A stretch of 64,000 nt of DNA, taken from assembly GCF_000158175.1 (NCBI RefSeq), contig NZ_DS999411.1:93951-157950 (forward strand), written 5' to 3'. Below are positions 1-64,000 of the stretch, piece after piece. Source of the stretch: Luminiphilus syltensis NOR5-1B. GTDB taxonomy: Bacteria; Pseudomonadota; Gammaproteobacteria; Pseudomonadales; Halieaceae. Below the pieces are notes generated by a model. It saw only the letters and a program-made list of their open reading frames with translations, was not told the origin of the DNA and ran no database searches. The stretch's first letter is position 1; the number at the start of each line of letters is the position of its first letter. Made by a program: the position numbers and the translations under genes.

Positions 1-1498
1 AAATATGCTGGTTGCCGATGTAAGGCGATTTTCCAACCCAGTTAACACCCTCGCCACCCATCTGGATCAGGGATTCAGTATTACGATCCATCCATGAGGC
101 CATAAAATGGCAGCCAATTCCCGCCAGAGCTTTACTTCCCTCCGGCACTTTGGTGGACGTGTTGTGAGGACAACCCGCGCAAAAGTAAGGCGTGCGCTTA
201 ACGTCAGTGGGAACATCAATTTGCACTTGGGTGGAGGTAAGCTCGGCGAGCTCGTGGTCAAAACTGACGGACGGAAACACGTGTTTTATACGTGCCGCAA
301 CGATCGGCGCGAGAATCCCCGGTGACAACTCGCCCGTCCAGGGGATTAGAGGTGACCCAACTTCATCGTACTTGCCTACCATCCGGCTTGGCTTGTCACT
401 CTGGTAATCGTAAAGGGCCTCCTTTAACTCGCTTTCTATAATCCCGCGCTTCTCCTCCACCACCAGTACTTCATCTTTGCCGCGCAGGAATGCTCGAGCA
501 CCTTCCGTTTCCAGCGGCCAGACCATACCCACTTTATAAATATCAATGCCCAACTCCCTGCAGCGCGCTTCATCAACGCCGAGTAGGCGCAAGGCCTGCA
601 TCAGATCCAGGTGCCCCTTACCGGTGGTGATGATGCCGAGTTTTGCATCCGGGATACCGTAAATAGCTCGATCAATCGGGTTTGCCCTGGCGAAAGCCCG
701 CACCGCGTCCAGCTTTGCCACCATACGTGCCTCCACCTGAGGACCGGGCAAATCTGGCCAGCGGTAGTGCAAGCCATAGCTTGGCGCCTGGTAATCGGTC
801 GGTGCTGTGTATTCGCGAAGGGATCCAAGTTCTACCGAGGCTGCGCTCTCAACCGTTTCTGAAATCGCTTTAAATCCCACCCAGGTACCTGAATACCTGG
901 ACAAAGCAAAACCGTACAAACCGTATTCGATATATTCTGAAACACTGGCGGGGTTCAGCGTGGGCATGAAATAAGCCATGAACGCCACATCGGACTGATG
1001 CGACATACTTGAAGATACGCAACCATGATCATCTCCAGCCACAACCAACACACCGCCATGAGGCGAGCTACCGTAGGCGTTGCCATGCTTCAGCGCATCT
1101 CCGGCCCGATCCACACCCGGGCCTTTTCCATACCAGATAGAGAACACGCCATCCACTTCACGTTCTTTCTCACTCTCCACCTGCTGGGTACCGAGGACGG
1201 CGGTCGCGGCAAGGTCTTCATTGATAGCAGGCAAAAACTGAATATCTTTGCTTTCCAAGAAACTACGCCCGCGCCAGAGCTCTTGATCATAGGCGCCAAG
1301 GGGAGATCCTCGATAACCGGAAACGAATCCGGCCGTGTTTAGCCCTCTGCGTCTGTCCATGTCCCGCTGCAACATTGGAAGTCGCACAAGCGCCTGGGTG
1401 CCAGTCAAAAATACACGCCCCGTTTCGCGCGTGTACCGGTCAAGAAGAGCGTAATCGTCTAAAGGCAAGTCACGACTTGATACATCCACTGCCAGCAT
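1..1498 (-). CDS. indolepyruvate ferredoxin oxidoreductase family protein (N-terminal 499 residues, cut by window edge)
   Basis: An open frame runs from an ATG at 1498 off the left edge with no stop. It reads as the alpha (TPP-binding) half of the fused 2-oxoacid:ferredoxin oxidoreductases of about 1150 residues. Early residues carry the family pattern GFVSGYRGSPLGAYD. Residues just before the edge contain FCAGCPHNTSTKVPEG and QMGGEGVNWVG, both typical of IorA-like enzymes. These cytoplasmic enzymes oxidatively decarboxylate aryl or branched 2-oxoacids to acyl-CoA with ferredoxin. The gene is divergent from an Lrp/AsnC regulator that probably controls it. The beta part and the Fe-S domain would lie outside the window. 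Family assignment is secure; the substrate is not. Confidence 0.9.
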   Translation of the reverse strand, partial: MLAVDVSSRDLPLDDYALLDRYTRETGRVFLTGTQALVRLPMLQRDMDRRRGLNTAGFVSGYRGSPLGAYDQELWRGRSFLESKDIQFLPAINEDLAATAVLGTQQVESEKEREVDGVFSIWYGKGPGVDRAGDALKHGNAYGSSPHGGVLVVAGDDHGCVSSSMSHQSDVAFMAYFMPTLNPASVSEYIEYGLYGFALSRYSGTWVGFKAISETVESAASVELGSLREYTAPTDYQAPSYGLHYRWPDLPGPQVEARMVAKLDAVRAFARANPIDRAIYGIPDAKLGIITTGKGHLDLMQALRLLGVDEARCRELGIDIYKVGMVWPLETEGARAFLRGKDEVLVVEEKRGIIESELKEALYDYQSDKPSRMVGKYDEVGSPLIPWTGELSPGILAPIVAARIKHVFPSVSFDHELAELTSTQVQIDVPTDVKRTPYFCAGCPHNTSTKVPEGSKALAGIGCHFMASWMDRNTESLIQMGGEGVNWVGKSPYIGNQHI

Positions 1499-1640
1499 CC
1501 TATTTCCACAAGGATGTTTACCCTATTTCAATATTTAGACAATGTGCTTTCTTTATAATGGGCAATAAAGGCAATTAATGATAAAAGTCGGGTTTATTTA
1601 TGCATTTCTCGAACATTCTTTCGCGGCTAGGGAGGTTGGT

Positions 1641-2096
1641 GTGGACAAAACGGATAAAAAGATACTTAAGGCGCTGCAACAGGACGGTCGAATTAGCAAC
1701 CAAGCCCTCGCTGACCAGGTGGGGCTTTCGCCGGCTGCCTGCTGGCGCCGAGTTCGGGCGCTCGAAGATGAGAACCTCATTACTGGCTATTCGGCGCACC
1801 TGAACAGGGAAAAGCTTAATCTCAGTCTCTGCGCCTTCGTGCATATCTCACTGGCAAGGCACGTCAAAGAGAGCACCACTTCGTTTGAAGAAGCAATCTT
1901 GCAACGACCGGAAGTACTCGAGTGTTTCGCAACGACCGGAGATGCTGATTTTATCCTTCGCGTGGTTACGGAAGGTATTCAGTCTCTCGATAGGTTCCTG
2001 GAAGAGTGCCTATTCGCGCTACCGCAAATAGCCCAGGTTCGCTCTCATATCGCTTTGCGCGAACTGAAGCTTGAGACTGCTCTGCCCATCAATTGA
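1641..2096 (+). CDS. Lrp/AsnC family transcriptional regulator
   Basis: A 151-residue protein with the family layout: an N-terminal winged helix-turn-helix (DKTDKKILKALQQDGRISN then LSPAACWRRVRALE) and a C-terminal ligand-binding RAM domain (about residues 65-145, with the conserved GDADFILRV). I chose the GTG at 1641 because a GGGAGG ribosome site sits at 1630-1635 and the family normally begins at this point. The same frame is open upstream to an ATG at 1578, which would add 21 residues unlike the family. It is divergent from the 2-oxoacid:ferredoxin oxidoreductase, so local control of that gene by an amino or keto acid is likely (inference). Confidence 0.9.
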   Translation: MDKTDKKILKALQQDGRISNQALADQVGLSPAACWRRVRALEDENLITGYSAHLNREKLNLSLCAFVHISLARHVKESTTSFEEAILQRPEVLECFATTGDADFILRVVTEGIQSLDRFLEECLFALPQIAQVRSHIALRELKLETALPIN

Positions 2097-2285
2097 CGGT
2101 CGCAGCGGCCGACCCTGTGCCCGCATACACCTGCTTCAACACACCAACGATCCAGCTTTGGGTAAATCGTGACTGCTTCATTGCAGCTTCCTGTGCTCAT
2201 TGTCACAGAAAACTCCAGTTAACGGTGTATCGGATTAAGGGAAGTGGACAGCACGTGCAGAACGTCCCGTAAATACACTGGTTAT

Positions 2286-3134
2286 TTATCGGGACGCGGC
2301 AAGAGTATTGCTCAAAAGACAGGCAATCGTCATTGGGCCTACCCCCCCTGGTACAGGAGTGATGGCAGATGCAATATCCCTGACAGCATCAAAATCGACA
2401 TCACCCACCAAAACCTGCTTTCCATCGCGAGCAACCCGATTAATTCCGACATCGATTACAACCGCTCCCGGTTTGACCCAATCCGCCTTAACAAGCTCGG
2501 GCACGCCTACAGCGGCGATTAAAATATCGGCGCCAGCGCACACATTCGGAAGGTCCCTCGTTTTGGAGTGAGTTATCGTGACCGTGCAGCTTTTCTGTAA
2601 CAGCAGCATGCTCAATGGCTTGCCGACGATATTCGATCGTCCGATTATTACCGCGTGCATGCCTTTCAAATCCGGAATCACCGTCTCAATAAGGTGCAAA
2701 CAACCGAGCGGAGTGCAGGGAACCATCGCTCTGGAATCACCGTTAAGTAACCGCCCACCATTAACCTCGTGGAAGCCATCAACATCCTTCTCCGGCGCGA
2801 TAGCGCCGATTACCGCCTGCTCGTTTATCTGCTCAGGCAGAGGCAGTTGGACCAGGATTCCATGAACAGATTTATCTGTATTTAATTTATCGATCACTGC
2901 TAGCAGGTCTGATTCTGACGTTGTACTGGGTAAGCGAATAAGCTGCCCGTTAAAGCCGGCCTCTTCCGCTCGCTTTTCCTTATTCCGGACATAAACCTGA
3001 CTTGCTGGATCTTCGCCAACAAGCACCACCGTGAGGCCAGGCCGCGCACCATCTGCTTTTACCTGCCCTTCAACTCCGGCTTTTACCTGCTCCAGTATCT
3101 CAGCGGCTTTGAGCTTTCCATCAATTAATTGCAT
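2286..3134 (-). CDS. folD: bifunctional methylenetetrahydrofolate dehydrogenase/methenyl-THF cyclohydrolase
   Basis: FolD interconverts 5,10-methylene-THF, 5,10-methenyl-THF and 10-formyl-THF with NADP in the cytoplasm. The 282 residues match the usual length. The catalytic Y48 and K52 lie in [14 protein letters not shown]. The NADP site is [15 protein letters not shown], and the C-terminal signature is [16 protein letters not shown]. It lies 37 bp downstream of purU and is probably the last gene of the flavoprotein-purU-folD operon. There it would convert methylene-THF from methyl-group oxidation to formyl-THF. Annotation is secure; whether this is the only folD in the genome cannot be seen here. 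Confidence 0.96.
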
Positions 3135-3171
3135 TTATTGTGATATCCCTAAACTTCAGTTTCGCTGCTGA

Positions 3172-4047
3172 CTAGCGGTCGAAAACAACCGTACGGCGAC
3201 TACTAGTCATCATGACGCGACCTTCGGCATGCCATTTAGCGGCACGCATCAAGACACGGGATTCGACCTGACGACCCGCTGTTACGAGAACATCGACATC
3301 GTCTGAATGCGCCACCCGAAAAACATCCTGTTCAATAATGGGCCCTTCATCCAAATCAGCAGTCACGTAATGTGCGGTTGCGCCAACGAGTTTTACGCCC
3401 TTTTCATACGCCTGGTGGTAAGGCTTCGCGCCTTTAAACCCGGGAAGAAATGAGTGATGAATATTAATTGCACGCCCCTGCAACTTTTTGCAGAGATCGT
3501 CAGAGAGAATTTGCATATAGCGTGCCAATAGCATCAGTTCAGAGCCCGTATCCTCCATCACTTTCAACATTTGGGCCTCTTGCTGAGGCTTGGTATCGGG
3601 GGTTACTGGCAAATGGTAGAACGGGACTCCATACCATGTCGCCATAGAATTAAGATCATCGTGATTAGATACCACCGCAACGATATCGAGCGGGAGATCT
3701 CCGGTCTTCCATGCGTGGAGAAGATCTTTCAAACAATGATCCCATTTTGATACCGCAATAACAGTTTTCAATTTGTCTTCAGTTGATCGGAACGACCAGG
3801 ACATCTCGAAAGATCGGGCGATCGCATCAAAAGCCGTAGTTATCTCATCCATCATTTCGGCATTCATCGGCTTGCCGCTCAACAATGTACGCATGAAAAA
3901 TTGCCGACTGCTTGGCTCCGTATGCTGCGACGACTCGACTATTGAGAACTCGCGGTCTGCGAAAAATTTAGCCACCGCCGAAACGATACCCACTTGGTCT
4001 TCACACGAAATTCGTAAAACGTAGTGCGATGTTTGAGGCTCACTCAT
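3172..4047 (-). CDS. purU: formyltetrahydrofolate deformylase
   Basis: PurU hydrolyses 10-formyl-THF to THF and formate. The protein has 291 residues, close to the E. coli enzyme (280). The N-terminal ACT domain (YVLRISCEDQVGIVSAVAKF, about residues 8-85) is the regulatory part. The C-terminal formyltransferase fold carries the active-site pieces INIHHSFLPGFKGAKPYHQA and GATAHYVTADLDEGPIIEQD. It sits between a dimethylglycine/sarcosine dehydrogenase-like gene (50 bp upstream) and folD (37 bp downstream) on the same strand. That context suggests it drains formyl-THF produced by demethylation rather than acting only in purine balance (inference). Confidence 0.95.
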   Translation of the reverse strand: MSEPQTSHYVLRISCEDQVGIVSAVAKFFADREFSIVESSQHTEPSSRQFFMRTLLSGKPMNAEMMDEITTAFDAIARSFEMSWSFRSTEDKLKTVIAVSKWDHCLKDLLHAWKTGDLPLDIVAVVSNHDDLNSMATWYGVPFYHLPVTPDTKPQQEAQMLKVMEDTGSELMLLARYMQILSDDLCKKLQGRAINIHHSFLPGFKGAKPYHQAYEKGVKLVGATAHYVTADLDEGPIIEQDVFRVAHSDDVDVLVTAGRQVESRVLMRAAKWHAEGRVMMTSSRRTVVFDR

Positions 4048-4096
4048 GGGCCCAGGATCTCCGTTTATATGTTTTTCTAATTTTATTTATTTTCCT

Positions 4097-6550
4097 TTAA
4101 CCCTTTGTTCTAAGGGACGAAGGGTCATACATGGGTTTCAGTGAAGCATGAGCTTCATGTCTTACCCCCGCGACAACAATTTCGAACTTACTCTGACTAA
4201 TAAGATCTCCATCGACACCGGCGTCATGGCGGACATAGCCAAGTGCTACACTACCACCAAGCGTATGACCGTAAGCCGCAGACGACGTATATCCCACGCG
4301 CTCGCCGTTACACAGAATCGGCTCGTTGTGATAGAGCAACGGTTCGGGGGACTTCATTAAAAACTGAACCAATCGCTTGGTCAGTTTCTGGTCATTATTT
4401 CTTCTCTGCTGAAGGGCTTCGGCGCCGAGAAAGCCTCCGGCCTTTTCAAGCTTCGCCGCAAACATAAGTCCGGATTCGCGCTGATCATCATCCGATCCAA
4501 TATCGTGTCCCCATTCGCGAAATGCCTTCTCTAGTCGTAATGAGTTAAGCGCATGATATCCGCACAGCCGCAGACCGAATTCGTCGCCAGCCTCCATCAA
4601 TTCATCAAAAATATAGGCGAGGTACTCGGAGGGTATGTAAAGCTCCCAGCCCAATTCTCCGACGTAGGAAATCCGGAGCGCTTTTACTGTCGCATACCCA
4701 ATATCGATATCGCGCATCCATCCGAACGGGTGTATCTCATTGCTCAGCGGACTCCCGCTCATCTTCTCCAGAAGAGCCCTACTTGAAGGCCCCTGAACAC
4801 TTAGCACGCCGTACGTCGTAGTGACATCAGTAACCGTTACGAACTCACCGTCACGTATATTCTGCTTAAGCCAGTAGAAAACATGTGTGTAAGTAAAAGC
4901 CGCCGTTACAACTAAAAAGCTATCTTCTTCCAGCCGAGTAACGGTTAGGTCAGCCTCTATAGTGCCTCGCTCGTTCAGCCATTGGGTATAAACTGAGCGA
5001 CCATTCGGCACGTCGACCTCATTGGTGCAGATCCAGTTGAGGTATTTTGCAGCGTCTCGCCCCTGAACGAGAAACTTACTGAACGATGAAAGCTCAAAGA
5101 CACCTACTGATTCACGAACGGCCCTATGCTCTTCTGCAGAAAAGTCGAACCAGTTCTGACGGCCGTAACTGTACTCATATTTTGGCTCCTCACCGTCGGG
5201 GGCGTACCAATTAGGTCGCTCCCAGCCAGCCCCTTCTCCCATACAGGCATTTTTTTCTATGAGTTTGTCGTGTAGCAACAGTCGTTTTGCGCCTCTGGCT
5301 GTCTCCCATTGGCGGTAGGGCCAATGATACTGATATCCGATACCTAGCGACTCCACCACCCGGTCTTTCAAATATTTCGAATTATTCTGGTGCGGCAGGA
5401 AACGACGAATATCGCTATCGAAAAAATCCCTCGGGCTATAACCACTCACTATCCAGTCTGCCAATGCTTTACCGGCGCCACCTGCAGAGAGGATCCCGAG
5501 AGAGTTGAAACCTGCGGCAACAAAATAACCATCAACATTCGGGGCCTGCCCCATGATGTAGTTGTGATCCGGTGTAAAGCTCTCAGGCCCACAGAAAAAT
5601 AACTGGATTCCAGAATCCATGGAAATGGGCACGCGCTCCATTGCCGTTTCCAGATAAGGCATCAGTCGTTCCCAATCCGGCGGCAGGTCGTCGAAACAAA
5701 ATTCCTCAGGAATCTTTGGAACATCCCAAGCCGCAGCCTTGTCTTCAAACAGGCCAATCATCAATTTTCCGGTTTCCTCGCGATAATAGGATTGCTTTCC
5801 GGGATCTCTCAGAATGGGCAGCTCAGTACTAATACCCTCAATCGAGTCGGTAACCAGGTAATAGTGTTCTGCCGCCTGAAGGGGGATGGCGACACCGCTT
5901 TGCAAACCCACTTCACGCGCCCACATGCCAGTACAGTTGACAACCACATCTGCTGTAATCTTATTACCTGCGACCTTGACGCCAACTACCCGCCCGTTCT
6001 CAAGGAGGACGTCGCCGACGCAGGTGTTTTCAAAAATTTTGGCGCCTCCCAGACGGGCTCCCCGAGCCAGCGCTTGTGTCGTATCGGTAGGGTTTGCGCG
6101 ACCATCGTGTGGGAAATGGAAACCGGCAAGTACGTCATCAACATTGGCCAATGGCCAGAGGTTCTTGACCTCCGAGGGTGAGATTTCCATAGATTCAACG
6201 CCGAACGACGCCGCGACATCACAGCCGCGTCGCATCTCCTCGACCTTTTCAGCGGTGGAGGCCACTTGAATGGACCCGATCGGCGAAAATCCAGTGGCCT
6301 GCCCTGTTTCCTCCTCCAGACGCTCATAAAGATCGCGTGTATATTTAGCCAACCAAGTTTGGTTCTCCGTGGCGCGCAGTGTGGTGATAAGCCCTGCGGC
6401 ATGCCATGTGGTTCCACAGGTAAGTTGTCTGCGTTCAAACAAGACAACGTCCTTCACTCCTAACTTCGTAAGGTGATAGGCGACGCTGCAGCCAATGATA
6501 CCGCCGCCGATGATGACCACGTTTGCGCTACCGGGAATTGGCTTGGACAT
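4097..6550 (-). CDS. FAD-dependent oxidoreductase with GcvT domain (dimethylglycine/sarcosine dehydrogenase-like)
   Basis: An 817-residue protein with the layout of dimethylglycine and sarcosine dehydrogenases. It has an N-terminal FAD-binding DAO domain (VVIIGGGIIGCSVAYHLTKL, residues 11-30), a central FAO linker domain, and a C-terminal folate-binding aminomethyltransferase (GcvT) domain from about residue 430. TTWHAAGL holds the conserved His (H50) that binds FAD covalently in this family. Such enzymes oxidise N-methyl groups and pass formaldehyde to THF as methylene-THF. I used the ATG at 6550 because GGGGG lies 7 bp upstream; the frame is open to 6646. purU and folD follow. A 28-bp dyad shared with the catabolic cluster lies 60 bp upstream. 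The exact substrate is unknown. Confidence 0.88.
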   Translation of the reverse strand: MSKPIPGSANVVIIGGGIIGCSVAYHLTKLGVKDVVLFERRQLTCGTTWHAAGLITTLRATENQTWLAKYTRDLYERLEEETGQATGFSPIGSIQVASTAEKVEEMRRGCDVAASFGVESMEISPSEVKNLWPLANVDDVLAGFHFPHDGRANPTDTTQALARGARLGGAKIFENTCVGDVLLENGRVVGVKVAGNKITADVVVNCTGMWAREVGLQSGVAIPLQAAEHYYLVTDSIEGISTELPILRDPGKQSYYREETGKLMIGLFEDKAAAWDVPKIPEEFCFDDLPPDWERLMPYLETAMERVPISMDSGIQLFFCGPESFTPDHNYIMGQAPNVDGYFVAAGFNSLGILSAGGAGKALADWIVSGYSPRDFFDSDIRRFLPHQNNSKYLKDRVVESLGIGYQYHWPYRQWETARGAKRLLLHDKLIEKNACMGEGAGWERPNWYAPDGEEPKYEYSYGRQNWFDFSAEEHRAVRESVGVFELSSFSKFLVQGRDAAKYLNWICTNEVDVPNGRSVYTQWLNERGTIEADLTVTRLEEDSFLVVTAAFTYTHVFYWLKQNIRDGEFVTVTDVTTTYGVLSVQGPSSRALLEKMSGSPLSNEIHPFGWMRDIDIGYATVKALRISYVGELGWELYIPSEYLAYIFDELMEAGDEFGLRLCGYHALNSLRLEKAFREWGHDIGSDDDQRESGLMFAAKLEKAGGFLGAEALQQRRNNDQKLTKRLVQFLMKSPEPLLYHNEPILCNGERVGYTSSAAYGHTLGGSVALGYVRHDAGVDGDLISQSKFEIVVAGVRHEAHASLKPMYDPSSLRTKG

Positions 6551-6609
6551 GAAATGCCCCCTAAAAGTCTGATGCGTAATAAGTGCGGCGTGACGCCAAG
6601 TGCTTCTTA

Positions 6610-6637
6610 AGTGAAATTTTATCTCATTATTTTCACT
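6610..6637. promoter_or_regulatory. 28-bp dyad operator candidate, site 1 of 5 (flavoprotein-purU-folD operon)
   Basis: AGTGAA at 6610-6615 and TTCACT at 6632-6637 form a perfect 6-bp inverted repeat separated by 16 AT-rich bases. The arms extend to AAGTGAAA/TTTCACTT (6609-6638). It lies 60 bp upstream of the flavoprotein ATG. The same half-sites with the same 16-base spacer recur at 13358, 17316, 21821 and 30202. I infer a binding site for a dimeric repressor or activator; the protein is not known. Confidence 0.65.
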
Positions 6638-6650
6638 TATAAACAAGGGG

Positions 6651-7319
6651 AAGTTGATCAGTTTTTGGGAAATATATGCCGCTCGGGCATATTAGATGCC
6701 GCAACACGCCTTAGTGCTCGATTCAGGCCAGGACGCCTTCCACGTAAATCGGAGCTCTGCAACTCGCTTAGGAAGCAGAGGTCTAAGCTGCTCACTTGGG
6801 CAGTAAGGCGGTAGGGTTACACACGAAACAGCAACTGCAGGGACGGGGCCGGGATCACGGGGCTTATGCTAAAGGGTGCTCGGGCACTTGACGCTGTCAT
6901 CGGCCTGCCGGCTTTCCATAAACAATCAATTTCAATTTCGAACTGCGCACCGTGGCTTTGAGCAGCAGAACCCGAGGATTCTGCGCTGCGCACTAAAGTA
7001 CGCCCAGGGATCCCTGACCGACTAATTGCCCGAGTAATTAGTAGAGAATCTTCGACTTCCGGGCAAAAAATAGGCGTGGAGATTCATGGATCGGGCCATA
7101 GCAGGCCATCACCAGGACTGTTTTCATTTCCTTGGAATTCGTGCCACATTGGCATTAAGTGCATGACTGATATCGAACCCCATCTTGATGGTTGACGACA
7201 AAACGTCGCTTTCTCCTCGAAAAATGTTTGAGTCTCTCAGGGTAATAAAACAGGGAGATGCCCACACATTGTTTCAGCGGCACCTTGGCCTTATTTCTGA
7301 TCCGCTACCGTGGTTTACT
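6651..7319. other. intergenic stretch without a supported gene
   Basis: About 670 bases between the flavoprotein promoter region and the end of the acyltransferase gene. No frame gives a protein I recognise. The minus strand from about 7083 to 6818 is free of stops; a piece of it (GAQFEIEIDCL) vaguely recalls the end of a RidA-type protein, but it has no start codon with a ribosome site and no upstream match. It may be decayed coding DNA. I do not call a gene. Confidence 0.4.
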
Positions 7320-8336
7320 TCAGCTGACCAAATCCGCACCGACAACAATCGCCTCCTCCGCCTGCCGTTTCTCGAATGCCGTACGGTCTTCAAGGCCACG
7401 CCAACCTGCGGCAACCAGGCATTGGGCCACCGATTGGCGTAGCGTCCTACCCGGTCCGAGAACCACAAACATGTCGGGCTCGAACTCGAAAGCTGCTATG
7501 CGTAGCGCTTTGGTGAAATCGTAGGTCTCTGTGACCTGTCGACCCAGCGTGTAGTCCCAGAGCTGGTCACGTTCATAGCAGTGCGGGTACCACAACGAGC
7601 CATGTCCATCGACAAGAGGTAACGAGGCCGGCTGAAGCGGTAAATTTGCAAGCTGTAATCGGGCTTCGGCTGCTACTGGCGACAGTAAAGAGGTGTGGAA
7701 AGCGGCATGATTCGGCAGGCGCATTGGAAAGCGGTCGCCTATCACCGGCACTGCTTCCTCAAATGCACGCAGCCCCGCCTCGTTTCCGGCGAGCACAATC
7801 ATGCTGCCTAGCCTGATGGACACCTTGAGCACCCGATCTTCGGACCCATTTATCTCCGTCACTCGATCCAGAATCTCTCTTTCACGTTGCGGGTTGGCAA
7901 TCCAGTCGATATCTGTGCACGGATAGATAAGCTGACCGCCGACTCCGCTCGCCTGCATAAGACTGCCCATAGTATTTACCAGCTCAAATCCATCCTCGGG
8001 ATTCAGCGCCCCGGCACAGGCAAGCGCGGTGTACCACCCCATCGAGTTGCCCGTGACTGCCACGATGTCTAAGTCCTGATTATCTATATTGAGGTAGTCG
8101 GTATAACTACAGGCGTAGATCAGTGCCGAAGCGTTGTCGCTACGCATATGCAGACGACTAGAGAACCGCTCCGAGTCATCTAGTTGGCTAACTGTTGGTT
8201 GCTGCTCTCGCCGTCGGATATCGTCGAAACGCTCGACCAGCTCTTCACAAACACCTCTGGTTCGTTTCAAACTGCCAAGCTCATCCCGGTTATAGGTGCC
8301 CCGCCCCGGGCAGACCAAGACCGCTCTCCTAGTCAT
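7320..8336 (-). CDS. FabD-like acyltransferase domain protein coupled to fused E1
   Basis: A 338-residue protein with a malonyl/acyl-CoA transacylase fold. The nucleophile elbow is GNSMG (S98), a variant of GHSxG, and the catalytic-type His is in HAAFHTSLL (H214). The start is the ATG at 8336, which overlaps the TGA of the upstream E1 gene by four bases, so the two are translationally coupled. The frame also extends upstream inside E1, but a real start there is unlikely. FabD itself normally lies in a fatty-acid operon; here the partner is a 2-oxoacid dehydrogenase, so a dedicated acyl-transfer role for the E1 product is likely (inference). The substrate is unknown. Confidence 0.75.
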   Translation of the reverse strand: MTRRAVLVCPGRGTYNRDELGSLKRTRGVCEELVERFDDIRRREQQPTVSQLDDSERFSSRLHMRSDNASALIYACSYTDYLNIDNQDLDIVAVTGNSMGWYTALACAGALNPEDGFELVNTMGSLMQASGVGGQLIYPCTDIDWIANPQREREILDRVTEINGSEDRVLKVSIRLGSMIVLAGNEAGLRAFEEAVPVIGDRFPMRLPNHAAFHTSLLSPVAAEARLQLANLPLQPASLPLVDGHGSLWYPHCYERDQLWDYTLGRQVTETYDFTKALRIAAFEFEPDMFVVLGPGRTLRQSVAQCLVAAGWRGLEDRTAFEKRQAEEAIVVGADLVS

Positions 8337-10522
8337 GATTCTTTTCCCAACAGAGCAAGCGCTGTCTCGACTATCGCGGCGCAAGATGGCAGCGTTGCCG
8401 CATAGGCAGGGCCCGTAGGAATGAAGCAGTCCTCTGCCGTAAGCCGCGCAATCCGCTGCAACCCCGCCTCATGCAGGTGAGCCATAATAGCCTCGGATAC
8501 ATTGCCCGACCGGCGGCACTCGTCAACCACCAAGACATGCTCCGAACTGCCTATGGCTTTGATGAGAGAATCCACGGGTAACGGTGCAAGCCAACGGAGA
8601 TCAATGAGACAAGTGTCGATGCCATACTCACGCTCCAGCGTGCGAGAAGCCTGGTTGGCGAGGTAGTAGCCATTACCGTAACTGACAATGGCCAGAGGGC
8701 CGTTACCGCGCTGGGCGACCTCCCCAAAAGGCGCCGTGTAAGTCGCCTCCGGATAGGCGCTGCTCCAAGCGTTATCGCCGTCTTCATGAAGGTCGCGGGT
8801 ATTGTATAAAGCGATAGGCTCGAGAAAAACCACGATACGTTGTTCCTCGCGCGCAAGCCGTACCGACTCGCGCAACATAGCGACAGCATCGCGTCCACTG
8901 GAGGGACAGGCGACTATTAATCCTGGGATATCTCGAAGCACGCCCAGGGAGTTGTCATTGTGGAAATGGCCGCCAAAGCCTCGCTGGTAAGCAAGCCCAG
9001 CGACACGTACAACCATAGGATTTGTAAACTGGCCATTCGAAAAGAATGATAGCGTTGCCGCCTCACCTCGGAGCTGATCCTCCGCATTATGTATATAGGC
9101 GAGAAACTGAATTTCCGGTATTGGCAGGAATCCATTGTGAGCGGCGCCTATAGCAAGCCCAAGGATAGACTGTTCATCAAGCAACGAGTCCATGACACGA
9201 CCTGCTCTGAACCGCTGCTGTAGCTTCTGAGTTACACCGTATACTCCGCCTTTCTTACCAATATCTTGCCCGACAAGAAAAATTTCCTGATGCTCTAAAA
9301 GAAGGTCTAGCAGACACCAATTGAGAAGCTTCGCCATTGGCTGAGGCTGTTCTATGTTATTCCATTCTCGACCAAAGGCTTTGCGGCGCTCGTCAGGACT
9401 TACGATAGACGCCGGAGCGACGGCACGTCTCGGTGGCACAATACTGCGCATCACATCGGTAGCGCTCGCCAAGTGGGGCCTGACGGCAGCCTGCGCGGCA
9501 ATCGCTTCACATTGAGCTCCAACCTGATCGTAAATAGCCAACAGTGCAGACCCGTCAAGTATTCCTCGATCAGCAATAAGCCGCGCAGTATGCAAAATTG
9601 GATCCTGCTGTTCGTCGGACGCGATGTCTTCGCTTGAGCGATAGCTAATTTCAGGGTCGGAACCGGCATGGCCAAGTAAGCGCACCATCGACAAATGAAG
9701 GAAGGCGGGTTGGCGCTGCTCGCGCACGTGCTCGACGGCCTCCCGCGCTACGGCGTACGCGTCATAGGCATTCAAACCATCAGCGTAAAAATAGCGCAAT
9801 CCCGGACGATGCTGGAAGCTGCTGGCAATCCAGCCTTCCGGTGTCGGCACCGAAATGCCAATACCGTTGTCTTCGCAGACGAAAAGGATTGGAAGCCGCA
9901 GGCCACGGTAGCCCATCCAGGCTGCCGTGTTGATTGCACCCTGCGCGGTCGAGTGGTTGGCGGAGGCATCACCGAACGTGCACGCGACGATACTGTCGCG
10001 ACGGAGGGGGTGGAGACCTCGGTTTACCCCCCGAGGCATGTCAATGGAATACGCCGCGCCGACCGCCTTCGGGAGGTGACTGGCGATGGTTGAAGTCTGC
10101 GGCGGAATCGCGAGCGATCGCGAGCCGAGGACCTTGTGCCTGCCGCCGGATATGGGGTCTTCGGAAGAGCACGTGAAGCTCAATAACATGTCTTGGAGGG
10201 GTGTGCTTCCCGGAACGCGCATCGCCCGGCGGATCTGAAAGGCTGCATCTCGATAATGCAAAAATGCCATGTCGTCATCACGAAGTGACTCGGCGACTGC
10301 GGCCATGTTTTCGTGCCCAGAAGAACCGATGGTATAGAAGCTCTTACCATTTTTCTGCAAATTTCTGGCAATTCTATCCAGGTGGCGCGACATACATTGC
10401 GCGCGAAAAATTCCGATGGCGGCAGCGTTCGTGAGACCGGCGCGGCCCACATCCCCGACTGCATAGTCTCCCGCCTGCATGCGCCGGCGCAGCTTGTCGT
10501 TCAGTTGATTGGCGTCACTCAT
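8333..10522 (-). CDS. fused alpha/beta 2-oxoacid dehydrogenase E1 component
   Basis: At 729 residues this protein joins the E1 alpha and E1 beta chains, which are usually separate. Residues 1-380 are alpha-like, with the TPP/Mg motif starting GDASANHS (G184-D185) and ending EDNG (N219). Residues from about 390 are transketolase-like beta, with FLVGQDIGKKGGVYGVTQKL and a C-terminal domain from about 600 (DTCLIDLRWLAPLPVDSL). Such E1 enzymes decarboxylate branched-chain or related 2-oxoacids on TPP and pass the acyl group to a lipoyl E2. No E2 or E3 gene is in the window. Its neighbour, overlapping by ATGA, is an acyltransferase. No strong ribosome site precedes the ATG at 10522. Confidence 0.85.
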   Translation of the reverse strand: MSDANQLNDKLRRRMQAGDYAVGDVGRAGLTNAAAIGIFRAQCMSRHLDRIARNLQKNGKSFYTIGSSGHENMAAVAESLRDDDMAFLHYRDAAFQIRRAMRVPGSTPLQDMLLSFTCSSEDPISGGRHKVLGSRSLAIPPQTSTIASHLPKAVGAAYSIDMPRGVNRGLHPLRRDSIVACTFGDASANHSTAQGAINTAAWMGYRGLRLPILFVCEDNGIGISVPTPEGWIASSFQHRPGLRYFYADGLNAYDAYAVAREAVEHVREQRQPAFLHLSMVRLLGHAGSDPEISYRSSEDIASDEQQDPILHTARLIADRGILDGSALLAIYDQVGAQCEAIAAQAAVRPHLASATDVMRSIVPPRRAVAPASIVSPDERRKAFGREWNNIEQPQPMAKLLNWCLLDLLLEHQEIFLVGQDIGKKGGVYGVTQKLQQRFRAGRVMDSLLDEQSILGLAIGAAHNGFLPIPEIQFLAYIHNAEDQLRGEAATLSFFSNGQFTNPMVVRVAGLAYQRGFGGHFHNDNSLGVLRDIPGLIVACPSSGRDAVAMLRESVRLAREEQRIVVFLEPIALYNTRDLHEDGDNAWSSAYPEATYTAPFGEVAQRGNGPLAIVSYGNGYYLANQASRTLEREYGIDTCLIDLRWLAPLPVDSLIKAIGSSEHVLVVDECRRSGNVSEAIMAHLHEAGLQRIARLTAEDCFIPTGPAYAATLPSCAAIVETALALLGKES

Positions 10523-10674
10523 GGCTTAGGTTCGCTGCTCTTTCTCTGCGGGACTCGGGTAGACTGCTGCAGCGGCATCGTCCGCCTCGGCTCCTGGAAT
10601 GGCGGGACGACGACTCGACCGACGAGACCTTGTAGGAGACCCCGCACGTTGGCTTCCAATAATTACTCCCATAC

Positions 10675-11862
10675 TCAAAACGCGGGGATGTCGGTCTGCG
10701 TACGGCCCAATATCAGCGCATGGATGTCATGGGTGCCTTCATAGGTGTTCACCACCTCGAGGTTCATCATATGGCGCATCACCGGGTATTCGTCGGAGAT
10801 ACCGTTGCCACCGAGCATGTCCCGAGCTTTGCGCGCCACCTCCAGCGACTTGCCACAGGAATTACGCTTGATCAGCGAGATCAGCTCCGGGGCAATTTGG
10901 CCGGCATCCATCAGTACGCCGGCGCGATGACAACCCTGAAGCCCGAGGGAGATCTCGGTCTGCATATCGGCGAGCTTGAGCTGGATCAACTGGTTGGCCG
11001 CCAGCGGACGATTAAACTGTTTGCGCTCCATGGTGTAGTCACGCGCGGCGTGCCAGCAGGTCTCCGCCGCACCGAGAGCACCCCAGGCGATACCGTAGCG
11101 GGCATTATTGAGACAGCTGAACGGCCCCTTGAGACCCTCGACGCCCGGCAACATCGCGTCTTCACCGACCACCACGTCTTCCATAACAATTTCACCGGTG
11201 ATCGAGGCGCGCAGCGATAATTTGCCCTCGATTTTGGGTGCCGACAATCCGGGCATACCCTTTTCCAATACAAAACCGCGAATGACGCCGTCGTCGGTCT
11301 TGGCCCAGACCACAAAGACATCGGCGATGGGGCTGTTGCTGATCCACATCTTGGCGCCGGTCAGGGAGTAGCCACCCTCAACGGTACGAGCGCGGGTCAC
11401 CATTCCGCCGGGGTCGGAGCCGTAATCGGGTTCGGTGAGACCAAAGCAGCCAATCCACTCACCAGTGGCCAGCTTGGGCAGATACTTTTCCCGCTGGGCT
11501 TCACTGCCGAAGGCATGGATGGGGTACATCACCAGCGACGACTGCACGCTCAGCATGGAGCGATAGCCCGAATCGACCCGCTCGACCTCCCGTGCGACCA
11601 GCCCGTAAGAAACGTAATCAACGCCGGGGCAGCCGTAGCCATCGATGGTGCTGCCGAGCAGGCCCAGCTCGCCCATTTCCCGGAAGATCTCAGGGTCGGT
11701 CTGCTCCTTCTGGAAGGCATCTCTTACCCGAGGCAACAGTTTTGCCTGAGCGTATTGATGAGCCGAATCCCTGACCATGCGCTGCTCATCGGTGAGCTGT
11801 TGCTCAAGAAGAAAAGGATCGGTCCAGTCTAATTTTGCCCATGAGTTACCAAATGCCGCCAC
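10675..11862 (-). CDS. gcdH: glutaryl-CoA dehydrogenase-type acyl-CoA dehydrogenase
   Basis: This flavoenzyme oxidises and decarboxylates glutaryl-CoA to crotonyl-CoA in lysine, tryptophan or glutarate breakdown. The 395 residues have the three acyl-CoA dehydrogenase domains. [20 protein letters not shown] is the glutaryl-CoA dehydrogenase signature in the N-terminal domain. The catalytic base is E375 in [17 protein letters not shown] LysR gene is divergent, 102 bp away, which is the common arrangement for gcdH. The class III CoA transferase at 48.6 kb could supply glutaryl-CoA but is far away. Good confidence in gcdH over generic short-chain acyl-CoA dehydrogenases. Confidence 0.9.
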
Positions 11863-11964
11863 TGAGTTAGCCTCATTTTTTAGGATGTTGCAGTTAGGTT
11901 AGCAGTGCGCTTATGATATTAAAAATATATTTAAAATATTAAATTGATATAATAATTATATTCT

Positions 11965-12894
11965 ATGGATTTTCGTAAACTTCAAATTTTCCTGTGCCTT
12001 GCCGATGAAGGCAGCTTTGTCGGTGCAGCCCAGCGCCTGAACATTGCGCAGTCCGCTGTAAGCATTGCCGTGCGTAAACTAGAACACGAGCTGGGCATAG
12101 TGCTGGTCAACCGCGATCGACGCGCGACAAGACTCACCGAGGAAGGACTACTCCTAGAAGCTCGCGGACGGGAGCTGATGAATCACGCCGCTACAGTCGA
12201 ACAGCAGATTGCGGCTCGCAAGGAACTAATGAGCGGTACCGTCAGTATTTCCAGCCCCTCGATGTTGGCGACCTACTACCTGCCCGAGTTACTCTCGACG
12301 TTCCTGGATGCCCACCCCGGCGTGACAGCCTCGGTAACTCAAGTGGGCACAGAAGACACTCAGAAGGCACTGCTCGACGGCGAAACTGAGCTGGGAGTAA
12401 TCGTCGCTGAGCGTTGCGCTCCGGGGTTGCTTGAGAGCCTGCCGCTGAAGCAGGAACGTTTGTGCCTTATCGTGACGGAATTGCACCCGTTCGCTAAGCG
12501 AGCCTACCTCCGTTTATCCGATCTCCGAGATCAACCACTCGTTGTATATGAACCCGGCTACTTTGTTCGCGATGTTCTTGATCAACTGTTCGCGGCACAG
12601 ACATTTTCGCCCGATATCCGAGTGACCACGAATTTTCTACCGTTGATTCTCAGCATGGTACGCAAAGGCGTCGGGGCTACGGTCGGAGTAGGACTAGTTG
12701 CCGAGGAAGAAACGGACTTAAGGGCGATCCCTATTGTCCCGCGGATTGACGTCAATATGGTCTTGGCTCGAGTAGCGGGACGTCGCATCTCGATTGTGAA
12801 CCATAGCTTCTTCGAATGGGTAGGGAAGCAAAGCCAGAAAGACGCTAGCAAGCCTCCCCACCACATTGACAGCGCTGGACTTCCCGCAAATTAG
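11965..12894 (+). CDS. LysR family transcriptional regulator
   Basis: A 309-residue protein starting MDFRKLQIFLCLADEGSF, the standard LysR N-terminus. The winged helix-turn-helix fills residues 1-60 (AAQRLNIAQSAVSIAVRKLE). A periplasmic-binding-like effector domain spans about 90-290. It is divergent from glutaryl-CoA dehydrogenase across a very AT-rich 100-bp gap, so it most likely activates that gene in response to a pathway intermediate (inference from family habit). The start is the only ATG consistent with the family. Confidence 0.9.
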   Translation: MDFRKLQIFLCLADEGSFVGAAQRLNIAQSAVSIAVRKLEHELGIVLVNRDRRATRLTEEGLLLEARGRELMNHAATVEQQIAARKELMSGTVSISSPSMLATYYLPELLSTFLDAHPGVTASVTQVGTEDTQKALLDGETELGVIVAERCAPGLLESLPLKQERLCLIVTELHPFAKRAYLRLSDLRDQPLVVYEPGYFVRDVLDQLFAAQTFSPDIRVTTNFLPLILSMVRKGVGATVGVGLVAEEETDLRAIPIVPRIDVNMVLARVAGRRISIVNHSFFEWVGKQSQKDASKPPHHIDSAGLPAN

Positions 12895-13039
12895 GGCAAG
12901 TCCACCCCGCTGGTCTGGAGCGAGCCTTCGTTAGTCATTTTGACAGACAACCGCCTCGAAAAAGACGTAGATTTCACATTCAGGCTTGGGATTGTTTATC
13001 CCTCGCTAATATTCCACGGATTGTTTAAGGAGTGAAGCA

Positions 13040-13231
13040 ATGGGAAAGCGTTGGGTTTATTTTTTTGATTTCGCAGGATGGCTGCTGTTTCTGGTGTGTT
13101 CCATTGTCTACACCTACGGGAGTTGGAAAGGCGGAGATCCTATATTTTTAACCGGAAGTTTGATTTTTCTGGTGGCCTGTATCTCTTTCATGATTCCTAT
13201 GATCGTCAACAGGCGAGCTTACCTTGGGTGA
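13040..13231 (+). CDS. small two-helix membrane protein of unknown function
   Basis: A 63-residue protein with a good AAGGAG ribosome site (13027-13032) before the ATG. Two hydrophobic segments are visible: about residues 8-26 (FDFAGWLLFLVCSIVYTY) and 36-55 (PIFLTGSLIFLVACISFMIP), joined by a short polar loop (GSWKGGD). It is probably an inner-membrane protein. I do not recognise the family. It stands alone between a LysR gene and the RidA operator and may have its own promoter. Confidence 0.6.
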   Translation: MGKRWVYFFDFAGWLLFLVCSIVYTYGSWKGGDPIFLTGSLIFLVACISFMIPMIVNRRAYLG

Positions 13232-13357
13232 CGCCTGTAAAGATTTGGGCGACGAGGCTTCTATTTGTCCCGGTAAGTTGATGCCTTAGATGGGTGTGTA
13301 ACACCCAACTAACGACGTCTCAGATCAGAGGAAATGCACACGTGCTTACTGTTATTT

Positions 13358-13385
13358 TGTGAATATTTTATTTCATTTATTCATT
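13358..13385. promoter_or_regulatory. 28-bp dyad operator candidate, site 2 of 5 (RidA-deacylase module 1)
   Basis: TGTGAA at 13358-13363 and TTCATT at 13380-13385 are separated by 16 AT-rich bases. Each half differs by one base from AGTGAA/TTCACT, and the extended arms GTGAATA/TATTCA match site 3. It lies 57 bp upstream of the RidA ATG. Spacing and position relative to the gene are the same as for the other sites. Confidence 0.55.
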
Positions 13386-13442
13386 TTTTTCACTACTATC
13401 GGACCTCAAGCGGTAATGACAAACAGCTAATGGAGCCATCAT

Positions 13443-13835
13443 ATGGCGTTGCCCGATGAGGACATCCAGCATATCGAATCGGCAGATCTAGTTTCTACTG
13501 GAGTAATCTATGATGGCGTTCTGTATTTTTCAGGGCTGACCGACGAGAGTACTGATAATCACAACCACGACGCCTACGAACAAACTCGTATCATTCTCGA
13601 CAACGTAGACCGATACCTGAAGCTCTATGGCTCAAACCGTCGCCGCCTGCTACAGGTGCAGATCTGGCTCGCCGATATGAGCGATTTCAACACCATGAAC
13701 CGCGCGTGGGTCGAATGGCTGGGGAACAGCCCAAGGCCGGCACGCGCGTGCGTCCAAGCAGGCCTAGCGGGCCCACAGTATCGTGTTGAGGTAATGGTAA
13801 CCGCCGCTATTGAGCAAGATCATTGTACGCCGTAG
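13443..13835 (+). CDS. RidA family protein
   Basis: A 130-residue member of the RidA/YER057c/UK114 family, which as trimers hydrolyse reactive enamine/imine intermediates or act on related small amides. The family pattern is present: VSTGVIYDGVLYFSGLT at the N-terminus, a long helix (ARIILDNVD-like region at about 50-60), LLQVQIWLADMSDFNTMNRAW, and the C-terminal PARACVQAGL with the conserved Arg. A GGAG site lies 7 bp upstream. It is followed by a deacylase gene after 105 bp, and a chimeric remnant of a second copy lies at 30.3 kb. Its presence suggests a deamination or N-dealkylation step nearby (inference). Confidence 0.88.
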   Translation: MALPDEDIQHIESADLVSTGVIYDGVLYFSGLTDESTDNHNHDAYEQTRIILDNVDRYLKLYGSNRRRLLQVQIWLADMSDFNTMNRAWVEWLGNSPRPARACVQAGLAGPQYRVEVMVTAAIEQDHCTP

Positions 13836-13940
13836 CCTCTTTTCTGGACACGACAAGGAAAGAGGGTTCCCACGAATCCATCGATCCGAAATCATCGGAA
13901 CACTAGCCGCGGCTGCTAATACAAAAAGGAAGACGCCAAA

Positions 13941-14957
13941 ATGACCTTTTCTCCCATTTGGACCGACATCGACTGGGACCACCGCGGTAGGCAGGATTCC
14001 TTTCTGTGTATGGAACACGCAGATATTGGGTTGGATATTATCCAGATTCCTATTTCCGTCCTCAACAACGGTAGCGGTCCTACGGTGCTGCTCTTGGGCG
14101 GTGTCCATGGTGATGAATACGAAGGGCCAGTGGCTTTGACCAGACTTCTGGCCGAGATCGACCTCGAGCGGCTGAGCGGCAGACTTATTGTTATGCCGGC
14201 CGTAAACCTCCCAGCCGTACTGGCTGGGACACGTTCATCACCGCTCGATGGCGGTAATCTCAATCGTTCTTTTAGTCCAACGGCCACCGATTCGCCGACA
14301 GTCCGAATCGCGCGATATCTGAGCGACGTGATATTCCCGCTGTGTGACTACTGTTTTGACAGCCACACAGCCGGCAGCTGCGCAAATCACTACCCCGCCG
14401 CCTATGTGTCTCTTACCGGCGATCGAGCTAAAGACATGGCAGCCCTGGACACCTTGGAATACATCAATTCACCGCTGTCTTGGGGTCAGCCAGTCCTTGA
14501 CGGGCCATTCTCAGAATGGGTGGCGGTTGAACATGGAGTGACCTACTTCGGCAGCGAAATGGGTGGCTGCTCCCATCTGCAGTCAAACATGCTGTGGCAC
14601 TCCGAGCGGGCGATTTACCGCTTGCTCGATCACATTAAAGTTCTACCCCTGGACGAGCAGTGGTCCGGCACGCTGGAGTCGCGTTGGATCACCGGAACAC
14701 AGGGCGGTATGATTTATGCGCCAAACAACGGTGTGCTGCTCGCCATGCACGAACCGGGAAACAACGTCCGATCCGGCGACCTCGCGGGTCTCATCTATAC
14801 GCCTGAGATCCCCTCCCAGGCACCCTTGGAGCTCCACTATCCGAAGGACGGAATTCTGACCGCAACTGCCACTACCGGGCGCGTTAAGCGAGGTAGCCTC
14901 ACACATTGGATTATGGATGAATCAAGCAAGGAAGCGCTCCTGGCGAGCGCATCTTGA
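13941..14957 (+). CDS. aspartoacylase/succinylglutamate desuccinylase family deacylase
   Basis: A zinc-dependent amidohydrolase-type deacylase of 338 residues. The metal and catalytic residues are visible: H56 and E59 in GGVHGDEYEG, H142 in FDSHTAG, the substrate-binding N108-R109 in GGNLNRSF, and E206 in FGSEMGG. A C-terminal beta domain starts at about residue 245. Relatives include ectoine-pathway DoeB and AstE; they remove an acyl group from an amino acid. No ectoine hydrolase or doeC/doeD is nearby, so DoeB is not claimed. The gene's TGA overlaps the TTG that begins the BCCT remnant, mirroring the ATGA junction at 30629 in the second module. Confidence 0.88.
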   Translation: MTFSPIWTDIDWDHRGRQDSFLCMEHADIGLDIIQIPISVLNNGSGPTVLLLGGVHGDEYEGPVALTRLLAEIDLERLSGRLIVMPAVNLPAVLAGTRSSPLDGGNLNRSFSPTATDSPTVRIARYLSDVIFPLCDYCFDSHTAGSCANHYPAAYVSLTGDRAKDMAALDTLEYINSPLSWGQPVLDGPFSEWVAVEHGVTYFGSEMGGCSHLQSNMLWHSERAIYRLLDHIKVLPLDEQWSGTLESRWITGTQGGMIYAPNNGVLLAMHEPGNNVRSGDLAGLIYTPEIPSQAPLELHYPKDGILTATATTGRVKRGSLTHWIMDESSKEALLASAS

Positions 14958-15335
14958 TAACTAACGGCGTCGTGGCGACCGCTATGATGGTTGCCGTGAT
15001 TATAGCTCTTCCGGTAATCGTACCGAGCGCAACAACCTCCGAAGCTAGCGGGTTTAGCGCGAATTCATAGAGCGCTGGTATGCAGCACTATACAGGTACA
15101 CAACCAGCGTTCTCGTGCTGTTCGTCTTCGTGCTTTGCAACCCCATGCAGCTGCTCTGCTATTGGAGGTAGGCGCGACCGTGAAGATGGTCTTTGCCCAG
15201 CTCAGTAACACGGCATCCGAGCACCATGAATGTCCGTGTCGATCCCTTTTTCCATTGTGTTTTTCGGTTGAACAGCTACTTTTATCGGCCGCGCAATCTT
15301 CGACCGATTCAGAAACGTCAACGCCGTTCAGTTAA
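14954..15335 (+). pseudogene. BCCT transporter remnant (module 1), frameshifted and internally deleted
   Basis: Four pieces match the intact BCCT protein at 30629-32158 in order. (1) 14954-15070 reads VVATAMMVAVIIALPVIVPS against VPIAVTAVLITAMALIAPDT, then a TAG. (2) 15070-15171, in another frame, reads VFVLCNPMQLL against VFLLCNPIELL, then a TAG. (3) 15168-15230 reads GATVKMVFAQLSNTA against GTTVTVVSAQSGITA. (4) 15230-15335 reads MSVSIPFSIVFFG, a TGA, then RAIFDRF, against ISVSIPFSFVYLA and RSAVDRL. About 220 codons are missing between pieces 1 and 2 and about 160 between 2 and 3. The first codon is TTG where the intact gene has ATG. It cannot make a working transporter. Confidence 0.85.
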
Positions 15336-15349
15336 AGCGCAGCGCTTCT

Positions 15350-16021
15350 TCAATGGGTCTCGGCAAGCACTTGGCTAAATGATTTACCATCGCGCAGTGC
15401 TTGACGCATGACGACGTCAGACTCAACGTCGGCGTTAAGCATTTCCTGGACCTCCGCGCTATATGAATTCGGTACTACCACACACCCATCGCCATCGCCC
15501 AGCACAATGTCATTGGTCTCGACCAACGTTCCGGCACAAATAACTGGCATATCTACAGAGACAATCCTCGCCCTTTTAATGAAACTCAAAGGAGAAAATC
15601 CAGAGCAGAACACCTGATAGCCGATACCTCGGATACCCTGCGAATCTCTGATCCAGCCGTCCGTTACCCAGCCTGGCGAACCGCGCATCTGAGCGGCGGT
15701 AGCAATAATCTCGCCGATAATCGTGTACCGATTGGGCCACCCACAGGCCACGACCGGCACATCACCAGGCTGCAGGGACTCAATAAATGCAATCAAGCGC
15801 TCCATTAGCTCATCGTAATCCTGAGCCGTCTCACCCGGAGCGAATTGCATAGTCCGGGCTCGCCCAACAAGCACACCGCTCCCGTCCAGAGCGCGTACAG
15901 TTGGATCAAGCACCTGACCACTTTTCCCGAGGCGATCCAACGCGTCAGCAGCAGCGGGTGTCTCGGCGTTCGTCCAACCTTCCATTCCGCCCGCTAAGGG
16001 TGTCTTCCTCTCATCTGTCAT
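15350..16021 (-). CDS. RraA-like protein (4-hydroxy-4-methyl-2-oxoglutarate aldolase family)
   Basis: A 223-residue member of the RraA/dimethylmenaquinone-methyltransferase-like fold. Family marks are the N-terminal AADALDRLGKSGQVLDP, the central GEIIATAAQMRGSPGWVTDG followed by WIRDSQGI (substrate/metal G-x-A and RD residues), and the C-terminal DIVLGDGDGCVVVP. Members outside the RNase E inhibitors are divalent-metal aldolases or decarboxylases of 2-oxo acids. It lies 120 bp downstream of the Rieske oxygenase on the same strand and probably shares its promoter, which suggests cleavage of an oxidised product (inference). Confidence 0.85.
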   Translation of the reverse strand: MTDERKTPLAGGMEGWTNAETPAAADALDRLGKSGQVLDPTVRALDGSGVLVGRARTMQFAPGETAQDYDELMERLIAFIESLQPGDVPVVACGWPNRYTIIGEIIATAAQMRGSPGWVTDGWIRDSQGIRGIGYQVFCSGFSPLSFIKRARIVSVDMPVICAGTLVETNDIVLGDGDGCVVVPNSYSAEVQEMLNADVESDVVMRQALRDGKSFSQVLAETH

Positions 16022-16141
16022 ACTAGTACCATTCCCGCGTGTGTATTGCTTGTTTTAGTTGGAGCTCTAAAATTGTACCAATACGACCTTGCCTTCGTCG
16101 CAACGATGAAAAAGCCAACCAGCCAATGAAGTTCGAAACAA

Positions 16142-17260
16142 TTAGGCCAACGCCGCCTTGTAGGCATTCCATGTGTAGGCAAGCATGCGTACCGAGTGTT
16201 CTTCACGCTTGTATACGAACTGGAAACCTCCGACGTTGGTACGCAAGTTGCGCTGCTGCTTTTCTGCGGCTTCACCGTCTTCGTTAAAGGTTTGCTTGTA
16301 AAGGTCAACCCAACGATTGAACCGATCTTCCGGAACCCCTTTGTCGATGAAATAGTGCTGGCGCACGCAGCAGGACTCCGGGCCCGTGGGAATAACCTGA
16401 AGCACCAACATCAGATCGTTCTGCTGAACGATTGAACACCCGGGAAAAAAATGCAGAACCAACTGATCACCACCGCTTAGGTCATCGCTATTCTCCGGCT
16501 CAAAACCCTTGTAGTGCGAGATTGTCATTCTGTCCGTATAGCGAAGACTGTAATCGCCGTCTTTGGTGGCGAATGCCTTAGAAAGGGACTCGCTGTGTAA
16601 AGTTAAGCAGTGGTAGCATTCGTAATTATTATCCTGCCAGAGCTTCCAGTTTGAGCCCTGATTTACTTCCAACCCTACTCGATACGTGTACCGGTCCGAA
16701 CTATCATCAAGCCCCTCCTCGGCAACCCACTGCGTCATATGCGGGTGTGTGACACGCAGTGGCGCGGCATTCGGGTCAGGATTGACAAAAACCAGGGAGC
16801 CCCAGGTGTCGACGGCAACGGGGAAAAGGGAAGAGTCCGACTTATCGAAATGCGTCTCGGACTCCGTGTCCGGTGCCCCTACCAGATTACCCGTAAGATC
16901 GTAAGACCACGAATGATAGGCACAACGCAGCACTCGACAACGGCTTTGCTCCTTCTCGACCACAGGATAACCGCGGTGACGGCAAATATTTAGAAAACCG
17001 TGCAGTTCGCCGTCCTTAGCGCGGGTCACGACGACCGATGAATTCCCGACTAAACCTGCAACAACATCACCCTCAGTCGATAACTGGTCCAGCGGCGCAA
17101 AGTATTGCCATGAATTGGAGAAAATCGCTTTCGCCTCGAACTCATACACATTGGGGTCATAATAGGTGTGCGGCGGTAGACCGCGGTTGCGCTGCAGCGC
17201 GTCCTCTACCTCCGCCACATCAATCCCCAAATCCTCCGCCCGAGTAGCTTTGCCTGTCAT
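16142..17260 (-). CDS. Rieske non-haem iron oxygenase, carnitine/betaine monooxygenase-like
   Basis: A 372-residue oxygenase component. The Rieske 2Fe-2S ligands are C93, H95, C113 and H116 (ICRHRG and CAYHSW). The mononuclear iron ligands are H217 and H222 in NYECYHCLTLH, with a C-terminal acidic ligand in NEDGEAAEKQQRNL. The bridging residue before the first His is E214, three residues upstream. Carnitine monooxygenase CntA uses Glu at this spot, whereas most Rieske oxygenases use Asp. Relatives demethylate or split quaternary ammonium compounds. I chose the ATG at 17260 because AGGAG lies 9 bp upstream; the frame is open to 17302. No reductase gene is in the window. A perfect dyad lies 56 bp upstream. 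Confidence 0.88.
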   Translation of the reverse strand: MTGKATRAEDLGIDVAEVEDALQRNRGLPPHTYYDPNVYEFEAKAIFSNSWQYFAPLDQLSTEGDVVAGLVGNSSVVVTRAKDGELHGFLNICRHRGYPVVEKEQSRCRVLRCAYHSWSYDLTGNLVGAPDTESETHFDKSDSSLFPVAVDTWGSLVFVNPDPNAAPLRVTHPHMTQWVAEEGLDDSSDRYTYRVGLEVNQGSNWKLWQDNNYECYHCLTLHSESLSKAFATKDGDYSLRYTDRMTISHYKGFEPENSDDLSGGDQLVLHFFPGCSIVQQNDLMLVLQVIPTGPESCCVRQHYFIDKGVPEDRFNRWVDLYKQTFNEDGEAAEKQQRNLRTNVGGFQFVYKREEHSVRMLAYTWNAYKAALA

Positions 17261-17315
17261 GTGCTCTTCTCCTAAATCCCTTGACGCAATTGATGGTAGC
17301 AAAGGACGCCAACAT

Positions 17316-17343
17316 AGTGAATATAAAAATGCATATATTCACT
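17316..17343. promoter_or_regulatory. 28-bp dyad operator candidate, site 3 of 5 (Rieske/XRE divergent region)
   Basis: AGTGAATATA at 17316-17325 and TATATTCACT at 17334-17343 make a perfect 10-bp inverted repeat with an 8-base centre, the strongest of the five sites. Counted as half-sites it is AGTGAA-N16-TTCACT. It lies 56 bp upstream of the Rieske ATG and 200 bp from the divergent XRE-cupin gene. A lone AGTGAA half-site follows at 17381. Autoregulation by the XRE-cupin protein is plausible but unproven. Confidence 0.7.
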
Positions 17344-17543
17344 TTTGTTTTTACCGAACAACAAATCTAAGACCGATAGCAGTGAATTTTTTAAAGCGCC
17401 GGGGCAATTAAGTTGAATTTCCTCACGGATTGGGTCACCGTTGGCGCTAAATGGAGCGAGGACTGCTCGAAAAGGGGCCAAACACGGCGTCGAACTCACA
17501 GTAAAGCTATAACGCCAGAATCACAGAAGGAGCTTTGAGTAGC

Positions 17544-18203
17544 ATGTCCGAGAAGCAGTCTCTTCCACGCATCTTGCGCCCGTCAAATTCCAAAGGTATC
17601 GCGGATGCGGGCGACTGGGTGGATGCCAACAAACTAGCGAAAACAGACCGCTCGCTCGGCCTTGATATCCGTGATCTGCGGAAGGCGCGCGGCATGACAC
17701 TGTCTGAACTGAGCAAGATCTCCGAGTTGTCCCAGGGCTATCTGAGCCAGGTCGAGCGGGGAATTTCTGTGCCTTCCATTAAGGCGCTGCATTCAATCAG
17801 TCGGGCACTGGGCGTTACGATCAGCTGGTTTTTTCAGAATCAGGTAACAGGGGAAGATCCGGCCATGCGAGCTTGGGTCGTCCGTAGTGGCAATCGCAGG
17901 AAACTGACCTTTAATACTGGCATCGTAGACGAGTTGCTCTCCCCGAATCTCAGCCGGCAAATCGAGATGCTCAAGTGTACCTTTCCACCCGGCACTTCCA
18001 GTGGCGATGTCCCCTACACGCATCAGGGAGAAGAAGCGGGTATCATCCTGAGCGGGAAGCTGAATCTGTGGATCGAGGACACACACATCGTGCTCGAAGA
18101 GGGGGACAGCTTTGCTTTTGCCAGCAGCAAATCCCATCGCTACGCCAATCTCGAGGATGTCGAAACCGTGGTGATCTGGACGATCACACCTCCAAGTTAT
18201 TAG
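17544..18203 (+). CDS. XRE family regulator with C-terminal cupin domain
   Basis: A 219-residue protein. Residues about 40-95 form an XRE helix-turn-helix (IRDLRKARGMTLSELSKISE then LSQGYLSQVERGISVPS). Residues about 135-215 form a cupin_2 sensor (CTFPPGTSSG, HQGEEAGIILSGKLNLWIED). This architecture is common in regulators of amine, polyamine and amino-acid catabolism that bind the inducer in the cupin. Start choice: AAGGAG at 17527-17532 is 11 bp before the ATG at 17544; a TTG at 17535 would sit only 2 bp away. It is divergent from the Rieske gene across the perfect dyad and is my best candidate for the shared regulator. Confidence 0.88.
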   Translation: MSEKQSLPRILRPSNSKGIADAGDWVDANKLAKTDRSLGLDIRDLRKARGMTLSELSKISELSQGYLSQVERGISVPSIKALHSISRALGVTISWFFQNQVTGEDPAMRAWVVRSGNRRKLTFNTGIVDELLSPNLSRQIEMLKCTFPPGTSSGDVPYTHQGEEAGIILSGKLNLWIEDTHIVLEEGDSFAFASSKSHRYANLEDVETVVIWTITPPSY

Positions 18204-18281
18204 ACGTTCCGGGCGGAGAATTTACGCTAGAGGCGTCACAGCCGCGCTGCCTCCTAGAAGAGTCCATTGCGTTCCTTGCGG

Positions 18282-18302
18282 TGACCTCACGCTGACAGGT
18301 CA
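18282..18302. terminator. weak inverted repeat after the XRE-cupin gene
   Basis: TGACCT (18282-18287) and AGGTCA (18297-18302) form a 6-bp stem with a 9-base loop, followed by GCCTCTTTGTTTTC. It lies between convergent genes (XRE-cupin and the aldehyde dehydrogenase), where a terminator is expected. The T tract is poor, so this is a weak call. The rest of 18204-18491 shows nothing else. Confidence 0.25.
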
Positions 18303-18491
18303 GCCTCTTTGTTTTCTCGTGGCGCCACCCCCCACGCACAGTGTAAATATCTAGTACGTTTTTCGACGGGATTCTCCATGCCTACTAGCGCCCACATACG
18401 GTACCTATAAAGCTGCGTATTCCCGTGCTTTCCCGGATTTAGCCTGCACCAGCGCTACTTCCTCTTAGGCGCACTCCAGAGTCGTTTGCAC

Positions 18492-19955
18492 TCAAGAATC
18501 TATACCGCCAACGCAGAGATACTGAATATCCAGATACTCCTCGATACCGTAACGTGATCCTTCGCGACCGAAGCCAGACTGCTTTACACCTCCAAAAGGC
18601 GCTGTTTCGTTCGCGATGAGTCCTGTATTAATACCCACCATACCGTACTCGAGTGCATTACCCACGCGCCACAGACGCGCCATATCACGGGAATAAAAAT
18701 AAGCGGCAAGCCCGTATTCGGTCGCATTTGCCATCGCAATGGCTTCTTCTTCATTACGGAAAGTGGCGATTGAAGCGATAGGCCCAAAGATTTCCTCTCG
18801 GCTCAGCGCCATATCCGGGGTCACATCTGTTATCACCGTGGGCTGAAAGAAGGTGCCTCCCATGGCATGGAGCTTTCCACCGCAGAGTAGACGGGCCCCT
18901 CGGTCCGTAGCATCAAGGATCATTGACTCCATTTTCGCTAGCGCCTGGGCGTCGATGAGCGGGCCCTGTTCGACAGACTCCTCGCAGCCGTGCCCGACTC
19001 GCAAGGCTTCCGCTGCTTTCGCCATTCGGGCCGCAAATGCCTGCGCCACTTGTTCGTGAACCAGAAATCGATTGACACAAATACAGGTCTGGCCCGAATT
19101 GCGATATTTGGCCGCCAGGGCACCCTGCACTGCGGCATCGAGATCGGCGTCCTCAAAAACGATAAAGGGGGCATTGCCACCAAGCTCCATCGACAGTCGC
19201 TTCAGCGTCGGTGCACACTGTTCCATCAGCAACCTTCCTGTCTTTGTCGAGCCTGTAAAAGAGAGCTTGCGGACATTGGGGTCCCCGGTGAGAACGCCTC
19301 CTATAGCGACGGGATCACCAGTCACAATGTTCAAAACACCCGCAGGAAGACCTGCCTGCTCCGCGAGTGCCCCCAGGGCAAGCGCCGAGAGCGGCGTCTG
19401 CTCTGCCGGCTTGACGACGATGGTACAGCCAGCGGCGAGTGCGGGCGCAACCTTGCGAGTCACCATAGCCGAAGGAAAATTCCATGGCGTTATTGCCGCA
19501 CAAACACCCACAGGCTGCTTACAGACAACAAGGCGCTGATCTGTCGACGGCGCCGGAATGGTTTCTCCATAAACTCGTCGTCCCTCCTCGGCAAACCAAT
19601 CAATGAACGAAGCGGCAGAGGCCACCTCCGCACGCGCCTCAGCGATTGGCTTGCCCTGCTCCAGTGTCAGAATTTGCGCGAGGTCTTCGCGCGCAGCCAT
19701 CACCAAGTCGTACCAACGGCGCAAGATCTGCCCGCGGTCCTTCGCGGAGCACGTGCGCCAGGACCGCAGCGCTGCTGCGGCCGCATCAACGGCATCGCGT
19801 GCATCACGGTCGTCTCCTTGGGGCACCTGCGCCACCTTTTTACCGGTTGCAGGATCACAGACAGCGGTAGCGGCTCCGCCGTGAGCCGAGCGCCAGGCGC
19901 CATTGACAAGCATGCGCTCCCTAAGAAGCGATTTATCCTTTAGCGGGGGTATCAT
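18492..19955 (-). CDS. NAD(P)-dependent succinate-semialdehyde dehydrogenase-like aldehyde dehydrogenase
   Basis: A 487-residue aldehyde dehydrogenase closest in pattern to GabD-type enzymes. Cofactor-binding TPWNFPSAMVTRKVAPALAA is at about 157-176, the general base is E257 in MELGGNAPFIVFEDADLD, and the nucleophile is C291 in RNSGQTCICVNR. The C-terminal PFGGVKQSGFGREGSRYGIE fits the same subfamily. It oxidises an omega-semialdehyde (succinate, glutarate or malate semialdehyde) to the acid. It lies 283 bp downstream of a second aldehyde dehydrogenase on the same strand. A product such as malic semialdehyde from carnitine-type cleavage would suit it, but that is inference. No shared dyad lies directly upstream. 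Confidence 0.88.
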   Translation of the reverse strand: MIPPLKDKSLLRERMLVNGAWRSAHGGAATAVCDPATGKKVAQVPQGDDRDARDAVDAAAAALRSWRTCSAKDRGQILRRWYDLVMAAREDLAQILTLEQGKPIAEARAEVASAASFIDWFAEEGRRVYGETIPAPSTDQRLVVCKQPVGVCAAITPWNFPSAMVTRKVAPALAAGCTIVVKPAEQTPLSALALGALAEQAGLPAGVLNIVTGDPVAIGGVLTGDPNVRKLSFTGSTKTGRLLMEQCAPTLKRLSMELGGNAPFIVFEDADLDAAVQGALAAKYRNSGQTCICVNRFLVHEQVAQAFAARMAKAAEALRVGHGCEESVEQGPLIDAQALAKMESMILDATDRGARLLCGGKLHAMGGTFFQPTVITDVTPDMALSREEIFGPIASIATFRNEEEAIAMANATEYGLAAYFYSRDMARLWRVGNALEYGMVGINTGLIANETAPFGGVKQSGFGREGSRYGIEEYLDIQYLCVGGIDS

Positions 19956-20237
19956 GGCGCACGCGCCCTCCAGTTTCGAACAACAGTTCGGCCATTATTG
20001 ACTCCTCTGAGTCCAGTCTTGGTTTAAGTCGACGTAAAGGTTTAGCGATGTCGCACTTGGTTTATCTTCTTTCCCAAAAAACACATTACCTGACCGCCGC
20101 GGCTGGAAAACAACAAAATCTCGACCGCCCATTGCAGTAAAGACCCGCGACAGCGCCGTTTAGGCAACCGTAGCTATGGGGCTCGCTAGACCGGACAGCG
20201 ACAAAAGAGAGCCCGGGGCCAGCTCGAGAAAAGGTAA

Positions 20238-21728
20238 TCAGTAGGGAAACCACCAATCTGGTATTGGACCGGACTTCGGGTCCGGGTCGATCCAGGCCAA
20301 CTTGTTCTTGGTAAAGCTGTGCAGGCCATCGATCCCCAGTACACGTCCGCCACCCGTGGATTTATTGCCACCGAATGGACCTGCATCGTTGTCGAATAGG
20401 GGCGCGTTTACCCAGACCATCCCAGACTCCAGGCGCCTGATCGACTCATGGACCTCAGCCAAGTCCTGACTGTAAACGTTGCTACCGAGCGCGAGAGGAC
20501 TATCGTTGGCAAGGCGAATGGCCTCGTCCAGGCTCGATACTTTAGTCACCGCCACCGCGGGTCCGAATATTTCATTGCGCATTATTGACATCTGGTGTGA
20601 AGCGTTAGCGAGGACTGTTGGACGATAAAACCAGCCTCGCTCAAAACCATCAGGGCGAGCCCCTCCGGCTACCAGTTCCGCCCCCTCGCTCACTGCGGTC
20701 TTTACCACCTCCGCTACTCTTTCGACCTCGCGACGATTCGCCATGGGGCCGACATCCGTGGTCTGCTCCATGCCGTCTCCTATCCTGAGTCCCGACGCGC
20801 CCACTGCGAGCCGCTCCACGAATTCAGTGTAGATGCTCTCGTGAACATACATTCGCTCTGTAGAGGTGCAGATTTGCCCGCAGTTCATGAATGACGCGAA
20901 AGTCGCAGCGCGCACAGCAAATTCCATGTCGCAACTGGGCATCACAATAAATGGATCGCTGCCCGAGGCTTCTAACAAACAGCGCTTGAATTGGCTCGCA
21001 CACATTTCGTTGATGGCACGGGCGCCGTTTACGCTGCCCGTGAAGGATACGATGTGGGTGTTGGGGCTCTTCACAAGGGCCTGCACGGTCGGAACTGATC
21101 CAGTTACTACTTGCACCAGCCCCGGAGCGACCGCTTCCACTACCTCAGCCATCCGCAATGTCGTAATCGATGCATATTCCGATGGCTTCACGATCACCGT
21201 GTTTCCTGTGGCGAGGGCGGCGGCCATGCTCCACGCCATCAGCACAGCCGGATAGTTATAGGGTAAAATTATGACGGCCACGCCGAGCGGCTCCCGATAC
21301 GAGTAGTTTAAGTGGTTTGCCACGACCGGGCCGTGAACTCGTCCGTACTCATGCCGCGCGATCTCGGCAAAATAACGAAACGCGGTGACCGTCCAGCCGA
21401 CTTCGTCGCACGCCTCCTTGATCGGCTTGCCCATTTCACGGGTCATCATCTCCCCAAGATGGGGTACGTTTTCTTCGAACGCAGACGCGATTTTGTGAAG
21501 TACCTTAGTCCTGTCCAGAGAGCTCTCTGCCGCCCATACTCTTTGGCGCTCGTTGGCAATGTTGATGCACCGCTCAACCTCGTCGGCAGTTGCACCGGCA
21601 AGTCCACACAAACGTTCCTCCGTTACGGGGGAAGCGACTTCGATCTCATCGGGACTGGCACCGTCTATCGTCTGTCCGTCGATAAATAACTTACCGCTCA
21701 ATCTTTCAAATTCATTACTAGTGGTCAT
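20238..21728 (-). CDS. aldehyde dehydrogenase family protein
   Basis: A 496-residue NAD(P)-dependent aldehyde dehydrogenase. The nucleophile is C287 in MNCGQICTSTERMYVHES. The general base E253 lies in the unusual string LEASGSDPFIV, where most relatives have LELGGSDPFIV. The start is the ATG at 21728 because GAGGGA lies 7 bp upstream; the frame is open to 21776. A copy of the 28-bp dyad lies 93 bp upstream, so it seems to belong to the same regulon as the Rieske gene. Substrate unknown; lactaldehyde-, succinate-semialdehyde- and aromatic-aldehyde enzymes are all near relatives. Confidence 0.87.
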   Translation of the reverse strand: MTTSNEFERLSGKLFIDGQTIDGASPDEIEVASPVTEERLCGLAGATADEVERCINIANERQRVWAAESSLDRTKVLHKIASAFEENVPHLGEMMTREMGKPIKEACDEVGWTVTAFRYFAEIARHEYGRVHGPVVANHLNYSYREPLGVAVIILPYNYPAVLMAWSMAAALATGNTVIVKPSEYASITTLRMAEVVEAVAPGLVQVVTGSVPTVQALVKSPNTHIVSFTGSVNGARAINEMCASQFKRCLLEASGSDPFIVMPSCDMEFAVRAATFASFMNCGQICTSTERMYVHESIYTEFVERLAVGASGLRIGDGMEQTTDVGPMANRREVERVAEVVKTAVSEGAELVAGGARPDGFERGWFYRPTVLANASHQMSIMRNEIFGPAVAVTKVSSLDEAIRLANDSPLALGSNVYSQDLAEVHESIRRLESGMVWVNAPLFDNDAGPFGGNKSTGGGRVLGIDGLHSFTKNKLAWIDPDPKSGPIPDWWFPY

Positions 21729-21820
21729 AGCAGTCCCTCGGAAAAATGATAGGGCGTCGGGTAAAAACGAGCTCACGGAGTAAATTTACAAACAACCATA
21801 ACGACACATTTATTCACGAC

Positions 21821-21848
21821 TGTGTATTTATTATTGTTATTATTCACT
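21821..21848. promoter_or_regulatory. 28-bp dyad operator candidate, site 4 of 5 (aldehyde dehydrogenase)
   Basis: TGTGTA at 21821-21826 and TTCACT at 21843-21848 are separated by 16 AT-rich bases. The right half is perfect and the left half matches AGTGAA at four of six positions. It lies 93 bp upstream of the aldehyde dehydrogenase start. Taken alone it would be unconvincing; the fixed spacing shared with the other four sites supports it. Confidence 0.5.
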
Positions 21849-22281
21849 ATTGATAGGGGCTTCGCAAGATCGCCCCTGAAACAACAACGTTGTAAATCTC
21901 AAATTCCTCAGTTTCGAGAATTGAATCACCCCCCTGTTGGCTTTACATCCTTCGACCATACAGAAGGGCTATCAGAGAGGTGTTAGTAAGTCACAAACGT
22001 CACCCCGGAAATTCAAGAGAGCAACGGTTCGCCAGATCACCGATTGCGGCTACCGCGCGGTGTATCTGTCCAGTGGACTGAGCATGACGACGCGCAGCCT
22101 GTGCGCCAAGATAAAACGGTACGGGACGCCTACTGCTCGGCAGCGAGCGGACCAGGCTATGACCTTCTCCCCAAAAAGGCATATTGCCGGCTTTTTCGAT
22201 TTCTGCTCGCGACGAACACGCTAGCATCAGACCGAAGGTGGGGCTTGGTCCTTATGGAAGCAGCAGCGGCCCCGCTTTTCG
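21849..22281. other. intergenic stretch without a supported gene
   Basis: About 430 bases between the aldehyde dehydrogenase promoter and the end of the TPR-sulfotransferase gene. An inverted repeat AGGGGC/GCCCCT flanks TTCGCAAGATC at about 21855-21877, possibly an RNA hairpin. No coding frame has a ribosome site or a recognisable product. Confidence 0.4.
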
Positions 22282-24282
22282 CTAGTTCTCCGCGACCTCA
22301 GAATGATGAGCCTCTATCGCCGGCTGAAGGATCCTTATGAGGTCACCCAGGAAAGGTTCGAAGGAACGCCAGGCATTGAGTCCGGAATGATAGATCGGTT
22401 GGCGAACCTGTTCGGAACTGGCGGTGCGCACGGCACGCTGCTGCGCGTGATACTCGAGACAGGACTCTTCGAAGGGCAGACCACAATATTCAAGGACACG
22501 GCGCAGTTCGCCCTCGAGGTCCCCAACCAACGCTTCATAGTTAACGCGCAAGACCCTGCCCGGAAGCACTGCATCCCAGTGCGCCATGATGTCGAGGTAA
22601 CTAAGATAGTAGTTCCCGATGTCTTCGAAGCTATAACTGAATTCCTGACCCTCGGCAAAAAATTGCTTGTAATTGCTGAAGCAACACGCTGTAGGATGGC
22701 GTCGTATGTCAATAATTTTGGAATTTGGCAGCATCAAGTGTATAAGCCCGACGTGTCGAAAGTTATTGGGCATTTTATCAATGAAGTAAGGTGCTGAAGT
22801 CTGTCGCTGCTGAGCGGCGGACTCCAGATAATGCTCACCGAGTCTCGCAAACTCATCGGCCGCCATCTTTACAACATTGTCGGGATAGGCGACATCACCA
22901 ACGCCCCGCGACAGCTCATGTACAATTCCGGGTATGTGTGCCAATTCCTTGGTTCCCTCAACCTGTGAATGTGCCGACAGGATCTGTTCGAGGAGTGTGG
23001 AACCGGAACGCGGTAAGCCGACGATAAAGATCGGCGCATCGTTAGCAGAACCACTGCCGGCGAGCCGCTCGAAAAGCCCAGGCGCGTAGACATCCCGGCA
23101 GGCGCGCATGCCATTCTCGAATTTCTCCGCTGAAAAGCGGCTTTGCCTGCGGCGCAGAGCATTTCCCCGGTCGTAGTGTTGAAAGGCCTTTTCGAAACGT
23201 TCCGCGTCTTCGTGGGCTTTGCCCAGGGAAAAACTCAGATGGATCCTGTCAGTATCGCGCAGCCCCGGGTTCGCTAGCGCTTCTTCCATTGCCGCTACCT
23301 CGTCCGGCGTAAAACGGTAGGTCTTGAGGTTCGCGAGGCTCCAGTACGCGTCGCCAAAGTCGCGGCGCAGTTCGTAGGCGCGGCGATATCGGGCGATGGC
23401 ATCATCGCTCTGACCCACGGTTTTCAGTGCATGTCCGATAGCGACTTGAAAAGTCTCATCGGACTGCAGGCGTGGCTCAATACGACGATAGTCCTGCAAC
23501 GCCTCCGTATAGCGACCCGTCGCCGTGCGCAGATGCCCGCGCAGCAGCAGCGCGGCGAGGTGTTCGGGTTGCAGGGTCAGAAGCCTACTCAGTTCACTGG
23601 CCACGCGCTGGTAGCGATGTCTCTTGAACAGCACCCCAGCGTATTCCATGCGCGCTTCGAGATTATCCGGCTCGACCTCAAGGGCACTCTCGAGTAGATA
23701 CTCGGCATCGTCATAGACCTGACGCTCAACCCCGATTGCTGCCAGCAGGCGCATTGCGGAGACATCCAAGGGATTTGCTCGGAGGTACTCGCGGCAGATG
23801 ACTTCGGCGCGGTCCATATCGCGCTCCGCAAGTGCGTGCCTTGCGCGCCGTAGAGGCACCGGCATACCGTCTAGTTCCGTTAGCTGAGCGCTTGCCCGCG
23901 CACTGAGCACATCATCACCAAGCTGAACGGCGAGGCGGAGCACCGACTGCCAGGCTGCGCGCAGCGTCGGATTACGTCTGACGGCCTCAAGGTAGCAATC
24001 CAGCGCGGCATGGGGCTGTTCTCCACGATCACGAGACAAATGCCCCCGCTCCTGTAGTGCCAGCGTAAAATTGGGAAACCGGTGTTGCAACTCATGAAGC
24101 CGTACAAGCGCCTCTTCATAGGAGCGCTGTAGGCGCAACGCTACCGCTGACAGATACCAGCCCTCGGCATTCCCCTCATCGCCCAACCGCACTTCCTCAG
24201 CCGAAGCGTAGGCAGCGGCAAAGTCGCCGGCTCGTAGACGCTCCTTTGCTTTGCTGAGCTGTTCGGATGCAGTTTGCGTCAT
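22282..24282 (-). CDS. tetratricopeptide repeat sulfotransferase
   Basis: A 666-residue protein. The N-terminal 380 residues are tandem TPR helices (for example AEGWYLSAVALRLQRSYEEA and ALLLRGHLRTATGRYTEALQ). The C-terminal 260 residues are a sulfotransferase domain with the PAPS 5'-phosphosulfate loop IVGLPRSGSTLLEQILSAH and the 3'-phosphate site DIRRHPTACCFSNYKQFF. It should transfer sulfate from PAPS to a hydroxyl or amine acceptor in the cytoplasm, with the TPR part binding partner or substrate. It follows the FMN hydroxyacid dehydrogenase by 20 bp on the same strand, so the two are probably cotranscribed. The acceptor is unknown. Confidence 0.85.
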   Translation of the reverse strand: MTQTASEQLSKAKERLRAGDFAAAYASAEEVRLGDEGNAEGWYLSAVALRLQRSYEEALVRLHELQHRFPNFTLALQERGHLSRDRGEQPHAALDCYLEAVRRNPTLRAAWQSVLRLAVQLGDDVLSARASAQLTELDGMPVPLRRARHALAERDMDRAEVICREYLRANPLDVSAMRLLAAIGVERQVYDDAEYLLESALEVEPDNLEARMEYAGVLFKRHRYQRVASELSRLLTLQPEHLAALLLRGHLRTATGRYTEALQDYRRIEPRLQSDETFQVAIGHALKTVGQSDDAIARYRRAYELRRDFGDAYWSLANLKTYRFTPDEVAAMEEALANPGLRDTDRIHLSFSLGKAHEDAERFEKAFQHYDRGNALRRRQSRFSAEKFENGMRACRDVYAPGLFERLAGSGSANDAPIFIVGLPRSGSTLLEQILSAHSQVEGTKELAHIPGIVHELSRGVGDVAYPDNVVKMAADEFARLGEHYLESAAQQRQTSAPYFIDKMPNNFRHVGLIHLMLPNSKIIDIRRHPTACCFSNYKQFFAEGQEFSYSFEDIGNYYLSYLDIMAHWDAVLPGRVLRVNYEALVGDLEGELRRVLEYCGLPFEESCLEYHAQQRAVRTASSEQVRQPIYHSGLNAWRSFEPFLGDLIRILQPAIEAHHSEVAEN

Positions 24283-24302
24283 CAGGAAACTCCGCTGCGA
24301 TA

Positions 24303-25496
24303 CTACTCGCTAGGATAAGTGTATGTCGACGTTGCTACCGGCTCGACGTTCGGTCGCTGGCTTTGGCATACCTCACTGACCGTTGCCGTACCGTATTGTC
24401 GCATGGCTATCTCCAATTCCAATTGCAGAATATCGAACGCATGCGCACTGCCATACCGGCCAATTGCCCCCGCAGCATAGTAAAAGGCTCGACCTGAGAA
24501 CACCATGGGCGCGCCCAGGGTAATTGCTCGCAGCACATCCAGCCCGCTACGCACACCACTATCCAGCATGACTGGTACGGCACCCTGGACCCTGTCGACG
24601 ATTGCCGGCAGACAGGAAATCGTCGGGCGCGCGGCATCAAACTGCCGGCCACCGTGATTGGAAACAATAATTCCGTCTGCACCGAGTTCAACAGCCCGCG
24701 CCGCATCGTCAGGCGTCTGGATTCCCTTGGCCACAATTTGGCCAGACCAGGCTGCGCGAAAACTCGCGAAATCCTCCCACGTTGTGATGTAGTCTGCCTC
24801 GTGCTCAAGCCGGGCCGCGGCCCCGGCCACGGATGCGCCCTTGGGAATATAGGGCATGAAGTTCCCCGGCAGGGGACGTGGGCGCTTCAGCGTCGACGCC
24901 ACCCAGGAGGGTGACCGCATCAGGTCCCAAAGCAGCCTCAGGCTGGGTTTCAGCGGCAGCGTGAATCCATTGCGCAAATCCCGGTTACGTTTCGATGATT
25001 TGGGAACATCCATCGTCACGACGAGAACCTTGATGCCGCTCTCGCCGGCTCGCCGGATAATGTCCAGCACAATGTCGGGATTGCGAGACTGGACCACCTG
25101 CATCCAGGTGCTGTTCGGCGCTACTGCCGCGCACTCCTCCAGCGTCGCCAGGGATGACATCGACAGTATAAAGGGCGCCCCACGGGCTTCGGCCGCACGG
25201 GCTGTTTCTACTTCCGTGCCCGGATCCACAAGATCGACATAGCCACACGGGGAGACGCCAAAAGGTAGCGCCCACTGTCGACCGAACAGTTCTACACTCA
25301 GGTCCGGGTGATCGACCGACCGGCCGACCCGGGCCGGCAAAAGCACGTCTGAAAAAGCCGATGTATTTCTTGTGGGGGCACGCTCACCATCCGTCCCGCC
25401 GTCAAGAAAATCGAATAGGAATCGCGGTAGGCGCCTACGTGCACGTGCACGACAGTCGTCGATGGTCGGAAGTTGTTGTAGCAGCTTACTATTCAT
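24303..25496 (-). CDS. FMN-dependent alpha-hydroxy acid dehydrogenase (LldD/mandelate type)
   Basis: A 397-residue TIM-barrel flavoprotein that oxidises an L-2-hydroxy acid to the 2-oxo acid. The N-terminus has RRRLPRFLFDFLDGGTDGE. The active-site string is IIVSNHGGRQFDAARPTISC with the conserved His-Gly-Gly-Arg. FMN phosphate binding is in VMLDSGVRSGLDVLRAITLGA and FSGRAFYYAAGAIGRYG. Family choices include lactate, glycolate and mandelate dehydrogenases; the sequence alone does not decide. It is the first gene of a pair with the TPR-sulfotransferase and lies in the same block as the sulfatase and TonB receptor. Confidence 0.87.
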   Translation of the reverse strand: MNSKLLQQLPTIDDCRARARRRLPRFLFDFLDGGTDGERAPTRNTSAFSDVLLPARVGRSVDHPDLSVELFGRQWALPFGVSPCGYVDLVDPGTEVETARAAEARGAPFILSMSSLATLEECAAVAPNSTWMQVVQSRNPDIVLDIIRRAGESGIKVLVVTMDVPKSSKRNRDLRNGFTLPLKPSLRLLWDLMRSPSWVASTLKRPRPLPGNFMPYIPKGASVAGAAARLEHEADYITTWEDFASFRAAWSGQIVAKGIQTPDDAARAVELGADGIIVSNHGGRQFDAARPTISCLPAIVDRVQGAVPVMLDSGVRSGLDVLRAITLGAPMVFSGRAFYYAAGAIGRYGSAHAFDILQLELEIAMRQYGTATVSEVCQSQRPNVEPVATSTYTYPSE

Positions 25497-25940
25497 AAGT
25501 TCACTTGATTCATAGGTTTACTTGCTCCGGTAAAATCGCTATCGGCTCCATTGCCCGAAGGGCAGTAATTGATGCTCGCGTGCCCGGCGACGCAGAGCTA
25601 CAACGTCCCGCCGCCGACGGTTTCGAAGATCATAGACTAAGAACTTTGCGGTTGCCCTGACAGTCAAAAAGATGAGCGTTCTACGTACTGGTCGCTCCCG
25701 GGCGATCGTTTGCGGTATGCGTAATGTAGTGACACTCGTTAGTGGTACTCGTTAAGGAGAAGCTCTGCCGACCTGCAAAAAAGGCGGATGGCGACTCGCT
25801 CAGGTCGTCATGGATCGGAAATCAATCGGCCCGCAACGGCGACGGGCGCTTTCGCTCCTATGATTCGCTTTGGCCGGCAAAAGTAGCAATGCGCGCCTGT
25901 ATCCACTGGGCTACTCGCTTGTAGCGTCCCCTATAAAGTG
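25497..25940. other. intergenic stretch without a supported gene
   Basis: About 440 bases upstream of the hydroxyacid dehydrogenase and downstream of the sulfatase stop. TTCACT occurs at 25500 but without a matching half-site 16 bases away. The other frames have no recognisable product. It should hold the promoter of the hydroxyacid dehydrogenase-sulfotransferase pair. Confidence 0.4.
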
Positions 25941-27647
25941 CTAGCGGGGTAAATCGGAAAACCGTTCTTGCCTCTCCACAAAAGGCGGCCTCCAGTCCGT
26001 GAAAGTACTCTCAAAGTCTTCATTGTAATCCCAGTACATCATCAAAGCCTTGGCGGTGCCGCCCCTCCAGGGGTCGTACTTCTCGTTACTGAACTCAGAA
26101 AAGAAATCGGTAAGCCGACCATCGAGCCACACCAGCGTCGCCGCCTTATCGGGGTCATTGATGATGTTGTGACGTTCTCCAGGGTCAGACGCAAGGTGGT
26201 AAAGTTCTGATGGCTGGCCAAAGATCCGCTTAACGTACTTCCACTCGGAGGTTACGATGGCTCGGGTGGTAATGTATTCGAAATACGCAGCATCGTCCCA
26301 CTCCGGTGACTCGCCGCGCAGCAGTGGTGCGAAACTTCGCCCCGGACTGTTGGCGATTTCTATATCTCCAAGACCAGCCAGCTCCAACACCGTTGGGAAA
26401 ATATCGACCTGATTGATGATGTTCGCTGAGGTTTCAGGCCCTTCAGCGACCCTCGGGTCGTTAACAATGAGGGGCACCTGCAAATGCTCTCTTTGAGCAG
26501 TGAAAGGGCTCGCTGCTGAACTGTTGCCCCACAAACCATGCTGACCGAATGCAGCACCCTGGTCTGCAGTAAAAACGATAACGGTGTTCTCATTCAGGCC
26601 CTTCTTTTGTAAAGCCTCCGCCACGGCAGCGACGCCGTCATCAATCATGGTCACTTGTGACGCCAGGTTGATCATTGCTTCGTTGTTATTAAGCGCGTGG
26701 ATAGTCTGCCACGCGTAGGAAAATTCGATCTTCGCCCCCAGATCACCGAGTTCCATCGGGTCCTCAATCAGCCAATCCCTATTTGCGGCCTGCTCAACAA
26801 GGATGTGATCCCCGCTGCTTGCCTCAATCGCGTAATTGCGCAGAAAGGGGTGCACGGGTTCCTGTGGAAAGCTGGGTACGTGCCTCCGATAATAGTCCGC
26901 GTGGCGATTATCCGGCTTGCGGGTGACTACTGGCGCGAGGCCATAGGGGCCATTATAGGCAAGGTACAGGAAGAAAGGAGCATTGGAATCCTGCTCCTCA
27001 ATGAAATCCACCGCACGCCGTGTCCAGAAATCTGTCAAATGCTCATCTTTTACACGGTATCGCTGTCCGTTGTCGATTACCTCAAGGTCATAAAACGTGG
27101 TCGTGTGTCCCGAGGGCAGCACGACCCAGTAGTCGAAACCGATTTGCGGCGAGTCCGGAACGCCAAGATGGTATTTTCCAATCATCGCAGTTCGGTAACC
27201 CGCTTCGGACAGCGTTTGGGGCATGCTGCGAAACTCTTCGATGGCTGAGTAGTCTTCCAGATCGAAGACACTCGGCAAACCGTTATGGACACCATGCTGC
27301 GACGGCATTAGTCCGGTCAACAAGGACGCGCGCGTCGGTGAGCAAACGCCGCTTGCGGCGAACGCTCGGGTGAAGCGCGTGCCCTGTGAGGCAAGGGCGT
27401 CAATATTTGGTGTCCTGACATCCTCATTCCCATAGACACCTAACAGCTTGTCGCTCTGGTTGTCCGTTACGATGAGAATGATATTCGGCCGGTCATCGGC
27501 AACGCCTATCGGACTAATCAGCGCCAGAGAAAGTGCTGCAATGCATCTCCACACTCGGTTGATTATTCCGCCGACGGCTCTGCGCGAGTCCCGAGCCCCC
27601 GGCTTGTAATGAGCGCTCTCCCGAAACACGGTGACCTCATCAATCAA
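25941..27647 (-). CDS. secreted sulfatase (formylglycine type)
   Basis: A 568-residue type I sulfatase. C102 in VCSPTRASLLTG is the cysteine that is converted to formylglycine (C-x-P-x-R). A metal-binding pair lies in VTDNQSD (D62, N63; most relatives have DD), and a second site in VIVFTADQGAAFGQHGLWG. Residues about 31-50 form a hydrophobic signal segment ending GVADD, so it is exported, although the N-terminal 30 residues are unusually long. The ATG at 27647 overlaps the TGA of the TonB receptor gene (ATGA), which supports this start and indicates coupled translation. It hydrolyses a sulfate ester outside the cytoplasm. Choline-O-sulfate-type or carbohydrate substrates cannot be told apart. 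Confidence 0.85.
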   Translation of the reverse strand: MIDEVTVFRESAHYKPGARDSRRAVGGIINRVWRCIAALSLALISPIGVADDRPNIILIVTDNQSDKLLGVYGNEDVRTPNIDALASQGTRFTRAFAASGVCSPTRASLLTGLMPSQHGVHNGLPSVFDLEDYSAIEEFRSMPQTLSEAGYRTAMIGKYHLGVPDSPQIGFDYWVVLPSGHTTTFYDLEVIDNGQRYRVKDEHLTDFWTRRAVDFIEEQDSNAPFFLYLAYNGPYGLAPVVTRKPDNRHADYYRRHVPSFPQEPVHPFLRNYAIEASSGDHILVEQAANRDWLIEDPMELGDLGAKIEFSYAWQTIHALNNNEAMINLASQVTMIDDGVAAVAEALQKKGLNENTVIVFTADQGAAFGQHGLWGNSSAASPFTAQREHLQVPLIVNDPRVAEGPETSANIINQVDIFPTVLELAGLGDIEIANSPGRSFAPLLRGESPEWDDAAYFEYITTRAIVTSEWKYVKRIFGQPSELYHLASDPGERHNIINDPDKAATLVWLDGRLTDFFSEFSNEKYDPWRGGTAKALMMYWDYNEDFESTFTDWRPPFVERQERFSDLPR

Positions 27648-30037
27648 AAGTCGTACATAATGCGCGCGCCGATAGTTCGAGGACGGTTCGTAGTAATTCG
27701 CCGGTTATAATCAAAGTCGTTGATAAACAGTTCGGCACGCTCATCCGTAAGGTTGGTCGCGAACAGTTCGACTTGCCATTGACCGGAAATCACACCGGCA
27801 GCTGCGTTCACCAGCGTATACGCATCCATCGTCTGGACTGGACCCGTTACCGTGTCGAGCAGTGCGTTTTCCTGCTCGCCCGTATACGCTGCGGTTCCCT
27901 GAAAATACCCGGTCAGCGATTCCGTAAATGGCGCTTCATAGCGCAGCGTCAAGTTGCCAGAGAACTCTGGCGCAAACGGCAGCGGAGTCCCCTTTTCCGC
28001 GACGAAAACGTCGCTGACGCCGGGGGCTTCGAAGTCACTTGTGAGTTCAGCATTCAGCCAAGAGTAGGCACCTGTTAGGGTCAATGCCTCGCTTACGGCG
28101 AATGCGAAGTCCCCTTCTATGCCATAGATCTCAGCATCGGCTGTGTTCGTCATGAATGCAAAAGCTGAAACCTGCGAGTCGCTAAAGGTTTGCTGCAAAT
28201 CTCCCCATTCCATGAAATATGCCGCGCCGTTGAACTGAAAACGCTGATCCAAAAAGGAAAGCTTCCATCCCAGTTCATAGTTGTCGAGAATATCGGGCTC
28301 GAATCCTTCGGGGATAACCACGCCTTGCCCGGCAGGACCTGACACACGATTGAAGAAACCGGGCCGGAAGCCCTGTGAAAACGTCGCGTAGTAGAGTGAA
28401 TCCTCGGTAGGCGTGAAACTGACCGAAAGTTTGTAAATTTCATCCCTGTCGGTACGAGACTTATCCAGAGGCGGACCGCTCGGGCCGAACTGACCACCGA
28501 CATTCCCACCCAGGCCGGAATCAATGTCAAACCAGCGCACACCGCCTGTAACTGCAAGCAGGTCTTCTATCACCTGGAAGGTGACTTCACCGAACAGCGC
28601 AAGCTGTTCTTCGGTGCGATCAGTATTGATCAGGAATGTACTGCCAAGCTGCCCAAGCACCCCGCCCCCGCCATCTGCGATCGCGACATCGCTGAACCCA
28701 GGGTTATTGTCCCCGGCAATGGCAAAGACGTCATTCAGCAGCCAGCTCGCTTTATTCTCCACATCAGAATCCTGATAGAAGACCCCGGCAACCGCTGATA
28801 GTCGACGATCAGAAGACGTCGACACACGCAATTCATGGGTTACACGATCTTCACGAACAGACCCTTGAGAGTAGTAGTCCTGCTGTGAGCAGGAAGCCAT
28901 CACCTCGCCAGGTATAATCAAGTCTGAATAACTGGAGTTATAGCTGCACGTGTAGAAATCCATAAACGGACCCGCCTGCCCGTAGCCGGTGTAGTCAGTG
29001 GCGAAGTCGGTCTCCCTGTCGAGAAACGAGCCCGCATAGAGCACATCAAGCGATCCAACGCGGCCTTCTACAGTCAGGCTATACTGCTGGAATTCATCTT
29101 CGGACCGGTCGTCGTTAAAGCGTCTAACTGACAGCTCACCGAGGCGATCCTCATAATCAAATACTCCGTCTGTCTCAAGGGTTTGGCCAATTACGGCGCC
29201 TTCAACAGACCAATCGTCCGAGATATTGTAAAGACCAGACAGCCTGTATCCGACCTTGCTGACATCATTGAAGTCATCCCCGGCATACGCAGTGTTGGGC
29301 CCCTGAGTCAGGGTGTACCCAGGTCCAATCGTGACCGGGTGGTCATTTGTGCCGAACTCGTTATCGATATAACCCCCGTCCTGGAGGTTGTAGACGACGG
29401 CGCGTATCGCCGCTCGATCAGAGATCGGCACGTTGATAAAACCCTGCGTCAGGTTGTTAAGCTCTCCGTCCTTGGTGGAGGACAGCCGCCCCTCAAATCC
29501 GCCGTCGAATCCGGTGGGATCCGGCTTATTGGTAATGATACGCAAGGCGCCGGCCATGGAACTGGAGCCGAAAAGCGTGCCCTGAGGACCACTCAGCACC
29601 TCGATACGCGCAACGTCGTAAATGTGCACATCGAGATTCCGGTTGATTGTGGTCACCGGCTGTTCGTCCAAATATATGGCTACCGTCGGGACGCTGCCAG
29701 ACTGGTTGGCAATCTCCCGCTGGTTAGCTGCGGCCACGCCGCGCATATACACATTGGACGCACCAGGCCCCTTGGAGGCAAACGAAACGTTCGGGAGAAG
29801 TTGTACGTAATCGTCGAAGTTCGCAATATTTTGATCGGAAAGTGTCGATTCCGTCAGTACGTTAAGAGAGATCGGCGTGTCCTGCAGCGAAGATTCGCGC
29901 TTCTGGGCTGTGACCACAACTTCCTCGAGTTTCTGGGCGTGCACCGCATTGGCACCTCCACCCGCTACTCCCGCCGCTAACGTTGCGCTAATTGCAAGCC
30001 TGACGTGCGAGCTCAAACGATTCTTCTCAATTATCAT
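27644..30037 (-). CDS. TonB-dependent outer-membrane receptor
   Basis: A 797-residue receptor. The signal peptide runs to about residue 34 (ATLAAGVAGGGANAVHA), followed by a TonB box (EEVVVTAQKRESS), a plug domain (about 45-170; VARIEVLSGPQGTLFGSSSM) and a beta-barrel ending in the typical aromatic C-terminus (RTIGARIMYDF). It should import a ligand across the outer membrane with TonB energy. It is coupled to a sulfatase by an ATGA overlap and divergent from the BCCT module, with a 28-bp dyad between them. This context suggests an organic substrate rather than iron (inference). No Fur-like box is seen in its upstream region. Confidence 0.9.
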   Translation of the reverse strand: MIIEKNRLSSHVRLAISATLAAGVAGGGANAVHAQKLEEVVVTAQKRESSLQDTPISLNVLTESTLSDQNIANFDDYVQLLPNVSFASKGPGASNVYMRGVAAANQREIANQSGSVPTVAIYLDEQPVTTINRNLDVHIYDVARIEVLSGPQGTLFGSSSMAGALRIITNKPDPTGFDGGFEGRLSSTKDGELNNLTQGFINVPISDRAAIRAVVYNLQDGGYIDNEFGTNDHPVTIGPGYTLTQGPNTAYAGDDFNDVSKVGYRLSGLYNISDDWSVEGAVIGQTLETDGVFDYEDRLGELSVRRFNDDRSEDEFQQYSLTVEGRVGSLDVLYAGSFLDRETDFATDYTGYGQAGPFMDFYTCSYNSSYSDLIIPGEVMASCSQQDYYSQGSVREDRVTHELRVSTSSDRRLSAVAGVFYQDSDVENKASWLLNDVFAIAGDNNPGFSDVAIADGGGGVLGQLGSTFLINTDRTEEQLALFGEVTFQVIEDLLAVTGGVRWFDIDSGLGGNVGGQFGPSGPPLDKSRTDRDEIYKLSVSFTPTEDSLYYATFSQGFRPGFFNRVSGPAGQGVVIPEGFEPDILDNYELGWKLSFLDQRFQFNGAAYFMEWGDLQQTFSDSQVSAFAFMTNTADAEIYGIEGDFAFAVSEALTLTGAYSWLNAELTSDFEAPGVSDVFVAEKGTPLPFAPEFSGNLTLRYEAPFTESLTGYFQGTAAYTGEQENALLDTVTGPVQTMDAYTLVNAAAGVISGQWQVELFATNLTDERAELFINDFDYNRRITTNRPRTIGARIMYDF

Positions 30038-30201
30038 TCCGTTGTCTCCTTGAGCGACTACCTTTGGGGCTTAGTCTTGTGAGTCTTGTGTTTTGGTACC
30101 TACAGGATTAGCGCGTATTCACGCAACCGAATTGCTTTAATCCATACTTTGCATGATCGTATGGCACACATTTAATAATAGTCAAGGCTGATTATCATAT
30201 T

Positions 30202-30229
30202 AGTGTGTTTTTTTGTTTATTTATTCACT
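30202..30229. promoter_or_regulatory. 28-bp dyad operator candidate, site 5 of 5 (TonB receptor/BCCT divergent region)
   Basis: AGTGTG at 30202-30207 and TTCACT at 30224-30229 with a 16-base T-rich spacer. The right half is perfect; the left half matches four of six positions. It lies 165 bp upstream of the TonB receptor and 106 bp upstream of the chimeric RidA/deacylase remnant that precedes BCCT, so it could serve both directions. Confidence 0.5.
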
Positions 30230-30335
30230 TTTTAGTAATAGGGTGCATGAATCAGGGATGTGTACTCACAGGCGTAGCGCACCTCGATTGTGAACGCGCC
30301 GAAGCAAGAAAACTCGGATGGGGAGCAATGAGCGC

Positions 30336-30632
30336 ATGACACATTACGACCAACAGATACGGCACGTCGCCTCAGGTGAACTCGCCTTCAGCGCCGTTCC
30401 ACATGCCGAAATTATCGATCTGCCAGGGCTTACCGACGCAAGTACTGGCGTTAATAACGCAAATGAGCACACCTTTTTGATCCACACTCCGGAAATGTCA
30501 TCGCAAGCGCCGATAGAGCTTCGAGGCGCCGTCGAGGATATCCTTACGGAGAACGCCACGATCGGGCGTGTTAAGCGCAGGGATCTCAGGCTTGAATCAT
30601 CGAGGAAGGCATTGCTTGTGGGCGCCACATGA
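30336..30632 (+). pseudogene. chimeric remnant: RidA N-terminus fused to deacylase C-terminus (module 2)
   Basis: A 98-codon open frame with two origins. Residues 1 to about 42 align without gaps to the RidA protein at 13443: IRHVASGELAFSAVPHA against IQHIESADLVSTGVIYD, and LPGLTDAST against FSGLTDEST. Residues from about 44 to the end align to the last 55 residues of the deacylase at 13941: HTPEMSSQAPIELRGAVEDI against YTPEIPSQAPLELHYPKDGI, then IGRVKR against TGRVKR and SSRKALL against SSKEALL. So a deletion removed the rest of both genes and joined them in frame. The TGA overlaps the BCCT ATG. It is unlikely to be an enzyme but may still be translated and feed ribosomes to BCCT. Confidence 0.8.
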
Positions 30633-32158
30633 TGAACATCAAAAACGTACAACCTAGAGTTTTCAACCCGGCCTTCGTGCCGATCGCGGTCACTGCCGTG
30701 CTGATTACGGCGATGGCACTCATTGCCCCCGACACGATGACCGCTGCAGCGCGGAGTTTCAGCACGCGCTTCATGGCCCGCTGGGATGTGGTGTACGTAA
30801 ACACGTTTAGCATTCTCGTGGTTGCCGTATTTGCTATTGCATTTTCGCCTCTGGGCCGGATAAGAATCGGTGGCGCAGACGCCGTCACAGAGTTCTCGCG
30901 AACAACGTGGATTGGAATGATTTTCAGCGGCGCGATGGGCGGCAGTCTGATCGGCTTCAGTGTGTACCAACCCCTGGAGCATCTCCAACACGTGCGGCTA
31001 CTCTTCGAGGGCGGCGCGAACGAGCAGGCAACCGCGAATGCGCTAGCCATCTATATGTGGGGCTTTCACGGCTGGGGGCCCTGGAGTCTCCTTGCTGCCG
31101 CGTTCGCCTACGCCAGTTACAACCGCAGCGACGCCTTCGGCTTCAAGGGCATTGCCGATGTGGTGATACCTGCCCCGTATCCGAAGTCCCGAACTTTCCT
31201 CGCCGGTATCAGCGACTACGCTGGCATCGTGTCATGCTGGTTCAGCAGTTCCGTGGGTCTGGCACTGATAACTCAACAGGTCGCCGGTGGACTGATTGAT
31301 AGCTTTCAACTCGGTGCAACCACAAAAGTGTTTGCGCCCATCGTCTCGGTGGTTATGGCGGCCTGTTTTGTCGCCGTAGCGCTGACCGGCCTGAAATCCG
31401 GCATCGGACGACTCAGCCGCTACAACTTCATACTTGCGCACCTGTTCCTCGCAACCGTGTTCCTGCTGTGTAACCCCATTGAATTACTTTGGGGCCTGGT
31501 TTCTTCCGTCGTCGCCTACGGCAAACTCCTATTCACGCTCCCTTTCATTCTGACAGGCGCACAAGATGAAGCAGTGAGGGCGTTCCGGCTGGTCTGGCCC
31601 GCGTCTTACATGCTCTGGTGGCTGGGCATGAGCGTAATCATTAGCGCCTACTTCGCCAAAATTAGCTACGGACGAACTGTCCGCGAGGTTCTGCTGGTCA
31701 TCACGGTAGTCCCCACGGCGCTGATCACCATTTGGTTTGGGGTCATGGGTAATGCTGCAGCCGCAATCCTCGAGCAGGCGCCACAGCTGTTCGAGGATCT
31801 CAGCGCGTCTCAGGCGGTGTACACCTTCTTGCATCAACTGCCCGCAGGCGATGCATTTGCAGGGTTTGTACTTCTGCTATCGGCACTATTTTTAATCACA
31901 ACAGGCGCGCCAATGATCTACGTGCTTGCAGAATTCATGTACGAATCGGTCACAACGCCTTCCCGGGGTACGATACTCCTTTGGGGCGTTGCCCTGGGAA
32001 CGACCGTAACCGTGGTGTCAGCCCAATCCGGCATCACTGCCATGCAGGAACTCGCGATCTCCGTGTCGATCCCCTTTTCATTCGTGTACCTGGCACTGAT
32101 GATCTTGTTTCTCGCCAGGAGCGCAGTGGATCGCCTCCGGCGACGTTCAGAAGAGTAG
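30629..32158 (+). CDS. BCCT family transporter (betaine/carnitine/choline type)
   Basis: A 509-residue inner-membrane protein with about 12 hydrophobic segments. Family marks are GMIFSGAMGGSLIGFSVYQP (the glycine-rich third helix), IYMWGFHGWGPWSLLAAAFA, and the Trp-rich WWLGMSVIISAYFAKISYGR followed by TVREV. BCCT carriers bring quaternary ammonium compounds and some sulfonium compounds in with Na+ or H+. The ATG overlaps the TGA of the chimeric remnant (ATGATGA). A decayed homologue follows the other RidA-deacylase pair at 14954, so this is the only intact BCCT gene of the two modules. The long C-terminal tail of osmosensing BCCTs is absent (it ends RSAVDRLRRRSEE), which fits catabolic uptake. 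Confidence 0.92.
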   Translation: MMNIKNVQPRVFNPAFVPIAVTAVLITAMALIAPDTMTAAARSFSTRFMARWDVVYVNTFSILVVAVFAIAFSPLGRIRIGGADAVTEFSRTTWIGMIFSGAMGGSLIGFSVYQPLEHLQHVRLLFEGGANEQATANALAIYMWGFHGWGPWSLLAAAFAYASYNRSDAFGFKGIADVVIPAPYPKSRTFLAGISDYAGIVSCWFSSSVGLALITQQVAGGLIDSFQLGATTKVFAPIVSVVMAACFVAVALTGLKSGIGRLSRYNFILAHLFLATVFLLCNPIELLWGLVSSVVAYGKLLFTLPFILTGAQDEAVRAFRLVWPASYMLWWLGMSVIISAYFAKISYGRTVREVLLVITVVPTALITIWFGVMGNAAAAILEQAPQLFEDLSASQAVYTFLHQLPAGDAFAGFVLLLSALFLITTGAPMIYVLAEFMYESVTTPSRGTILLWGVALGTTVTVVSAQSGITAMQELAISVSIPFSFVYLALMILFLARSAVDRLRRRSEE

Positions 32159-32224
32159 TTCCATTTTTGAGTAAAGAGGGCACTGCCAACTTAACTTTCG
32201 TTGAGGAGCTGGGCCGACGTCGGT

Positions 32225-32510
32225 TGTTTGGACCTCCCCTGGTTTGTGGAGATTTCTAGCCTATTCTATGAGTAGAGATGGGAACACCATGAGCAACCAG
32301 CGATAAACACCGGAATTCAAAGACGAAGCCGTTTACCAGGTCCTGGAGCGCGACTATTCAGTCGCTGAAGTCAGCGAGCGTCTCGGTGTATCTGCCCACG
32401 GCCACATAAGTGGGTCAAAGCGGCAAAACCCGATAAATCCGCTGAATTGGATGCAGAGCTCAAAAATGCCAAACGGGAGATCCTTACGTTGCGTGCCTGT
32501 CGTTCGATGT
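32225..32510 (+). mobile_element. IS3-family insertion sequence remnant with broken orfA
   Basis: From the ATG at 32290 the frame reads MSNQR, a TAA, then TPEFKDEAVYQVLERDYSVA and EVSERLGVS, the start of an IS3 OrfA transposase. A frameshift near 32400 moves to KWVKAAKPDKSAELDAELKN and AKREILTLRA, still OrfA, then the match ends. TTGGACCTCCCCTGGTTT at about 32227 resembles the left end of such elements. OrfB is absent here. The element is dead. Confidence 0.75.
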
Positions 32511-32562
32511 GCCCTCTCCCTTTAAGGGGCGCCCTAACCTGCCAACGAGTTGATGGCCTGCA

Positions 32563-34197
32563 TTATTTACCATTCGCTAGCTGGCGTAGGACATACTTTT
32601 GAATCTTGCCCGTTGATGTCTTCGGCAGGTCTGTGAAAATCACCTTTTTCGGCATCTTGAAAGATGCAAGCTTGTCTCGGCAGAAGTCGATAATGTTCTG
32701 TTCAGTAACCTCTTCCTTGTCAGACTTTAAGGTTATGAAAGCACAGGGAACCTCGCCCCACTTCCCATCCTGCATCGCAACGACTGCAGCTTCCAGCACA
32801 GACGGATGACGAAAGAGCACGTCCTCCACCTCGATAGAAGAAATATTCTCACCCCCGGAAATGATGATATCTTTGGAACGGTCCTTGATTTCGATGTAGC
32901 CATCTGGGTGCCAAACAGCGAGGTCCCCCGAGTGAAACCAACCACCGGAAAAGGACTTTGCGGTCGTGTCGGGATTTTTGAGATAACCTTTCATGACTAG
33001 GTTGCCGCGCATCACCACTTCGCCCAAAGTCTCGCCATCTCTGGGCACAGGCTCGAGCGTCTCAGGATCAACCACCATCAGCCCTTCCTGCATGGGCGCG
33101 CGTACCCCTTGCCGCGATTTAAGGCGAGCCTTTTCTGCCGCACTTTTTTCATCCCAATTATCCTGCCAGGCGCAAACAACGCTTGGACCATAGGTCTCCG
33201 TGAGCCCATAAACGTGCGTCACTTGAAAGCCCATCTGCTCCATGCCCGCTATCACTGAGGCGGGCGGAGCGGCACCGGCAGTCATCACCTTGACCTCATG
33301 GTCTATGCCCGACTTCATGTCGCTGACAGCGTTGTTGAGCAAATTGAGCACGATGGGAGCAGCGCAAAAATGATCCACCCTTTCCCGGCGTATTGCATCG
33401 AAGATATGGTCCGAGCGCACATGACGCAGGCAGACACTAGTACCGGCCGATGCCGCCAGCGTCCAGGGAAAACACCAGCCATTGCAGTGGAACATGGGAA
33501 GGGTCCAAAGGTATACGGGGTGATGACCCATATCCCAGCACACCAGATTGCTGATAGCATTCAGGTAAGCGCCCCGGTGGTGGTAGACCACCCCTTTCGG
33601 ATCGCCGGTGGTACCGGACGTATAGTTCAGCGTAATCGCTTCCCATTCATCTTCTGGCATCTGCCAGGCAAAGTTCGGGTCGCCTTCACTGAGCAGCGCT
33701 TCGTAATCTTTCTCGCCGATGAGTTCTCCACCTTCGAAAAAGGGATCATCGATATCAATTACGAGCGGTTTTTGATCTAGGCCGCTCAGGGCACGCTGAA
33801 CCACTTCCGAGAACTCGCGGTCCACCAGCACCGCCTTGGCTTCGCCATGTTTAAGAATGAAACTCACTGTTTCGGCATCGAGGCGGACGTTGATTGCGTT
33901 GAGCACCGCGCCCGCCATGGGCACCCCGAAGTGCGCTTCAAACGTTTCAGGAAGATTTGGCGCCATGAGGGCTACCGTATCCCCTCCTCCAATACCCCGT
34001 GAGCTCAGCGCGCCCGCAAGCCGGCAACAGCGAAGATAGACTTCCGCCCAGGTGCGGCGAAGACTCTGGTGGACTATCGCCGTTTTATCAGGATAGACCT
34101 CAGCAGAGCGGGCGAGGAAGCTCAATGGAGAGAGCGGTGCGTAGTTAGCTCTGTTCTGCTCAAGCTCCACTGAATAGATGTTATGGCTCTTCATCAT
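32563..34197 (-). CDS. AMP-forming acyl-CoA synthetase
   Basis: A 544-residue ligase of the ANL superfamily that makes an acyl-CoA from an acid, ATP and CoA. The P-loop is LNYTSGTTGDPKGVVYHHRG. Further motifs are THVYGLTETYGPSVVCAWQD, GWFHSGDLAVWHPDGYIEIK and the C-terminal catalytic Lys in PKTSTGKIQKYVLRQL. Sequence style matches medium-chain fatty-acid ligases and the DmdB-like methylmercaptopropionate ligases; the substrate cannot be fixed from sequence. It sits alone between two IS3 fragments, with no neighbouring dehydrogenase or hydratase, so a role in the adjacent cluster is only possible, not shown. Confidence 0.88.
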   Translation of the reverse strand: MMKSHNIYSVELEQNRANYAPLSPLSFLARSAEVYPDKTAIVHQSLRRTWAEVYLRCCRLAGALSSRGIGGGDTVALMAPNLPETFEAHFGVPMAGAVLNAINVRLDAETVSFILKHGEAKAVLVDREFSEVVQRALSGLDQKPLVIDIDDPFFEGGELIGEKDYEALLSEGDPNFAWQMPEDEWEAITLNYTSGTTGDPKGVVYHHRGAYLNAISNLVCWDMGHHPVYLWTLPMFHCNGWCFPWTLAASAGTSVCLRHVRSDHIFDAIRRERVDHFCAAPIVLNLLNNAVSDMKSGIDHEVKVMTAGAAPPASVIAGMEQMGFQVTHVYGLTETYGPSVVCAWQDNWDEKSAAEKARLKSRQGVRAPMQEGLMVVDPETLEPVPRDGETLGEVVMRGNLVMKGYLKNPDTTAKSFSGGWFHSGDLAVWHPDGYIEIKDRSKDIIISGGENISSIEVEDVLFRHPSVLEAAVVAMQDGKWGEVPCAFITLKSDKEEVTEQNIIDFCRDKLASFKMPKKVIFTDLPKTSTGKIQKYVLRQLANGK

Positions 34198-34227
34198 CGG
34201 CTCTCCCGCTTCCTACCATTCATTGTG

Positions 34228-34490
34228 ACGCCCTAGTTCTACCCCATTTCCATGGCGGGTTTAAAACGCCTGAAAACTTCAGGTCTTGTCTAGCCACTCT
34301 TCTTCGCATACGAGGATTATCGAACCGCTCGATCTAGTCAAATATATCGGCTCTAACGATATCCAACGTCCGATATTTTGTGTGGTGAGTGCGCTCCCGT
34401 TTCAGCACGCCAAAGAAGGTTTCGCGGGCCGGGTTGTCAACACAATAGCCAACGGCGCCCATTGAGCAAACCGGACTCTTCATCATCAAC
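34228..34490 (-). mobile_element. IS3-family remnant with 3' end of orfB
   Basis: On the minus strand from 34490 the sequence reads MMKSPVCSMGAVGYCVDNPA, then RETFFGVLKRERTHHTKYRT and LDIVRADIFD, a TAG, then IERFDNPRMRRR. This is the C-terminal part of an IS3 OrfB integrase, with the DDE glutamate in the ARETFFG stretch. The N-terminal two thirds are missing and the frame is broken. GGGG-containing sequence at about 34230-34250 resembles the right inverted repeat. It points the opposite way to the orfA fragment at 32.3 kb, so the two are not simply one element split by an insertion. Confidence 0.7.
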
Positions 34491-34531
34491 AGGGTTTAGT
34501 GAATATCGGTGCATCCCCCTTTAAGTGGGGA

Positions 34532-34566
34532 GAGCCGGAGAGCCGAGGGATATATTCGAACAGCCT
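34532..34566. repeat. degenerate copy of the tRNA-Ser 3' end
   Basis: About 150 bp beyond the tRNA, GCCGGAGAGCCGAGGGA followed by TATATTCGAAC resembles the tRNA T-arm and acceptor strand on the same strand (GGCGGAGAAGGAGGGATTCGAAC). Small insertions separate the two. Similar decayed tRNA-end repeats are known downstream of some bacterial tRNA genes. It could instead be an old attachment-site scar. Confidence 0.35.
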
Positions 34567-34656
34567 TGGGGGCGGCGTCGCAGGCTCCGCCGTCCAAAAC
34601 GCTCCTTTGGTCGCGTTTTGTCGAACCGGAGGCTTCGTCCACACCGCCTTATCAGC

Positions 34657-34696
34657 AGACACAAAAAAGGCCCCGTTGGGGCCATTTTTGTGTCTG
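34657..34696 (-). terminator. strong rho-independent terminator of the csrA/tRNA-Ser unit
   Basis: GGCCCC-GTT-GGGGCC forms a six-GC stem at the centre, flanked by complementary A and T tracts and CAGACACA/TGTGTCTG, giving an almost perfect dyad over 40 bases. On the minus strand the hairpin is followed by TTTTTT, as expected immediately after the tRNA 3' end. It could also work for transcripts from the left. Confidence 0.88.
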
Positions 34697-34786
34697 GCGG
34701 AGAAGGAGGGATTCGAACCCTCGATACGCTATTAACGTATACGCCCTTAGCAGGGGCGCGCCTTCAGCCACTCGGCCACTTCTCCA
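34695..34786 (-). tRNA. tRNA-Ser(GCT)
   Basis: A 92-nt class II tRNA including an encoded CCA. The acceptor GGAGAAG pairs with the strand before CCA, and the T-arm is GGTTCGAATCC. The anticodon loop CTGCTAA has anticodon GCT (complement AGC at 34749-34751), reading AGC/AGU serine codons. The long variable arm (GCGTATACGTTAATAGCGTATC region) confirms the serine class. It lies 54 bp downstream of csrA on the same strand, an arrangement common in gammaproteobacteria. Confidence 0.96.
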
Positions 34787-34839
34787 GAGGTCGCGTAGGC
34801 TACCACACCAAAACGCGATGCAAAACCGCCGTTGTGCAG

Positions 34840-35040
34840 TCAGTCAGAAGAATTTTGCTCGGGGTCGGTGTCGGCTTCGGCGTCCTGAATTCGGTTAAGA
34901 ATTTCCTCGCGGTGTACCGCCACGTCTCGGGGTGCCTTAACGCCGATTCGCACCTGGTTTCCCTTGACGCCCAACACGGTAATCGTGACGTCATCGCCGA
35001 TCATCAGAGACTCGCCCACTTTTCTTGTCAGTATCAACAT
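34840..35040 (-). CDS. csrA: carbon storage regulator CsrA (RsmA)
   Basis: A 66-residue RNA-binding dimer that binds GGA motifs in mRNA leaders and controls carbon flow, motility and biofilm genes after transcription. The canonical core is complete: [20 protein letters not shown] and [20 protein letters not shown], with the RNA-contacting L4 and R44 positions, then VHREEI. The C-terminal tail is acidic ([15 protein letters not shown]). Gene order lysC-csrA-tRNA-Ser is the usual one. Confidence 0.97.
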
Positions 35041-35140
35041 CGCGCGCGTCCTTGTGTCGATGTTCGGTGTCGATGTTCGGGGCTGTCTATCCGCTACTGG
35101 CTGCGGTCAGACTGCCAATCCGTCGGTATGCGTTCTGCCG

Positions 35141-36388
35141 TCAGGCGTTGGCGTATCCAGCCAATTCAGGGTCGGCATCCAGTTCAAAGGCCGAGTGCAG
35201 GGTGCGCACCGCCAGCTCAAGAAACTTCTCCTCGATAATAACCGAGATTTTGATTTCCGAGGTACTGATCATCTGTATGTTAACACCGACCTCAGCCAGC
35301 GCCTTGAACATGATCGAGGCCACTCCAGCATGAGAGCGCATGCCCACGCCGACCACTGAAACCTTCGCGATTTTGGGATCAACCCGCAGCTCCGCGGCAC
35401 CGAGCTCTTCGACGGTTCGCTCCAGGATCGCACTGGCCCTGGGCAGATCACCGCGGCCTACCGTAAAGGTAAAATCGGTCTTACCCTCTTCACCGATGTT
35501 CTGAAGTATGACATCCACTTCGATGTTGGCCTCGCCAATGGGACCGAGTATTTGATAGGCAACACCCGGCGTATCGGGTACACCCAATACGGTCAGCTTG
35601 GCTTCATCACGATTAAACGCAATACCTGCAATTGTTGGCGCTTCCACGTCTAACTCATCCTCCATCGTGATCAGGGTGCCCGGACCCGCTTCGAAACTGC
35701 TCAGTACTCGCAGCGGCACCGAATATTTCCCCGCGAATTCAACCGCACGAATCTGCAGGACCTTGGACCCCATACTGGCCATTTCCAGCATTTCTTCAAA
35801 AGTGATTTTTTCCAGTCGTCGCGCACCGTCGACGATACGGGGGTCCGTGGTGTAAACGCCGTCGACATCGGTGTATATCTGGCATTCGTCGGCCTTGAGC
35901 GCAGCGGCGAGTGCCACCGCGGTGGTGTCCGAGCCACCCCGACCGAGGGTTGTGATATTGCCGTGCTCATCGGTGCCCTGGAAACCCGCCACCACCACCA
36001 CGCGCCCGGCGTTGAGGTCGGCGTGAATACGGGCGTCATCGATACTGCGAATGCGAGCCTTGGTGTGCGCGTCGTCGGTAAGAATTCGCACCTGACTACC
36101 GTTGTAGGACTTGGCGTCGATGCCACGCTTGTGCAGCGCCATCGACAGCAGCGCTGTCGTCACCTGCTCACCGGTGGACACCAGCACATCCATTTCCCGG
36201 GGGGTGGGCTGCTCCTGAATCGCGTTGGCGAGCTCAATCAGCCGGTTGGTTTCCCCCGACATCGCCGAGACCACAACAACCACGTCGTGACCGTCGCGGC
36301 GGAAACCCGCCACTTTCTCGGCAACATTGTCGATACGTTCGGTGGAGCCCACCGACGTCCCGCCAAATTTCTGTACGATTAAAGCCAT
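35141..36388 (-). CDS. lysC: aspartate kinase
   Basis: Aspartokinase phosphorylates aspartate in the first step to lysine, threonine, methionine and diaminopimelate. The 415 residues match the Pseudomonas-type monofunctional enzyme (about 410). The N-terminal MALIVQKFGGTSVGSTERI is the kinase signature. GRGGSDTTAVALAAALKADE and YTDVDGVYTTDPRIV are in the kinase core. Two ACT domains follow from about residue 265 (AKLTVLGVPDTPGVAYQILG and AKVSVVGVGMRSHAGVASIM) and give lysine/threonine feedback. It lies between alkaline phosphatase and csrA. Confidence 0.97.
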   Translation of the reverse strand: MALIVQKFGGTSVGSTERIDNVAEKVAGFRRDGHDVVVVVSAMSGETNRLIELANAIQEQPTPREMDVLVSTGEQVTTALLSMALHKRGIDAKSYNGSQVRILTDDAHTKARIRSIDDARIHADLNAGRVVVVAGFQGTDEHGNITTLGRGGSDTTAVALAAALKADECQIYTDVDGVYTTDPRIVDGARRLEKITFEEMLEMASMGSKVLQIRAVEFAGKYSVPLRVLSSFEAGPGTLITMEDELDVEAPTIAGIAFNRDEAKLTVLGVPDTPGVAYQILGPIGEANIEVDVILQNIGEEGKTDFTFTVGRGDLPRASAILERTVEELGAAELRVDPKIAKVSVVGVGMRSHAGVASIMFKALAEVGVNIQMISTSEIKISVIIEEKFLELAVRTLHSAFELDADPELAGYANA

Positions 36389-36562
36389 GTAAGAACAGGG
36401 GGTTCGGAATTAAGAAGCGGCGTATTTAACACGATACCCGACGATAAAAAAAGGTGACAAAAGCCACCTATGAGAACACTGCGGTCGAATTTATCCGAAC
36501 GCAGGCGTGGTCTTTATTTCGAAACGTAAAGCACCGCTCCGGTTTGTACCCCGCCTGATCAA

Positions 36563-38137
36563 TCAACGGTCCGCGAGCGCCGCACTGGCTGCAATGTCGA
36601 GGCCCACCGCCGCATTGACGACGTGGAATATATTACTCTGTTCCTGCACGCCCGAGACCGCGGCCGCACCGGGGCCAATGGCATAAACGGCGACATCTTC
36701 GCCCCCGTGAGTTTCAGCCTCCGTGGGCACCAGCGCAGTCTGATGGAATCCGGGAGCGGTGGTATCCACATCCGTAAGATCCACACGTCCGGTAGACGGC
36801 GGCTGCTCGTAGGCAACGTCGGAATTGGTTTCACCACCAAAATTACGAAAGCCCAATCCGTCGCGATACCCGAGGGTTGTGTACGGTAGGCCGTCTTCCG
36901 CGAGCGCGGGTTGTTCCTCCCCGGGCAGTACCACCTTCCCGAGAATAGGATTGCCGCGACGGGGATAACCGCCCATGGTTAGCGTATGGCTGTGGTCTGC
37001 GGTAACAATGATCAGAGTATTGGCAGGGTCCAAACGCTCGACAGCCGCTTTCACCGCCCGAGCCAACTCGATGGTTTCACCCAGTGCACCAGCGGCATTA
37101 CCCGCATGATGGGCATGATCAATTCGACCCCCCTCCACCATCAGAAAGAAGCCGTTCGTATTTTTCACAAGACGCTCCAGCGCAGCCAACGTCATGTCCG
37201 TCAGCGAAGGCTGCGCATCGGGCCGATCACCTTCGTAGTTCATGTGAGAATCACTAAAGAGACCAAACAGCGGACCGGTCGGTGGCGCCGCAAGCAGCGT
37301 TTCCCGGTCGGATACATAGTGCCCATCAGGGTTTTCCTCCAGCCAGAGACCAACCAGATCCGCGTCGCCACGGCGACCGCTGCCGCGCTCAGAGCCCTCA
37401 ACCGGTAGGAAATTGGCGCGCCCCCCACCGAGCGCGATGTCAATGCCATCTATGCGCGCCTCCGGATAACGTCTCGCCAGTCGTTGCCGAAAATCCACAA
37501 ACTGTCGGGCGATGTCGCTGCAACCCGCCGCAAGCGCCTCGGCGGGTAATGTGCTGTCATCCTCCCAATCCCGCTCTACCGAGTGGGCATAGGTTGCCGC
37601 CGGCGTGGCGTGGGTCAGTCGGGCAGTAGAGACTAAACCCGTCGACTTGCCGGCAATTTCGGCAAGTTCAAGCGCCGTCACCAGGCCATTACCCTCTGCA
37701 CTACCGCAATCACCGCGGCGTACATCCTCGTCGATACCAAAGACACCAAAGTCGGTTTTCACACCGGTCATCATTGCGCTCATGGTGCCTGCCGAGTCCG
37801 GCGTCTGCGCATCCACATTATACGTCTTGGCCAATCCAGTGAACGGAAAACGCTCAAAGGACAGCTGGTGTTCCTCGCCGCTCATACCCGCGCGTTGGCC
37901 GGCAAGAATACGCGCCGCGGTCACCGTTGATATACCCATGCCGTCACCAACAAACAGCACCACGTTCTTTGCCACGCCGGTCGGCGCGCCGCGGGTACCG
38001 ATCTCATCCCGGCCTTGCCGATACCAGGGGTTGTTCTGCTGATGCTCAGGAATCACCGACGCCGGCGGGAAACTATCCGTGCCGCAACCGGAGAGCAGTG
38101 ACAACACAGTGCAAATAACCAATAAAGTACGCGTCAT
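36563..38137 (-). CDS. alkaline phosphatase, predicted lipoprotein
   Basis: A 524-residue PhoA-family phosphatase. A lipobox LLSG-C18 ends the signal peptide, so it is probably membrane-anchored in the periplasm; most PhoA proteins are soluble. Metal ligand D65 is in VLFVGDGMGIS, the phosphorylated serine S115 is in TPDSAGTMSAMMTGVK, and further metal sites are in FFLMVEGGRIDHAHHAGNA and VTADHSHTLTMGGYP. It releases phosphate from monoesters. I see no convincing Pho box in the 175 bp upstream. It interrupts the alaS-lysC order often seen in relatives, so it may be an insertion (inference). Confidence 0.92.
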   Translation of the reverse strand: MTRTLLVICTVLSLLSGCGTDSFPPASVIPEHQQNNPWYRQGRDEIGTRGAPTGVAKNVVLFVGDGMGISTVTAARILAGQRAGMSGEEHQLSFERFPFTGLAKTYNVDAQTPDSAGTMSAMMTGVKTDFGVFGIDEDVRRGDCGSAEGNGLVTALELAEIAGKSTGLVSTARLTHATPAATYAHSVERDWEDDSTLPAEALAAGCSDIARQFVDFRQRLARRYPEARIDGIDIALGGGRANFLPVEGSERGSGRRGDADLVGLWLEENPDGHYVSDRETLLAAPPTGPLFGLFSDSHMNYEGDRPDAQPSLTDMTLAALERLVKNTNGFFLMVEGGRIDHAHHAGNAAGALGETIELARAVKAAVERLDPANTLIIVTADHSHTLTMGGYPRRGNPILGKVVLPGEEQPALAEDGLPYTTLGYRDGLGFRNFGGETNSDVAYEQPPSTGRVDLTDVDTTAPGFHQTALVPTEAETHGGEDVAVYAIGPGAAAVSGVQEQSNIFHVVNAAVGLDIAASAALADR

Positions 38138-38312
38138 GGATTCTCCATAGAGAGTTTCGGAGGCGTCTGAACAGTGGGCCTACACACGGCCATTGGTGGC
38201 GCTGGATCTCCTTTCATACAGTCACCATCGTGTCCGTACCGTCTGCGGACAAAAAGTCAGCGAACAGCCTACAGTGTTACAGCTACCCCTTAATGAAAAG
38301 CGGCGTCAATCG

Positions 38313-40910
38313 TCACAGCTGTGATTGCACCCAATTGGGAAGATCTGCAAGCACCGCGGGCAAAGCCGCGACATCGCTGCCACCACCCTGGGCCATATCG
38401 GGGCGTCCACCGCCCTTCCCACCCAGCCGACCGGCGAATTCGCGCATCAAATCACCGGCTTTGACCTGTTTCGTCAACGCCTTACTCACACCGGCAACCA
38501 GCGATATTTTTTCGCCCTCGACAGCGGCGAGTAACACCACGGCATCGCCAAGTTTGTTTTTGCATTGATCGAGGGTCTCTCGAAGTGTGGCGACATCGGC
38601 GCCGTCGATAGTCGCCGCCAGCACCTTGATACCACCGACATCCACCGCATCCGCGGTGAGATCACCGCCGGAAGCGCTGGCCAACTTCTGCTTGAGACGA
38701 GCGACCTCCTTTTCAAGATCCCGGGCCTCGCTGCGCAGCGCGGTTACCTTATCGACCACAGTATCGGCGCGCGTCTTGAGCGCCTCGCACACCGCATCGA
38801 GTTGGGACTCGCCGGCAGCAAATGCCGCCAGTGCCCGGGCACCAGTCACAGCCTCAATGCGCCGCACCCCTGCGGCTACACCCGACTCGGCAACGATCTT
38901 GAGCACACCGATGTCGCCGGTTCTTTCAACGTGAGTGCCACCACAGAGCTCCACTGAAAAACGGTCGTTGCCCATTGTCAGAACCCGGACCGAATCGCCG
39001 TATTTTTCACCGAACAGAGCCATGGCGCCGGCGTCCATCGCCGCGTCCATCGACATGTTTTCGGTGGTAACCGGGGTATTTCCGCGGATCTGCTCGTTGA
39101 CGATATCGCTAATCGTTGACAGTTCTGTCTTGCTCACCGGCTTTTCATTCGAAAAATCAAACCGCAGGCGTTGAGAATCGACCAAGGAGCCTTTCTGGGT
39201 CACGTGCTCGCCAAGTACCTGCCGCAATGCGGCGTGCAGCAGATGGGTTGCCGAGTGGTTGAGTCGAATCTGCTGGCGCACCGACACGTCGATTTCAGCA
39301 CGCACAGAGGCATCTGTGGCCAGCGTACCCGACAGGATTTTGACGTGATGCAGGTGGTGACCCTGAGCTTTGGTGGTATCGCGAACCTCTGCCTTAACGT
39401 CATTGGCACTGAGAAAACCCGTATCCCCGACCTGGCCACCGCTCTCACCGTAGAACGGGGTACGATTAAGCACCACAATGCCGTCATCGCCTTCTTCAAG
39501 TGTCGATACCGCGTCCCCATCCTTGAGCAAAGCCATCACGGTCGCCTCACTGACCCCGCTGTCATAGCCGGTAAACTCGGTTTCGCCCTCAAGCGCCACC
39601 GTGTTGCTGTAGTCAACTTTAAAACTGCCGCCCTCCTGGGAACGTTTGCGCTGCTCATCCATGGCCGCTTCGTAGCCGTCGAGGTCGAGGGTGAAACCGC
39701 GCTCCCGGGCAATATCGTTGGTCAGATCCACCGGGAAGCCGTAAGTGTCGTAGAGGCGGAATACCAGCTCGCCTGGAATCACGGTGCCCGACAGTGCGGC
39801 CAACTCACCATCGAGTATCGAGAGTCCGTTATCGAGGGTGCGCGCGAACTGGTCCTCTTCGTTGGCCAGCGCCGAGGCTATCCGCGATTCACTGTCGCGG
39901 AGTTCGGGGTAGGCGTCGCCCATTTGCGCCACCAGTTCGGGAACCAGCGCGCTGAAGAACGGGCCATCCGCGCCCAACTTGCTGCCATGTCGAATCGCGC
40001 GGCGAATAATTCGCCGCAGGACATAGCCACGCCCTTCGTTACCCGGCAGCACGCCATCGGCCACAAGAAAACAACAGGAGCGTAAATGGTCAGCGATCAC
40101 GCGCAGCGATTTGTGTTCGAGATCGGTGACACCCAGGCGCGCCGCGGTGGCCGCAATAAGCGCCTGGAAGAGATCGATTTCATAATTGGAGTGAACGCCC
40201 TGCAGGACCGCGGCGATACGCTCAAGACCCATCCCCGTGTCTACAGAAGGCGCGGGCAGCGGGTGAAGCGTGCCATCAGCATCACGGTTGAATTGCATGA
40301 ACACCAGATTCCAGATCTCGATGTAACGATCGAGGTCATCGTCTTCGGAGCCCGGCGGCCCCCCGGGCACGTCGGCGCCGTGGTCGTAAAAAATTTCCGA
40401 GCTCGGGCCGCAGGGACCGGTATCCCCCATTTGCCAGAAGTTGTCCTCATCGAGCCGGGACAGTCGATTGGGATCGATACCGATCTCGTCGATCCAGATC
40501 GCCGCCGCCTCATCGTCACTGATATGTACCGTAATCCACAGACGAGCCTTGGGCAGTCCCAATACTTCCGTCAAAAATGTCCAGGCGAACTGAATAGCCT
40601 CGCGCTTGAAATAATCACCAAAACTGAAGTTACCCAGCATTTCAAAAAAGGTGTGGTGCCGAGCGGTATACCCCACGTTTTCCAGGTCGTTATGCTTGCC
40701 ACCGGCGCGAACGCAGCGCTGTGAACTGGTGGCGCGGGTGTAATCGCGCACCTCAAGGCCTAAAAAGGTTTCCTTGAATTGATTCATTCCCGCATTGGTA
40801 AATAGCAGCGTCGGATCGTCGTGGGGCACCAGTGAGCTGGAGGCAACACGGGTATGCTGCTGCGACTCGAAGTAAGACAGGAACGCTTCGCGAATTTCAG
40901 CGGTTTTCAT
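38313..40910 (-). CDS. alaS: alanyl-tRNA synthetase
   Basis: AlaRS charges tRNA-Ala and clears mischarged serine. The 865 residues are close to E. coli (876). The class II catalytic core begins [20 protein letters not shown] with [19 protein letters not shown] as motif region. The editing domain has HSATH and CGGTH zinc sites in [20 protein letters not shown] and [19 protein letters not shown]. The C-terminal C-Ala domain (from about 720) contains the glycine-rich [18 protein letters not shown]. It precedes the alkaline phosphatase and lysC on the same strand. Confidence 0.98.
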
Positions 40911-40937
40911 GCAGTAGTTCTCAAAAAGTAAGGGGCG

Positions 40938-41291
40938 TTAAAGATCACCGGCGGTATCCGCCTCGTCCATAGGTTGTCCGGCAAGGATATGTAGATGAAG
41001 GTGAAACACGGTTTGCCCGCCGTCTTCACCGTTGTTAACGACCAGACGAAAGCCATCGCCCACACCGAGTTGCTGCGCCACCCTGCCCACCACCAGCATC
41101 AGATGCCCCAGCAACGCCTGATGCTCAACATCGGCATCAACCAATCGCGGAATCGGGGTCCGGGGGATAACCAATACATGGGTAGGCGCCTGCGGACTGA
41201 TATCGCGAATAACCACACACTGGTCGTCCTCGTAGAGAAAGTCCGAGGGAATTTCGCCACGGGTGATCTTGCCAAAAATGGTGTCCGACAT
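40938..41291 (-). CDS. HIT family purine nucleoside phosphoramidase-like protein
   Basis: A 117-residue HinT-type protein. The HIT motif is FHLHLHILAG (H-x-H-x-H), with upstream NNGEDGGQTV as in E. coli HinT. These dimers hydrolyse adenosine phosphoramidates and aminoacyl-adenylates, which fits its place just upstream of an aminoacyl-tRNA synthetase-containing region. It begins MSDTIFGKITRGEIPSDFLY, the family's usual start. It is 13 bp downstream of the Trm112-like gene, possibly in one transcript. Confidence 0.93.
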   Translation of the reverse strand: MSDTIFGKITRGEIPSDFLYEDDQCVVIRDISPQAPTHVLVIPRTPIPRLVDADVEHQALLGHLMLVVGRVAQQLGVGDGFRLVVNNGEDGGQTVFHLHLHILAGQPMDEADTAGDL

Positions 41292-41304
41292 TCTCCGACT
41301 CCCG

Positions 41305-41496
41305 TTAACGCAGCTTTTCGTCGGCGGTCAGCAGTCGCGCCTCGCTTTCCAGCATGGCGGGAATATCATCACGGATGGGATACGCAAGCCCACTGGCCCG
41401 ACAAATGAGCTCCTGCTTTTCTTCATCGTATTCCAGCGGCGCCTTGCTCACCGGACAGACGAGGATTTCCAGTAATTTTCGATCAAGCACAAGCAA
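41305..41496 (-). CDS. Trm112 family protein (YcaR-like)
   Basis: A 63-residue protein matching the bacterial Trm112/YcaR zinc-ribbon-like family: [20 protein letters not shown] then [20 protein letters not shown]. Only some of the usual cysteines remain (C16 and C33). In bacteria the gene usually sits near kdsB/lpxK; here it is between an M23 peptidase and a HIT protein. The molecular role of the bacterial proteins is poorly defined; in eukaryotes and archaea they activate methyltransferases. Confidence 0.9.
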
Positions 41497-41529
41497 CTCC
41501 TGCTTTTTTGTGGGGGGCAGTATACGGCG

Positions 41530-42396
41530 TTATTGCGATTCAGGCATCGCCGGGACGAGCAGCTGCGGGTCGATGCGCTCGTTCATCCAGCTCATACGCC
41601 AGTCGAGATGGGCGCCGGTCGCACGCCCCGTGGCACCGACAGCGCCAATGGGGTCACCCACAGCAAGCTCATCGCCCACTGCAACATCGACGCGGCTCAT
41701 GTGCAAAAACGAAGAGGACAGCCCATAACCGTGATCGAGAATCACTGTGCCGCCCGAATAAAACAGGTCGGGTTCCGCCAGCGTGACGATGCCCGGTGCC
41801 GGAGCGACCACCGGACTGCCGGTCGGTACGGCCACATCCACACCGTAATGGGGAGAGCCGGGCTTGCCATTGTAAAACCGCTGGCTGCCGTAAACCCCCG
41901 ATATTGGACCCACCGCGGGCCATGAAAACCCGTCGCGGGCGGCATCGAGAAGATCCGGCCGGATTATCCGCCGGGTCTTGGCGGCGCGGACAATCGCGCG
42001 CTCCCGCGCAATCCGTTCCAGTTGCTCCTGGGGCGGCTCAACGGTGCGCTGGGGCACCCCTTCCACGCGCTGGATGTTGTACTCACGAGCCTTTACCGTA
42101 ATTGACTGTGCGCAATCGCCGCTCGCGCTCACGACATTTAACGTGTAGTGGGGCGCCGCATCGCGACCAAAACCCAACAGGAATAGACCATCGGGCAGCA
42201 CCGGTACGACCGTTTCATCGAGACGCACCTCACTGCCAGGCAGAACACGACCCCAGAGCAATCCACCCTGTTGAGTACTGGAGCCGATGTCGGCGCACTC
42301 CTGCGCCCGAGCCAGACTGGCGGTCAGTAGCGTTACCACCATTAGCGAACAGAAAAGCCGTCCCTGTCGACAAACCATAAATCCTTTCCCCACCAA
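41530..42396 (-). CDS. M23 family metallopeptidase
   Basis: A 288-residue exported peptidase. The hydrophobic signal segment (LFCSLMVVTLLTASLARAQ) ends at about residue 32. The C-terminal LytM domain (about 165-280) has the zinc ligands in HYGVDVAVPTGSPVVAPAPG and SSSFLHMSRVDVAVGD. It cuts peptidoglycan cross-links, or is an inactive activator if a zinc ligand is lost; the ones visible look intact. The start may be 42396 or the in-frame ATG at 42378, which gives a shorter signal peptide. It is divergent from greB. Confidence 0.9.
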   Translation of the reverse strand: MVGKGFMVCRQGRLFCSLMVVTLLTASLARAQECADIGSSTQQGGLLWGRVLPGSEVRLDETVVPVLPDGLFLLGFGRDAAPHYTLNVVSASGDCAQSITVKAREYNIQRVEGVPQRTVEPPQEQLERIARERAIVRAAKTRRIIRPDLLDAARDGFSWPAVGPISGVYGSQRFYNGKPGSPHYGVDVAVPTGSPVVAPAPGIVTLAEPDLFYSGGTVILDHGYGLSSSFLHMSRVDVAVGDELAVGDPIGAVGATGRATGAHLDWRMSWMNERIDPQLLVPAMPESQ

Positions 42397-42463
42397 TCCT
42401 TACTATGCCCTGACCGCAATTATTGTACTAACACGCCGCGCAAAGATTTCCTACACTGCTCCC

Positions 42464-42970
42464 ATGGGACGTTATCGACCACCGAGAGCCAAGGGCTCGC
42501 CGTATATCACCCCCGAAGGTGAGGCCGCACTTCGAGCCGAGTTACAGGCACTCTGGAAGGAGGAGCGCCCGGTAGTCACCGCCGCGGTTCAGGCCGCCGC
42601 TGGCAATGGCGATCGGTCCGAAAACGGGGATTATATCTACGGCAAGAAGCGTTTGCGGGAAATCGATTCCCGCGTCCGTTTTCTGCGCAAGCGACTTGAG
42701 GAATTGACCGTCGTACGCGACCCGCCCAGCGATCGCGGCAAAGCCTATTTTGGCGCCTGGGTGGATCTGGAAAATCCCGACGGGGAGCGGGTGACCTGGC
42801 GAGTGGTCGGGCCCGACGAGTTCGACCTTCAGGCGGGAAAGCTCAGCTGCGATTCGCCACTGGGACGCGCGCTACTCGGCAAACCGATTGATAGCGAGAT
42901 CACTATCGACAGTCCTTCGGGGGACCAGTACTGGTATCTTTTGGATGTACGCTACCAGCCACCGGCCTGA
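42464..42970 (+). CDS. greB: transcription elongation factor GreB
   Basis: A 168-residue Gre factor that rescues backtracked RNA polymerase by stimulating transcript cleavage. The N-terminal coiled coil holds the tip acids in QAAAGNGDRSENGDYIYGKK. The C-terminal FKBP-like domain starts at about 85. KRLREIDSRVRFLRKRLEEL and the preceding YRPPRAKGSPYITPEGEAAL fit GreB rather than GreA. I used the ATG at 42464 because the family begins there; the frame is open to 42287 without family match. Confidence 0.95.
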   Translation: MGRYRPPRAKGSPYITPEGEAALRAELQALWKEERPVVTAAVQAAAGNGDRSENGDYIYGKKRLREIDSRVRFLRKRLEELTVVRDPPSDRGKAYFGAWVDLENPDGERVTWRVVGPDEFDLQAGKLSCDSPLGRALLGKPIDSEITIDSPSGDQYWYLLDVRYQPPA

Positions 42971-42976
42971 GCCGAT

Positions 42977-43000
42977 AGCTGATAGCCGATAGCGTCAGCT
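42977..43000. terminator. weak inverted repeat between convergent greB and TonB receptor
   Basis: AGCTGA (42977-42982) and TCAGCT (42995-43000) pair across a 12-base loop, followed by GTCTTTTGC. It sits in the 44-bp gap between convergent stop codons, where a shared terminator is expected. The stem is short. Confidence 0.3.
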
Positions 43001-43014
43001 GTCTTTTGCAGCGC

Positions 43015-45156
43015 TCAGAACTGCCACTCGGCGCCTACCGAGGCGGTAAACGGCTTATTGGGGCGGGGGCCGTCGGGCTGGCGCGACACCACGGCGCGCT
43101 CGTCAAAGACATTCTCAATCTTGGCAAAACCAATCAGACCATCGCGAATAGCGTAGCGACTGACAAGGTCAACCACGAGATAGCTGTCGGTCTCTGAAAA
43201 ACGCGAGTCGGAACGATTGCAGCCGATATCCACGCACATGTTGTCGCTGAATTTAACCACGGCGTAGCTGTCCCAGCCCATGGTGGTTTCAATGCCCGTA
43301 CGCAGGCTCAGCGTGTTTTCCGGGATCGACGCCAAAGTATCGCCATCCCGCACCCCGGAAACCGGGTTGTCGCCATCGGCTTCGGCGATCGTATGGGTGT
43401 ACATCAGGGTCAGTGGAATAGTGGTGCTACCCCAGTCAAAAATAGTGCCCGCCTGAACCTCAAGGCCAGAGATCACGGCCTCCCCCGTGGTAAAACTGCC
43501 CGAGGTCGCGCCATTGGAGCAGGGATCGGCGTTGGAGCAGTTCTCGGCCTTGTCGGAGAAGTCACTGTAAAAGCCCACCGCTTCGACAAACACGTCCGAG
43601 TCCCATCGGAAACCGGCCTCCCAGTTGATACTGGTCTCGGGATCCTCCGATTCGGTTGCACCCGAACCCAGCGGTGAAAAGCCGCGATGAACGCCGGCAA
43701 TAAGCTGCAGGTTGTCATTCCACTGATAGCGCGCGGAAATACCGGGCAACCATTCACTGTTGCTATTGCTGCGTTGCGCCGACACGGTGGAGCGCTCGGG
43801 ATCGGCAAAACGCCGCTGCCTGGAATCAATGGTCTCGTAGCGCAGCGCCAAATCGACTCTGAGTGCGTCGGTGACCCGCCACTGATCGGTCAACCAGAAT
43901 GCTTCGGCATCCGCACCTTCAAGCCGGTTATTGCTACCCGTGGGGGCAACCACATCCCGGTAAACCAGCTCACCATCGATCTGGTCATAGACCTCGACCG
44001 GCTGAAAGCGATCTACATCGTCCCGGTGCACCCGCGCACCCAGCGCCAGCGAGTGATTGTTGAGGACCCAATCGACATTAGCCTGGACACCCTCGGAGAC
44101 ATAGGATCGGTTGTTGTGTTTCACCCGGACATCGGCCACATCCACCGTACCGTCGAGAATTCCCTGCGCCGTTGCATCGCCGGCGTTGGCCGCCTCTAAC
44201 CACTGGCCGCCATTATCGAGCTTGAACCAGTCACGGCTGAACTCATTGCGGTAAACAGAGGCGGTCAGTGTGGCCTGTTCACTGAGGGCAAGCTGATAAT
44301 TGACACTCAGGCCCGTGTGCCGGGTATCCATTTCATCGAGTATCGACAGACCGTAGCGACGCTCTTCATCGGCTGCAAAATCGACATCGGTGAGGCCCAG
44401 GTACGTCTCATCCGACTCCTCGATGGAATGCTGGGCCTTGACCAGCAGTGACTGTCGCTCGCCTTCCCAGCCAAGCTTCACCAGATAATCTTCGATACGG
44501 TACCCGGTGTCATTGCCCGAGCGGTCGATAGACTTGAAGCCATCCGAATGCCGCTGGGTGGTCTCCACCAGCGCCGAAAAATTACCCATGCGCATTCCAT
44601 AGTTGGCCAGCAAATCACCCTGATTATCCTGGCCATAACTCAAACGGAGGCGTCCGCCGGCCTGCTCGGGAATCGGGGTGGATACCATATTCACCACACC
44701 ACCGGTGGTTTGCGGCCCATGCCGCAGTAAGGAGGCGCCTTTGAGCACTTCGATACTGTGCATTCTGGCGGTCGTCGGAAAATAATAGGCGGCGGGGGCG
44801 GCGTAGGGTGCGGGCGCCATCAGGATTCCATCCTCCATCAGCGTCACCTTGGCCGAACGCTCGGAGGTTGCACCACGGATTCCAATATTCGGCCGCAAAC
44901 CAAAGCCGTCCTCCTCGCGGATATACAGCCCCGGGACCGTGCGCAACAGCTGGTTGATATCGGTAGCCACCTCGATCGACAACTGTTGCGAGTCAATCAA
45001 CGCACCGGTTCCTGCAAGATCACGGACGTTATCGCGAGAACCAATAATGGTCATTTCTTCAAGGAGACCCACCGAGGCTTCGTCGGCAATAACCGGCGCA
45101 GCCAGCACAGCGGCCAGGGAAACGGCAAGCGGCGCAGGAGTAAACAGTGATGACAT
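43015..45156 (-). CDS. TonB-dependent receptor, probable iron-siderophore uptake
   Basis: A 713-residue outer-membrane receptor. The signal peptide is APLAVSLAAVLAAPVIADEA, followed by a TonB-box-like LLEEMTIIGSRDNV. The plug has IREEDGFGLRPNIGIRGATS and HSIEVLKGASLLRHGPQTTG, of the FecA-like type. The barrel ends PFTASVGAEWQF with the terminal aromatic. The start is the ATG at 45156 with GGAG 9 bp upstream; the frame is open to 45255. A strong Fur-box match lies 46-64 bp upstream, so iron-repressed expression is likely. Ligand unknown. Confidence 0.92.
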   Translation of the reverse strand: MSSLFTPAPLAVSLAAVLAAPVIADEASVGLLEEMTIIGSRDNVRDLAGTGALIDSQQLSIEVATDINQLLRTVPGLYIREEDGFGLRPNIGIRGATSERSAKVTLMEDGILMAPAPYAAPAAYYFPTTARMHSIEVLKGASLLRHGPQTTGGVVNMVSTPIPEQAGGRLRLSYGQDNQGDLLANYGMRMGNFSALVETTQRHSDGFKSIDRSGNDTGYRIEDYLVKLGWEGERQSLLVKAQHSIEESDETYLGLTDVDFAADEERRYGLSILDEMDTRHTGLSVNYQLALSEQATLTASVYRNEFSRDWFKLDNGGQWLEAANAGDATAQGILDGTVDVADVRVKHNNRSYVSEGVQANVDWVLNNHSLALGARVHRDDVDRFQPVEVYDQIDGELVYRDVVAPTGSNNRLEGADAEAFWLTDQWRVTDALRVDLALRYETIDSRQRRFADPERSTVSAQRSNSNSEWLPGISARYQWNDNLQLIAGVHRGFSPLGSGATESEDPETSINWEAGFRWDSDVFVEAVGFYSDFSDKAENCSNADPCSNGATSGSFTTGEAVISGLEVQAGTIFDWGSTTIPLTLMYTHTIAEADGDNPVSGVRDGDTLASIPENTLSLRTGIETTMGWDSYAVVKFSDNMCVDIGCNRSDSRFSETDSYLVVDLVSRYAIRDGLIGFAKIENVFDERAVVSRQPDGPRPNKPFTASVGAEWQF

Positions 45157-45201
45157 AACAAACGGCTCCAATCTTCGAACTTCAAACACTTCAGCGAAAA
45201 C

Positions 45202-45220
45202 AATAATGCGAACCATTATC
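45202..45220. promoter_or_regulatory. Fur box upstream of the TonB receptor
   Basis: The 19 bases AATAATGCGAACCATTATC match the classical Fur consensus (GATAATGATAATCATTATC) at 15 positions by my count, including both ATAATG and CATTATC arms. The site lies 46-64 bp before the receptor ATG on the minus strand. The same gap also leads into gcvP on the plus strand, so gcvP could be affected as well. Confidence 0.8.
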
Positions 45221-45381
45221 ATTTGCAAGTGATATGAGTGAAAATTTATCGCCAATTACCACGTCAAAGCAAGGGAATTTGCCGATTCCAACACCCTCCT
45301 GGATTGTTGCCGGGAGCGGCGATTGTTAGCATGCCTTCTGTCACCACATCTCTGCCTGCCAGGGCCCCAGCCGGAACCGCA

Positions 45382-48285
45382 ATGACAAACCCCGAGTGCG
45401 CCACCTCCCTCGCGCAACTGACCGACGACAAGGCATTCCTGCCACGTCACATTGGTCCTACACCCACCCAACAAGCGGAGATGGCCCAGGCTATTGGCTA
45501 TCCGTCACTCGAGGCCCTCATCGACGCCACACTGCCCGAGCAGATTCGGCGCGCCGCGCCCATGAACCTTGAGGGGCCCCGCAGCGAGCAACAGGTGCTG
45601 GAGTATTTGCAACACTACGCGGATCAAAATGTCGTGAAACGCAGCGTCATTGGCATGGGCTACCACGACACCTTCACCCCCGCTGTCATTCAACGCAACG
45701 TATTGGAAAACCCCGGTTGGTACACGGCTTACACGCCCTATCAACCTGAAATTTCCCAGGGCCGACTCGAAGTCCTGCTCACTTTTCAGCAGATGGTCAT
45801 GGACCTCACTGGCATGGACCTCGCCAATGCCTCGCTACTCGATGAGGGAACGGCGGCGGCGGAAGCCATGACGCTGGTGCAGCGGGTGAACAAGAAGAAC
45901 CGGAGCAAGCGTTTTGTGGTTGCCGGTGACTGCCACCCCCAAACCATTGCCCTGCTCCGCTCTCGGGCGGAGCCGCTGGGTCTTATGGTTGATGTCGCAA
46001 ACCCCGACGAACTGCTGGATCCCGGGGAGGCCTTCGGCCTGCTGGTTCAATACCCGGGCACCTACGGCAACGTCGTTGATCTCAAAGCCATCACGGAAGC
46101 AGGCCATGCGCGCAATACCCTGGTGGTCGCGGCCAGCGACCTGCTGGCACTCACCCTACTGGAATCCCCCGGCGCGCAGGGTGTGGATGTCGTTGTCGGC
46201 AATACCCAGCGCTTCGGCGTGCCGATGGGTTTTGGCGGGCCCCACGCCGCCTTCTTCGCCACCCGAGAGGCGTACAAACGGTCCACCCCCGGACGCATCA
46301 TCGGCGTATCGGTGGACCGTCACGGCAACAGCGCTCTGCGTATGGCCATGCAAACCCGCGAGCAACATATCCGACGTGAAAAAGCGACGAGTAATATTTG
46401 CACTGCCCAGGCGCTACTGGCCATTATGGCCGCGCTCTACGCGATGTACCACGGGCCCCGGGGTCTGCGCCGAATCGGCGAGCGTGTTCATGGACTGACG
46501 TCCCTACTGCGACAGGCACTGGCTGATGCCGGTATCACGGTGCGCAACGAGCACTGGTTTGACACGCTGACGGTCGAGGTCGGTGAGGCGCAATCCACAT
46601 TGATCGAGGCAGCACTCGATTCGGGTTTCAATCTACGGGTGGTCGGCCACGACGCCGTCGGTATCGCCCTCGATGAGACGACCACGTTTTCGGAAGTCGC
46701 CCAGTTAGCCACGCTGCTGGGTGCCGATATCCCGCCATCGGCGGTAGACGAACAACTGGCCCCATCAGGAATCCCCGAAGCCCTCCGGCGGGAGGTCGAC
46801 TACCTGCAGCATCCCCTATTCAACGATTTTCATTCTGAGACGGCGATGCTGCGCTACCTCAAACGTCTGGAAAACAAGGATATTTCGCTGACCCGGGCAA
46901 TGATTCCATTGGGCAGCTGCACCATGAAGCTCAATGCCACCACCGAGATGCTACCGGTTACCTGGCCTGAATTCGCACGCCTTCACCCCTTCGCACCCAT
47001 GGACCAGTGTCGGGGTTATCAGGCCCTGTTCAAGGAACTCGAGGCGTGGCTGTGCGAATGCACCGGCTATGACGCTATGTCGCTGCAGCCCAATGCCGGC
47101 TCCCAGGGTGAGTACGCCGGGCTGCTGGCGATTCGTCGTTATCACCAGGCCCGGGGCGATCACCAGCGGGATATCTGCCTGATTCCCTCATCGGCCCACG
47201 GAACCAATCCCGCCAGCGCGGTCATGGCCGGGATGCAGGTGGTCATTGTCGCCTGCGATACCCAGGGCAACGTCGATATGAGCGACTTAAGGGACAAGGT
47301 CACCCAGCACAGCGAACGCCTCGCCGCGATTATGGTGACTTACCCATCGACCCACGGCGTGTTCGAAGAATCCATTGTCGATCTCTGCGCCTTGATTCAC
47401 GACCACGGCGGGCAGGTGTATGTCGACGGTGCCAACCTCAATGCGCTGATTGGACTCGCGGCACCGGGCCATTTTGGCGCCGATGTTTCACACCTCAATC
47501 TGCACAAAACATTCTGTATCCCTCACGGGGGTGGTGGTCCCGGCATGGGCCCCATCGGTGTTCGCGGGCATCTCGCCGACTACCTGCCCAACTCAACGGT
47601 TGCGCCAATACCGGGACTGCCCGCGGAAAATGATACGGTCTCCTCGGCACCCTACGGAAGCGCCTCGATACTGCCCATCTCCTGGACGTATATCGCCCTG
47701 ATGGGGGCCGAGGGCCTTACCCGGGCGAGCGAGGTCGCGATATTGAATGCCAACTATGTGGCGCATCGCCTGCAGCGGCATTTCGATATTCTCTACACCG
47801 GCAGTGCGGGCACCGTGGCACACGAATGCATCGTCGACATCCGCCCTCTTAAAGCCGCTACCGGCATTTCCGAAGAGGACGTCGCCAAACGCCTGGTGGA
47901 CTTCGGCTTCCACGCCCCCACCATGTCCTTCCCTGTGGCAGGAACGCTCATGATCGAGCCCACCGAATCGGAATCACTCGCCGAACTCGACCGCTTCTGC
48001 GACGCCATGATTGCCATCCGTGAAGAGATCCGACGAGTCGAAAGTGGCGCCCTCGATGCGGAGGATAATCCACTGAAGAATGCGCCACACACCCTCTCAC
48101 TGGTGACTTCAGATAACTGGCCCCACAGCTACACCCGTCAGCAGGCGGCCTATCCGGTGGCGTCGTTACGACAGGACAAATACTGGGCACCGGTTTCCCG
48201 GGTGGATAACGTCTACGGCGACCGCAACCTGTTCTGTGCCTGCCCCGGCATGGAGGTCTGGCAGGAAGAAAGTGCTACTGAGTAA
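45382..48285 (+). CDS. gcvP: glycine dehydrogenase (decarboxylating), P protein of the glycine cleavage system
   Basis: GcvP decarboxylates glycine with PLP and passes the aminomethyl group to lipoyl GcvH. From this ATG the protein has 967 residues (E. coli 957). The N-terminus [20 protein letters not shown] lines up with E. coli at nearly the same distance. An upstream ATG at 45331 would give 984 and has GGGAG 15 bp away; either is possible. The PLP lysine is in [20 protein letters not shown], preceded by [20 protein letters not shown]. gcvT and gcvH are not beside it, unusual for a gcv locus. I see no glycine riboswitch upstream. Confidence 0.95.
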
Positions 48286-48621
48286 AATCGGGATTTCGAT
48301 ATGACCTCCGGAACGAACGGCTCGAGCACAAGCTGATCTTATGCTACCAAGGGCGCTCTATACGTACCTCGGTCAGTACTGTGCAAGGTCGGTAGACGGC
48401 TTGAACGTCGGCGGCAAACGCATCGCTTTTTCTAAAACTCCCACACCAGACATTCTGGTCGCTGGACCTTGGCCAATGCACTACGCAAACAACGGCCCGT
48501 GATAACGAAACACGCCACAGCCTGATCGTGCGCCCACAGACAGTGACCGTATTCGTAGCAACACAGACTCGGATATGAATCTCTGAAGTATACTCACGGC
48601 TCACAGGGTGAGGGCATTATC
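48286..48621. other. intergenic stretch without a supported gene
   Basis: About 335 bases between gcvP and the CoA transferase. A minus-strand frame at 48344-48604 is open for 86 codons but has no ribosome site, is rich in Arg, Cys and Trp, and matches nothing I know; I treat it as chance. A GTGAGGG ribosome-like sequence at 48606-48612 precedes the CoA transferase ATG. Confidence 0.4.
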
Positions 48622-49815
48622 ATGAGTCAATCGCGTCCACTGGAAGGGCTCCGCGTTATCGAGATGGGGCAACTACTGGCGGGACCATTTACCGGTACGA
48701 TTCTCGGCTATTTCGGTGCCGAGGTGATCAAGGTCGAGCCACCAACCGGCGATCCGATTCGCGGCTGGCGAGAAGTGCGAAACGGCACCTCGCTCTGGTA
48801 TCACTCGTTGGGTCGCAATAAAAAAAGCGTCACCCTGGATCTCAAGACCGATCGTGGGCGCGAACTTGCCAAGCAACTCCTGCTCATGGCCGATATCGTG
48901 GTCGAGAACTTTCGGCCGGGCGCGATGGAGAGCTGGGGGCTCGGTCCCGACGACATAAAGCCAGAAAACCCGGGTATCATTTATACCCGCATATCGGGCT
49001 ACGGCCAGGACGGACCCTTTGCCGCGAAACCGGGCTACGCATCGGTGACCGAGGGCTATGGTGGATTGCGTTACATCAATGGTGAGCCCGGTAAAACACC
49101 GGTCAGACCCAACATATCCATCGGCGACACCCTGTCAGCAATCCATGCCGCGCTCGGTGTCGCCCTCGCGGTCATCGAGCGGAGCAAATCGGGCGCTGGA
49201 CAGGTCGTTGACGTGGCGCTTTACGAATCGATCTTTAATCTGCTCGAGGGAATCGTCCCTGAGTACGACGGTGCCAACGTGGTGCGGGAGCCTTCAGGGA
49301 CAACCATCACCGGCATCGTGCCCACCAACACCTATCTGTGTAAAGACGGCAAGTATGTGATCATTGGCGGCAATGGCGACTCCATTTTCAAGCGACTGAT
49401 GATTGAAGTGGGCAGGCCCGATATGGCCGAAGACCCAGAGCTCGAACACAATGCCGGTCGGGTGGTGCACCAGGACCGTCTCGATCAGGCCTTGGCTGAC
49501 TGGTGCGCCGGTATCGACTCGACCGAGGTTATCCAACGCCTCGAAGACGTTCGGGTGCCCGTCGGTCCCATCTACAGCGTCGCCGACATGATGGACGATC
49601 CGCACTATCAGGCCAGGGGCATGTTCGAGTCCGTCGAGATTGACGGAAAGCCACTGAAAATTCCGGCAATCATGCCGAAGCTATCGCAAACACCGGGGGC
49701 TACCCAATGGCCTGGCGGACGCATTGGCAGTCACAACGACGAAGTGCTTGGCGACCTGTTGAACTTATCGGCAGACGAACTCGCCGAACTCAAGGCTTCG
49801 GGTGTCACCGCCTGA
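48622..49815 (+). CDS. class III CoA transferase (CaiB/BaiF family)
   Basis: A 397-residue family III CoA transferase. The catalytic aspartate is D169 in NISIGDTLSAIHAALGVALA, the same number as in formyl-CoA transferase. CoA-binding regions are GLRVIEMGQLLAGPFTGTIL and NFRPGAMESWGLGPDD. These enzymes move CoA between dicarboxylic or carnitine-like acids; the style here fits glutarate/succinyl-CoA or hydroxymethylglutarate transferases. A glutaryl-CoA dehydrogenase is at 10.7 kb but far off. A convergent terminator separates it from the hydantoinase genes. Substrate unknown. Confidence 0.9.
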   Translation: MSQSRPLEGLRVIEMGQLLAGPFTGTILGYFGAEVIKVEPPTGDPIRGWREVRNGTSLWYHSLGRNKKSVTLDLKTDRGRELAKQLLLMADIVVENFRPGAMESWGLGPDDIKPENPGIIYTRISGYGQDGPFAAKPGYASVTEGYGGLRYINGEPGKTPVRPNISIGDTLSAIHAALGVALAVIERSKSGAGQVVDVALYESIFNLLEGIVPEYDGANVVREPSGTTITGIVPTNTYLCKDGKYVIIGGNGDSIFKRLMIEVGRPDMAEDPELEHNAGRVVHQDRLDQALADWCAGIDSTEVIQRLEDVRVPVGPIYSVADMMDDPHYQARGMFESVEIDGKPLKIPAIMPKLSQTPGATQWPGGRIGSHNDEVLGDLLNLSADELAELKASGVTA

Positions 49816-49975
49816 GAGACCAATAGCCGGTTTGCGGCCCGCTAAAAGAGGTTCCTTGCGTATTTAGGGATCGCCTATGACCCCGCATGTACTTTGCGTA
49901 CAACGTCGTGCCTGATGTGGTACCTGGCCGGCGCAGTGCACGCCTTGATCCCGCTAACCCGCGTTGAACCCAAAA

Positions 49976-50000
49976 AAAAGCCACCCCATGGGTGGCTTTT
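49976..50000. terminator. bidirectional rho-independent terminator
   Basis: AAAAGCCACCC-CAT-GGGTGGCTTTT is a perfect 11-bp stem with a 3-base loop. It has an A run on the left and a T run on the right. It sits between the convergent CoA transferase and hydantoinase B genes and can stop both. Confidence 0.92.
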
Positions 50001-50017
50001 GTTAGTGCGCAAGAAAA

Positions 50018-51892
50018 CTACGCCGATTTCTGGAAACTCGGCGATACGGGGGGTTCGAGCCCGGTATCTTCGAGACAGCGGGCCTTGAGCTCGTCAATGC
50101 TGCCACCGTGGTTGAACACCTCCGTGATCTCGCCCCGGGTAGCACGCAGCTCGGCGCGCAGCGCCTCGGTGGCTGCAGTGTCGACCGTACCGTCGTCGGC
50201 CATGACCACACCGTAGCGACGCGCACCCTCAACCGTGACCAGGCGCCGGTTGATATCGGTACGCACCAGCTCCGGATCGCGGTCGTAGGGATCACCCCAG
50301 CCACCGCCACCCCAGGTGTTGAAGTAGAGCACATCGCCGGCCTTGACCTTGATCCCTTCCACCTTGGACCCCAACCATTCCTCAGAACCGTCGGTGCGCA
50401 CCATGCGCTTGGTGGAACGGGTGCCGGTTTCACCGCCGAGGACACCCCAGGGGTGAATCAGCCAGCGATCGTCGTGAATACCGATCTCGCCGTCGGCGAG
50501 GAACCGATACGCCACACTCAGGCCGTTACCCCCGCGGTGCAGCCCGGCACCGCCGGAATCCGGAATGGTCTCGTAGCGCTCAATGCGCAGCGGGAAGTAG
50601 GACTCGATAAACTCGTTGGGCACATTGGTAAAGCCCGGCCACAGGCTGTGGCCATCGGGGCCGTCACCGACCGGACGCCCGGGAATGCCGCCAAAGCCGA
50701 TCTGGAACAGCTGGAACCATTCGTTGTTCTTGTCATAGCCGCTGTAGAACAGGTGCGGTGAATCCGAGAACCCGGCGGCACTCAGCATCTGCTCCGGTGC
50801 ACCCATACCAATCAGCGCACCGAGAATATCGAACAGCCGGCCCAGGGCGTGGGTGCGACCCGATAGCGCCGCCGGGAACTTGGGCTTTAACAGCGTACCC
50901 TCGGGGATACGCACATCGACCAGGTCGTAGAATCCGTCATTGAACACAATCTGCGGATCGACCACGTTGATGGTGAAGGAACCGAAGAACATCTTGAACA
51001 TGTTCTCGTTGAGGAAGAAATTCACCGAGCTCTGGGCCTGCGGATCGGTGCCGTCAAAATCAAAGATCGCCTTGGAGCCCTCGCGCCACATCTTGCAGCG
51101 CATCTTGTAGGGACCCATGCCCATGCCGTCATCACACAGATAGTCCTCGAACACCCGGGGCTCTTCCGGGATAATCATCTCAATGACGTGCTTCATGGCA
51201 CTGAGGTTACGCTCCAGCATGATGCCCATGGTTGAGGTCAGGGTGTCGTCATCAAAGCGCTCGGCGAGCTCCACTACCCGGCGCGATGCGGTGTTGCACG
51301 CGGCGACCAGAGCATTGAGGTCAAAGCGGTTCCACTGGGGGGTGCGCACGTTGTGCAGGATCAGCTCCAGCAAGTCTTCCTGCAGCACGCCCTTCTTGTA
51401 CAGCTTGGTCGGCGGGATGCGAATGCCTTCCTGGTAGATCGTGGTCGCCTCAATCGGAATCGAGCCAGGCACCATGCCGCCGTTATCGGACATGTGACCG
51501 AACATCGCCGACCAGGCGATGTGCCGACCGTTGCGGAAGATGGGCACCAGCACGACCCAATCGGGCAGGTGCGACACCGCACCGTTACACATGTACGGAT
51601 CGTTGGTGATAATAATGTCGCCTTCTTCGATATCCGCGTCATAGGCGCTCAGGAACGGACCGATGAAGGAGCCAAACTGCCCCACCACCATCTTGCCGTC
51701 CTTGTTCGCAATCATCGGGAAGCAGTCACCCTGCTCCCGAATACCCGGTGACATCGCTGTGCGGAACAGTACCGCATCCATTTCCTCACGCGCGTTGCGC
51801 AGCGCGTTCTCAATGAGGTCAACGGTAATACCGTCCACATCAATCGTGTTGAGGGGCTCGTGGTTCGTTTCAATAATTCGCGCGCTCATCAT
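50018..51892 (-). CDS. hydantoinase B/oxoprolinase family subunit
   Basis: A 624-residue HyuB-type subunit. The N-terminal part has VDLIENALRNAREEMDAVLF and RTAMSPGIREQGDCFPM, and the middle has WSAMFGHMSDNGGMVPGSIP with the family's H-x-x-D metal motif. The C-terminal YFNTWGGGGWGDPYDRDPEL is also diagnostic. With HyuA it forms an ATP-dependent ring-opening enzyme for hydantoin, N-methylhydantoin or 5-oxoproline, or a related carboxylase. GAGGAG precedes two tandem ATGs (51892 and 51889), and the second has the better spacing. It is 7 bp downstream of HyuA. Confidence 0.92.
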   Translation of the reverse strand: MMSARIIETNHEPLNTIDVDGITVDLIENALRNAREEMDAVLFRTAMSPGIREQGDCFPMIANKDGKMVVGQFGSFIGPFLSAYDADIEEGDIIITNDPYMCNGAVSHLPDWVVLVPIFRNGRHIAWSAMFGHMSDNGGMVPGSIPIEATTIYQEGIRIPPTKLYKKGVLQEDLLELILHNVRTPQWNRFDLNALVAACNTASRRVVELAERFDDDTLTSTMGIMLERNLSAMKHVIEMIIPEEPRVFEDYLCDDGMGMGPYKMRCKMWREGSKAIFDFDGTDPQAQSSVNFFLNENMFKMFFGSFTINVVDPQIVFNDGFYDLVDVRIPEGTLLKPKFPAALSGRTHALGRLFDILGALIGMGAPEQMLSAAGFSDSPHLFYSGYDKNNEWFQLFQIGFGGIPGRPVGDGPDGHSLWPGFTNVPNEFIESYFPLRIERYETIPDSGGAGLHRGGNGLSVAYRFLADGEIGIHDDRWLIHPWGVLGGETGTRSTKRMVRTDGSEEWLGSKVEGIKVKAGDVLYFNTWGGGGWGDPYDRDPELVRTDINRRLVTVEGARRYGVVMADDGTVDTAATEALRAELRATRGEITEVFNHGGSIDELKARCLEDTGLEPPVSPSFQKSA

Positions 51893-51899
51893 TAACTCC

Positions 51900-53957
51900 T
51901 CAAACCGGTTCTATGAGCAGATTGCCCACTTTATCGACCCTGCCCGCGTAGCCCGGCAGGATGACGGTGGTTGAATCCATCTCACTGACAATCGATGGGC
52001 CGGGCACGACGTGGCCCGCACCGAGTCGGCCGCGATCGTAGATCTTCGCGTCGTACCACTCGCCCTCGGCGTAAAATCGGGTGTCGTGGATCTTGGCATC
52101 GGCGATGTCACCCTGCGCCTCGGCAATCGTGACATCGGCTTCGAGGCTGCTGCGGGCGGAGACCACCGCGCGGATCATCAGAATCTCGTGACCGTCGCCG
52201 AGCTTGAACGTAAACAGCTGCTCGTGCTCGTCATCGAACTGGTCGGTAATCAACGCCAGGCCTTTCTCGTGCAGCTCTTCGGCGGTGAACTCCACCGTGA
52301 TCTGGAACGCCTGACCCTGATAGCGCAGATCCGCCTGGTACGTTGTTTCCAGACGCTCAGGATCAATGCCATCCGCCATCAAGGATTCGCTGGCGCGTGC
52401 CTTGAGTTCCTTGAGGTCCGCTTCGAGCTGATCGGTACTGATGGCTTCGGCCATCGTGATGTAGGTACGGGTCGCTTCATCCTGTACCCGGGTCGTGGCA
52501 TCACCGTAGGCACACAGTACGCCGGGGCCCGGCGGTACAATCACCGGCCAGGCGCCACTGAGCCTGCCCAGGGCGTTGGCGTGCAGGGGACCGGCTCCGC
52601 CGAATCCGACCAGGGCGAAGTCGCGAGGGTCATAGCCCTGCTCCACCGACACCAGGCGCAGCGCACCGAACATCGCCTCGTTGGCGATCTTTACAATACC
52701 TTCAGCAGCCTCCATGACTGAGATACCCATGGCGTCCGCCACTTTCTGCACGGCCTTCTCGGAGGCATCGCGGTTGATCTCCATCGCGCCGCCGAGCTGT
52801 ACGTCGGAGGGCAGGTAACCCAGTACCACGTTAGCGTCACACACCGTCGGCTCTTCACCGCCCTTCATGTAACAGGCAGGACCGGGGACGGCGCCTGCGG
52901 ATTCAGGACCTACGCGCAGCGCTTTGGTCAGTTCGGGAACAAAGGCAATCGAGCCGCCGCCCGCACCTACGGTGCGCACGTCTACCGATGGCGCACGCAC
53001 GCGCACATCACCGACAAAGGTCTCACGCCGGACTCGAGCCCGCGCGTTCTGGATCAGTGCCACGTCGGTCGAAGTGCCACCCATATCAAAAGTCAGAATA
53101 TTTCTGAACCCGGCCTGCTCGCAGAAGAACAGCGCGCCAGTCACGCCACCGGCGGGGCCTGACATCAACAGGTTAACCGGTGAGTCCGCTGCGGCACGGC
53201 TGGACGCCAGACCGCCATCGGAACGCAGAATCGACAGATGCGTGTCCTTGCCCAGGCGCTCTTCCAGGGCGTTCTGCAGGTTATCCACATAAATCTGCAC
53301 TTCCGGACGCACGTAGGAGTTCACCACCGTGGTCTCGGTACGCTCGTATTCCTGCATCTCGGGGACGACTTCGCTGGAGATCGAAATCGGTACGTCGTCA
53401 AAAATCTCGAGGGCGATATCACGGGCGCGGGCTTCGTGCTCGCCGTTCATGTACGCATTGATAAAGCAGATGGTCAGCGCCTGGATGCCGCCCTTGGCGC
53501 GCAGTTCCTTCAGATCACGACGCAGGGCATCTTCGTCAAGCGGAGTCACCACCGAGCCGTCGGCCGCAAGGCGCTCGGTTGCGCCAATGGTCAGCTCCAG
53601 CGGCGCCAGCAGCGGCTTCTTGACATAGCTCACCCAGCCACCCAAACCACCCGGGCAGAACGAGCGCGCTACCTGCAGCGTATCCTCGTAACCCGCCGTG
53701 GTAATCAGACCCACCGTCGCACCGCGACCCGTCAACACCGCATTGGTTGCAACGGTCGTGCCGTGCATGACCAGCTTGATGTCACTGGGGGTAATACCCG
53801 TCTGCTCGCAGACACGAGCCACACCGTTGAGAACACCTATCGACTGGTCCTCGGGTGTTGACGGCACCTTGGCGGTAAACGTCTCGCCGCTTTGTTCGTT
53901 CAACAACAAAAAGTCGGTAAACGTACCGCCGACGTCCACACCCAATCGATAACTCAT
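51900..53957 (-). CDS. hydantoinase A/oxoprolinase family subunit
   Basis: A 685-residue HyuA-type ATPase subunit. The N-terminal MSYRLGVDVGGTFTDFLLLN is the actin-like ATP-binding start. TFDMGGTSTDVALIQNARAR is the second phosphate loop, and FALVGFGGAGPLHANALGRL is the adenosine region. It couples ATP hydrolysis to the HyuB reaction. The start is the ATG at 53957 with GGAG 8 bp upstream; the frame is open to 54035. It lies 13 bp downstream of the HMG-CoA lyase-like gene, so the three are one operon. Confidence 0.93.
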   Translation of the reverse strand: MSYRLGVDVGGTFTDFLLLNEQSGETFTAKVPSTPEDQSIGVLNGVARVCEQTGITPSDIKLVMHGTTVATNAVLTGRGATVGLITTAGYEDTLQVARSFCPGGLGGWVSYVKKPLLAPLELTIGATERLAADGSVVTPLDEDALRRDLKELRAKGGIQALTICFINAYMNGEHEARARDIALEIFDDVPISISSEVVPEMQEYERTETTVVNSYVRPEVQIYVDNLQNALEERLGKDTHLSILRSDGGLASSRAAADSPVNLLMSGPAGGVTGALFFCEQAGFRNILTFDMGGTSTDVALIQNARARVRRETFVGDVRVRAPSVDVRTVGAGGGSIAFVPELTKALRVGPESAGAVPGPACYMKGGEEPTVCDANVVLGYLPSDVQLGGAMEINRDASEKAVQKVADAMGISVMEAAEGIVKIANEAMFGALRLVSVEQGYDPRDFALVGFGGAGPLHANALGRLSGAWPVIVPPGPGVLCAYGDATTRVQDEATRTYITMAEAISTDQLEADLKELKARASESLMADGIDPERLETTYQADLRYQGQAFQITVEFTAEELHEKGLALITDQFDDEHEQLFTFKLGDGHEILMIRAVVSARSSLEADVTIAEAQGDIADAKIHDTRFYAEGEWYDAKIYDRGRLGAGHVVPGPSIVSEMDSTTVILPGYAGRVDKVGNLLIEPV

Positions 53958-53970
53958 TTCCTGTCTCCTG

Positions 53971-54891
53971 CTAGGCCGCGTGGTCGCGACTGATTTTCTG
54001 CCAATTGTTGTTGAGCCAATAATGAGATCGACCACCCTGTGGCGACTCCATCAGCTCACTGAGTACCTTCACCGACTCCAGCAAGGCGGGGATATCCACA
54101 CCGGTATCGAGACCCATTTGCTCGCACATGGAAACCACGTCTTCAGTGGCCACATTGCCCTTCGCTCCCGGGGCAAAGGGGCAGCCGCCGAGTCCACCGG
54201 CGGAGCTGTCGAACTGGCGGATACCGCTCTCGATCCCCGCATAAACATTTGCCAGCGCCATGGCGCGGGTATCGTGAAAATGGCAACCCAGAACATCCGT
54301 GCCAAACTGCGCCACACATTCATTCATCAGACTGCGTACCGACGCCGGATCCGCGGCACCGATGGTATCGGCGATCACGAGCCGCGCCGGTTCATTGCGC
54401 ATCAACTGGGCTGCCTGCTCCAGCACCGTTGCCGGTGATACCTTGCCCTCGTAGGGGCATTCAAAAGCGACCGCGAGATAGACATGGATGGCAACGCCAT
54501 CCTCGCGGGCGCGAACCAAAATATCCTCCGCCATGGTGAAGGTCTCGGCGAGACTTTTGCGGATGTTGTTCTGGTTCATCTGCTCGGTAGCAGAAATAGC
54601 AATCGCATGGGTTCGTATACCGGCCTTGAGGGCCAGCTCATACCCCTTCATGTTGGGCACCAGCGCTGAGTACTCGGCGGCCGTCTCTGGAAGCGCTGCA
54701 GCGATCTGATCGGTCCCGGCCATCTGCGGCACCGCCTTGGGTGAAACAAAGCTCCCGATTTCGATCTCGGGGACACCGGTCTTGACCAACGACGCAATCA
54801 GCCGCTGCCGCTGCTCAACGCTCAGGTGCTTGGGCTGCGCCTGAAGCCCGTCTCTGGCCGACACTTCCTTGATAATAATCCGCTCAGTCAT
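53971..54891 (-). CDS. hydroxymethylglutaryl-CoA lyase family protein
   Basis: A 306-residue TIM-barrel lyase of the HMGL-like family. Metal/substrate residues appear in IIIKEVSARDGLQAQPKHLS and CHFHDTRAMALANVYAG (H-x-H). The flexible catalytic loop signature GLGGCPFAPGAKGNVATEDV holds the family Cys. HMG-CoA lyase makes acetyl-CoA and acetoacetate in leucine breakdown; relatives cleave other 3-hydroxyacyl-CoAs. The start is the ATG at 54891 with GGAGG 5 bp upstream. It heads the operon with hydantoinase A and B, an unusual partner set, so a citramalyl- or similar CoA substrate is possible. Confidence 0.88.
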   Translation of the reverse strand: MTERIIIKEVSARDGLQAQPKHLSVEQRQRLIASLVKTGVPEIEIGSFVSPKAVPQMAGTDQIAAALPETAAEYSALVPNMKGYELALKAGIRTHAIAISATEQMNQNNIRKSLAETFTMAEDILVRAREDGVAIHVYLAVAFECPYEGKVSPATVLEQAAQLMRNEPARLVIADTIGAADPASVRSLMNECVAQFGTDVLGCHFHDTRAMALANVYAGIESGIRQFDSSAGGLGGCPFAPGAKGNVATEDVVSMCEQMGLDTGVDIPALLESVKVLSELMESPQGGRSHYWLNNNWQKISRDHAA

Positions 54892-54997
54892 ACATTCCTC
54901 CCGGGGCCCTAAAGGGACACTACGCCGGATTGCTTGGCAAAAAACGAGCCATAGTGTACCCGATGAACTATTGAAAAATTCATGATTGAAGTCGTGT

Positions 54998-55399
54998 TTA
55001 AGCGCGGGAATTGGCCAGCTGAATGCGTCCACCGGCGATTTTTTCGGGCTCGAGATCGATAATTCGCCAATCGGAGACGCCCGCGCGTGGCGCCTCAGAG
55101 GTCAGCGCGCCGCCACCGCTGACCACCTGCTTCATGGACTCCTCGATGTCATCGGTCGTCAACGATAACAGGAACAGCCCCTCGCCCTGCTCGGCCAAAA
55201 CCCGCGCAGGCTCGCCTTCGGCGGTGGGCATTACCAGCACCAGATAGGATTCACCGATTCGGAAACGCGCCGTTTCAACGCCTCTTCCCGGAAGGCGTTC
55301 GTATTCGGGCTCTGGCAGTCCAAGCTGTGCCCGATACCGCGCAACCGCGTCATCCAGGTCGCGGACCAGCAGGTTAATGTGGTGTATGCCCTTAATCAT
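54998..55399 (-). CDS. VOC family protein, methylmalonyl-CoA epimerase-like
   Basis: A 133-residue vicinal-oxygen-chelate protein with two beta-alpha-beta-beta-beta units. MIKGIHHINLLVRDLDDAVA gives the first metal His. GVETARFRIGESYLVLVMPT and GEGLFLLSLTTDDIEESMKQ resemble methylmalonyl-CoA epimerases, but the C-terminal half is divergent and no mutase is nearby. Glyoxalase-type activity is also possible. It ends about 106 bp before the lyase gene on the same strand. Confidence 0.8.
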   Translation of the reverse strand: MIKGIHHINLLVRDLDDAVARYRAQLGLPEPEYERLPGRGVETARFRIGESYLVLVMPTAEGEPARVLAEQGEGLFLLSLTTDDIEESMKQVVSGGGALTSEAPRAGVSDWRIIDLEPEKIAGGRIQLANSRA

Positions 55400-55545
55400 T
55401 GAAGTGCCTTGAGTCCGGCAACAGTCGTATGGGAGACCGTCGGTTTTTCCATTTGAAAAGCGATTCGTGGCGACCGCGCTTACGTAGTATTCATCGCTTG
55501 ATATGCCTACTATCGACCTTTGGATTCGAAGAGGGGTCGCATTTT

Positions 55546-56157
55546 ATGAGAACGCTGGAGCGAAGTGATCAGGGATTGGGTGCCAAACCGGCGCTGGTGG
55601 TGATCGACGTGGTGAATGGCTTTACCGATGAACAATGCCCCCTGGGCGCGAAGGCGGATACGGTCGTCGACGCCAATGTGGCATTGATGAACGCCTTCCA
55701 CGATGCCAACTTGCCGGTCTTTCTCACCACCGTTATTTACCGAAGTCCCGACCAGGCACAGGTCTTCAGGGCGCGACTACCCGCTCTGGAGTGCCTGACT
55801 CCCGACTCGCATTGGGTTGAATACGATCCTCGATTACCGATTGCCGAAACCGACATCTCGATAGAAAAAGTGCACGCCAGCGGATTCCATGGCACCGATC
55901 TGGATAAGCAGCTGCGCGCCCGGGGCGTCGACTCACTGGTGGTCACAGGACTGACGACCAGTGGCTGTGTTCGCGCCACCGTCGTCGACGGGCTGCAAAA
56001 CAATTATCGCGTTGTTGTCCCCGAGGAGGCGGTGGGCGACCGGAATCCTGACGCCCATGCGGCTAATCTCTACGACATGAATGCGAAATACGCCGACGTG
56101 CTATCCCTGTCAAAAACGCTGGAAGCGCTGGCTGCGCTGCGGCAATCGGCCGCCTGA
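55546..56157 (+). CDS. isochorismatase-family cysteine hydrolase (N-carbamoylsarcosine amidase-like)
   Basis: A 203-residue amidase. The catalytic triad is visible: D21 (LVVIDVVNGF), K108 (SIEKVHASGF) and C141 (GLTTSGCVRATVVDGLQ). C-terminal NLYDMNAKYADVLSL is typical of N-carbamoylsarcosine amidases and maleamate amidohydrolases. The start is the ATG at 55546 with GAGGGG upstream; the frame is open to 55399. If it takes N-carbamoylsarcosine, it would release sarcosine, CO2 and ammonia. The nearby hydantoinase A/B would make that substrate from N-methylhydantoin (inference; see findings). Confidence 0.85.
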   Translation: MRTLERSDQGLGAKPALVVIDVVNGFTDEQCPLGAKADTVVDANVALMNAFHDANLPVFLTTVIYRSPDQAQVFRARLPALECLTPDSHWVEYDPRLPIAETDISIEKVHASGFHGTDLDKQLRARGVDSLVVTGLTTSGCVRATVVDGLQNNYRVVVPEEAVGDRNPDAHAANLYDMNAKYADVLSLSKTLEALAALRQSAA

Positions 56158-56203
56158 GCCACTGCCCGCAGTGGACCGGGCTGGAGCTCCCGCGCCGGAA
56201 CAG

Positions 56204-56488
56204 TCAGTGCTTCGATTGCTCGAAAGCCGCTTGTTGCTCCGGCGTCGCCTCGGTCTGGTATTTGGCCTTCCATTCCTCGTAAGGCATTCCATAAACCCGT
56301 TCTCGGGCGTCGTCGTAAGTCACCGACTGGCCGTGCTCTTCGGCAGCGGCCACATACCATTTAGACAGGCAGTTGCGGCAGAATCCGGCCAGATTCATTA
56401 GGTCGATATTCTGTACGTCCTTTCGACTGTCCAAATGGTCGAGCAAACGCCGAAAAACCTGTGCTTCGATAGCCTGTTGATCACTCAT
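56204..56488 (-). CDS. DUF1244 family protein
   Basis: A 94-residue protein of the conserved proteobacterial DUF1244 family. The core string is complete: VFRRLLDHLDSRKDVQNIDL then MNLAGFCRNCLSKWYVAAAE, and YGMPYEEWKAKYQTEATPEQ. CRNC gives two cysteines that may bind metal. Function unknown. It overlaps the NUDIX gene by 8 bp on the same strand, so they are cotranscribed. Confidence 0.92.
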   Translation of the reverse strand: MSDQQAIEAQVFRRLLDHLDSRKDVQNIDLMNLAGFCRNCLSKWYVAAAEEHGQSVTYDDARERVYGMPYEEWKAKYQTEATPEQQAAFEQSKH

Positions 56489-56969
56489 TGTCGATCTCCT
56501 CTGTACGGTCTGGATAGCGCTCGGCTATCAATTGTTCAATGATCTTCTCCTGCCCCGGAAAACGCCAGGCCAGATCACTGAATTGATGCGGCGAATACCA
56601 GCCCGCACTGTCTATTTCCTGCGCACGCAGCACCTTCGGTGTTGCATTTTGCTCATCGATGGGATCGCACCAGTACAGGTGAAAGCCATTATCGAAGCGC
56701 TGGCTCAGTTCGCCCGCGACGACCTCGATACCGGCCTCCTCCCAGGTTTCGCGCTCAGCACCACACTGGGCCGACTCACCGGGATCGACGCTCCCCCCCG
56801 GAGGACCAAAACCCACATTCTTACTTGAGATCAATAGCACACCCTGCTCGGCGACCACGAGGCATCCGGCACTGGGCGCCGCGTTGGCTTTTCCCGAAAA
56901 GTGGCAGGGCGGCATTGATGTACAACCCACCATTAACAGGGCCAGCAGCACCAAAAGGCTAGTTCTCAT
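56481..56969 (-). CDS. NUDIX hydrolase with lipoprotein signal peptide
   Basis: A 162-residue protein combining a lipoprotein signal (RTSLLVLLALLMVGC, lipid Cys C16) with a complete NUDIX box at 59-81 (GGSVDPGESAQCGAERETWE then EAGI): G59, E65, R73, E74, E77, E78, G80. NUDIX enzymes split nucleoside-diphosphate-linked compounds and normally work in the cytoplasm. Here the enzyme would face the periplasm. The ATG overlaps the last 11 bases of dnaE, so translation of the two is coupled. If a later start were used the signal would be lost, but no ATG lies between C16 and the NUDIX box apart from M19, which lacks a ribosome site. Confidence 0.82.
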   Translation of the reverse strand: MRTSLLVLLALLMVGCTSMPPCHFSGKANAAPSAGCLVVAEQGVLLISSKNVGFGPPGGSVDPGESAQCGAERETWEEAGIEVVAGELSQRFDNGFHLYWCDPIDEQNATPKVLRAQEIDSAGWYSPHQFSDLAWRFPGQEKIIEQLIAERYPDRTEEIDNE

Positions 56970-59900
56970 AGAGTAATTCTACATTGTCGTTACCCAGCGT
57001 TCCCCGCAAATCATCGAGTAATGAATCGGTGGGAGTGACCTGCCATTGAGAACCGAGTCGAATTCGGGCCTGCCCCAGGGGTTGCTGATAGTCGATGCAA
57101 ATCGGACACTCACCGCCTCTGTATTTGAGCAGTAGCTCTCTCAGCGACTGACGCAAACCGCTGTCGAGCTGCGCCCGATCCATTCGAACCAGCATGGCAG
57201 TGATACGCCCCTCTCGGGCCTGCTCCAACGATCGAACCGATTTCACGCGCAAATTGAGACCACCACTGAACTCATCGGTCTGCAGGCGCCCCTCCAGCAG
57301 GACAATTCGATCCTTCTCAAGCAATTCGCGATTTTCGCTGTAAATATCGGCAAAAACGGTGGCTTCGATCTGCCCTGATCCATCGTCGATCCCCAGTACA
57401 GCCAAAACCCCCCGCTGGGTGCGGATCGTACGCACCGAAACAATAAGCCCTGCCACCGTGGCGCTGTTATCCGCCTGTAAATCACGAATACGGCGACTGG
57501 CAAATTTTCGCACCTCGGCCTCGTATTCCTCCATAGGGTGCCCGCTTAGAAAGCTGCCAATACTTTCTTTTTCACCGTTCAGTAGTCGTTTGGATGACCA
57601 CGGACGGGCATTGCGATGGTGCTCGTAGGGATCGTGTCGATGGCCTGCAGCGAGTACATCGCCGAACAAATCACCCATACCCGCCGCGGTATTATTCGCC
57701 GCCTGCTCGGCCGCTCGCAGGGCGTCCTCGACCGCAGACATCATTATCCAGCGCTCGACCCCTAACCCATCGAGTGCGCCACTGTTAATCAGCGCTTCGA
57801 TGGCGCGTCGATTGACTTTGCGTGGGTCAGTGCGGTCGCAAAATTCAAACAGGTCAACAAAGGGGCCCGCGTTACGCGCCGCAAGAATGCTCTCTACGGG
57901 GCCCTCGCCCAGCCCCTTGATGGCACCGAGACCGTAAATGATTTCTCCGCGGTCGTTGACGGAAAAAGCGTACTCACCTTCATTCGCATCGGGGGGGCGA
58001 ACGGTAATGCCCAACTGCTTACATTCGTCCCGGAGCGTAATCAGCTTGTCTGTATTATCAAGCTCGGAACTCATAACCGCTGCCATGAATTCCGCGGGAT
58101 AATGGGCTTTGAGCCAGGCGGTTTGATAGGACACCAACGCATATGCCGCTGAGTGGGACTTGTTGAATCCATAGCCCGCAAACTTTTCTACCAGATCAAA
58201 GATGCGTGTCGCCAGATCAGGGTCAATACCCTTTCGGCTGGCTCCCTCGGCGAAGACCGATCGCTGCTTCGCCATCTCCTCGAGCTTTTTCTTACCCATC
58301 GCGCGTCGAAGCAGGTCAGCGCCGCCCAGCGTATACCCGGCCAGCTCCTGGGCGATCTGCATGACCTGTTCCTGATACAGAATAATGCCGTACGTGGGTT
58401 CCAGTATCGGCTGCAACACCGGGTGCTGGTATTGCGCGTCAGGGTAAGACACCTGTTCGCGCCCGTGCTTGCGATCAATAAAATTATCGACCATGCCCGA
58501 TTGCAGGGGCCCCGGACGAAACAGCGCCACCAGCGCAATGATGTCTTCGAAACAATCGGGTTTCAGGCGCTTGATCAGCTCCTTCATACCGCGACTTTCC
58601 AATTGAAATACCGCGGTGGTTTCAGCCTGTTGCAGGACCTTGAAAACCGCGGGGTCATCTAGTGGCAGGGTCGAAATATCAAGCTTGGCTTCACCCTCGC
58701 GCGCCCGCCGCTCATCGATCATGCGGACGGCCCAGTCGATGATGGTCAGCGTCCGCAGGCCGAGGAAGTCAAACTTCACCAGGCCCGCCTCTTCGACGTC
58801 ATTCTTGTCGTATTGGGTAACGACTCCGCCGCCCTCCTCATCGCAGTACAGCGGAGAGAAGTCGGTCAACCGCGATGGGGCGATGACTACACCACCGGCG
58901 TGCTTACCGACGTTGCGGGTCGCCCCCTCGAGTTGCACGGCCATGTCCCAGATTTCCTGGGCGGCGCTATCCTCACGAAGCAGATCCTTTATGGCATCTT
59001 CCTGCCGCAACGCCTTTTCCAGCGTCATGCCCACCTCAAAGGGGATGAGCTTGGACATCTTGTCAGCGAGACCAAAAGGCTTATCCTGCACGCGAGCCAC
59101 GTCTCGAACGACCGCCTTGGCGGCCATGGTGCCAAATGTGATGATCTGGGAAACCGCTTCGCGACCGTACATATCCGCGACGTAATCGATCACCTCATCC
59201 CGGCGGTCCATGCAGAAATCAACATCGAAGTCGGGCATGGATACCCGCTGCGGGTTCAGAAAGCGCTCAAACAGTAAATCATAGGTCAGTGGATCAAGAT
59301 CGGTAATCTCCAGTGCATAGGCCACCAGCGACCCGGCGCCCGATCCTCGACCCGGGCCCACGGGAATCCCCTGCTGCTTGGCCCAACGAATAAAATCCAT
59401 CACCACCAGGAAATAACCGGGGAAACCCATCTCATTGATGATCTTGAGCTCAAAATCGAGCCGCTCCTGATAGGGTGCCGGATCCGGGTTGCCCAGGGCG
59501 CGAAGCCGTACCGCCAGACCTTCGTTAGCGAGGTGGGCGAGAAAACTCTCGGTGGAGTGTTCTTCCGGAACCGGGAAATTGGGTAGAAACGGCTCTCCCA
59601 GGCGGATACTCACCGAGCAACGGCGTGCAATCTCTACCGTATTCTCAATGGCTTCCGGAATATCAGAGAACAGCGCCGCCATTTCCTCGGCGCTGCGTAA
59701 AAACTGCTTTTCGGAGTAGTCACGAGGACGCCGGGGATCGTCGAGAGTTCGCCCCTCGCCAATGCACACCCGCGCTTCATGGGCCTCGAACTCAGAAGGC
59801 GTCAGGAAGCGAACGTCGTTGGTTGCCACCACGGGGCAGTCCAGCTCGGCGGCGAGCGCTACCGCCGCATGGATATAATCCTCCTCTCCAGGTCTTCCCG

Positions 59901-60411
59901 TACGCTGCAGTTCGATATAGAACCGATCAGGAAAGTCGCGCTGATAATCGATCAGCGCCTGCCGGGCTTCTTCGGGATGCTGAAGCAGTAGCAACTGCCC
60001 GACATGGCCCAGCCGCCCTCCTGACAGCGCGATCAGGCCCTCGGCGTGATCACCCAACCAGGCGCGCTGTACCGAAGCCCGACCATGATGCTGCCCATCG
60101 CGCCACGCCCGGGTAATCAGGGTCGTCAGGTTTTGATAGCCGGTCTCATCCTGCGCGAGTAAGCAGAGACTGTGGTGTCGATCGGGATCATCCGGATCAA
60201 CAACCCAAAAATCCGCGCCGACTATCAATTTTATACCGGCGCTGGCCGCCGCCTTATAGGCTTTTATTAGCCCATAGAAATTAGTGAGATCAGTTATCGC
60301 GACCGCAGGCATTTTAGCGGCGGCCAGCGCACTCATTAATGGCTTGATTTTTACAAGACCATCGACCAGCGAATACTCGGTGTGCAACCTGAGGTGAACA
60401 AACGACGTCAT
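56959..60411 (-). CDS. dnaE: DNA polymerase III subunit alpha
   Basis: The replicative polymerase subunit, 1150 residues (E. coli 1160). The PHP domain opens with HLRLHTEYSLVDGLVKIKPL. The catalytic aspartates are in MPDFDVDFCMDRRDEVIDYV near residue 400 and VKFDFLGLRTLTIIDW near 555. The finger region has GYGFNKSHSAAYALVSYQTA, and the C-terminal OB fold and tau-binding region follow. It begins 2 bp after the rnhB stop, in the standard lpxD-fabZ-lpxA-lpxB-rnhB-dnaE order. Confidence 0.98.
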   Translation of the reverse strand: MTSFVHLRLHTEYSLVDGLVKIKPLMSALAAAKMPAVAITDLTNFYGLIKAYKAAASAGIKLIVGADFWVVDPDDPDRHHSLCLLAQDETGYQNLTTLITRAWRDGQHHGRASVQRAWLGDHAEGLIALSGGRLGHVGQLLLLQHPEEARQALIDYQRDFPDRFYIELQRTGRPGEEDYIHAAVALAAELDCPVVATNDVRFLTPSEFEAHEARVCIGEGRTLDDPRRPRDYSEKQFLRSAEEMAALFSDIPEAIENTVEIARRCSVSIRLGEPFLPNFPVPEEHSTESFLAHLANEGLAVRLRALGNPDPAPYQERLDFELKIINEMGFPGYFLVVMDFIRWAKQQGIPVGPGRGSGAGSLVAYALEITDLDPLTYDLLFERFLNPQRVSMPDFDVDFCMDRRDEVIDYVADMYGREAVSQIITFGTMAAKAVVRDVARVQDKPFGLADKMSKLIPFEVGMTLEKALRQEDAIKDLLREDSAAQEIWDMAVQLEGATRNVGKHAGGVVIAPSRLTDFSPLYCDEEGGGVVTQYDKNDVEEAGLVKFDFLGLRTLTIIDWAVRMIDERRAREGEAKLDISTLPLDDPAVFKVLQQAETTAVFQLESRGMKELIKRLKPDCFEDIIALVALFRPGPLQSGMVDNFIDRKHGREQVSYPDAQYQHPVLQPILEPTYGIILYQEQVMQIAQELAGYTLGGADLLRRAMGKKKLEEMAKQRSVFAEGASRKGIDPDLATRIFDLVEKFAGYGFNKSHSAAYALVSYQTAWLKAHYPAEFMAAVMSSELDNTDKLITLRDECKQLGITVRPPDANEGEYAFSVNDRGEIIYGLGAIKGLGEGPVESILAARNAGPFVDLFEFCDRTDPRKVNRRAIEALINSGALDGLGVERWIMMSAVEDALRAAEQAANNTAAGMGDLFGDVLAAGHRHDPYEHHRNARPWSSKRLLNGEKESIGSFLSGHPMEEYEAEVRKFASRRIRDLQADNSATVAGLIVSVRTIRTQRGVLAVLGIDDGSGQIEATVFADIYSENRELLEKDRIVLLEGRLQTDEFSGGLNLRVKSVRSLEQAREGRITAMLVRMDRAQLDSGLRQSLRELLLKYRGGECPICIDYQQPLGQARIRLGSQWQVTPTDSLLDDLRGTLGNDNVELLYEN

Positions 60412-60413
60412 GG

Positions 60414-61028
60414 TTATACGCTAGCGTCTGCGGACAGGTCGAGCAAGCGCCGCACCGGCGCAAAGCTACGGCGATGGATGGGCGTTACCCCCAAGCTCGC
60501 CAGAGCCTCGAGGTGGGCGCGAGTGGGATACCCCTTGTGCTGCGCGAAACCATAGCCCGGATACTGCTCATCCAGCGCGATCAACTCCTCATCCCGCTGT
60601 ACTTTGGCAATAATCGAGGCAGCCCCGATGGCGGGCTCAATACCATCGCCACCCACCACGGGTTCGGATCGATAGTCCCAGCGTGGAAGCCGGTTACCAT
60701 CAACCAGAATAAAATCAGGCCTCAGCGACAAACCCTCGACGGCTCGAGTCATCGCCAACAGGGATGCCTCGAGAATATTCAGCCGGTCAATTTCGTCGAC
60801 AGAGGCACGACCGATACTCCAGCAACAGGCTTCAGCTTTGATCTGTACAGCCAGTTGTGCCCGACGTTTAGGGGACAGTTTTTTTGAATCGGTAATGCCT
60901 GCCGGGGATACATCACCCAGAATCACGGCTGCCGCGACAACATCGCCCGCCAGTGGACCTCGACCCACCTCATCAACACCGGCCACCCTCTGCCCCGATC
61001 GCTCATCAAACAGGTTCGCAACCTTCAT
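60414..61028 (-). CDS. rnhB: ribonuclease HII
   Basis: A 204-residue RNase HII, which removes ribonucleotides from DNA and RNA-DNA hybrids. The acidic catalytic pair is in [20 protein letters not shown] (D-E of the family motif), with further acids in ILVDGNRLP and [18 protein letters not shown]. The C-terminal [20 protein letters not shown] is conserved. Its ATG overlaps the lpxB stop by four bases. Confidence 0.97.
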
Positions 61029-62161
61029 CGACTCAGCAAACCCTCCAGAGCATCGGCGGCACGAGGCGCAAAATCAGCGCCAATCCGCTCTGCCAGCTCC
61101 TCAAAAACAGGCACCTGGGTTTGGTCGCCCTCCGCCAGAATACCCATGATGGCGTCCGCTATCGCCGACGGCGTCGCCGCATCCTGTAATAACTCAGGGA
61201 CGATTTCCCGGTCGGCAAGAATATTCGGCAAGCCAACAAATCGAGTAATCGCCATACGGGACAAGACCTGCCAGGACACCGCACCTAATCGATAGGCAAT
61301 CACCATGGGTCGTCGAAGCAGCATGGCCTCGAGTGTTGCCGTCCCCGACGCCAGCAGCACCGAATCGGCAGCCACCATCGCCAGTCGACCCTGGGCTTCA
61401 ATGACCTCTACAGGAAGATCAACACCTTCCAGCACCGCCATGATCTGCTCGCGCCGATGGGGGCTCGCCGCTGGAATGACGAAGCGAAGCGCAGGATTGA
61501 CCTGTACCAGGCGCAGCATGGCCTCTTTAAACAAGGGCATGAGCATTCGCACCTCGGCGGCGCGGCTGCCGGGCATCACCGCAACTACCGTATCGTTATC
61601 GGCAAAACCGAGACGAATTCGGGCGGTCGCCTTATCGGGTAATAGCGGGAGTTCCTCAATCAGTGGATGACCCACACAGACTGCAGGGATACCGGCCTGC
61701 TCGTAAATGGGGACCTCAAAGGGGAGAAGGCACAGCATCAGATCGACGGCTTCCGCGATACGCCGAATCCGCCCCGGGCGCCACGCCCACACCGACGGGC
61801 TGACCAGATGGGCGGTAGTCATCCCGGATCGACGCAATTTGCGCTCGAGAGTTAGATTGAAATCCGGGCTATCGATACCCAAAAACAGATCGGGCCGGAG
61901 GGCAATTTGCTGGTTGTAGACGGCCTGACGGATGCGCAACAGTTCAGGTAGACGTTTGAGTGGCTCTATCAGACCCATCACCGACAGACGATCCATGGGC
62001 ACCAGCGAATGAAGCCCCTGGGCCGCCATTAAATCTCCGCCAATACCGCTCACTGCCATCTGAGTATGTCGCTGCGCCAGTTCCTGCAAGACGGCGGCAC
62101 CGAGAATGTCGCCTGAGGCTTCACCGGCCAGCACGCCGATATTGAGTGCCCCCTCCGGCAC
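61025..62161 (-). CDS. lpxB: lipid-A-disaccharide synthase
   Basis: LpxB condenses UDP-diacylglucosamine with lipid X to form the lipid A disaccharide on the inner face of the inner membrane. The 378 residues match the family. [20 protein letters not shown] opens the protein; [39 protein letters not shown] and [20 protein letters not shown] are family blocks. The start is the GTG at 62161, which overlaps the TAG of lpxA by one base; no better ATG is present nearby. Confidence 0.97.
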
Positions 62162-62931
62162 TAGCGAACGATGCCGCGCTCTGAGTTGCGCAGAGAATCG
62201 ATAAGCAACTGTATCTCGGGCGTCTGGGAGACCATGTTTTCCAGCCGCTCAATAGCCACGTCCAGTGTGAGGCCCTGACGATAGATAATCTTGTAGGCGC
62301 GGCGAATTTCATTGATGGCATGACTGCCAAACCCGCGCCGGCGCAAACCCTCCAGATTTATGGTCTTGGCTTGTGCAGGACTACCGGCAACCGTCACGTA
62401 AGCGGGAACATCCTTACCAATAGCGGTACCCATGCCACTGAAACTATGGGCTCCCAGCTTGCAGAACTGGTGCACCAGGGTGTAGCCGCTCAGGATCGCC
62501 CAATCGCCGACCACGACATGCCCGGCCAGCGCCGCGTTGTTGACGAGAATGGTATTGTCGCCCACCACACTGTCATGGCCGATATGGACGTAGGCCATAA
62601 TCAGGTTTTTATTACCGATCAGGGTTAGCGATTTATCCTGCACCGTACCGCGGTGAATGGTGACGTTCTCGCGGATGACATTGTCATCACCAATATGCAG
62701 TTCAGTAGGCTCGTTGCGATACTTGAGATCAGGGGTGGCCTCACCCACAGTGGAGAACTGGTAAATATGGTTGCGCTTGCCGATTCGCGTGGGACCGCGC
62801 ACCACCACATGGGGCTCTATAATCGTGCCCTCGTCGATGATCACCCCGGGGCCGATAAAGCTCCAGGGGCCCACCTCAACCGAGTCAGCGATCTCCGCGG
62901 TAGGATCGACAATGGCGGTCGGGTGAATCAC
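62161..62931 (-). CDS. lpxA: UDP-N-acetylglucosamine acyltransferase
   Basis: LpxA adds the first 3-hydroxyacyl chain to UDP-GlcNAc in lipid A synthesis. The 256-residue left-handed beta-helix has many hexapeptide repeats (VEVGPWSFIGPGVIIDEGTI). The catalytic His is in MAYVHIGHDSVVGDNTILV, and the C-terminal helical domain starts at about 190. It follows fabZ after 3 bp. Confidence 0.97.
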   Translation of the reverse strand: MIHPTAIVDPTAEIADSVEVGPWSFIGPGVIIDEGTIIEPHVVVRGPTRIGKRNHIYQFSTVGEATPDLKYRNEPTELHIGDDNVIRENVTIHRGTVQDKSLTLIGNKNLIMAYVHIGHDSVVGDNTILVNNAALAGHVVVGDWAILSGYTLVHQFCKLGAHSFSGMGTAIGKDVPAYVTVAGSPAQAKTINLEGLRRRGFGSHAINEIRRAYKIIYRQGLTLDVAIERLENMVSQTPEIQLLIDSLRNSERGIVR

Positions 62932-62934
62932 CGA

Positions 62935-63369
62935 TCAGCGGTCCGCGCATAAAATGGTTGCCGACGCGCACAGCGCGCCGTCGACCCGCGATTCCACTTC
63001 GAACTTCCAAATCCCCCGGCGCTCACCCAGAACCTTGGCAAACAGATGCACCCTGTCCCCGGGAACACAGGGGCGCTTGAAGCGAAGTTTATCCGCGCCG
63101 ACAAAATAGTAGATGGAGCCGTCCGCAGGGGTTTTACCCATGGTTTTGAAACCCAGAATACCCGCCGCCTGCGCCATCGCCTCGACGAGTAAAACGCCCG
63201 GGAAGACCGGCTCATCCGGGAAGTGCCCGTCGAAAAAGGGCTCATTGATCGACAAATTCTTATAGGCTTCGATCGATACTCCCGGTTCCAGAGCGACTAC
63301 TCTGTCAACCAAAAGGAAGGGGTATCGATGCGGCAGATGCTCCCGAATTTCGCCTATGTCCATGATCAT
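62935..63369 (-). CDS. fabZ: 3-hydroxyacyl-ACP dehydratase FabZ
   Basis: FabZ dehydrates 3-hydroxyacyl-ACP in fatty-acid elongation. The hotdog-fold active site is in [20 protein letters not shown] and [10 protein letters not shown] (catalytic His and Glu). I chose the ATG at 63369 because AAGGAG at the end of lpxD is 8 bp upstream. A GTG at 63378 overlapping the lpxD TGA, and an ATG at 63363, are other in-frame choices. Either way the protein is about 142-147 residues. Confidence 0.97.
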
Positions 63370-63374
63370 CGATC

Positions 63375-64000
63375 TCACTCCTTGGATTTTTTACACGGGG
63401 GCTCTTGTAACGGAACCAACTTTTCAAGCTCCGCCACGCGCTTTGCGAGTGCGTCGAGCTGCTCAAGGCGAAGCGCACTTCTCGACCATTGTTTCAGGGG
63501 CTGCAAACTCGTTCCGGAGCCGTAATGCCCAGGCTCCGTTACCGATCGGGTCACCCGACCCTGGCCCCCGATATGCACATTGTCGACTAGCTCTACGTGA
63601 TCTCCGACCCCAACCTGCCCCGCCAGGGTGCAGTTTTCGCCGATAACCGTACTGCCGGCAATACCCACGCAGGCGGCAATCGCCGTATTCCTGCCAATCC
63701 GCACGCCGTGGGCGATATGTACCTGGTTGTCAATAATGACCCCATCGGCGATCTCCGTGTCGTGTAAGGCACCGCGATCGATCGCGGTACAGGCACCTAT
63801 TTCAACGCGATCGCCGATCCGAACCGAGGCCAACTGCAGAATCTTCTGCCAGCCATCCGGACTGGGGGCAAAGCCGAATCCATCGGATCCGATAACGGCG
63901 TTGGACTGTACAAGGCAACATTCGCCAATGGTGACGTGATGATGCAGCACGACACCGGGACGCAGCTGGGTACCCGCACCCAGAGTCACCCCCGGACCCA
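63375..64000 (-). CDS. lpxD: UDP-3-O-(3-hydroxymyristoyl)glucosamine N-acyltransferase, C-terminal part (cut by window edge)
   Basis: LpxD adds the N-linked 3-hydroxyacyl chain in lipid A synthesis. Only the last 208 residues are inside the window; the frame runs off the right edge. The visible part is a left-handed beta-helix with hexapeptide repeats. Its catalytic region reads [20 protein letters not shown], with His in HIAHG. The C-terminal helix ([17 protein letters not shown]) has a Lys-rich tail (CKKSKE). Its last codons hold the fabZ ribosome site. Confidence 0.96.

Follow-up and report, generated by a model that had tools for sequence, protein, structure and literature searches.

Complementary decay of two homologous RidA-deacylase-BCCT modules in Luminiphilus syltensis and their possible membership in one methylated-amine regulon

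Duplication-degeneration-complementation and reciprocal gene loss form a general model in which each copy keeps what the other has lost. The locus of Luminiphilus syltensis NOR5-1B described here shows the same likeness, but the candidate units here are operons, each having its own operator-like site, and one of the relics would be an in-frame leader. For the catabolic genes, the closest described system is the lower nicotine pathway of pAO1, where MABO, FolD, PurU and SSADH form the demethylation route for methylaminobutyrate (the part of PMC6214936 considered here). Shared by both systems are a demethylating oxidase, FolD, PurU and a succinate-semialdehyde dehydrogenase; compared with that part of the pAO1 account, the present locus additionally holds a Rieske oxygenase, a RidA protein, a DoeB-like deacylase and a BCCT transporter. 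In Colwellia psychrerythraea 34H, a 37-kb island for glycine-betaine and sarcosine catabolism was duplicated and acquired by horizontal transfer, again a case of duplicated genes for compatible-solute catabolism; unlike here, the part of that account considered does not describe complementary decay (PMC3691474). No case of complementary decay of bacterial operons appeared among the literature matches listed, as far as their accessible parts go, and no report of a set of RidA, succinylglutamate desuccinylase and BCCT was found among them, judged by title.

We analysed a window of 64,000 nucleotides, in which the order RidA, deacylase, BCCT occurs twice on the plus strand. In copy 1, both enzyme genes are intact. 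The RidA-family gene (13443..13835) has an uninterrupted reading frame, passes the Pfam cut-off of Ribonuc_L-PSP (77.3 bits vs. 27.3; E 1.2e-21) and has 3gtz as its nearest solved structure (E 1.1e-22). The frame of the deacylase gene (13941..14957) is also uninterrupted, and its product passes the AstE/AspA superfamily test (Pfam AstE_AspA_cat, E 8.4e-30; 104.2 bits vs. a cut-off of 25). A Shine-Dalgarno match of at least 4 bases precedes each of these two genes. The deacylase resembles the ectoine-pathway deacetylase DoeB in sequence family and catalytic motifs: aligned to the DoeB structure 6twl, it keeps HGDE as well as the later His and Glu, residues that we take to have catalytic or zinc-binding roles. 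However, it fails the DoeB equivalog test (NCBIfam TIGR02994; 181.7 bits vs. a cut-off of 402.7), and no ectoine-pathway gene was found among the neighbours scanned with Pfam and NCBIfam. It is described here as a DoeB-like N-acyl deacylase.

Behind these genes lies a BCCT relic in four pieces (14954..15316, plus strand, end approximate), recognised by comparison with the BCCT of copy 2. The pieces correspond to residues 17-45, 262-287, 456-473 and 477-504 of that protein, and an equal score was reached by 7 of 500, 0 of 1000, 3 of 500 and 0 of 500 shuffled pieces, respectively. Along the relic the frame changes three times, the last piece is interrupted by an in-frame stop, and two deletions have removed about 210 and 170 codons. 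In a frameshift-aware alignment, its 3' end scores 71 against the BCCT, with 15 shuffles at 42 or less.

In copy 2, it is the transporter that is intact. The BCCT gene (30629..32158, plus strand) is full-length and uninterrupted (Pfam BCCT, E 2e-80; 271 bits vs. a cut-off of 27, covering profile positions 4-479 of 485), and its product matches BetP-type structures (E 3.4e-35), while all five matching NCBIfam BCCT models score under their cut-offs. It is preceded by a 98-codon in-frame fusion of a RidA start with a deacylase end (30336..30632, plus strand), whose frame is open from 30318; a Shine-Dalgarno GGAG stands upstream of the ATG at 30336 and not of that at 30318. The first part of the fusion corresponds to RidA residues 5-51 (17 of 45 aligned residues match; score 66, 20 shuffles at 36 or less) and the second to deacylase residues 284-338 (29 of 51; score 112, 20 shuffles at 47 or less). 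Pfam gave no BCCT, RidA or deacylase match for the fusion, nor for three of the four relic pieces, those that were scanned; the identity of relic and fusion rests on the comparison with the partner copy and on the BCCT panel, other families having been compared through Pfam alone. In both copies, direct reading reveals the stop/start overlap before BCCT that the earlier note had pointed out (TTGATAA at 14954, ATGATGA at 30629), and no Shine-Dalgarno match of at least 4 bases lies in the 22 bases upstream of either BCCT start. The description given in that note, of intact enzymes with a broken transporter in copy 1 and an intact transporter behind a fusion in copy 2, was thus confirmed. Directly behind copy 2 lies a transposase relic; the suspicion of another IS-like relic near 22.0 kb found no support.

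We then compared the two copies with each other and with outside sequences. The frameshift-aware alignments of the relics to the partner copy gave matches well above shuffles, and within panels that included the partner (34 BCCTs, 132 deacylases and 10 RidAs), the relics score highest against it, with a narrow lead for BCCT relic pieces 1 and 3. Moreover, tblastx links the two copies collinearly (E 1.6e-13); behind the BCCT genes, they show no similarity. These results agree with the earlier proposal of one module present twice and decayed in opposite ways, each copy having lost parts kept by the other, and support two homologous modules of the same gene order with complementary decay. In the two parts of the fusion, silent sites are saturated (pS 0.85 and 0.81), unlike the sites that change an amino acid (pN 0.34 and 0.30). 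This supports a divergence of the copies before they decayed, as the note had also suggested.

The note had named a search of related genomes for the intact operon as a check. All three genes were found together in none of the 212 loci fetched outside this genome, many of them with short flanks. This does not refute the claim, because neither module had a close relative among the matches: the closest deacylase outside this genome has 44% identity, the best match among 56 other genomes of the genus has 30%, and the best-scoring BCCT elsewhere has 31% (up to 34% for short fragments). The genome itself has a second BCCT gene at C1:1865282, 1.7 Mb away, whose product is 24% identical to that of copy 2.

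A 26-bp operator-like site, GTGAA-N16-TTCAC, lies upstream of five units, both copies included; its presence before both copies is a new observation that the earlier note had missed. The site before copy 1 (13359..13384) has one mismatch to GTGAATA-N12-TATTCAC, a fit equalled by 1 of 3000 shuffles, and that before the minus-strand aldehyde dehydrogenase gene at 20238-21776 (21822..21847) has two (4 of 3000). An exact GTGAA-N16-TTCAC (6611..6636) precedes a minus-strand operon for a dimethylglycine-dehydrogenase-like protein, PurU and FolD, and a palindromic site (17317..17342) separates a Rieske gene (minus strand) from an HTH-cupin regulator gene (plus strand). The site before copy 2 (30203..30228) is the weakest of the five, with a degenerate left half, three mismatches and 47 of 3000 shuffles as good. 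Its standing is weakened by two counts: three mismatches are also reached when the gap of 12 is replaced by 5, 9, 10, 13 or 21, and under GTGAA-N16-TTCAC it is one among 23 two-mismatch places in the window. For copy 1 and the dehydrogenase promoter, an equally good match exists at another gap (21 and 24, respectively). When predicted from the other four, each of the five sites ranks first among the 63,975 positions of the window. A degenerate pattern derived from the five sites themselves occurs, with three mismatches or fewer, at only three places of the 3.26-Mb genome away from the locus, and strong sites are restricted to one 24-kb stretch. A first, looser pattern had three further exact places, none of which was taken as a member: the first falls within a long ORF, the second precedes a 193-aa ORF by about 45 bp, and the third is in a stretch that has no 120-aa ORF.

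The candidate binder of the five sites is the HTH-cupin regulator (17535..18203, plus strand; Pfam HTH_3 and Cupin_2), which, to judge from the footprints, probably binds the shared site. Among relatives of this regulator lying with PurU and FolD, all 6 of 6 loci have the site, 5 of them in exact form; these loci represent two plasmid lineages and not six independent cases; a control search gave 1 exact site in 1,220,987 positions. No exact site was found near the 22 other regulator loci, three of which come from the same taxonomic order, with 53-55% identity. The shared site thus stands before each proposed member, weakly so for copy 2, and near the PurU-FolD regulator relatives. Its recurrence on plasmids of roseobacters and rhizobia makes the pairing of site and regulator in this candidate methylated-amine regulon directly testable. 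No cupin regulator of dimethylglycine, FolD and PurU genes was found by title among the literature matches listed, and PMC13390433, on trimethylamine regulation, has no mention of cupin, XRE, binding site, palindrome or consensus.

The other proposed members are all on the minus strand. The dimethylglycine-dehydrogenase-like FAD/GcvT fusion (4097..6550; E 8.7e-149 to dimethylglycine dehydrogenase in the PDB) is followed downstream by PurU (3172-4047) and then FolD (2286-3134), each over the cut-off of its NCBIfam model. Downstream of the palindromic site lie a RraA-like gene and the Rieske oxygenase gene (15350..17302). This oxygenase is kin to carnitine and glycine-betaine monooxygenases, but it is about equally close to a carnitine monooxygenase (E 5e-30), a ring-hydroxylating oxygenase (1.8e-28) and a demethylase (1.9e-28), and therefore names no substrate. 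Two aldehyde dehydrogenase genes follow (18492..21776), the first of which (18492-19955) encodes a succinate-semialdehyde dehydrogenase (694 bits for the NCBIfam SSADH subfamily, cut-off 646). Homarine, carnitine and ectoine were each rejected as the named substrate; for homarine, no matching gene set appeared among the literature matches listed.

The explanation that we favour, and consider rather likely, is that of diverged operons with complementary losses and similar sites, whose halves form one methylated-amine regulon with the fusion as a coupled leader. Two homologous RidA-deacylase-BCCT operons, strongly diverged beforehand and each behind a similar operator-like site, would have lost different parts: copy 1 its transporter, and copy 2 its enzymes, through a deletion that preserved the frame along with the RidA start, the deacylase end and the stop/start overlap. 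This deletion is visible in the sequence; that it was a single event, we infer. The enzymes surviving in copy 1 and the transporter surviving in copy 2 would make up one set, and as both halves retain a site like GTGAA-N16-TTCAC, presumably bound by the HTH-cupin regulator, this set split over 17 kb is likely one regulon; with a similar site upstream of each, the two halves may still respond jointly. Judging from the protein families, the substrate would be an N-methylated, possibly N-acylated, amine, taken up through BCCT and deacylated, after which its methyl groups would be stripped onto folate and its carbon chain oxidised via semialdehydes. The locus would then offer a concrete and testable example, in a bacterium, of how losses can divide one function between duplicated operons while each half keeps its control elements.

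Whether the copies arose by duplication is an evenly balanced question: copy 2 could equally have arrived on its own, through transfer or the movement of an IS. The saturated silent divergence, the 30% best deacylase match in the 56 sampled genomes of the genus and the transposase relic adjoining copy 2 fit two acquisitions, but in the panels no outside sequence comes as close to either module as the other module does. That the copies are functionally unrelated, the enzymes of copy 1 and the BCCT of copy 2 serving different substrates and the complementary loss being due to chance, seems unlikely to us. The shared parts resemble each other only remotely (17/45 and 29/51 residues), so that substrates could differ, the second BCCT of the genome could serve copy 1, and the site of copy 2 is weak; against this, a similar site precedes both copies, the strong ones are confined to a single stretch, and the other BCCT is both distant in the genome and low in identity. 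Still less probable is that the likeness of the sites reflects general promoter composition and no common regulator. All five are AT-rich, which raises matrix scores, and the copy 2 site taken alone is unremarkable, by its shuffles as by its spacings, but the leave-one-out ranking and the recurrence of the same site in all six PurU-FolD loci of other genera argue for a shared regulator.

As for the fusion, it probably persists as a translational leader, a reading drawn from sequence features: its frame would most likely have been kept because BCCT, having no visible ribosome site, would be translated through coupling with the stop codon just before it. A possible reading, though the less favoured one, is that the 98-codon fusion is a young pseudogene without a role, open by chance. 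A deletion falls in frame one time in three, a recent one need not be followed by lesions, and the pN of the BCCT relic end (0.35) is barely above that of the fusion parts, so that both copies may have decayed recently. However, the BCCT relic of copy 1, of similar length, has gathered frame changes and a stop, and the intact BCCT lacks a Shine-Dalgarno of its own. That the fusion may be open merely through recency of the deletion is a counterpoint to be kept in mind. We put forward only tentatively, and as somewhat doubtful, the more far-reaching idea of complementary degeneration at the operon level, in which two diverged copies would survive as halves of one regulon, with the deleted cistrons kept as an in-frame leader and the transporter translatable only by coupling. 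Caution is called for in annotation where a short, fused ORF of hypothetical function precedes a coupled gene, as it may be a working leader and not a gene.

Two RidA-deacylase-BCCT modules of the same order occur in the window, which covers 64 kb of a host genome of one 3.26 Mb contig. In copy 1, RidA (13443-13835) is followed by a DoeB-like deacylase (13941-14957) and the relic of a BCCT gene (14954 to about 15316). In copy 2, a fusion frame of 98 codons (30336-30632) precedes a BCCT gene that is intact (30629-32158). The earlier note had proposed that these modules decayed in opposite ways, and we aligned each decayed part with its counterpart. The fusion corresponds to RidA residues 5-51 and deacylase residues 284-338 of copy 1, joined in frame, and is identical at 17 of 45 aligned positions in the first part and at 29 of 51 in the second. 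The relic is composed of four pieces (1 to 4, 5' to 3'), whose counterparts lie in residues 17-45, 262-287, 456-473 and 477-504 of the copy 2 BCCT. Every part found its match and was backed by shuffled controls, the weakest being BCCT piece 1 (7 of 500 shuffles as high). In addition, a tblastx comparison of 12.9-18.3 kb with 25.9-36.0 kb gave a collinear chain (E 1.6e-13): of its six rows, four agree with the gene order, one covers the same place on the opposite strand, and the sixth does not fit and looks like a chance match. The complementary decay is real and the first reading stands; the present analysis adds a probable regulon.

We then compared each relic part with panels of 34 BCCTs, 132 deacylases and 10 RidAs, built from the loci fetched up to that stage, with identical proteins removed and the partner copy kept. 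In the correct frame, the partner copy ranked first for every part, with scores of 67 versus 35 for the runner-up (N part of the fusion), 115 versus 61 (C part of the fusion), 44 versus 39 (BCCT piece 1), 52 versus 40 (piece 2), 35 versus 32 (piece 3) and 65 versus 40 (piece 4). Because the relic read in wrong frames scores up to 41 against other BCCTs, pieces 1 and 3 are weak evidence by themselves; the sister relation, as judged from sequence comparison, rests on the two fusion parts and on BCCT pieces 2 and 4. Between copies, silent sites of the fusion parts are saturated (pS 0.85 and 0.81) and pN is lower (0.34 and 0.30). For the short end of the BCCT, pS is 0.70 and pN 0.35. These values argue for a long divergence under constraint with decay afterwards, in agreement with the previous suggestion that the copies already differed before they decayed. 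The two modules may have come from a duplication in this genome or been acquired as two related operons.

In either copy, the start codon of BCCT overlaps the stop codon of the frame before it and lacks an upstream Shine-Dalgarno sequence, so translation of the transporter should need ribosomes finishing the preceding frame. The fusion ATG at 30336 is preceded by GGAG, kept as in RidA. The transporter would be spared by a deletion that took out most of RidA and the deacylase but left the start, the reading frame and the stop in place, and the fusion may persist as a frame needed for BCCT translation. By our count, about four lesions fall in some 360 bases of the copy 1 relic versus none in 294 of the fusion, a contrast with a chance of ~0.04 if decay times were equal (our Poisson estimate), which means little if the copy 2 deletion is younger. 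About 130 bp behind the copy 2 BCCT lies a transposase relic (32291-32407; HTH_Tnp_1, E 1.4e-6, in a 39-residue translation that runs through one stop). Between the copies, reading of the translations suggested TPR/sulfotransferase-like (22282-24282), sulfatase-like (25941-27647) and TonB-receptor-like (27644-30037) genes.

No deacylase match above 30% was found in the 56 other genomes of the genus, many of them incomplete assemblies; matches at E 1e-15 or better occur in 22 of 57 (own included), the rest being distant relatives only. The best outside match reached 35% in an order-wide sample (293 genomes) and 41% in a phylum-wide sample (398 genomes). A pattern scan over 84,980 species genomes, from which the best 80 of 535 confirmed relatives were taken, gave 36-44% identity for the ten closest deacylases among the matches listed. 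At four of these ten loci, the 10 neighbour proteins scanned included neither BCCT nor RidA; they were three GntR regulators, two beta-eliminating lyases, a peptide-type binding protein, a major-facilitator transporter, an epimerase and two without match. GntR regulators lie near the deacylases of L077, L079 and L081, with the peptide-type binding protein also at L077, and the lyases are at L077 and L085; this is apparently a different module around the same deacylase subfamily. The best-scoring relative of the copy 2 BCCT has 31% identity in 58 genomes (own included), with fragments up to 34%, and no better one was found in overlapping samples of 349 genomes from the phylum and 244 from the order. 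This BCCT, whose Pfam score is half that of the genome's other BCCT, forms an isolated lineage within the samples searched. None of the 212 loci fetched from other genomes contains all three genes: BCCT stands alone in 38, the deacylase in 132 and RidA in 10, RidA and the deacylase occur together in 2, and 30 have none of them. This is not proof of absence, since the flanks of many loci are only ~1.5 kb long and some genomes are counted twice.

The aligned upstream regions of the two copies have one AT-rich block in common (as good in 0 of 300 shuffles with loose scoring, 1 of 300 with strict). It resolves to a 26-bp operator-like site near GTGAA-N16-TTCAC, found as a perfect inverted repeat between the Rieske gene and the HTH-cupin regulator gene (17535-18203, plus strand), and also ahead of copy 1, copy 2, the aldehyde dehydrogenase (20238-21776) and the FAD/GcvT-PurU-FolD operon. 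Promoter shuffles were as good in 1 of 3000 cases for copy 1, 47 for copy 2, 4 for the dehydrogenase and 0 for the palindrome. Whichever four sites were used to build a weight matrix, the fifth ranked first of 63,975 window positions (training sites excluded), scores being boosted by the AT-rich middle. Genome-wide, a degenerate pattern based on these same five sites matched (≤3 mismatches) at no more than three places outside this locus; its reversed version, used as control, matched 5 times. A looser pattern gave three more exact places elsewhere. The copy 2 site is weak: its minimum of 3 mismatches is also reached at gaps 5, 9, 10, 13 and 21, and its 2 mismatches to GTGAA-N16-TTCAC are equalled at 22 other window places. 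At each of the copy 1 and dehydrogenase promoters, one further gap does as well as gap 12, which is just the gap at which these three promoters are jointly at best. Between the dehydrogenase and copy 2 sites, GTGAATA-N12-TATTCAC within 3 mismatches was not found. Taken together, these sites make a regulon spanning both modules probable.

The gene set probably serves to take up an amine that is N-methylated, and perhaps acylated, and to break it down step by step. The FAD/GcvT protein, a relative of dimethylglycine dehydrogenase, makes up with FolD and PurU a demethylation set of the type described for 4-methylaminobutyrate in nicotine breakdown (PMC6214936). The Rieske oxygenase, which is related to carnitine and betaine monooxygenases, the succinate-semialdehyde dehydrogenase, the BCCT carrier and the N-acyl deacylase are in keeping with such a route.

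The nearest plasmid relatives of the regulator (55-57% identity; Phaeobacter and Pseudosulfitobacter) neighbour PurU, FolD, succinate-semialdehyde dehydrogenase, 4-aminobutyrate transaminase and FAD oxidoreductase genes. We checked 28 regulator loci, 8 from among 105 plasmid records and 20 from among places listed by a second search. In the 500 bp upstream of the regulator gene, 5 of them have an exact site and 7 have one with at most one mismatch. All six loci with PurU and FolD nearby carry it (5 exact, 1 with one mismatch); in the 500 bp upstream at the 22 remaining loci, it was exact in none and with one mismatch in one. A control pool of 1,220,987 positions held 1 exact site and 60 with at most one mismatch. 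The six positive loci represent two plasmid lineages, a roseobacter pair and four rhizobial; by tree path, the window regulator is nearest to the roseobacter pair, without strong support. Three same-order relatives of the regulator (53-55% identity) lack the site. On two roseobacter plasmids, the same 26-bp site lies between the ETF and regulator genes and again ahead of a hydantoinase/ABC-transporter/FAD-oxidoreductase gene run (L183, 15789 and 18614; L184, 15733 and 16880), which suggests an N-methylhydantoin or creatinine-like regulon, the substrate being a guess.
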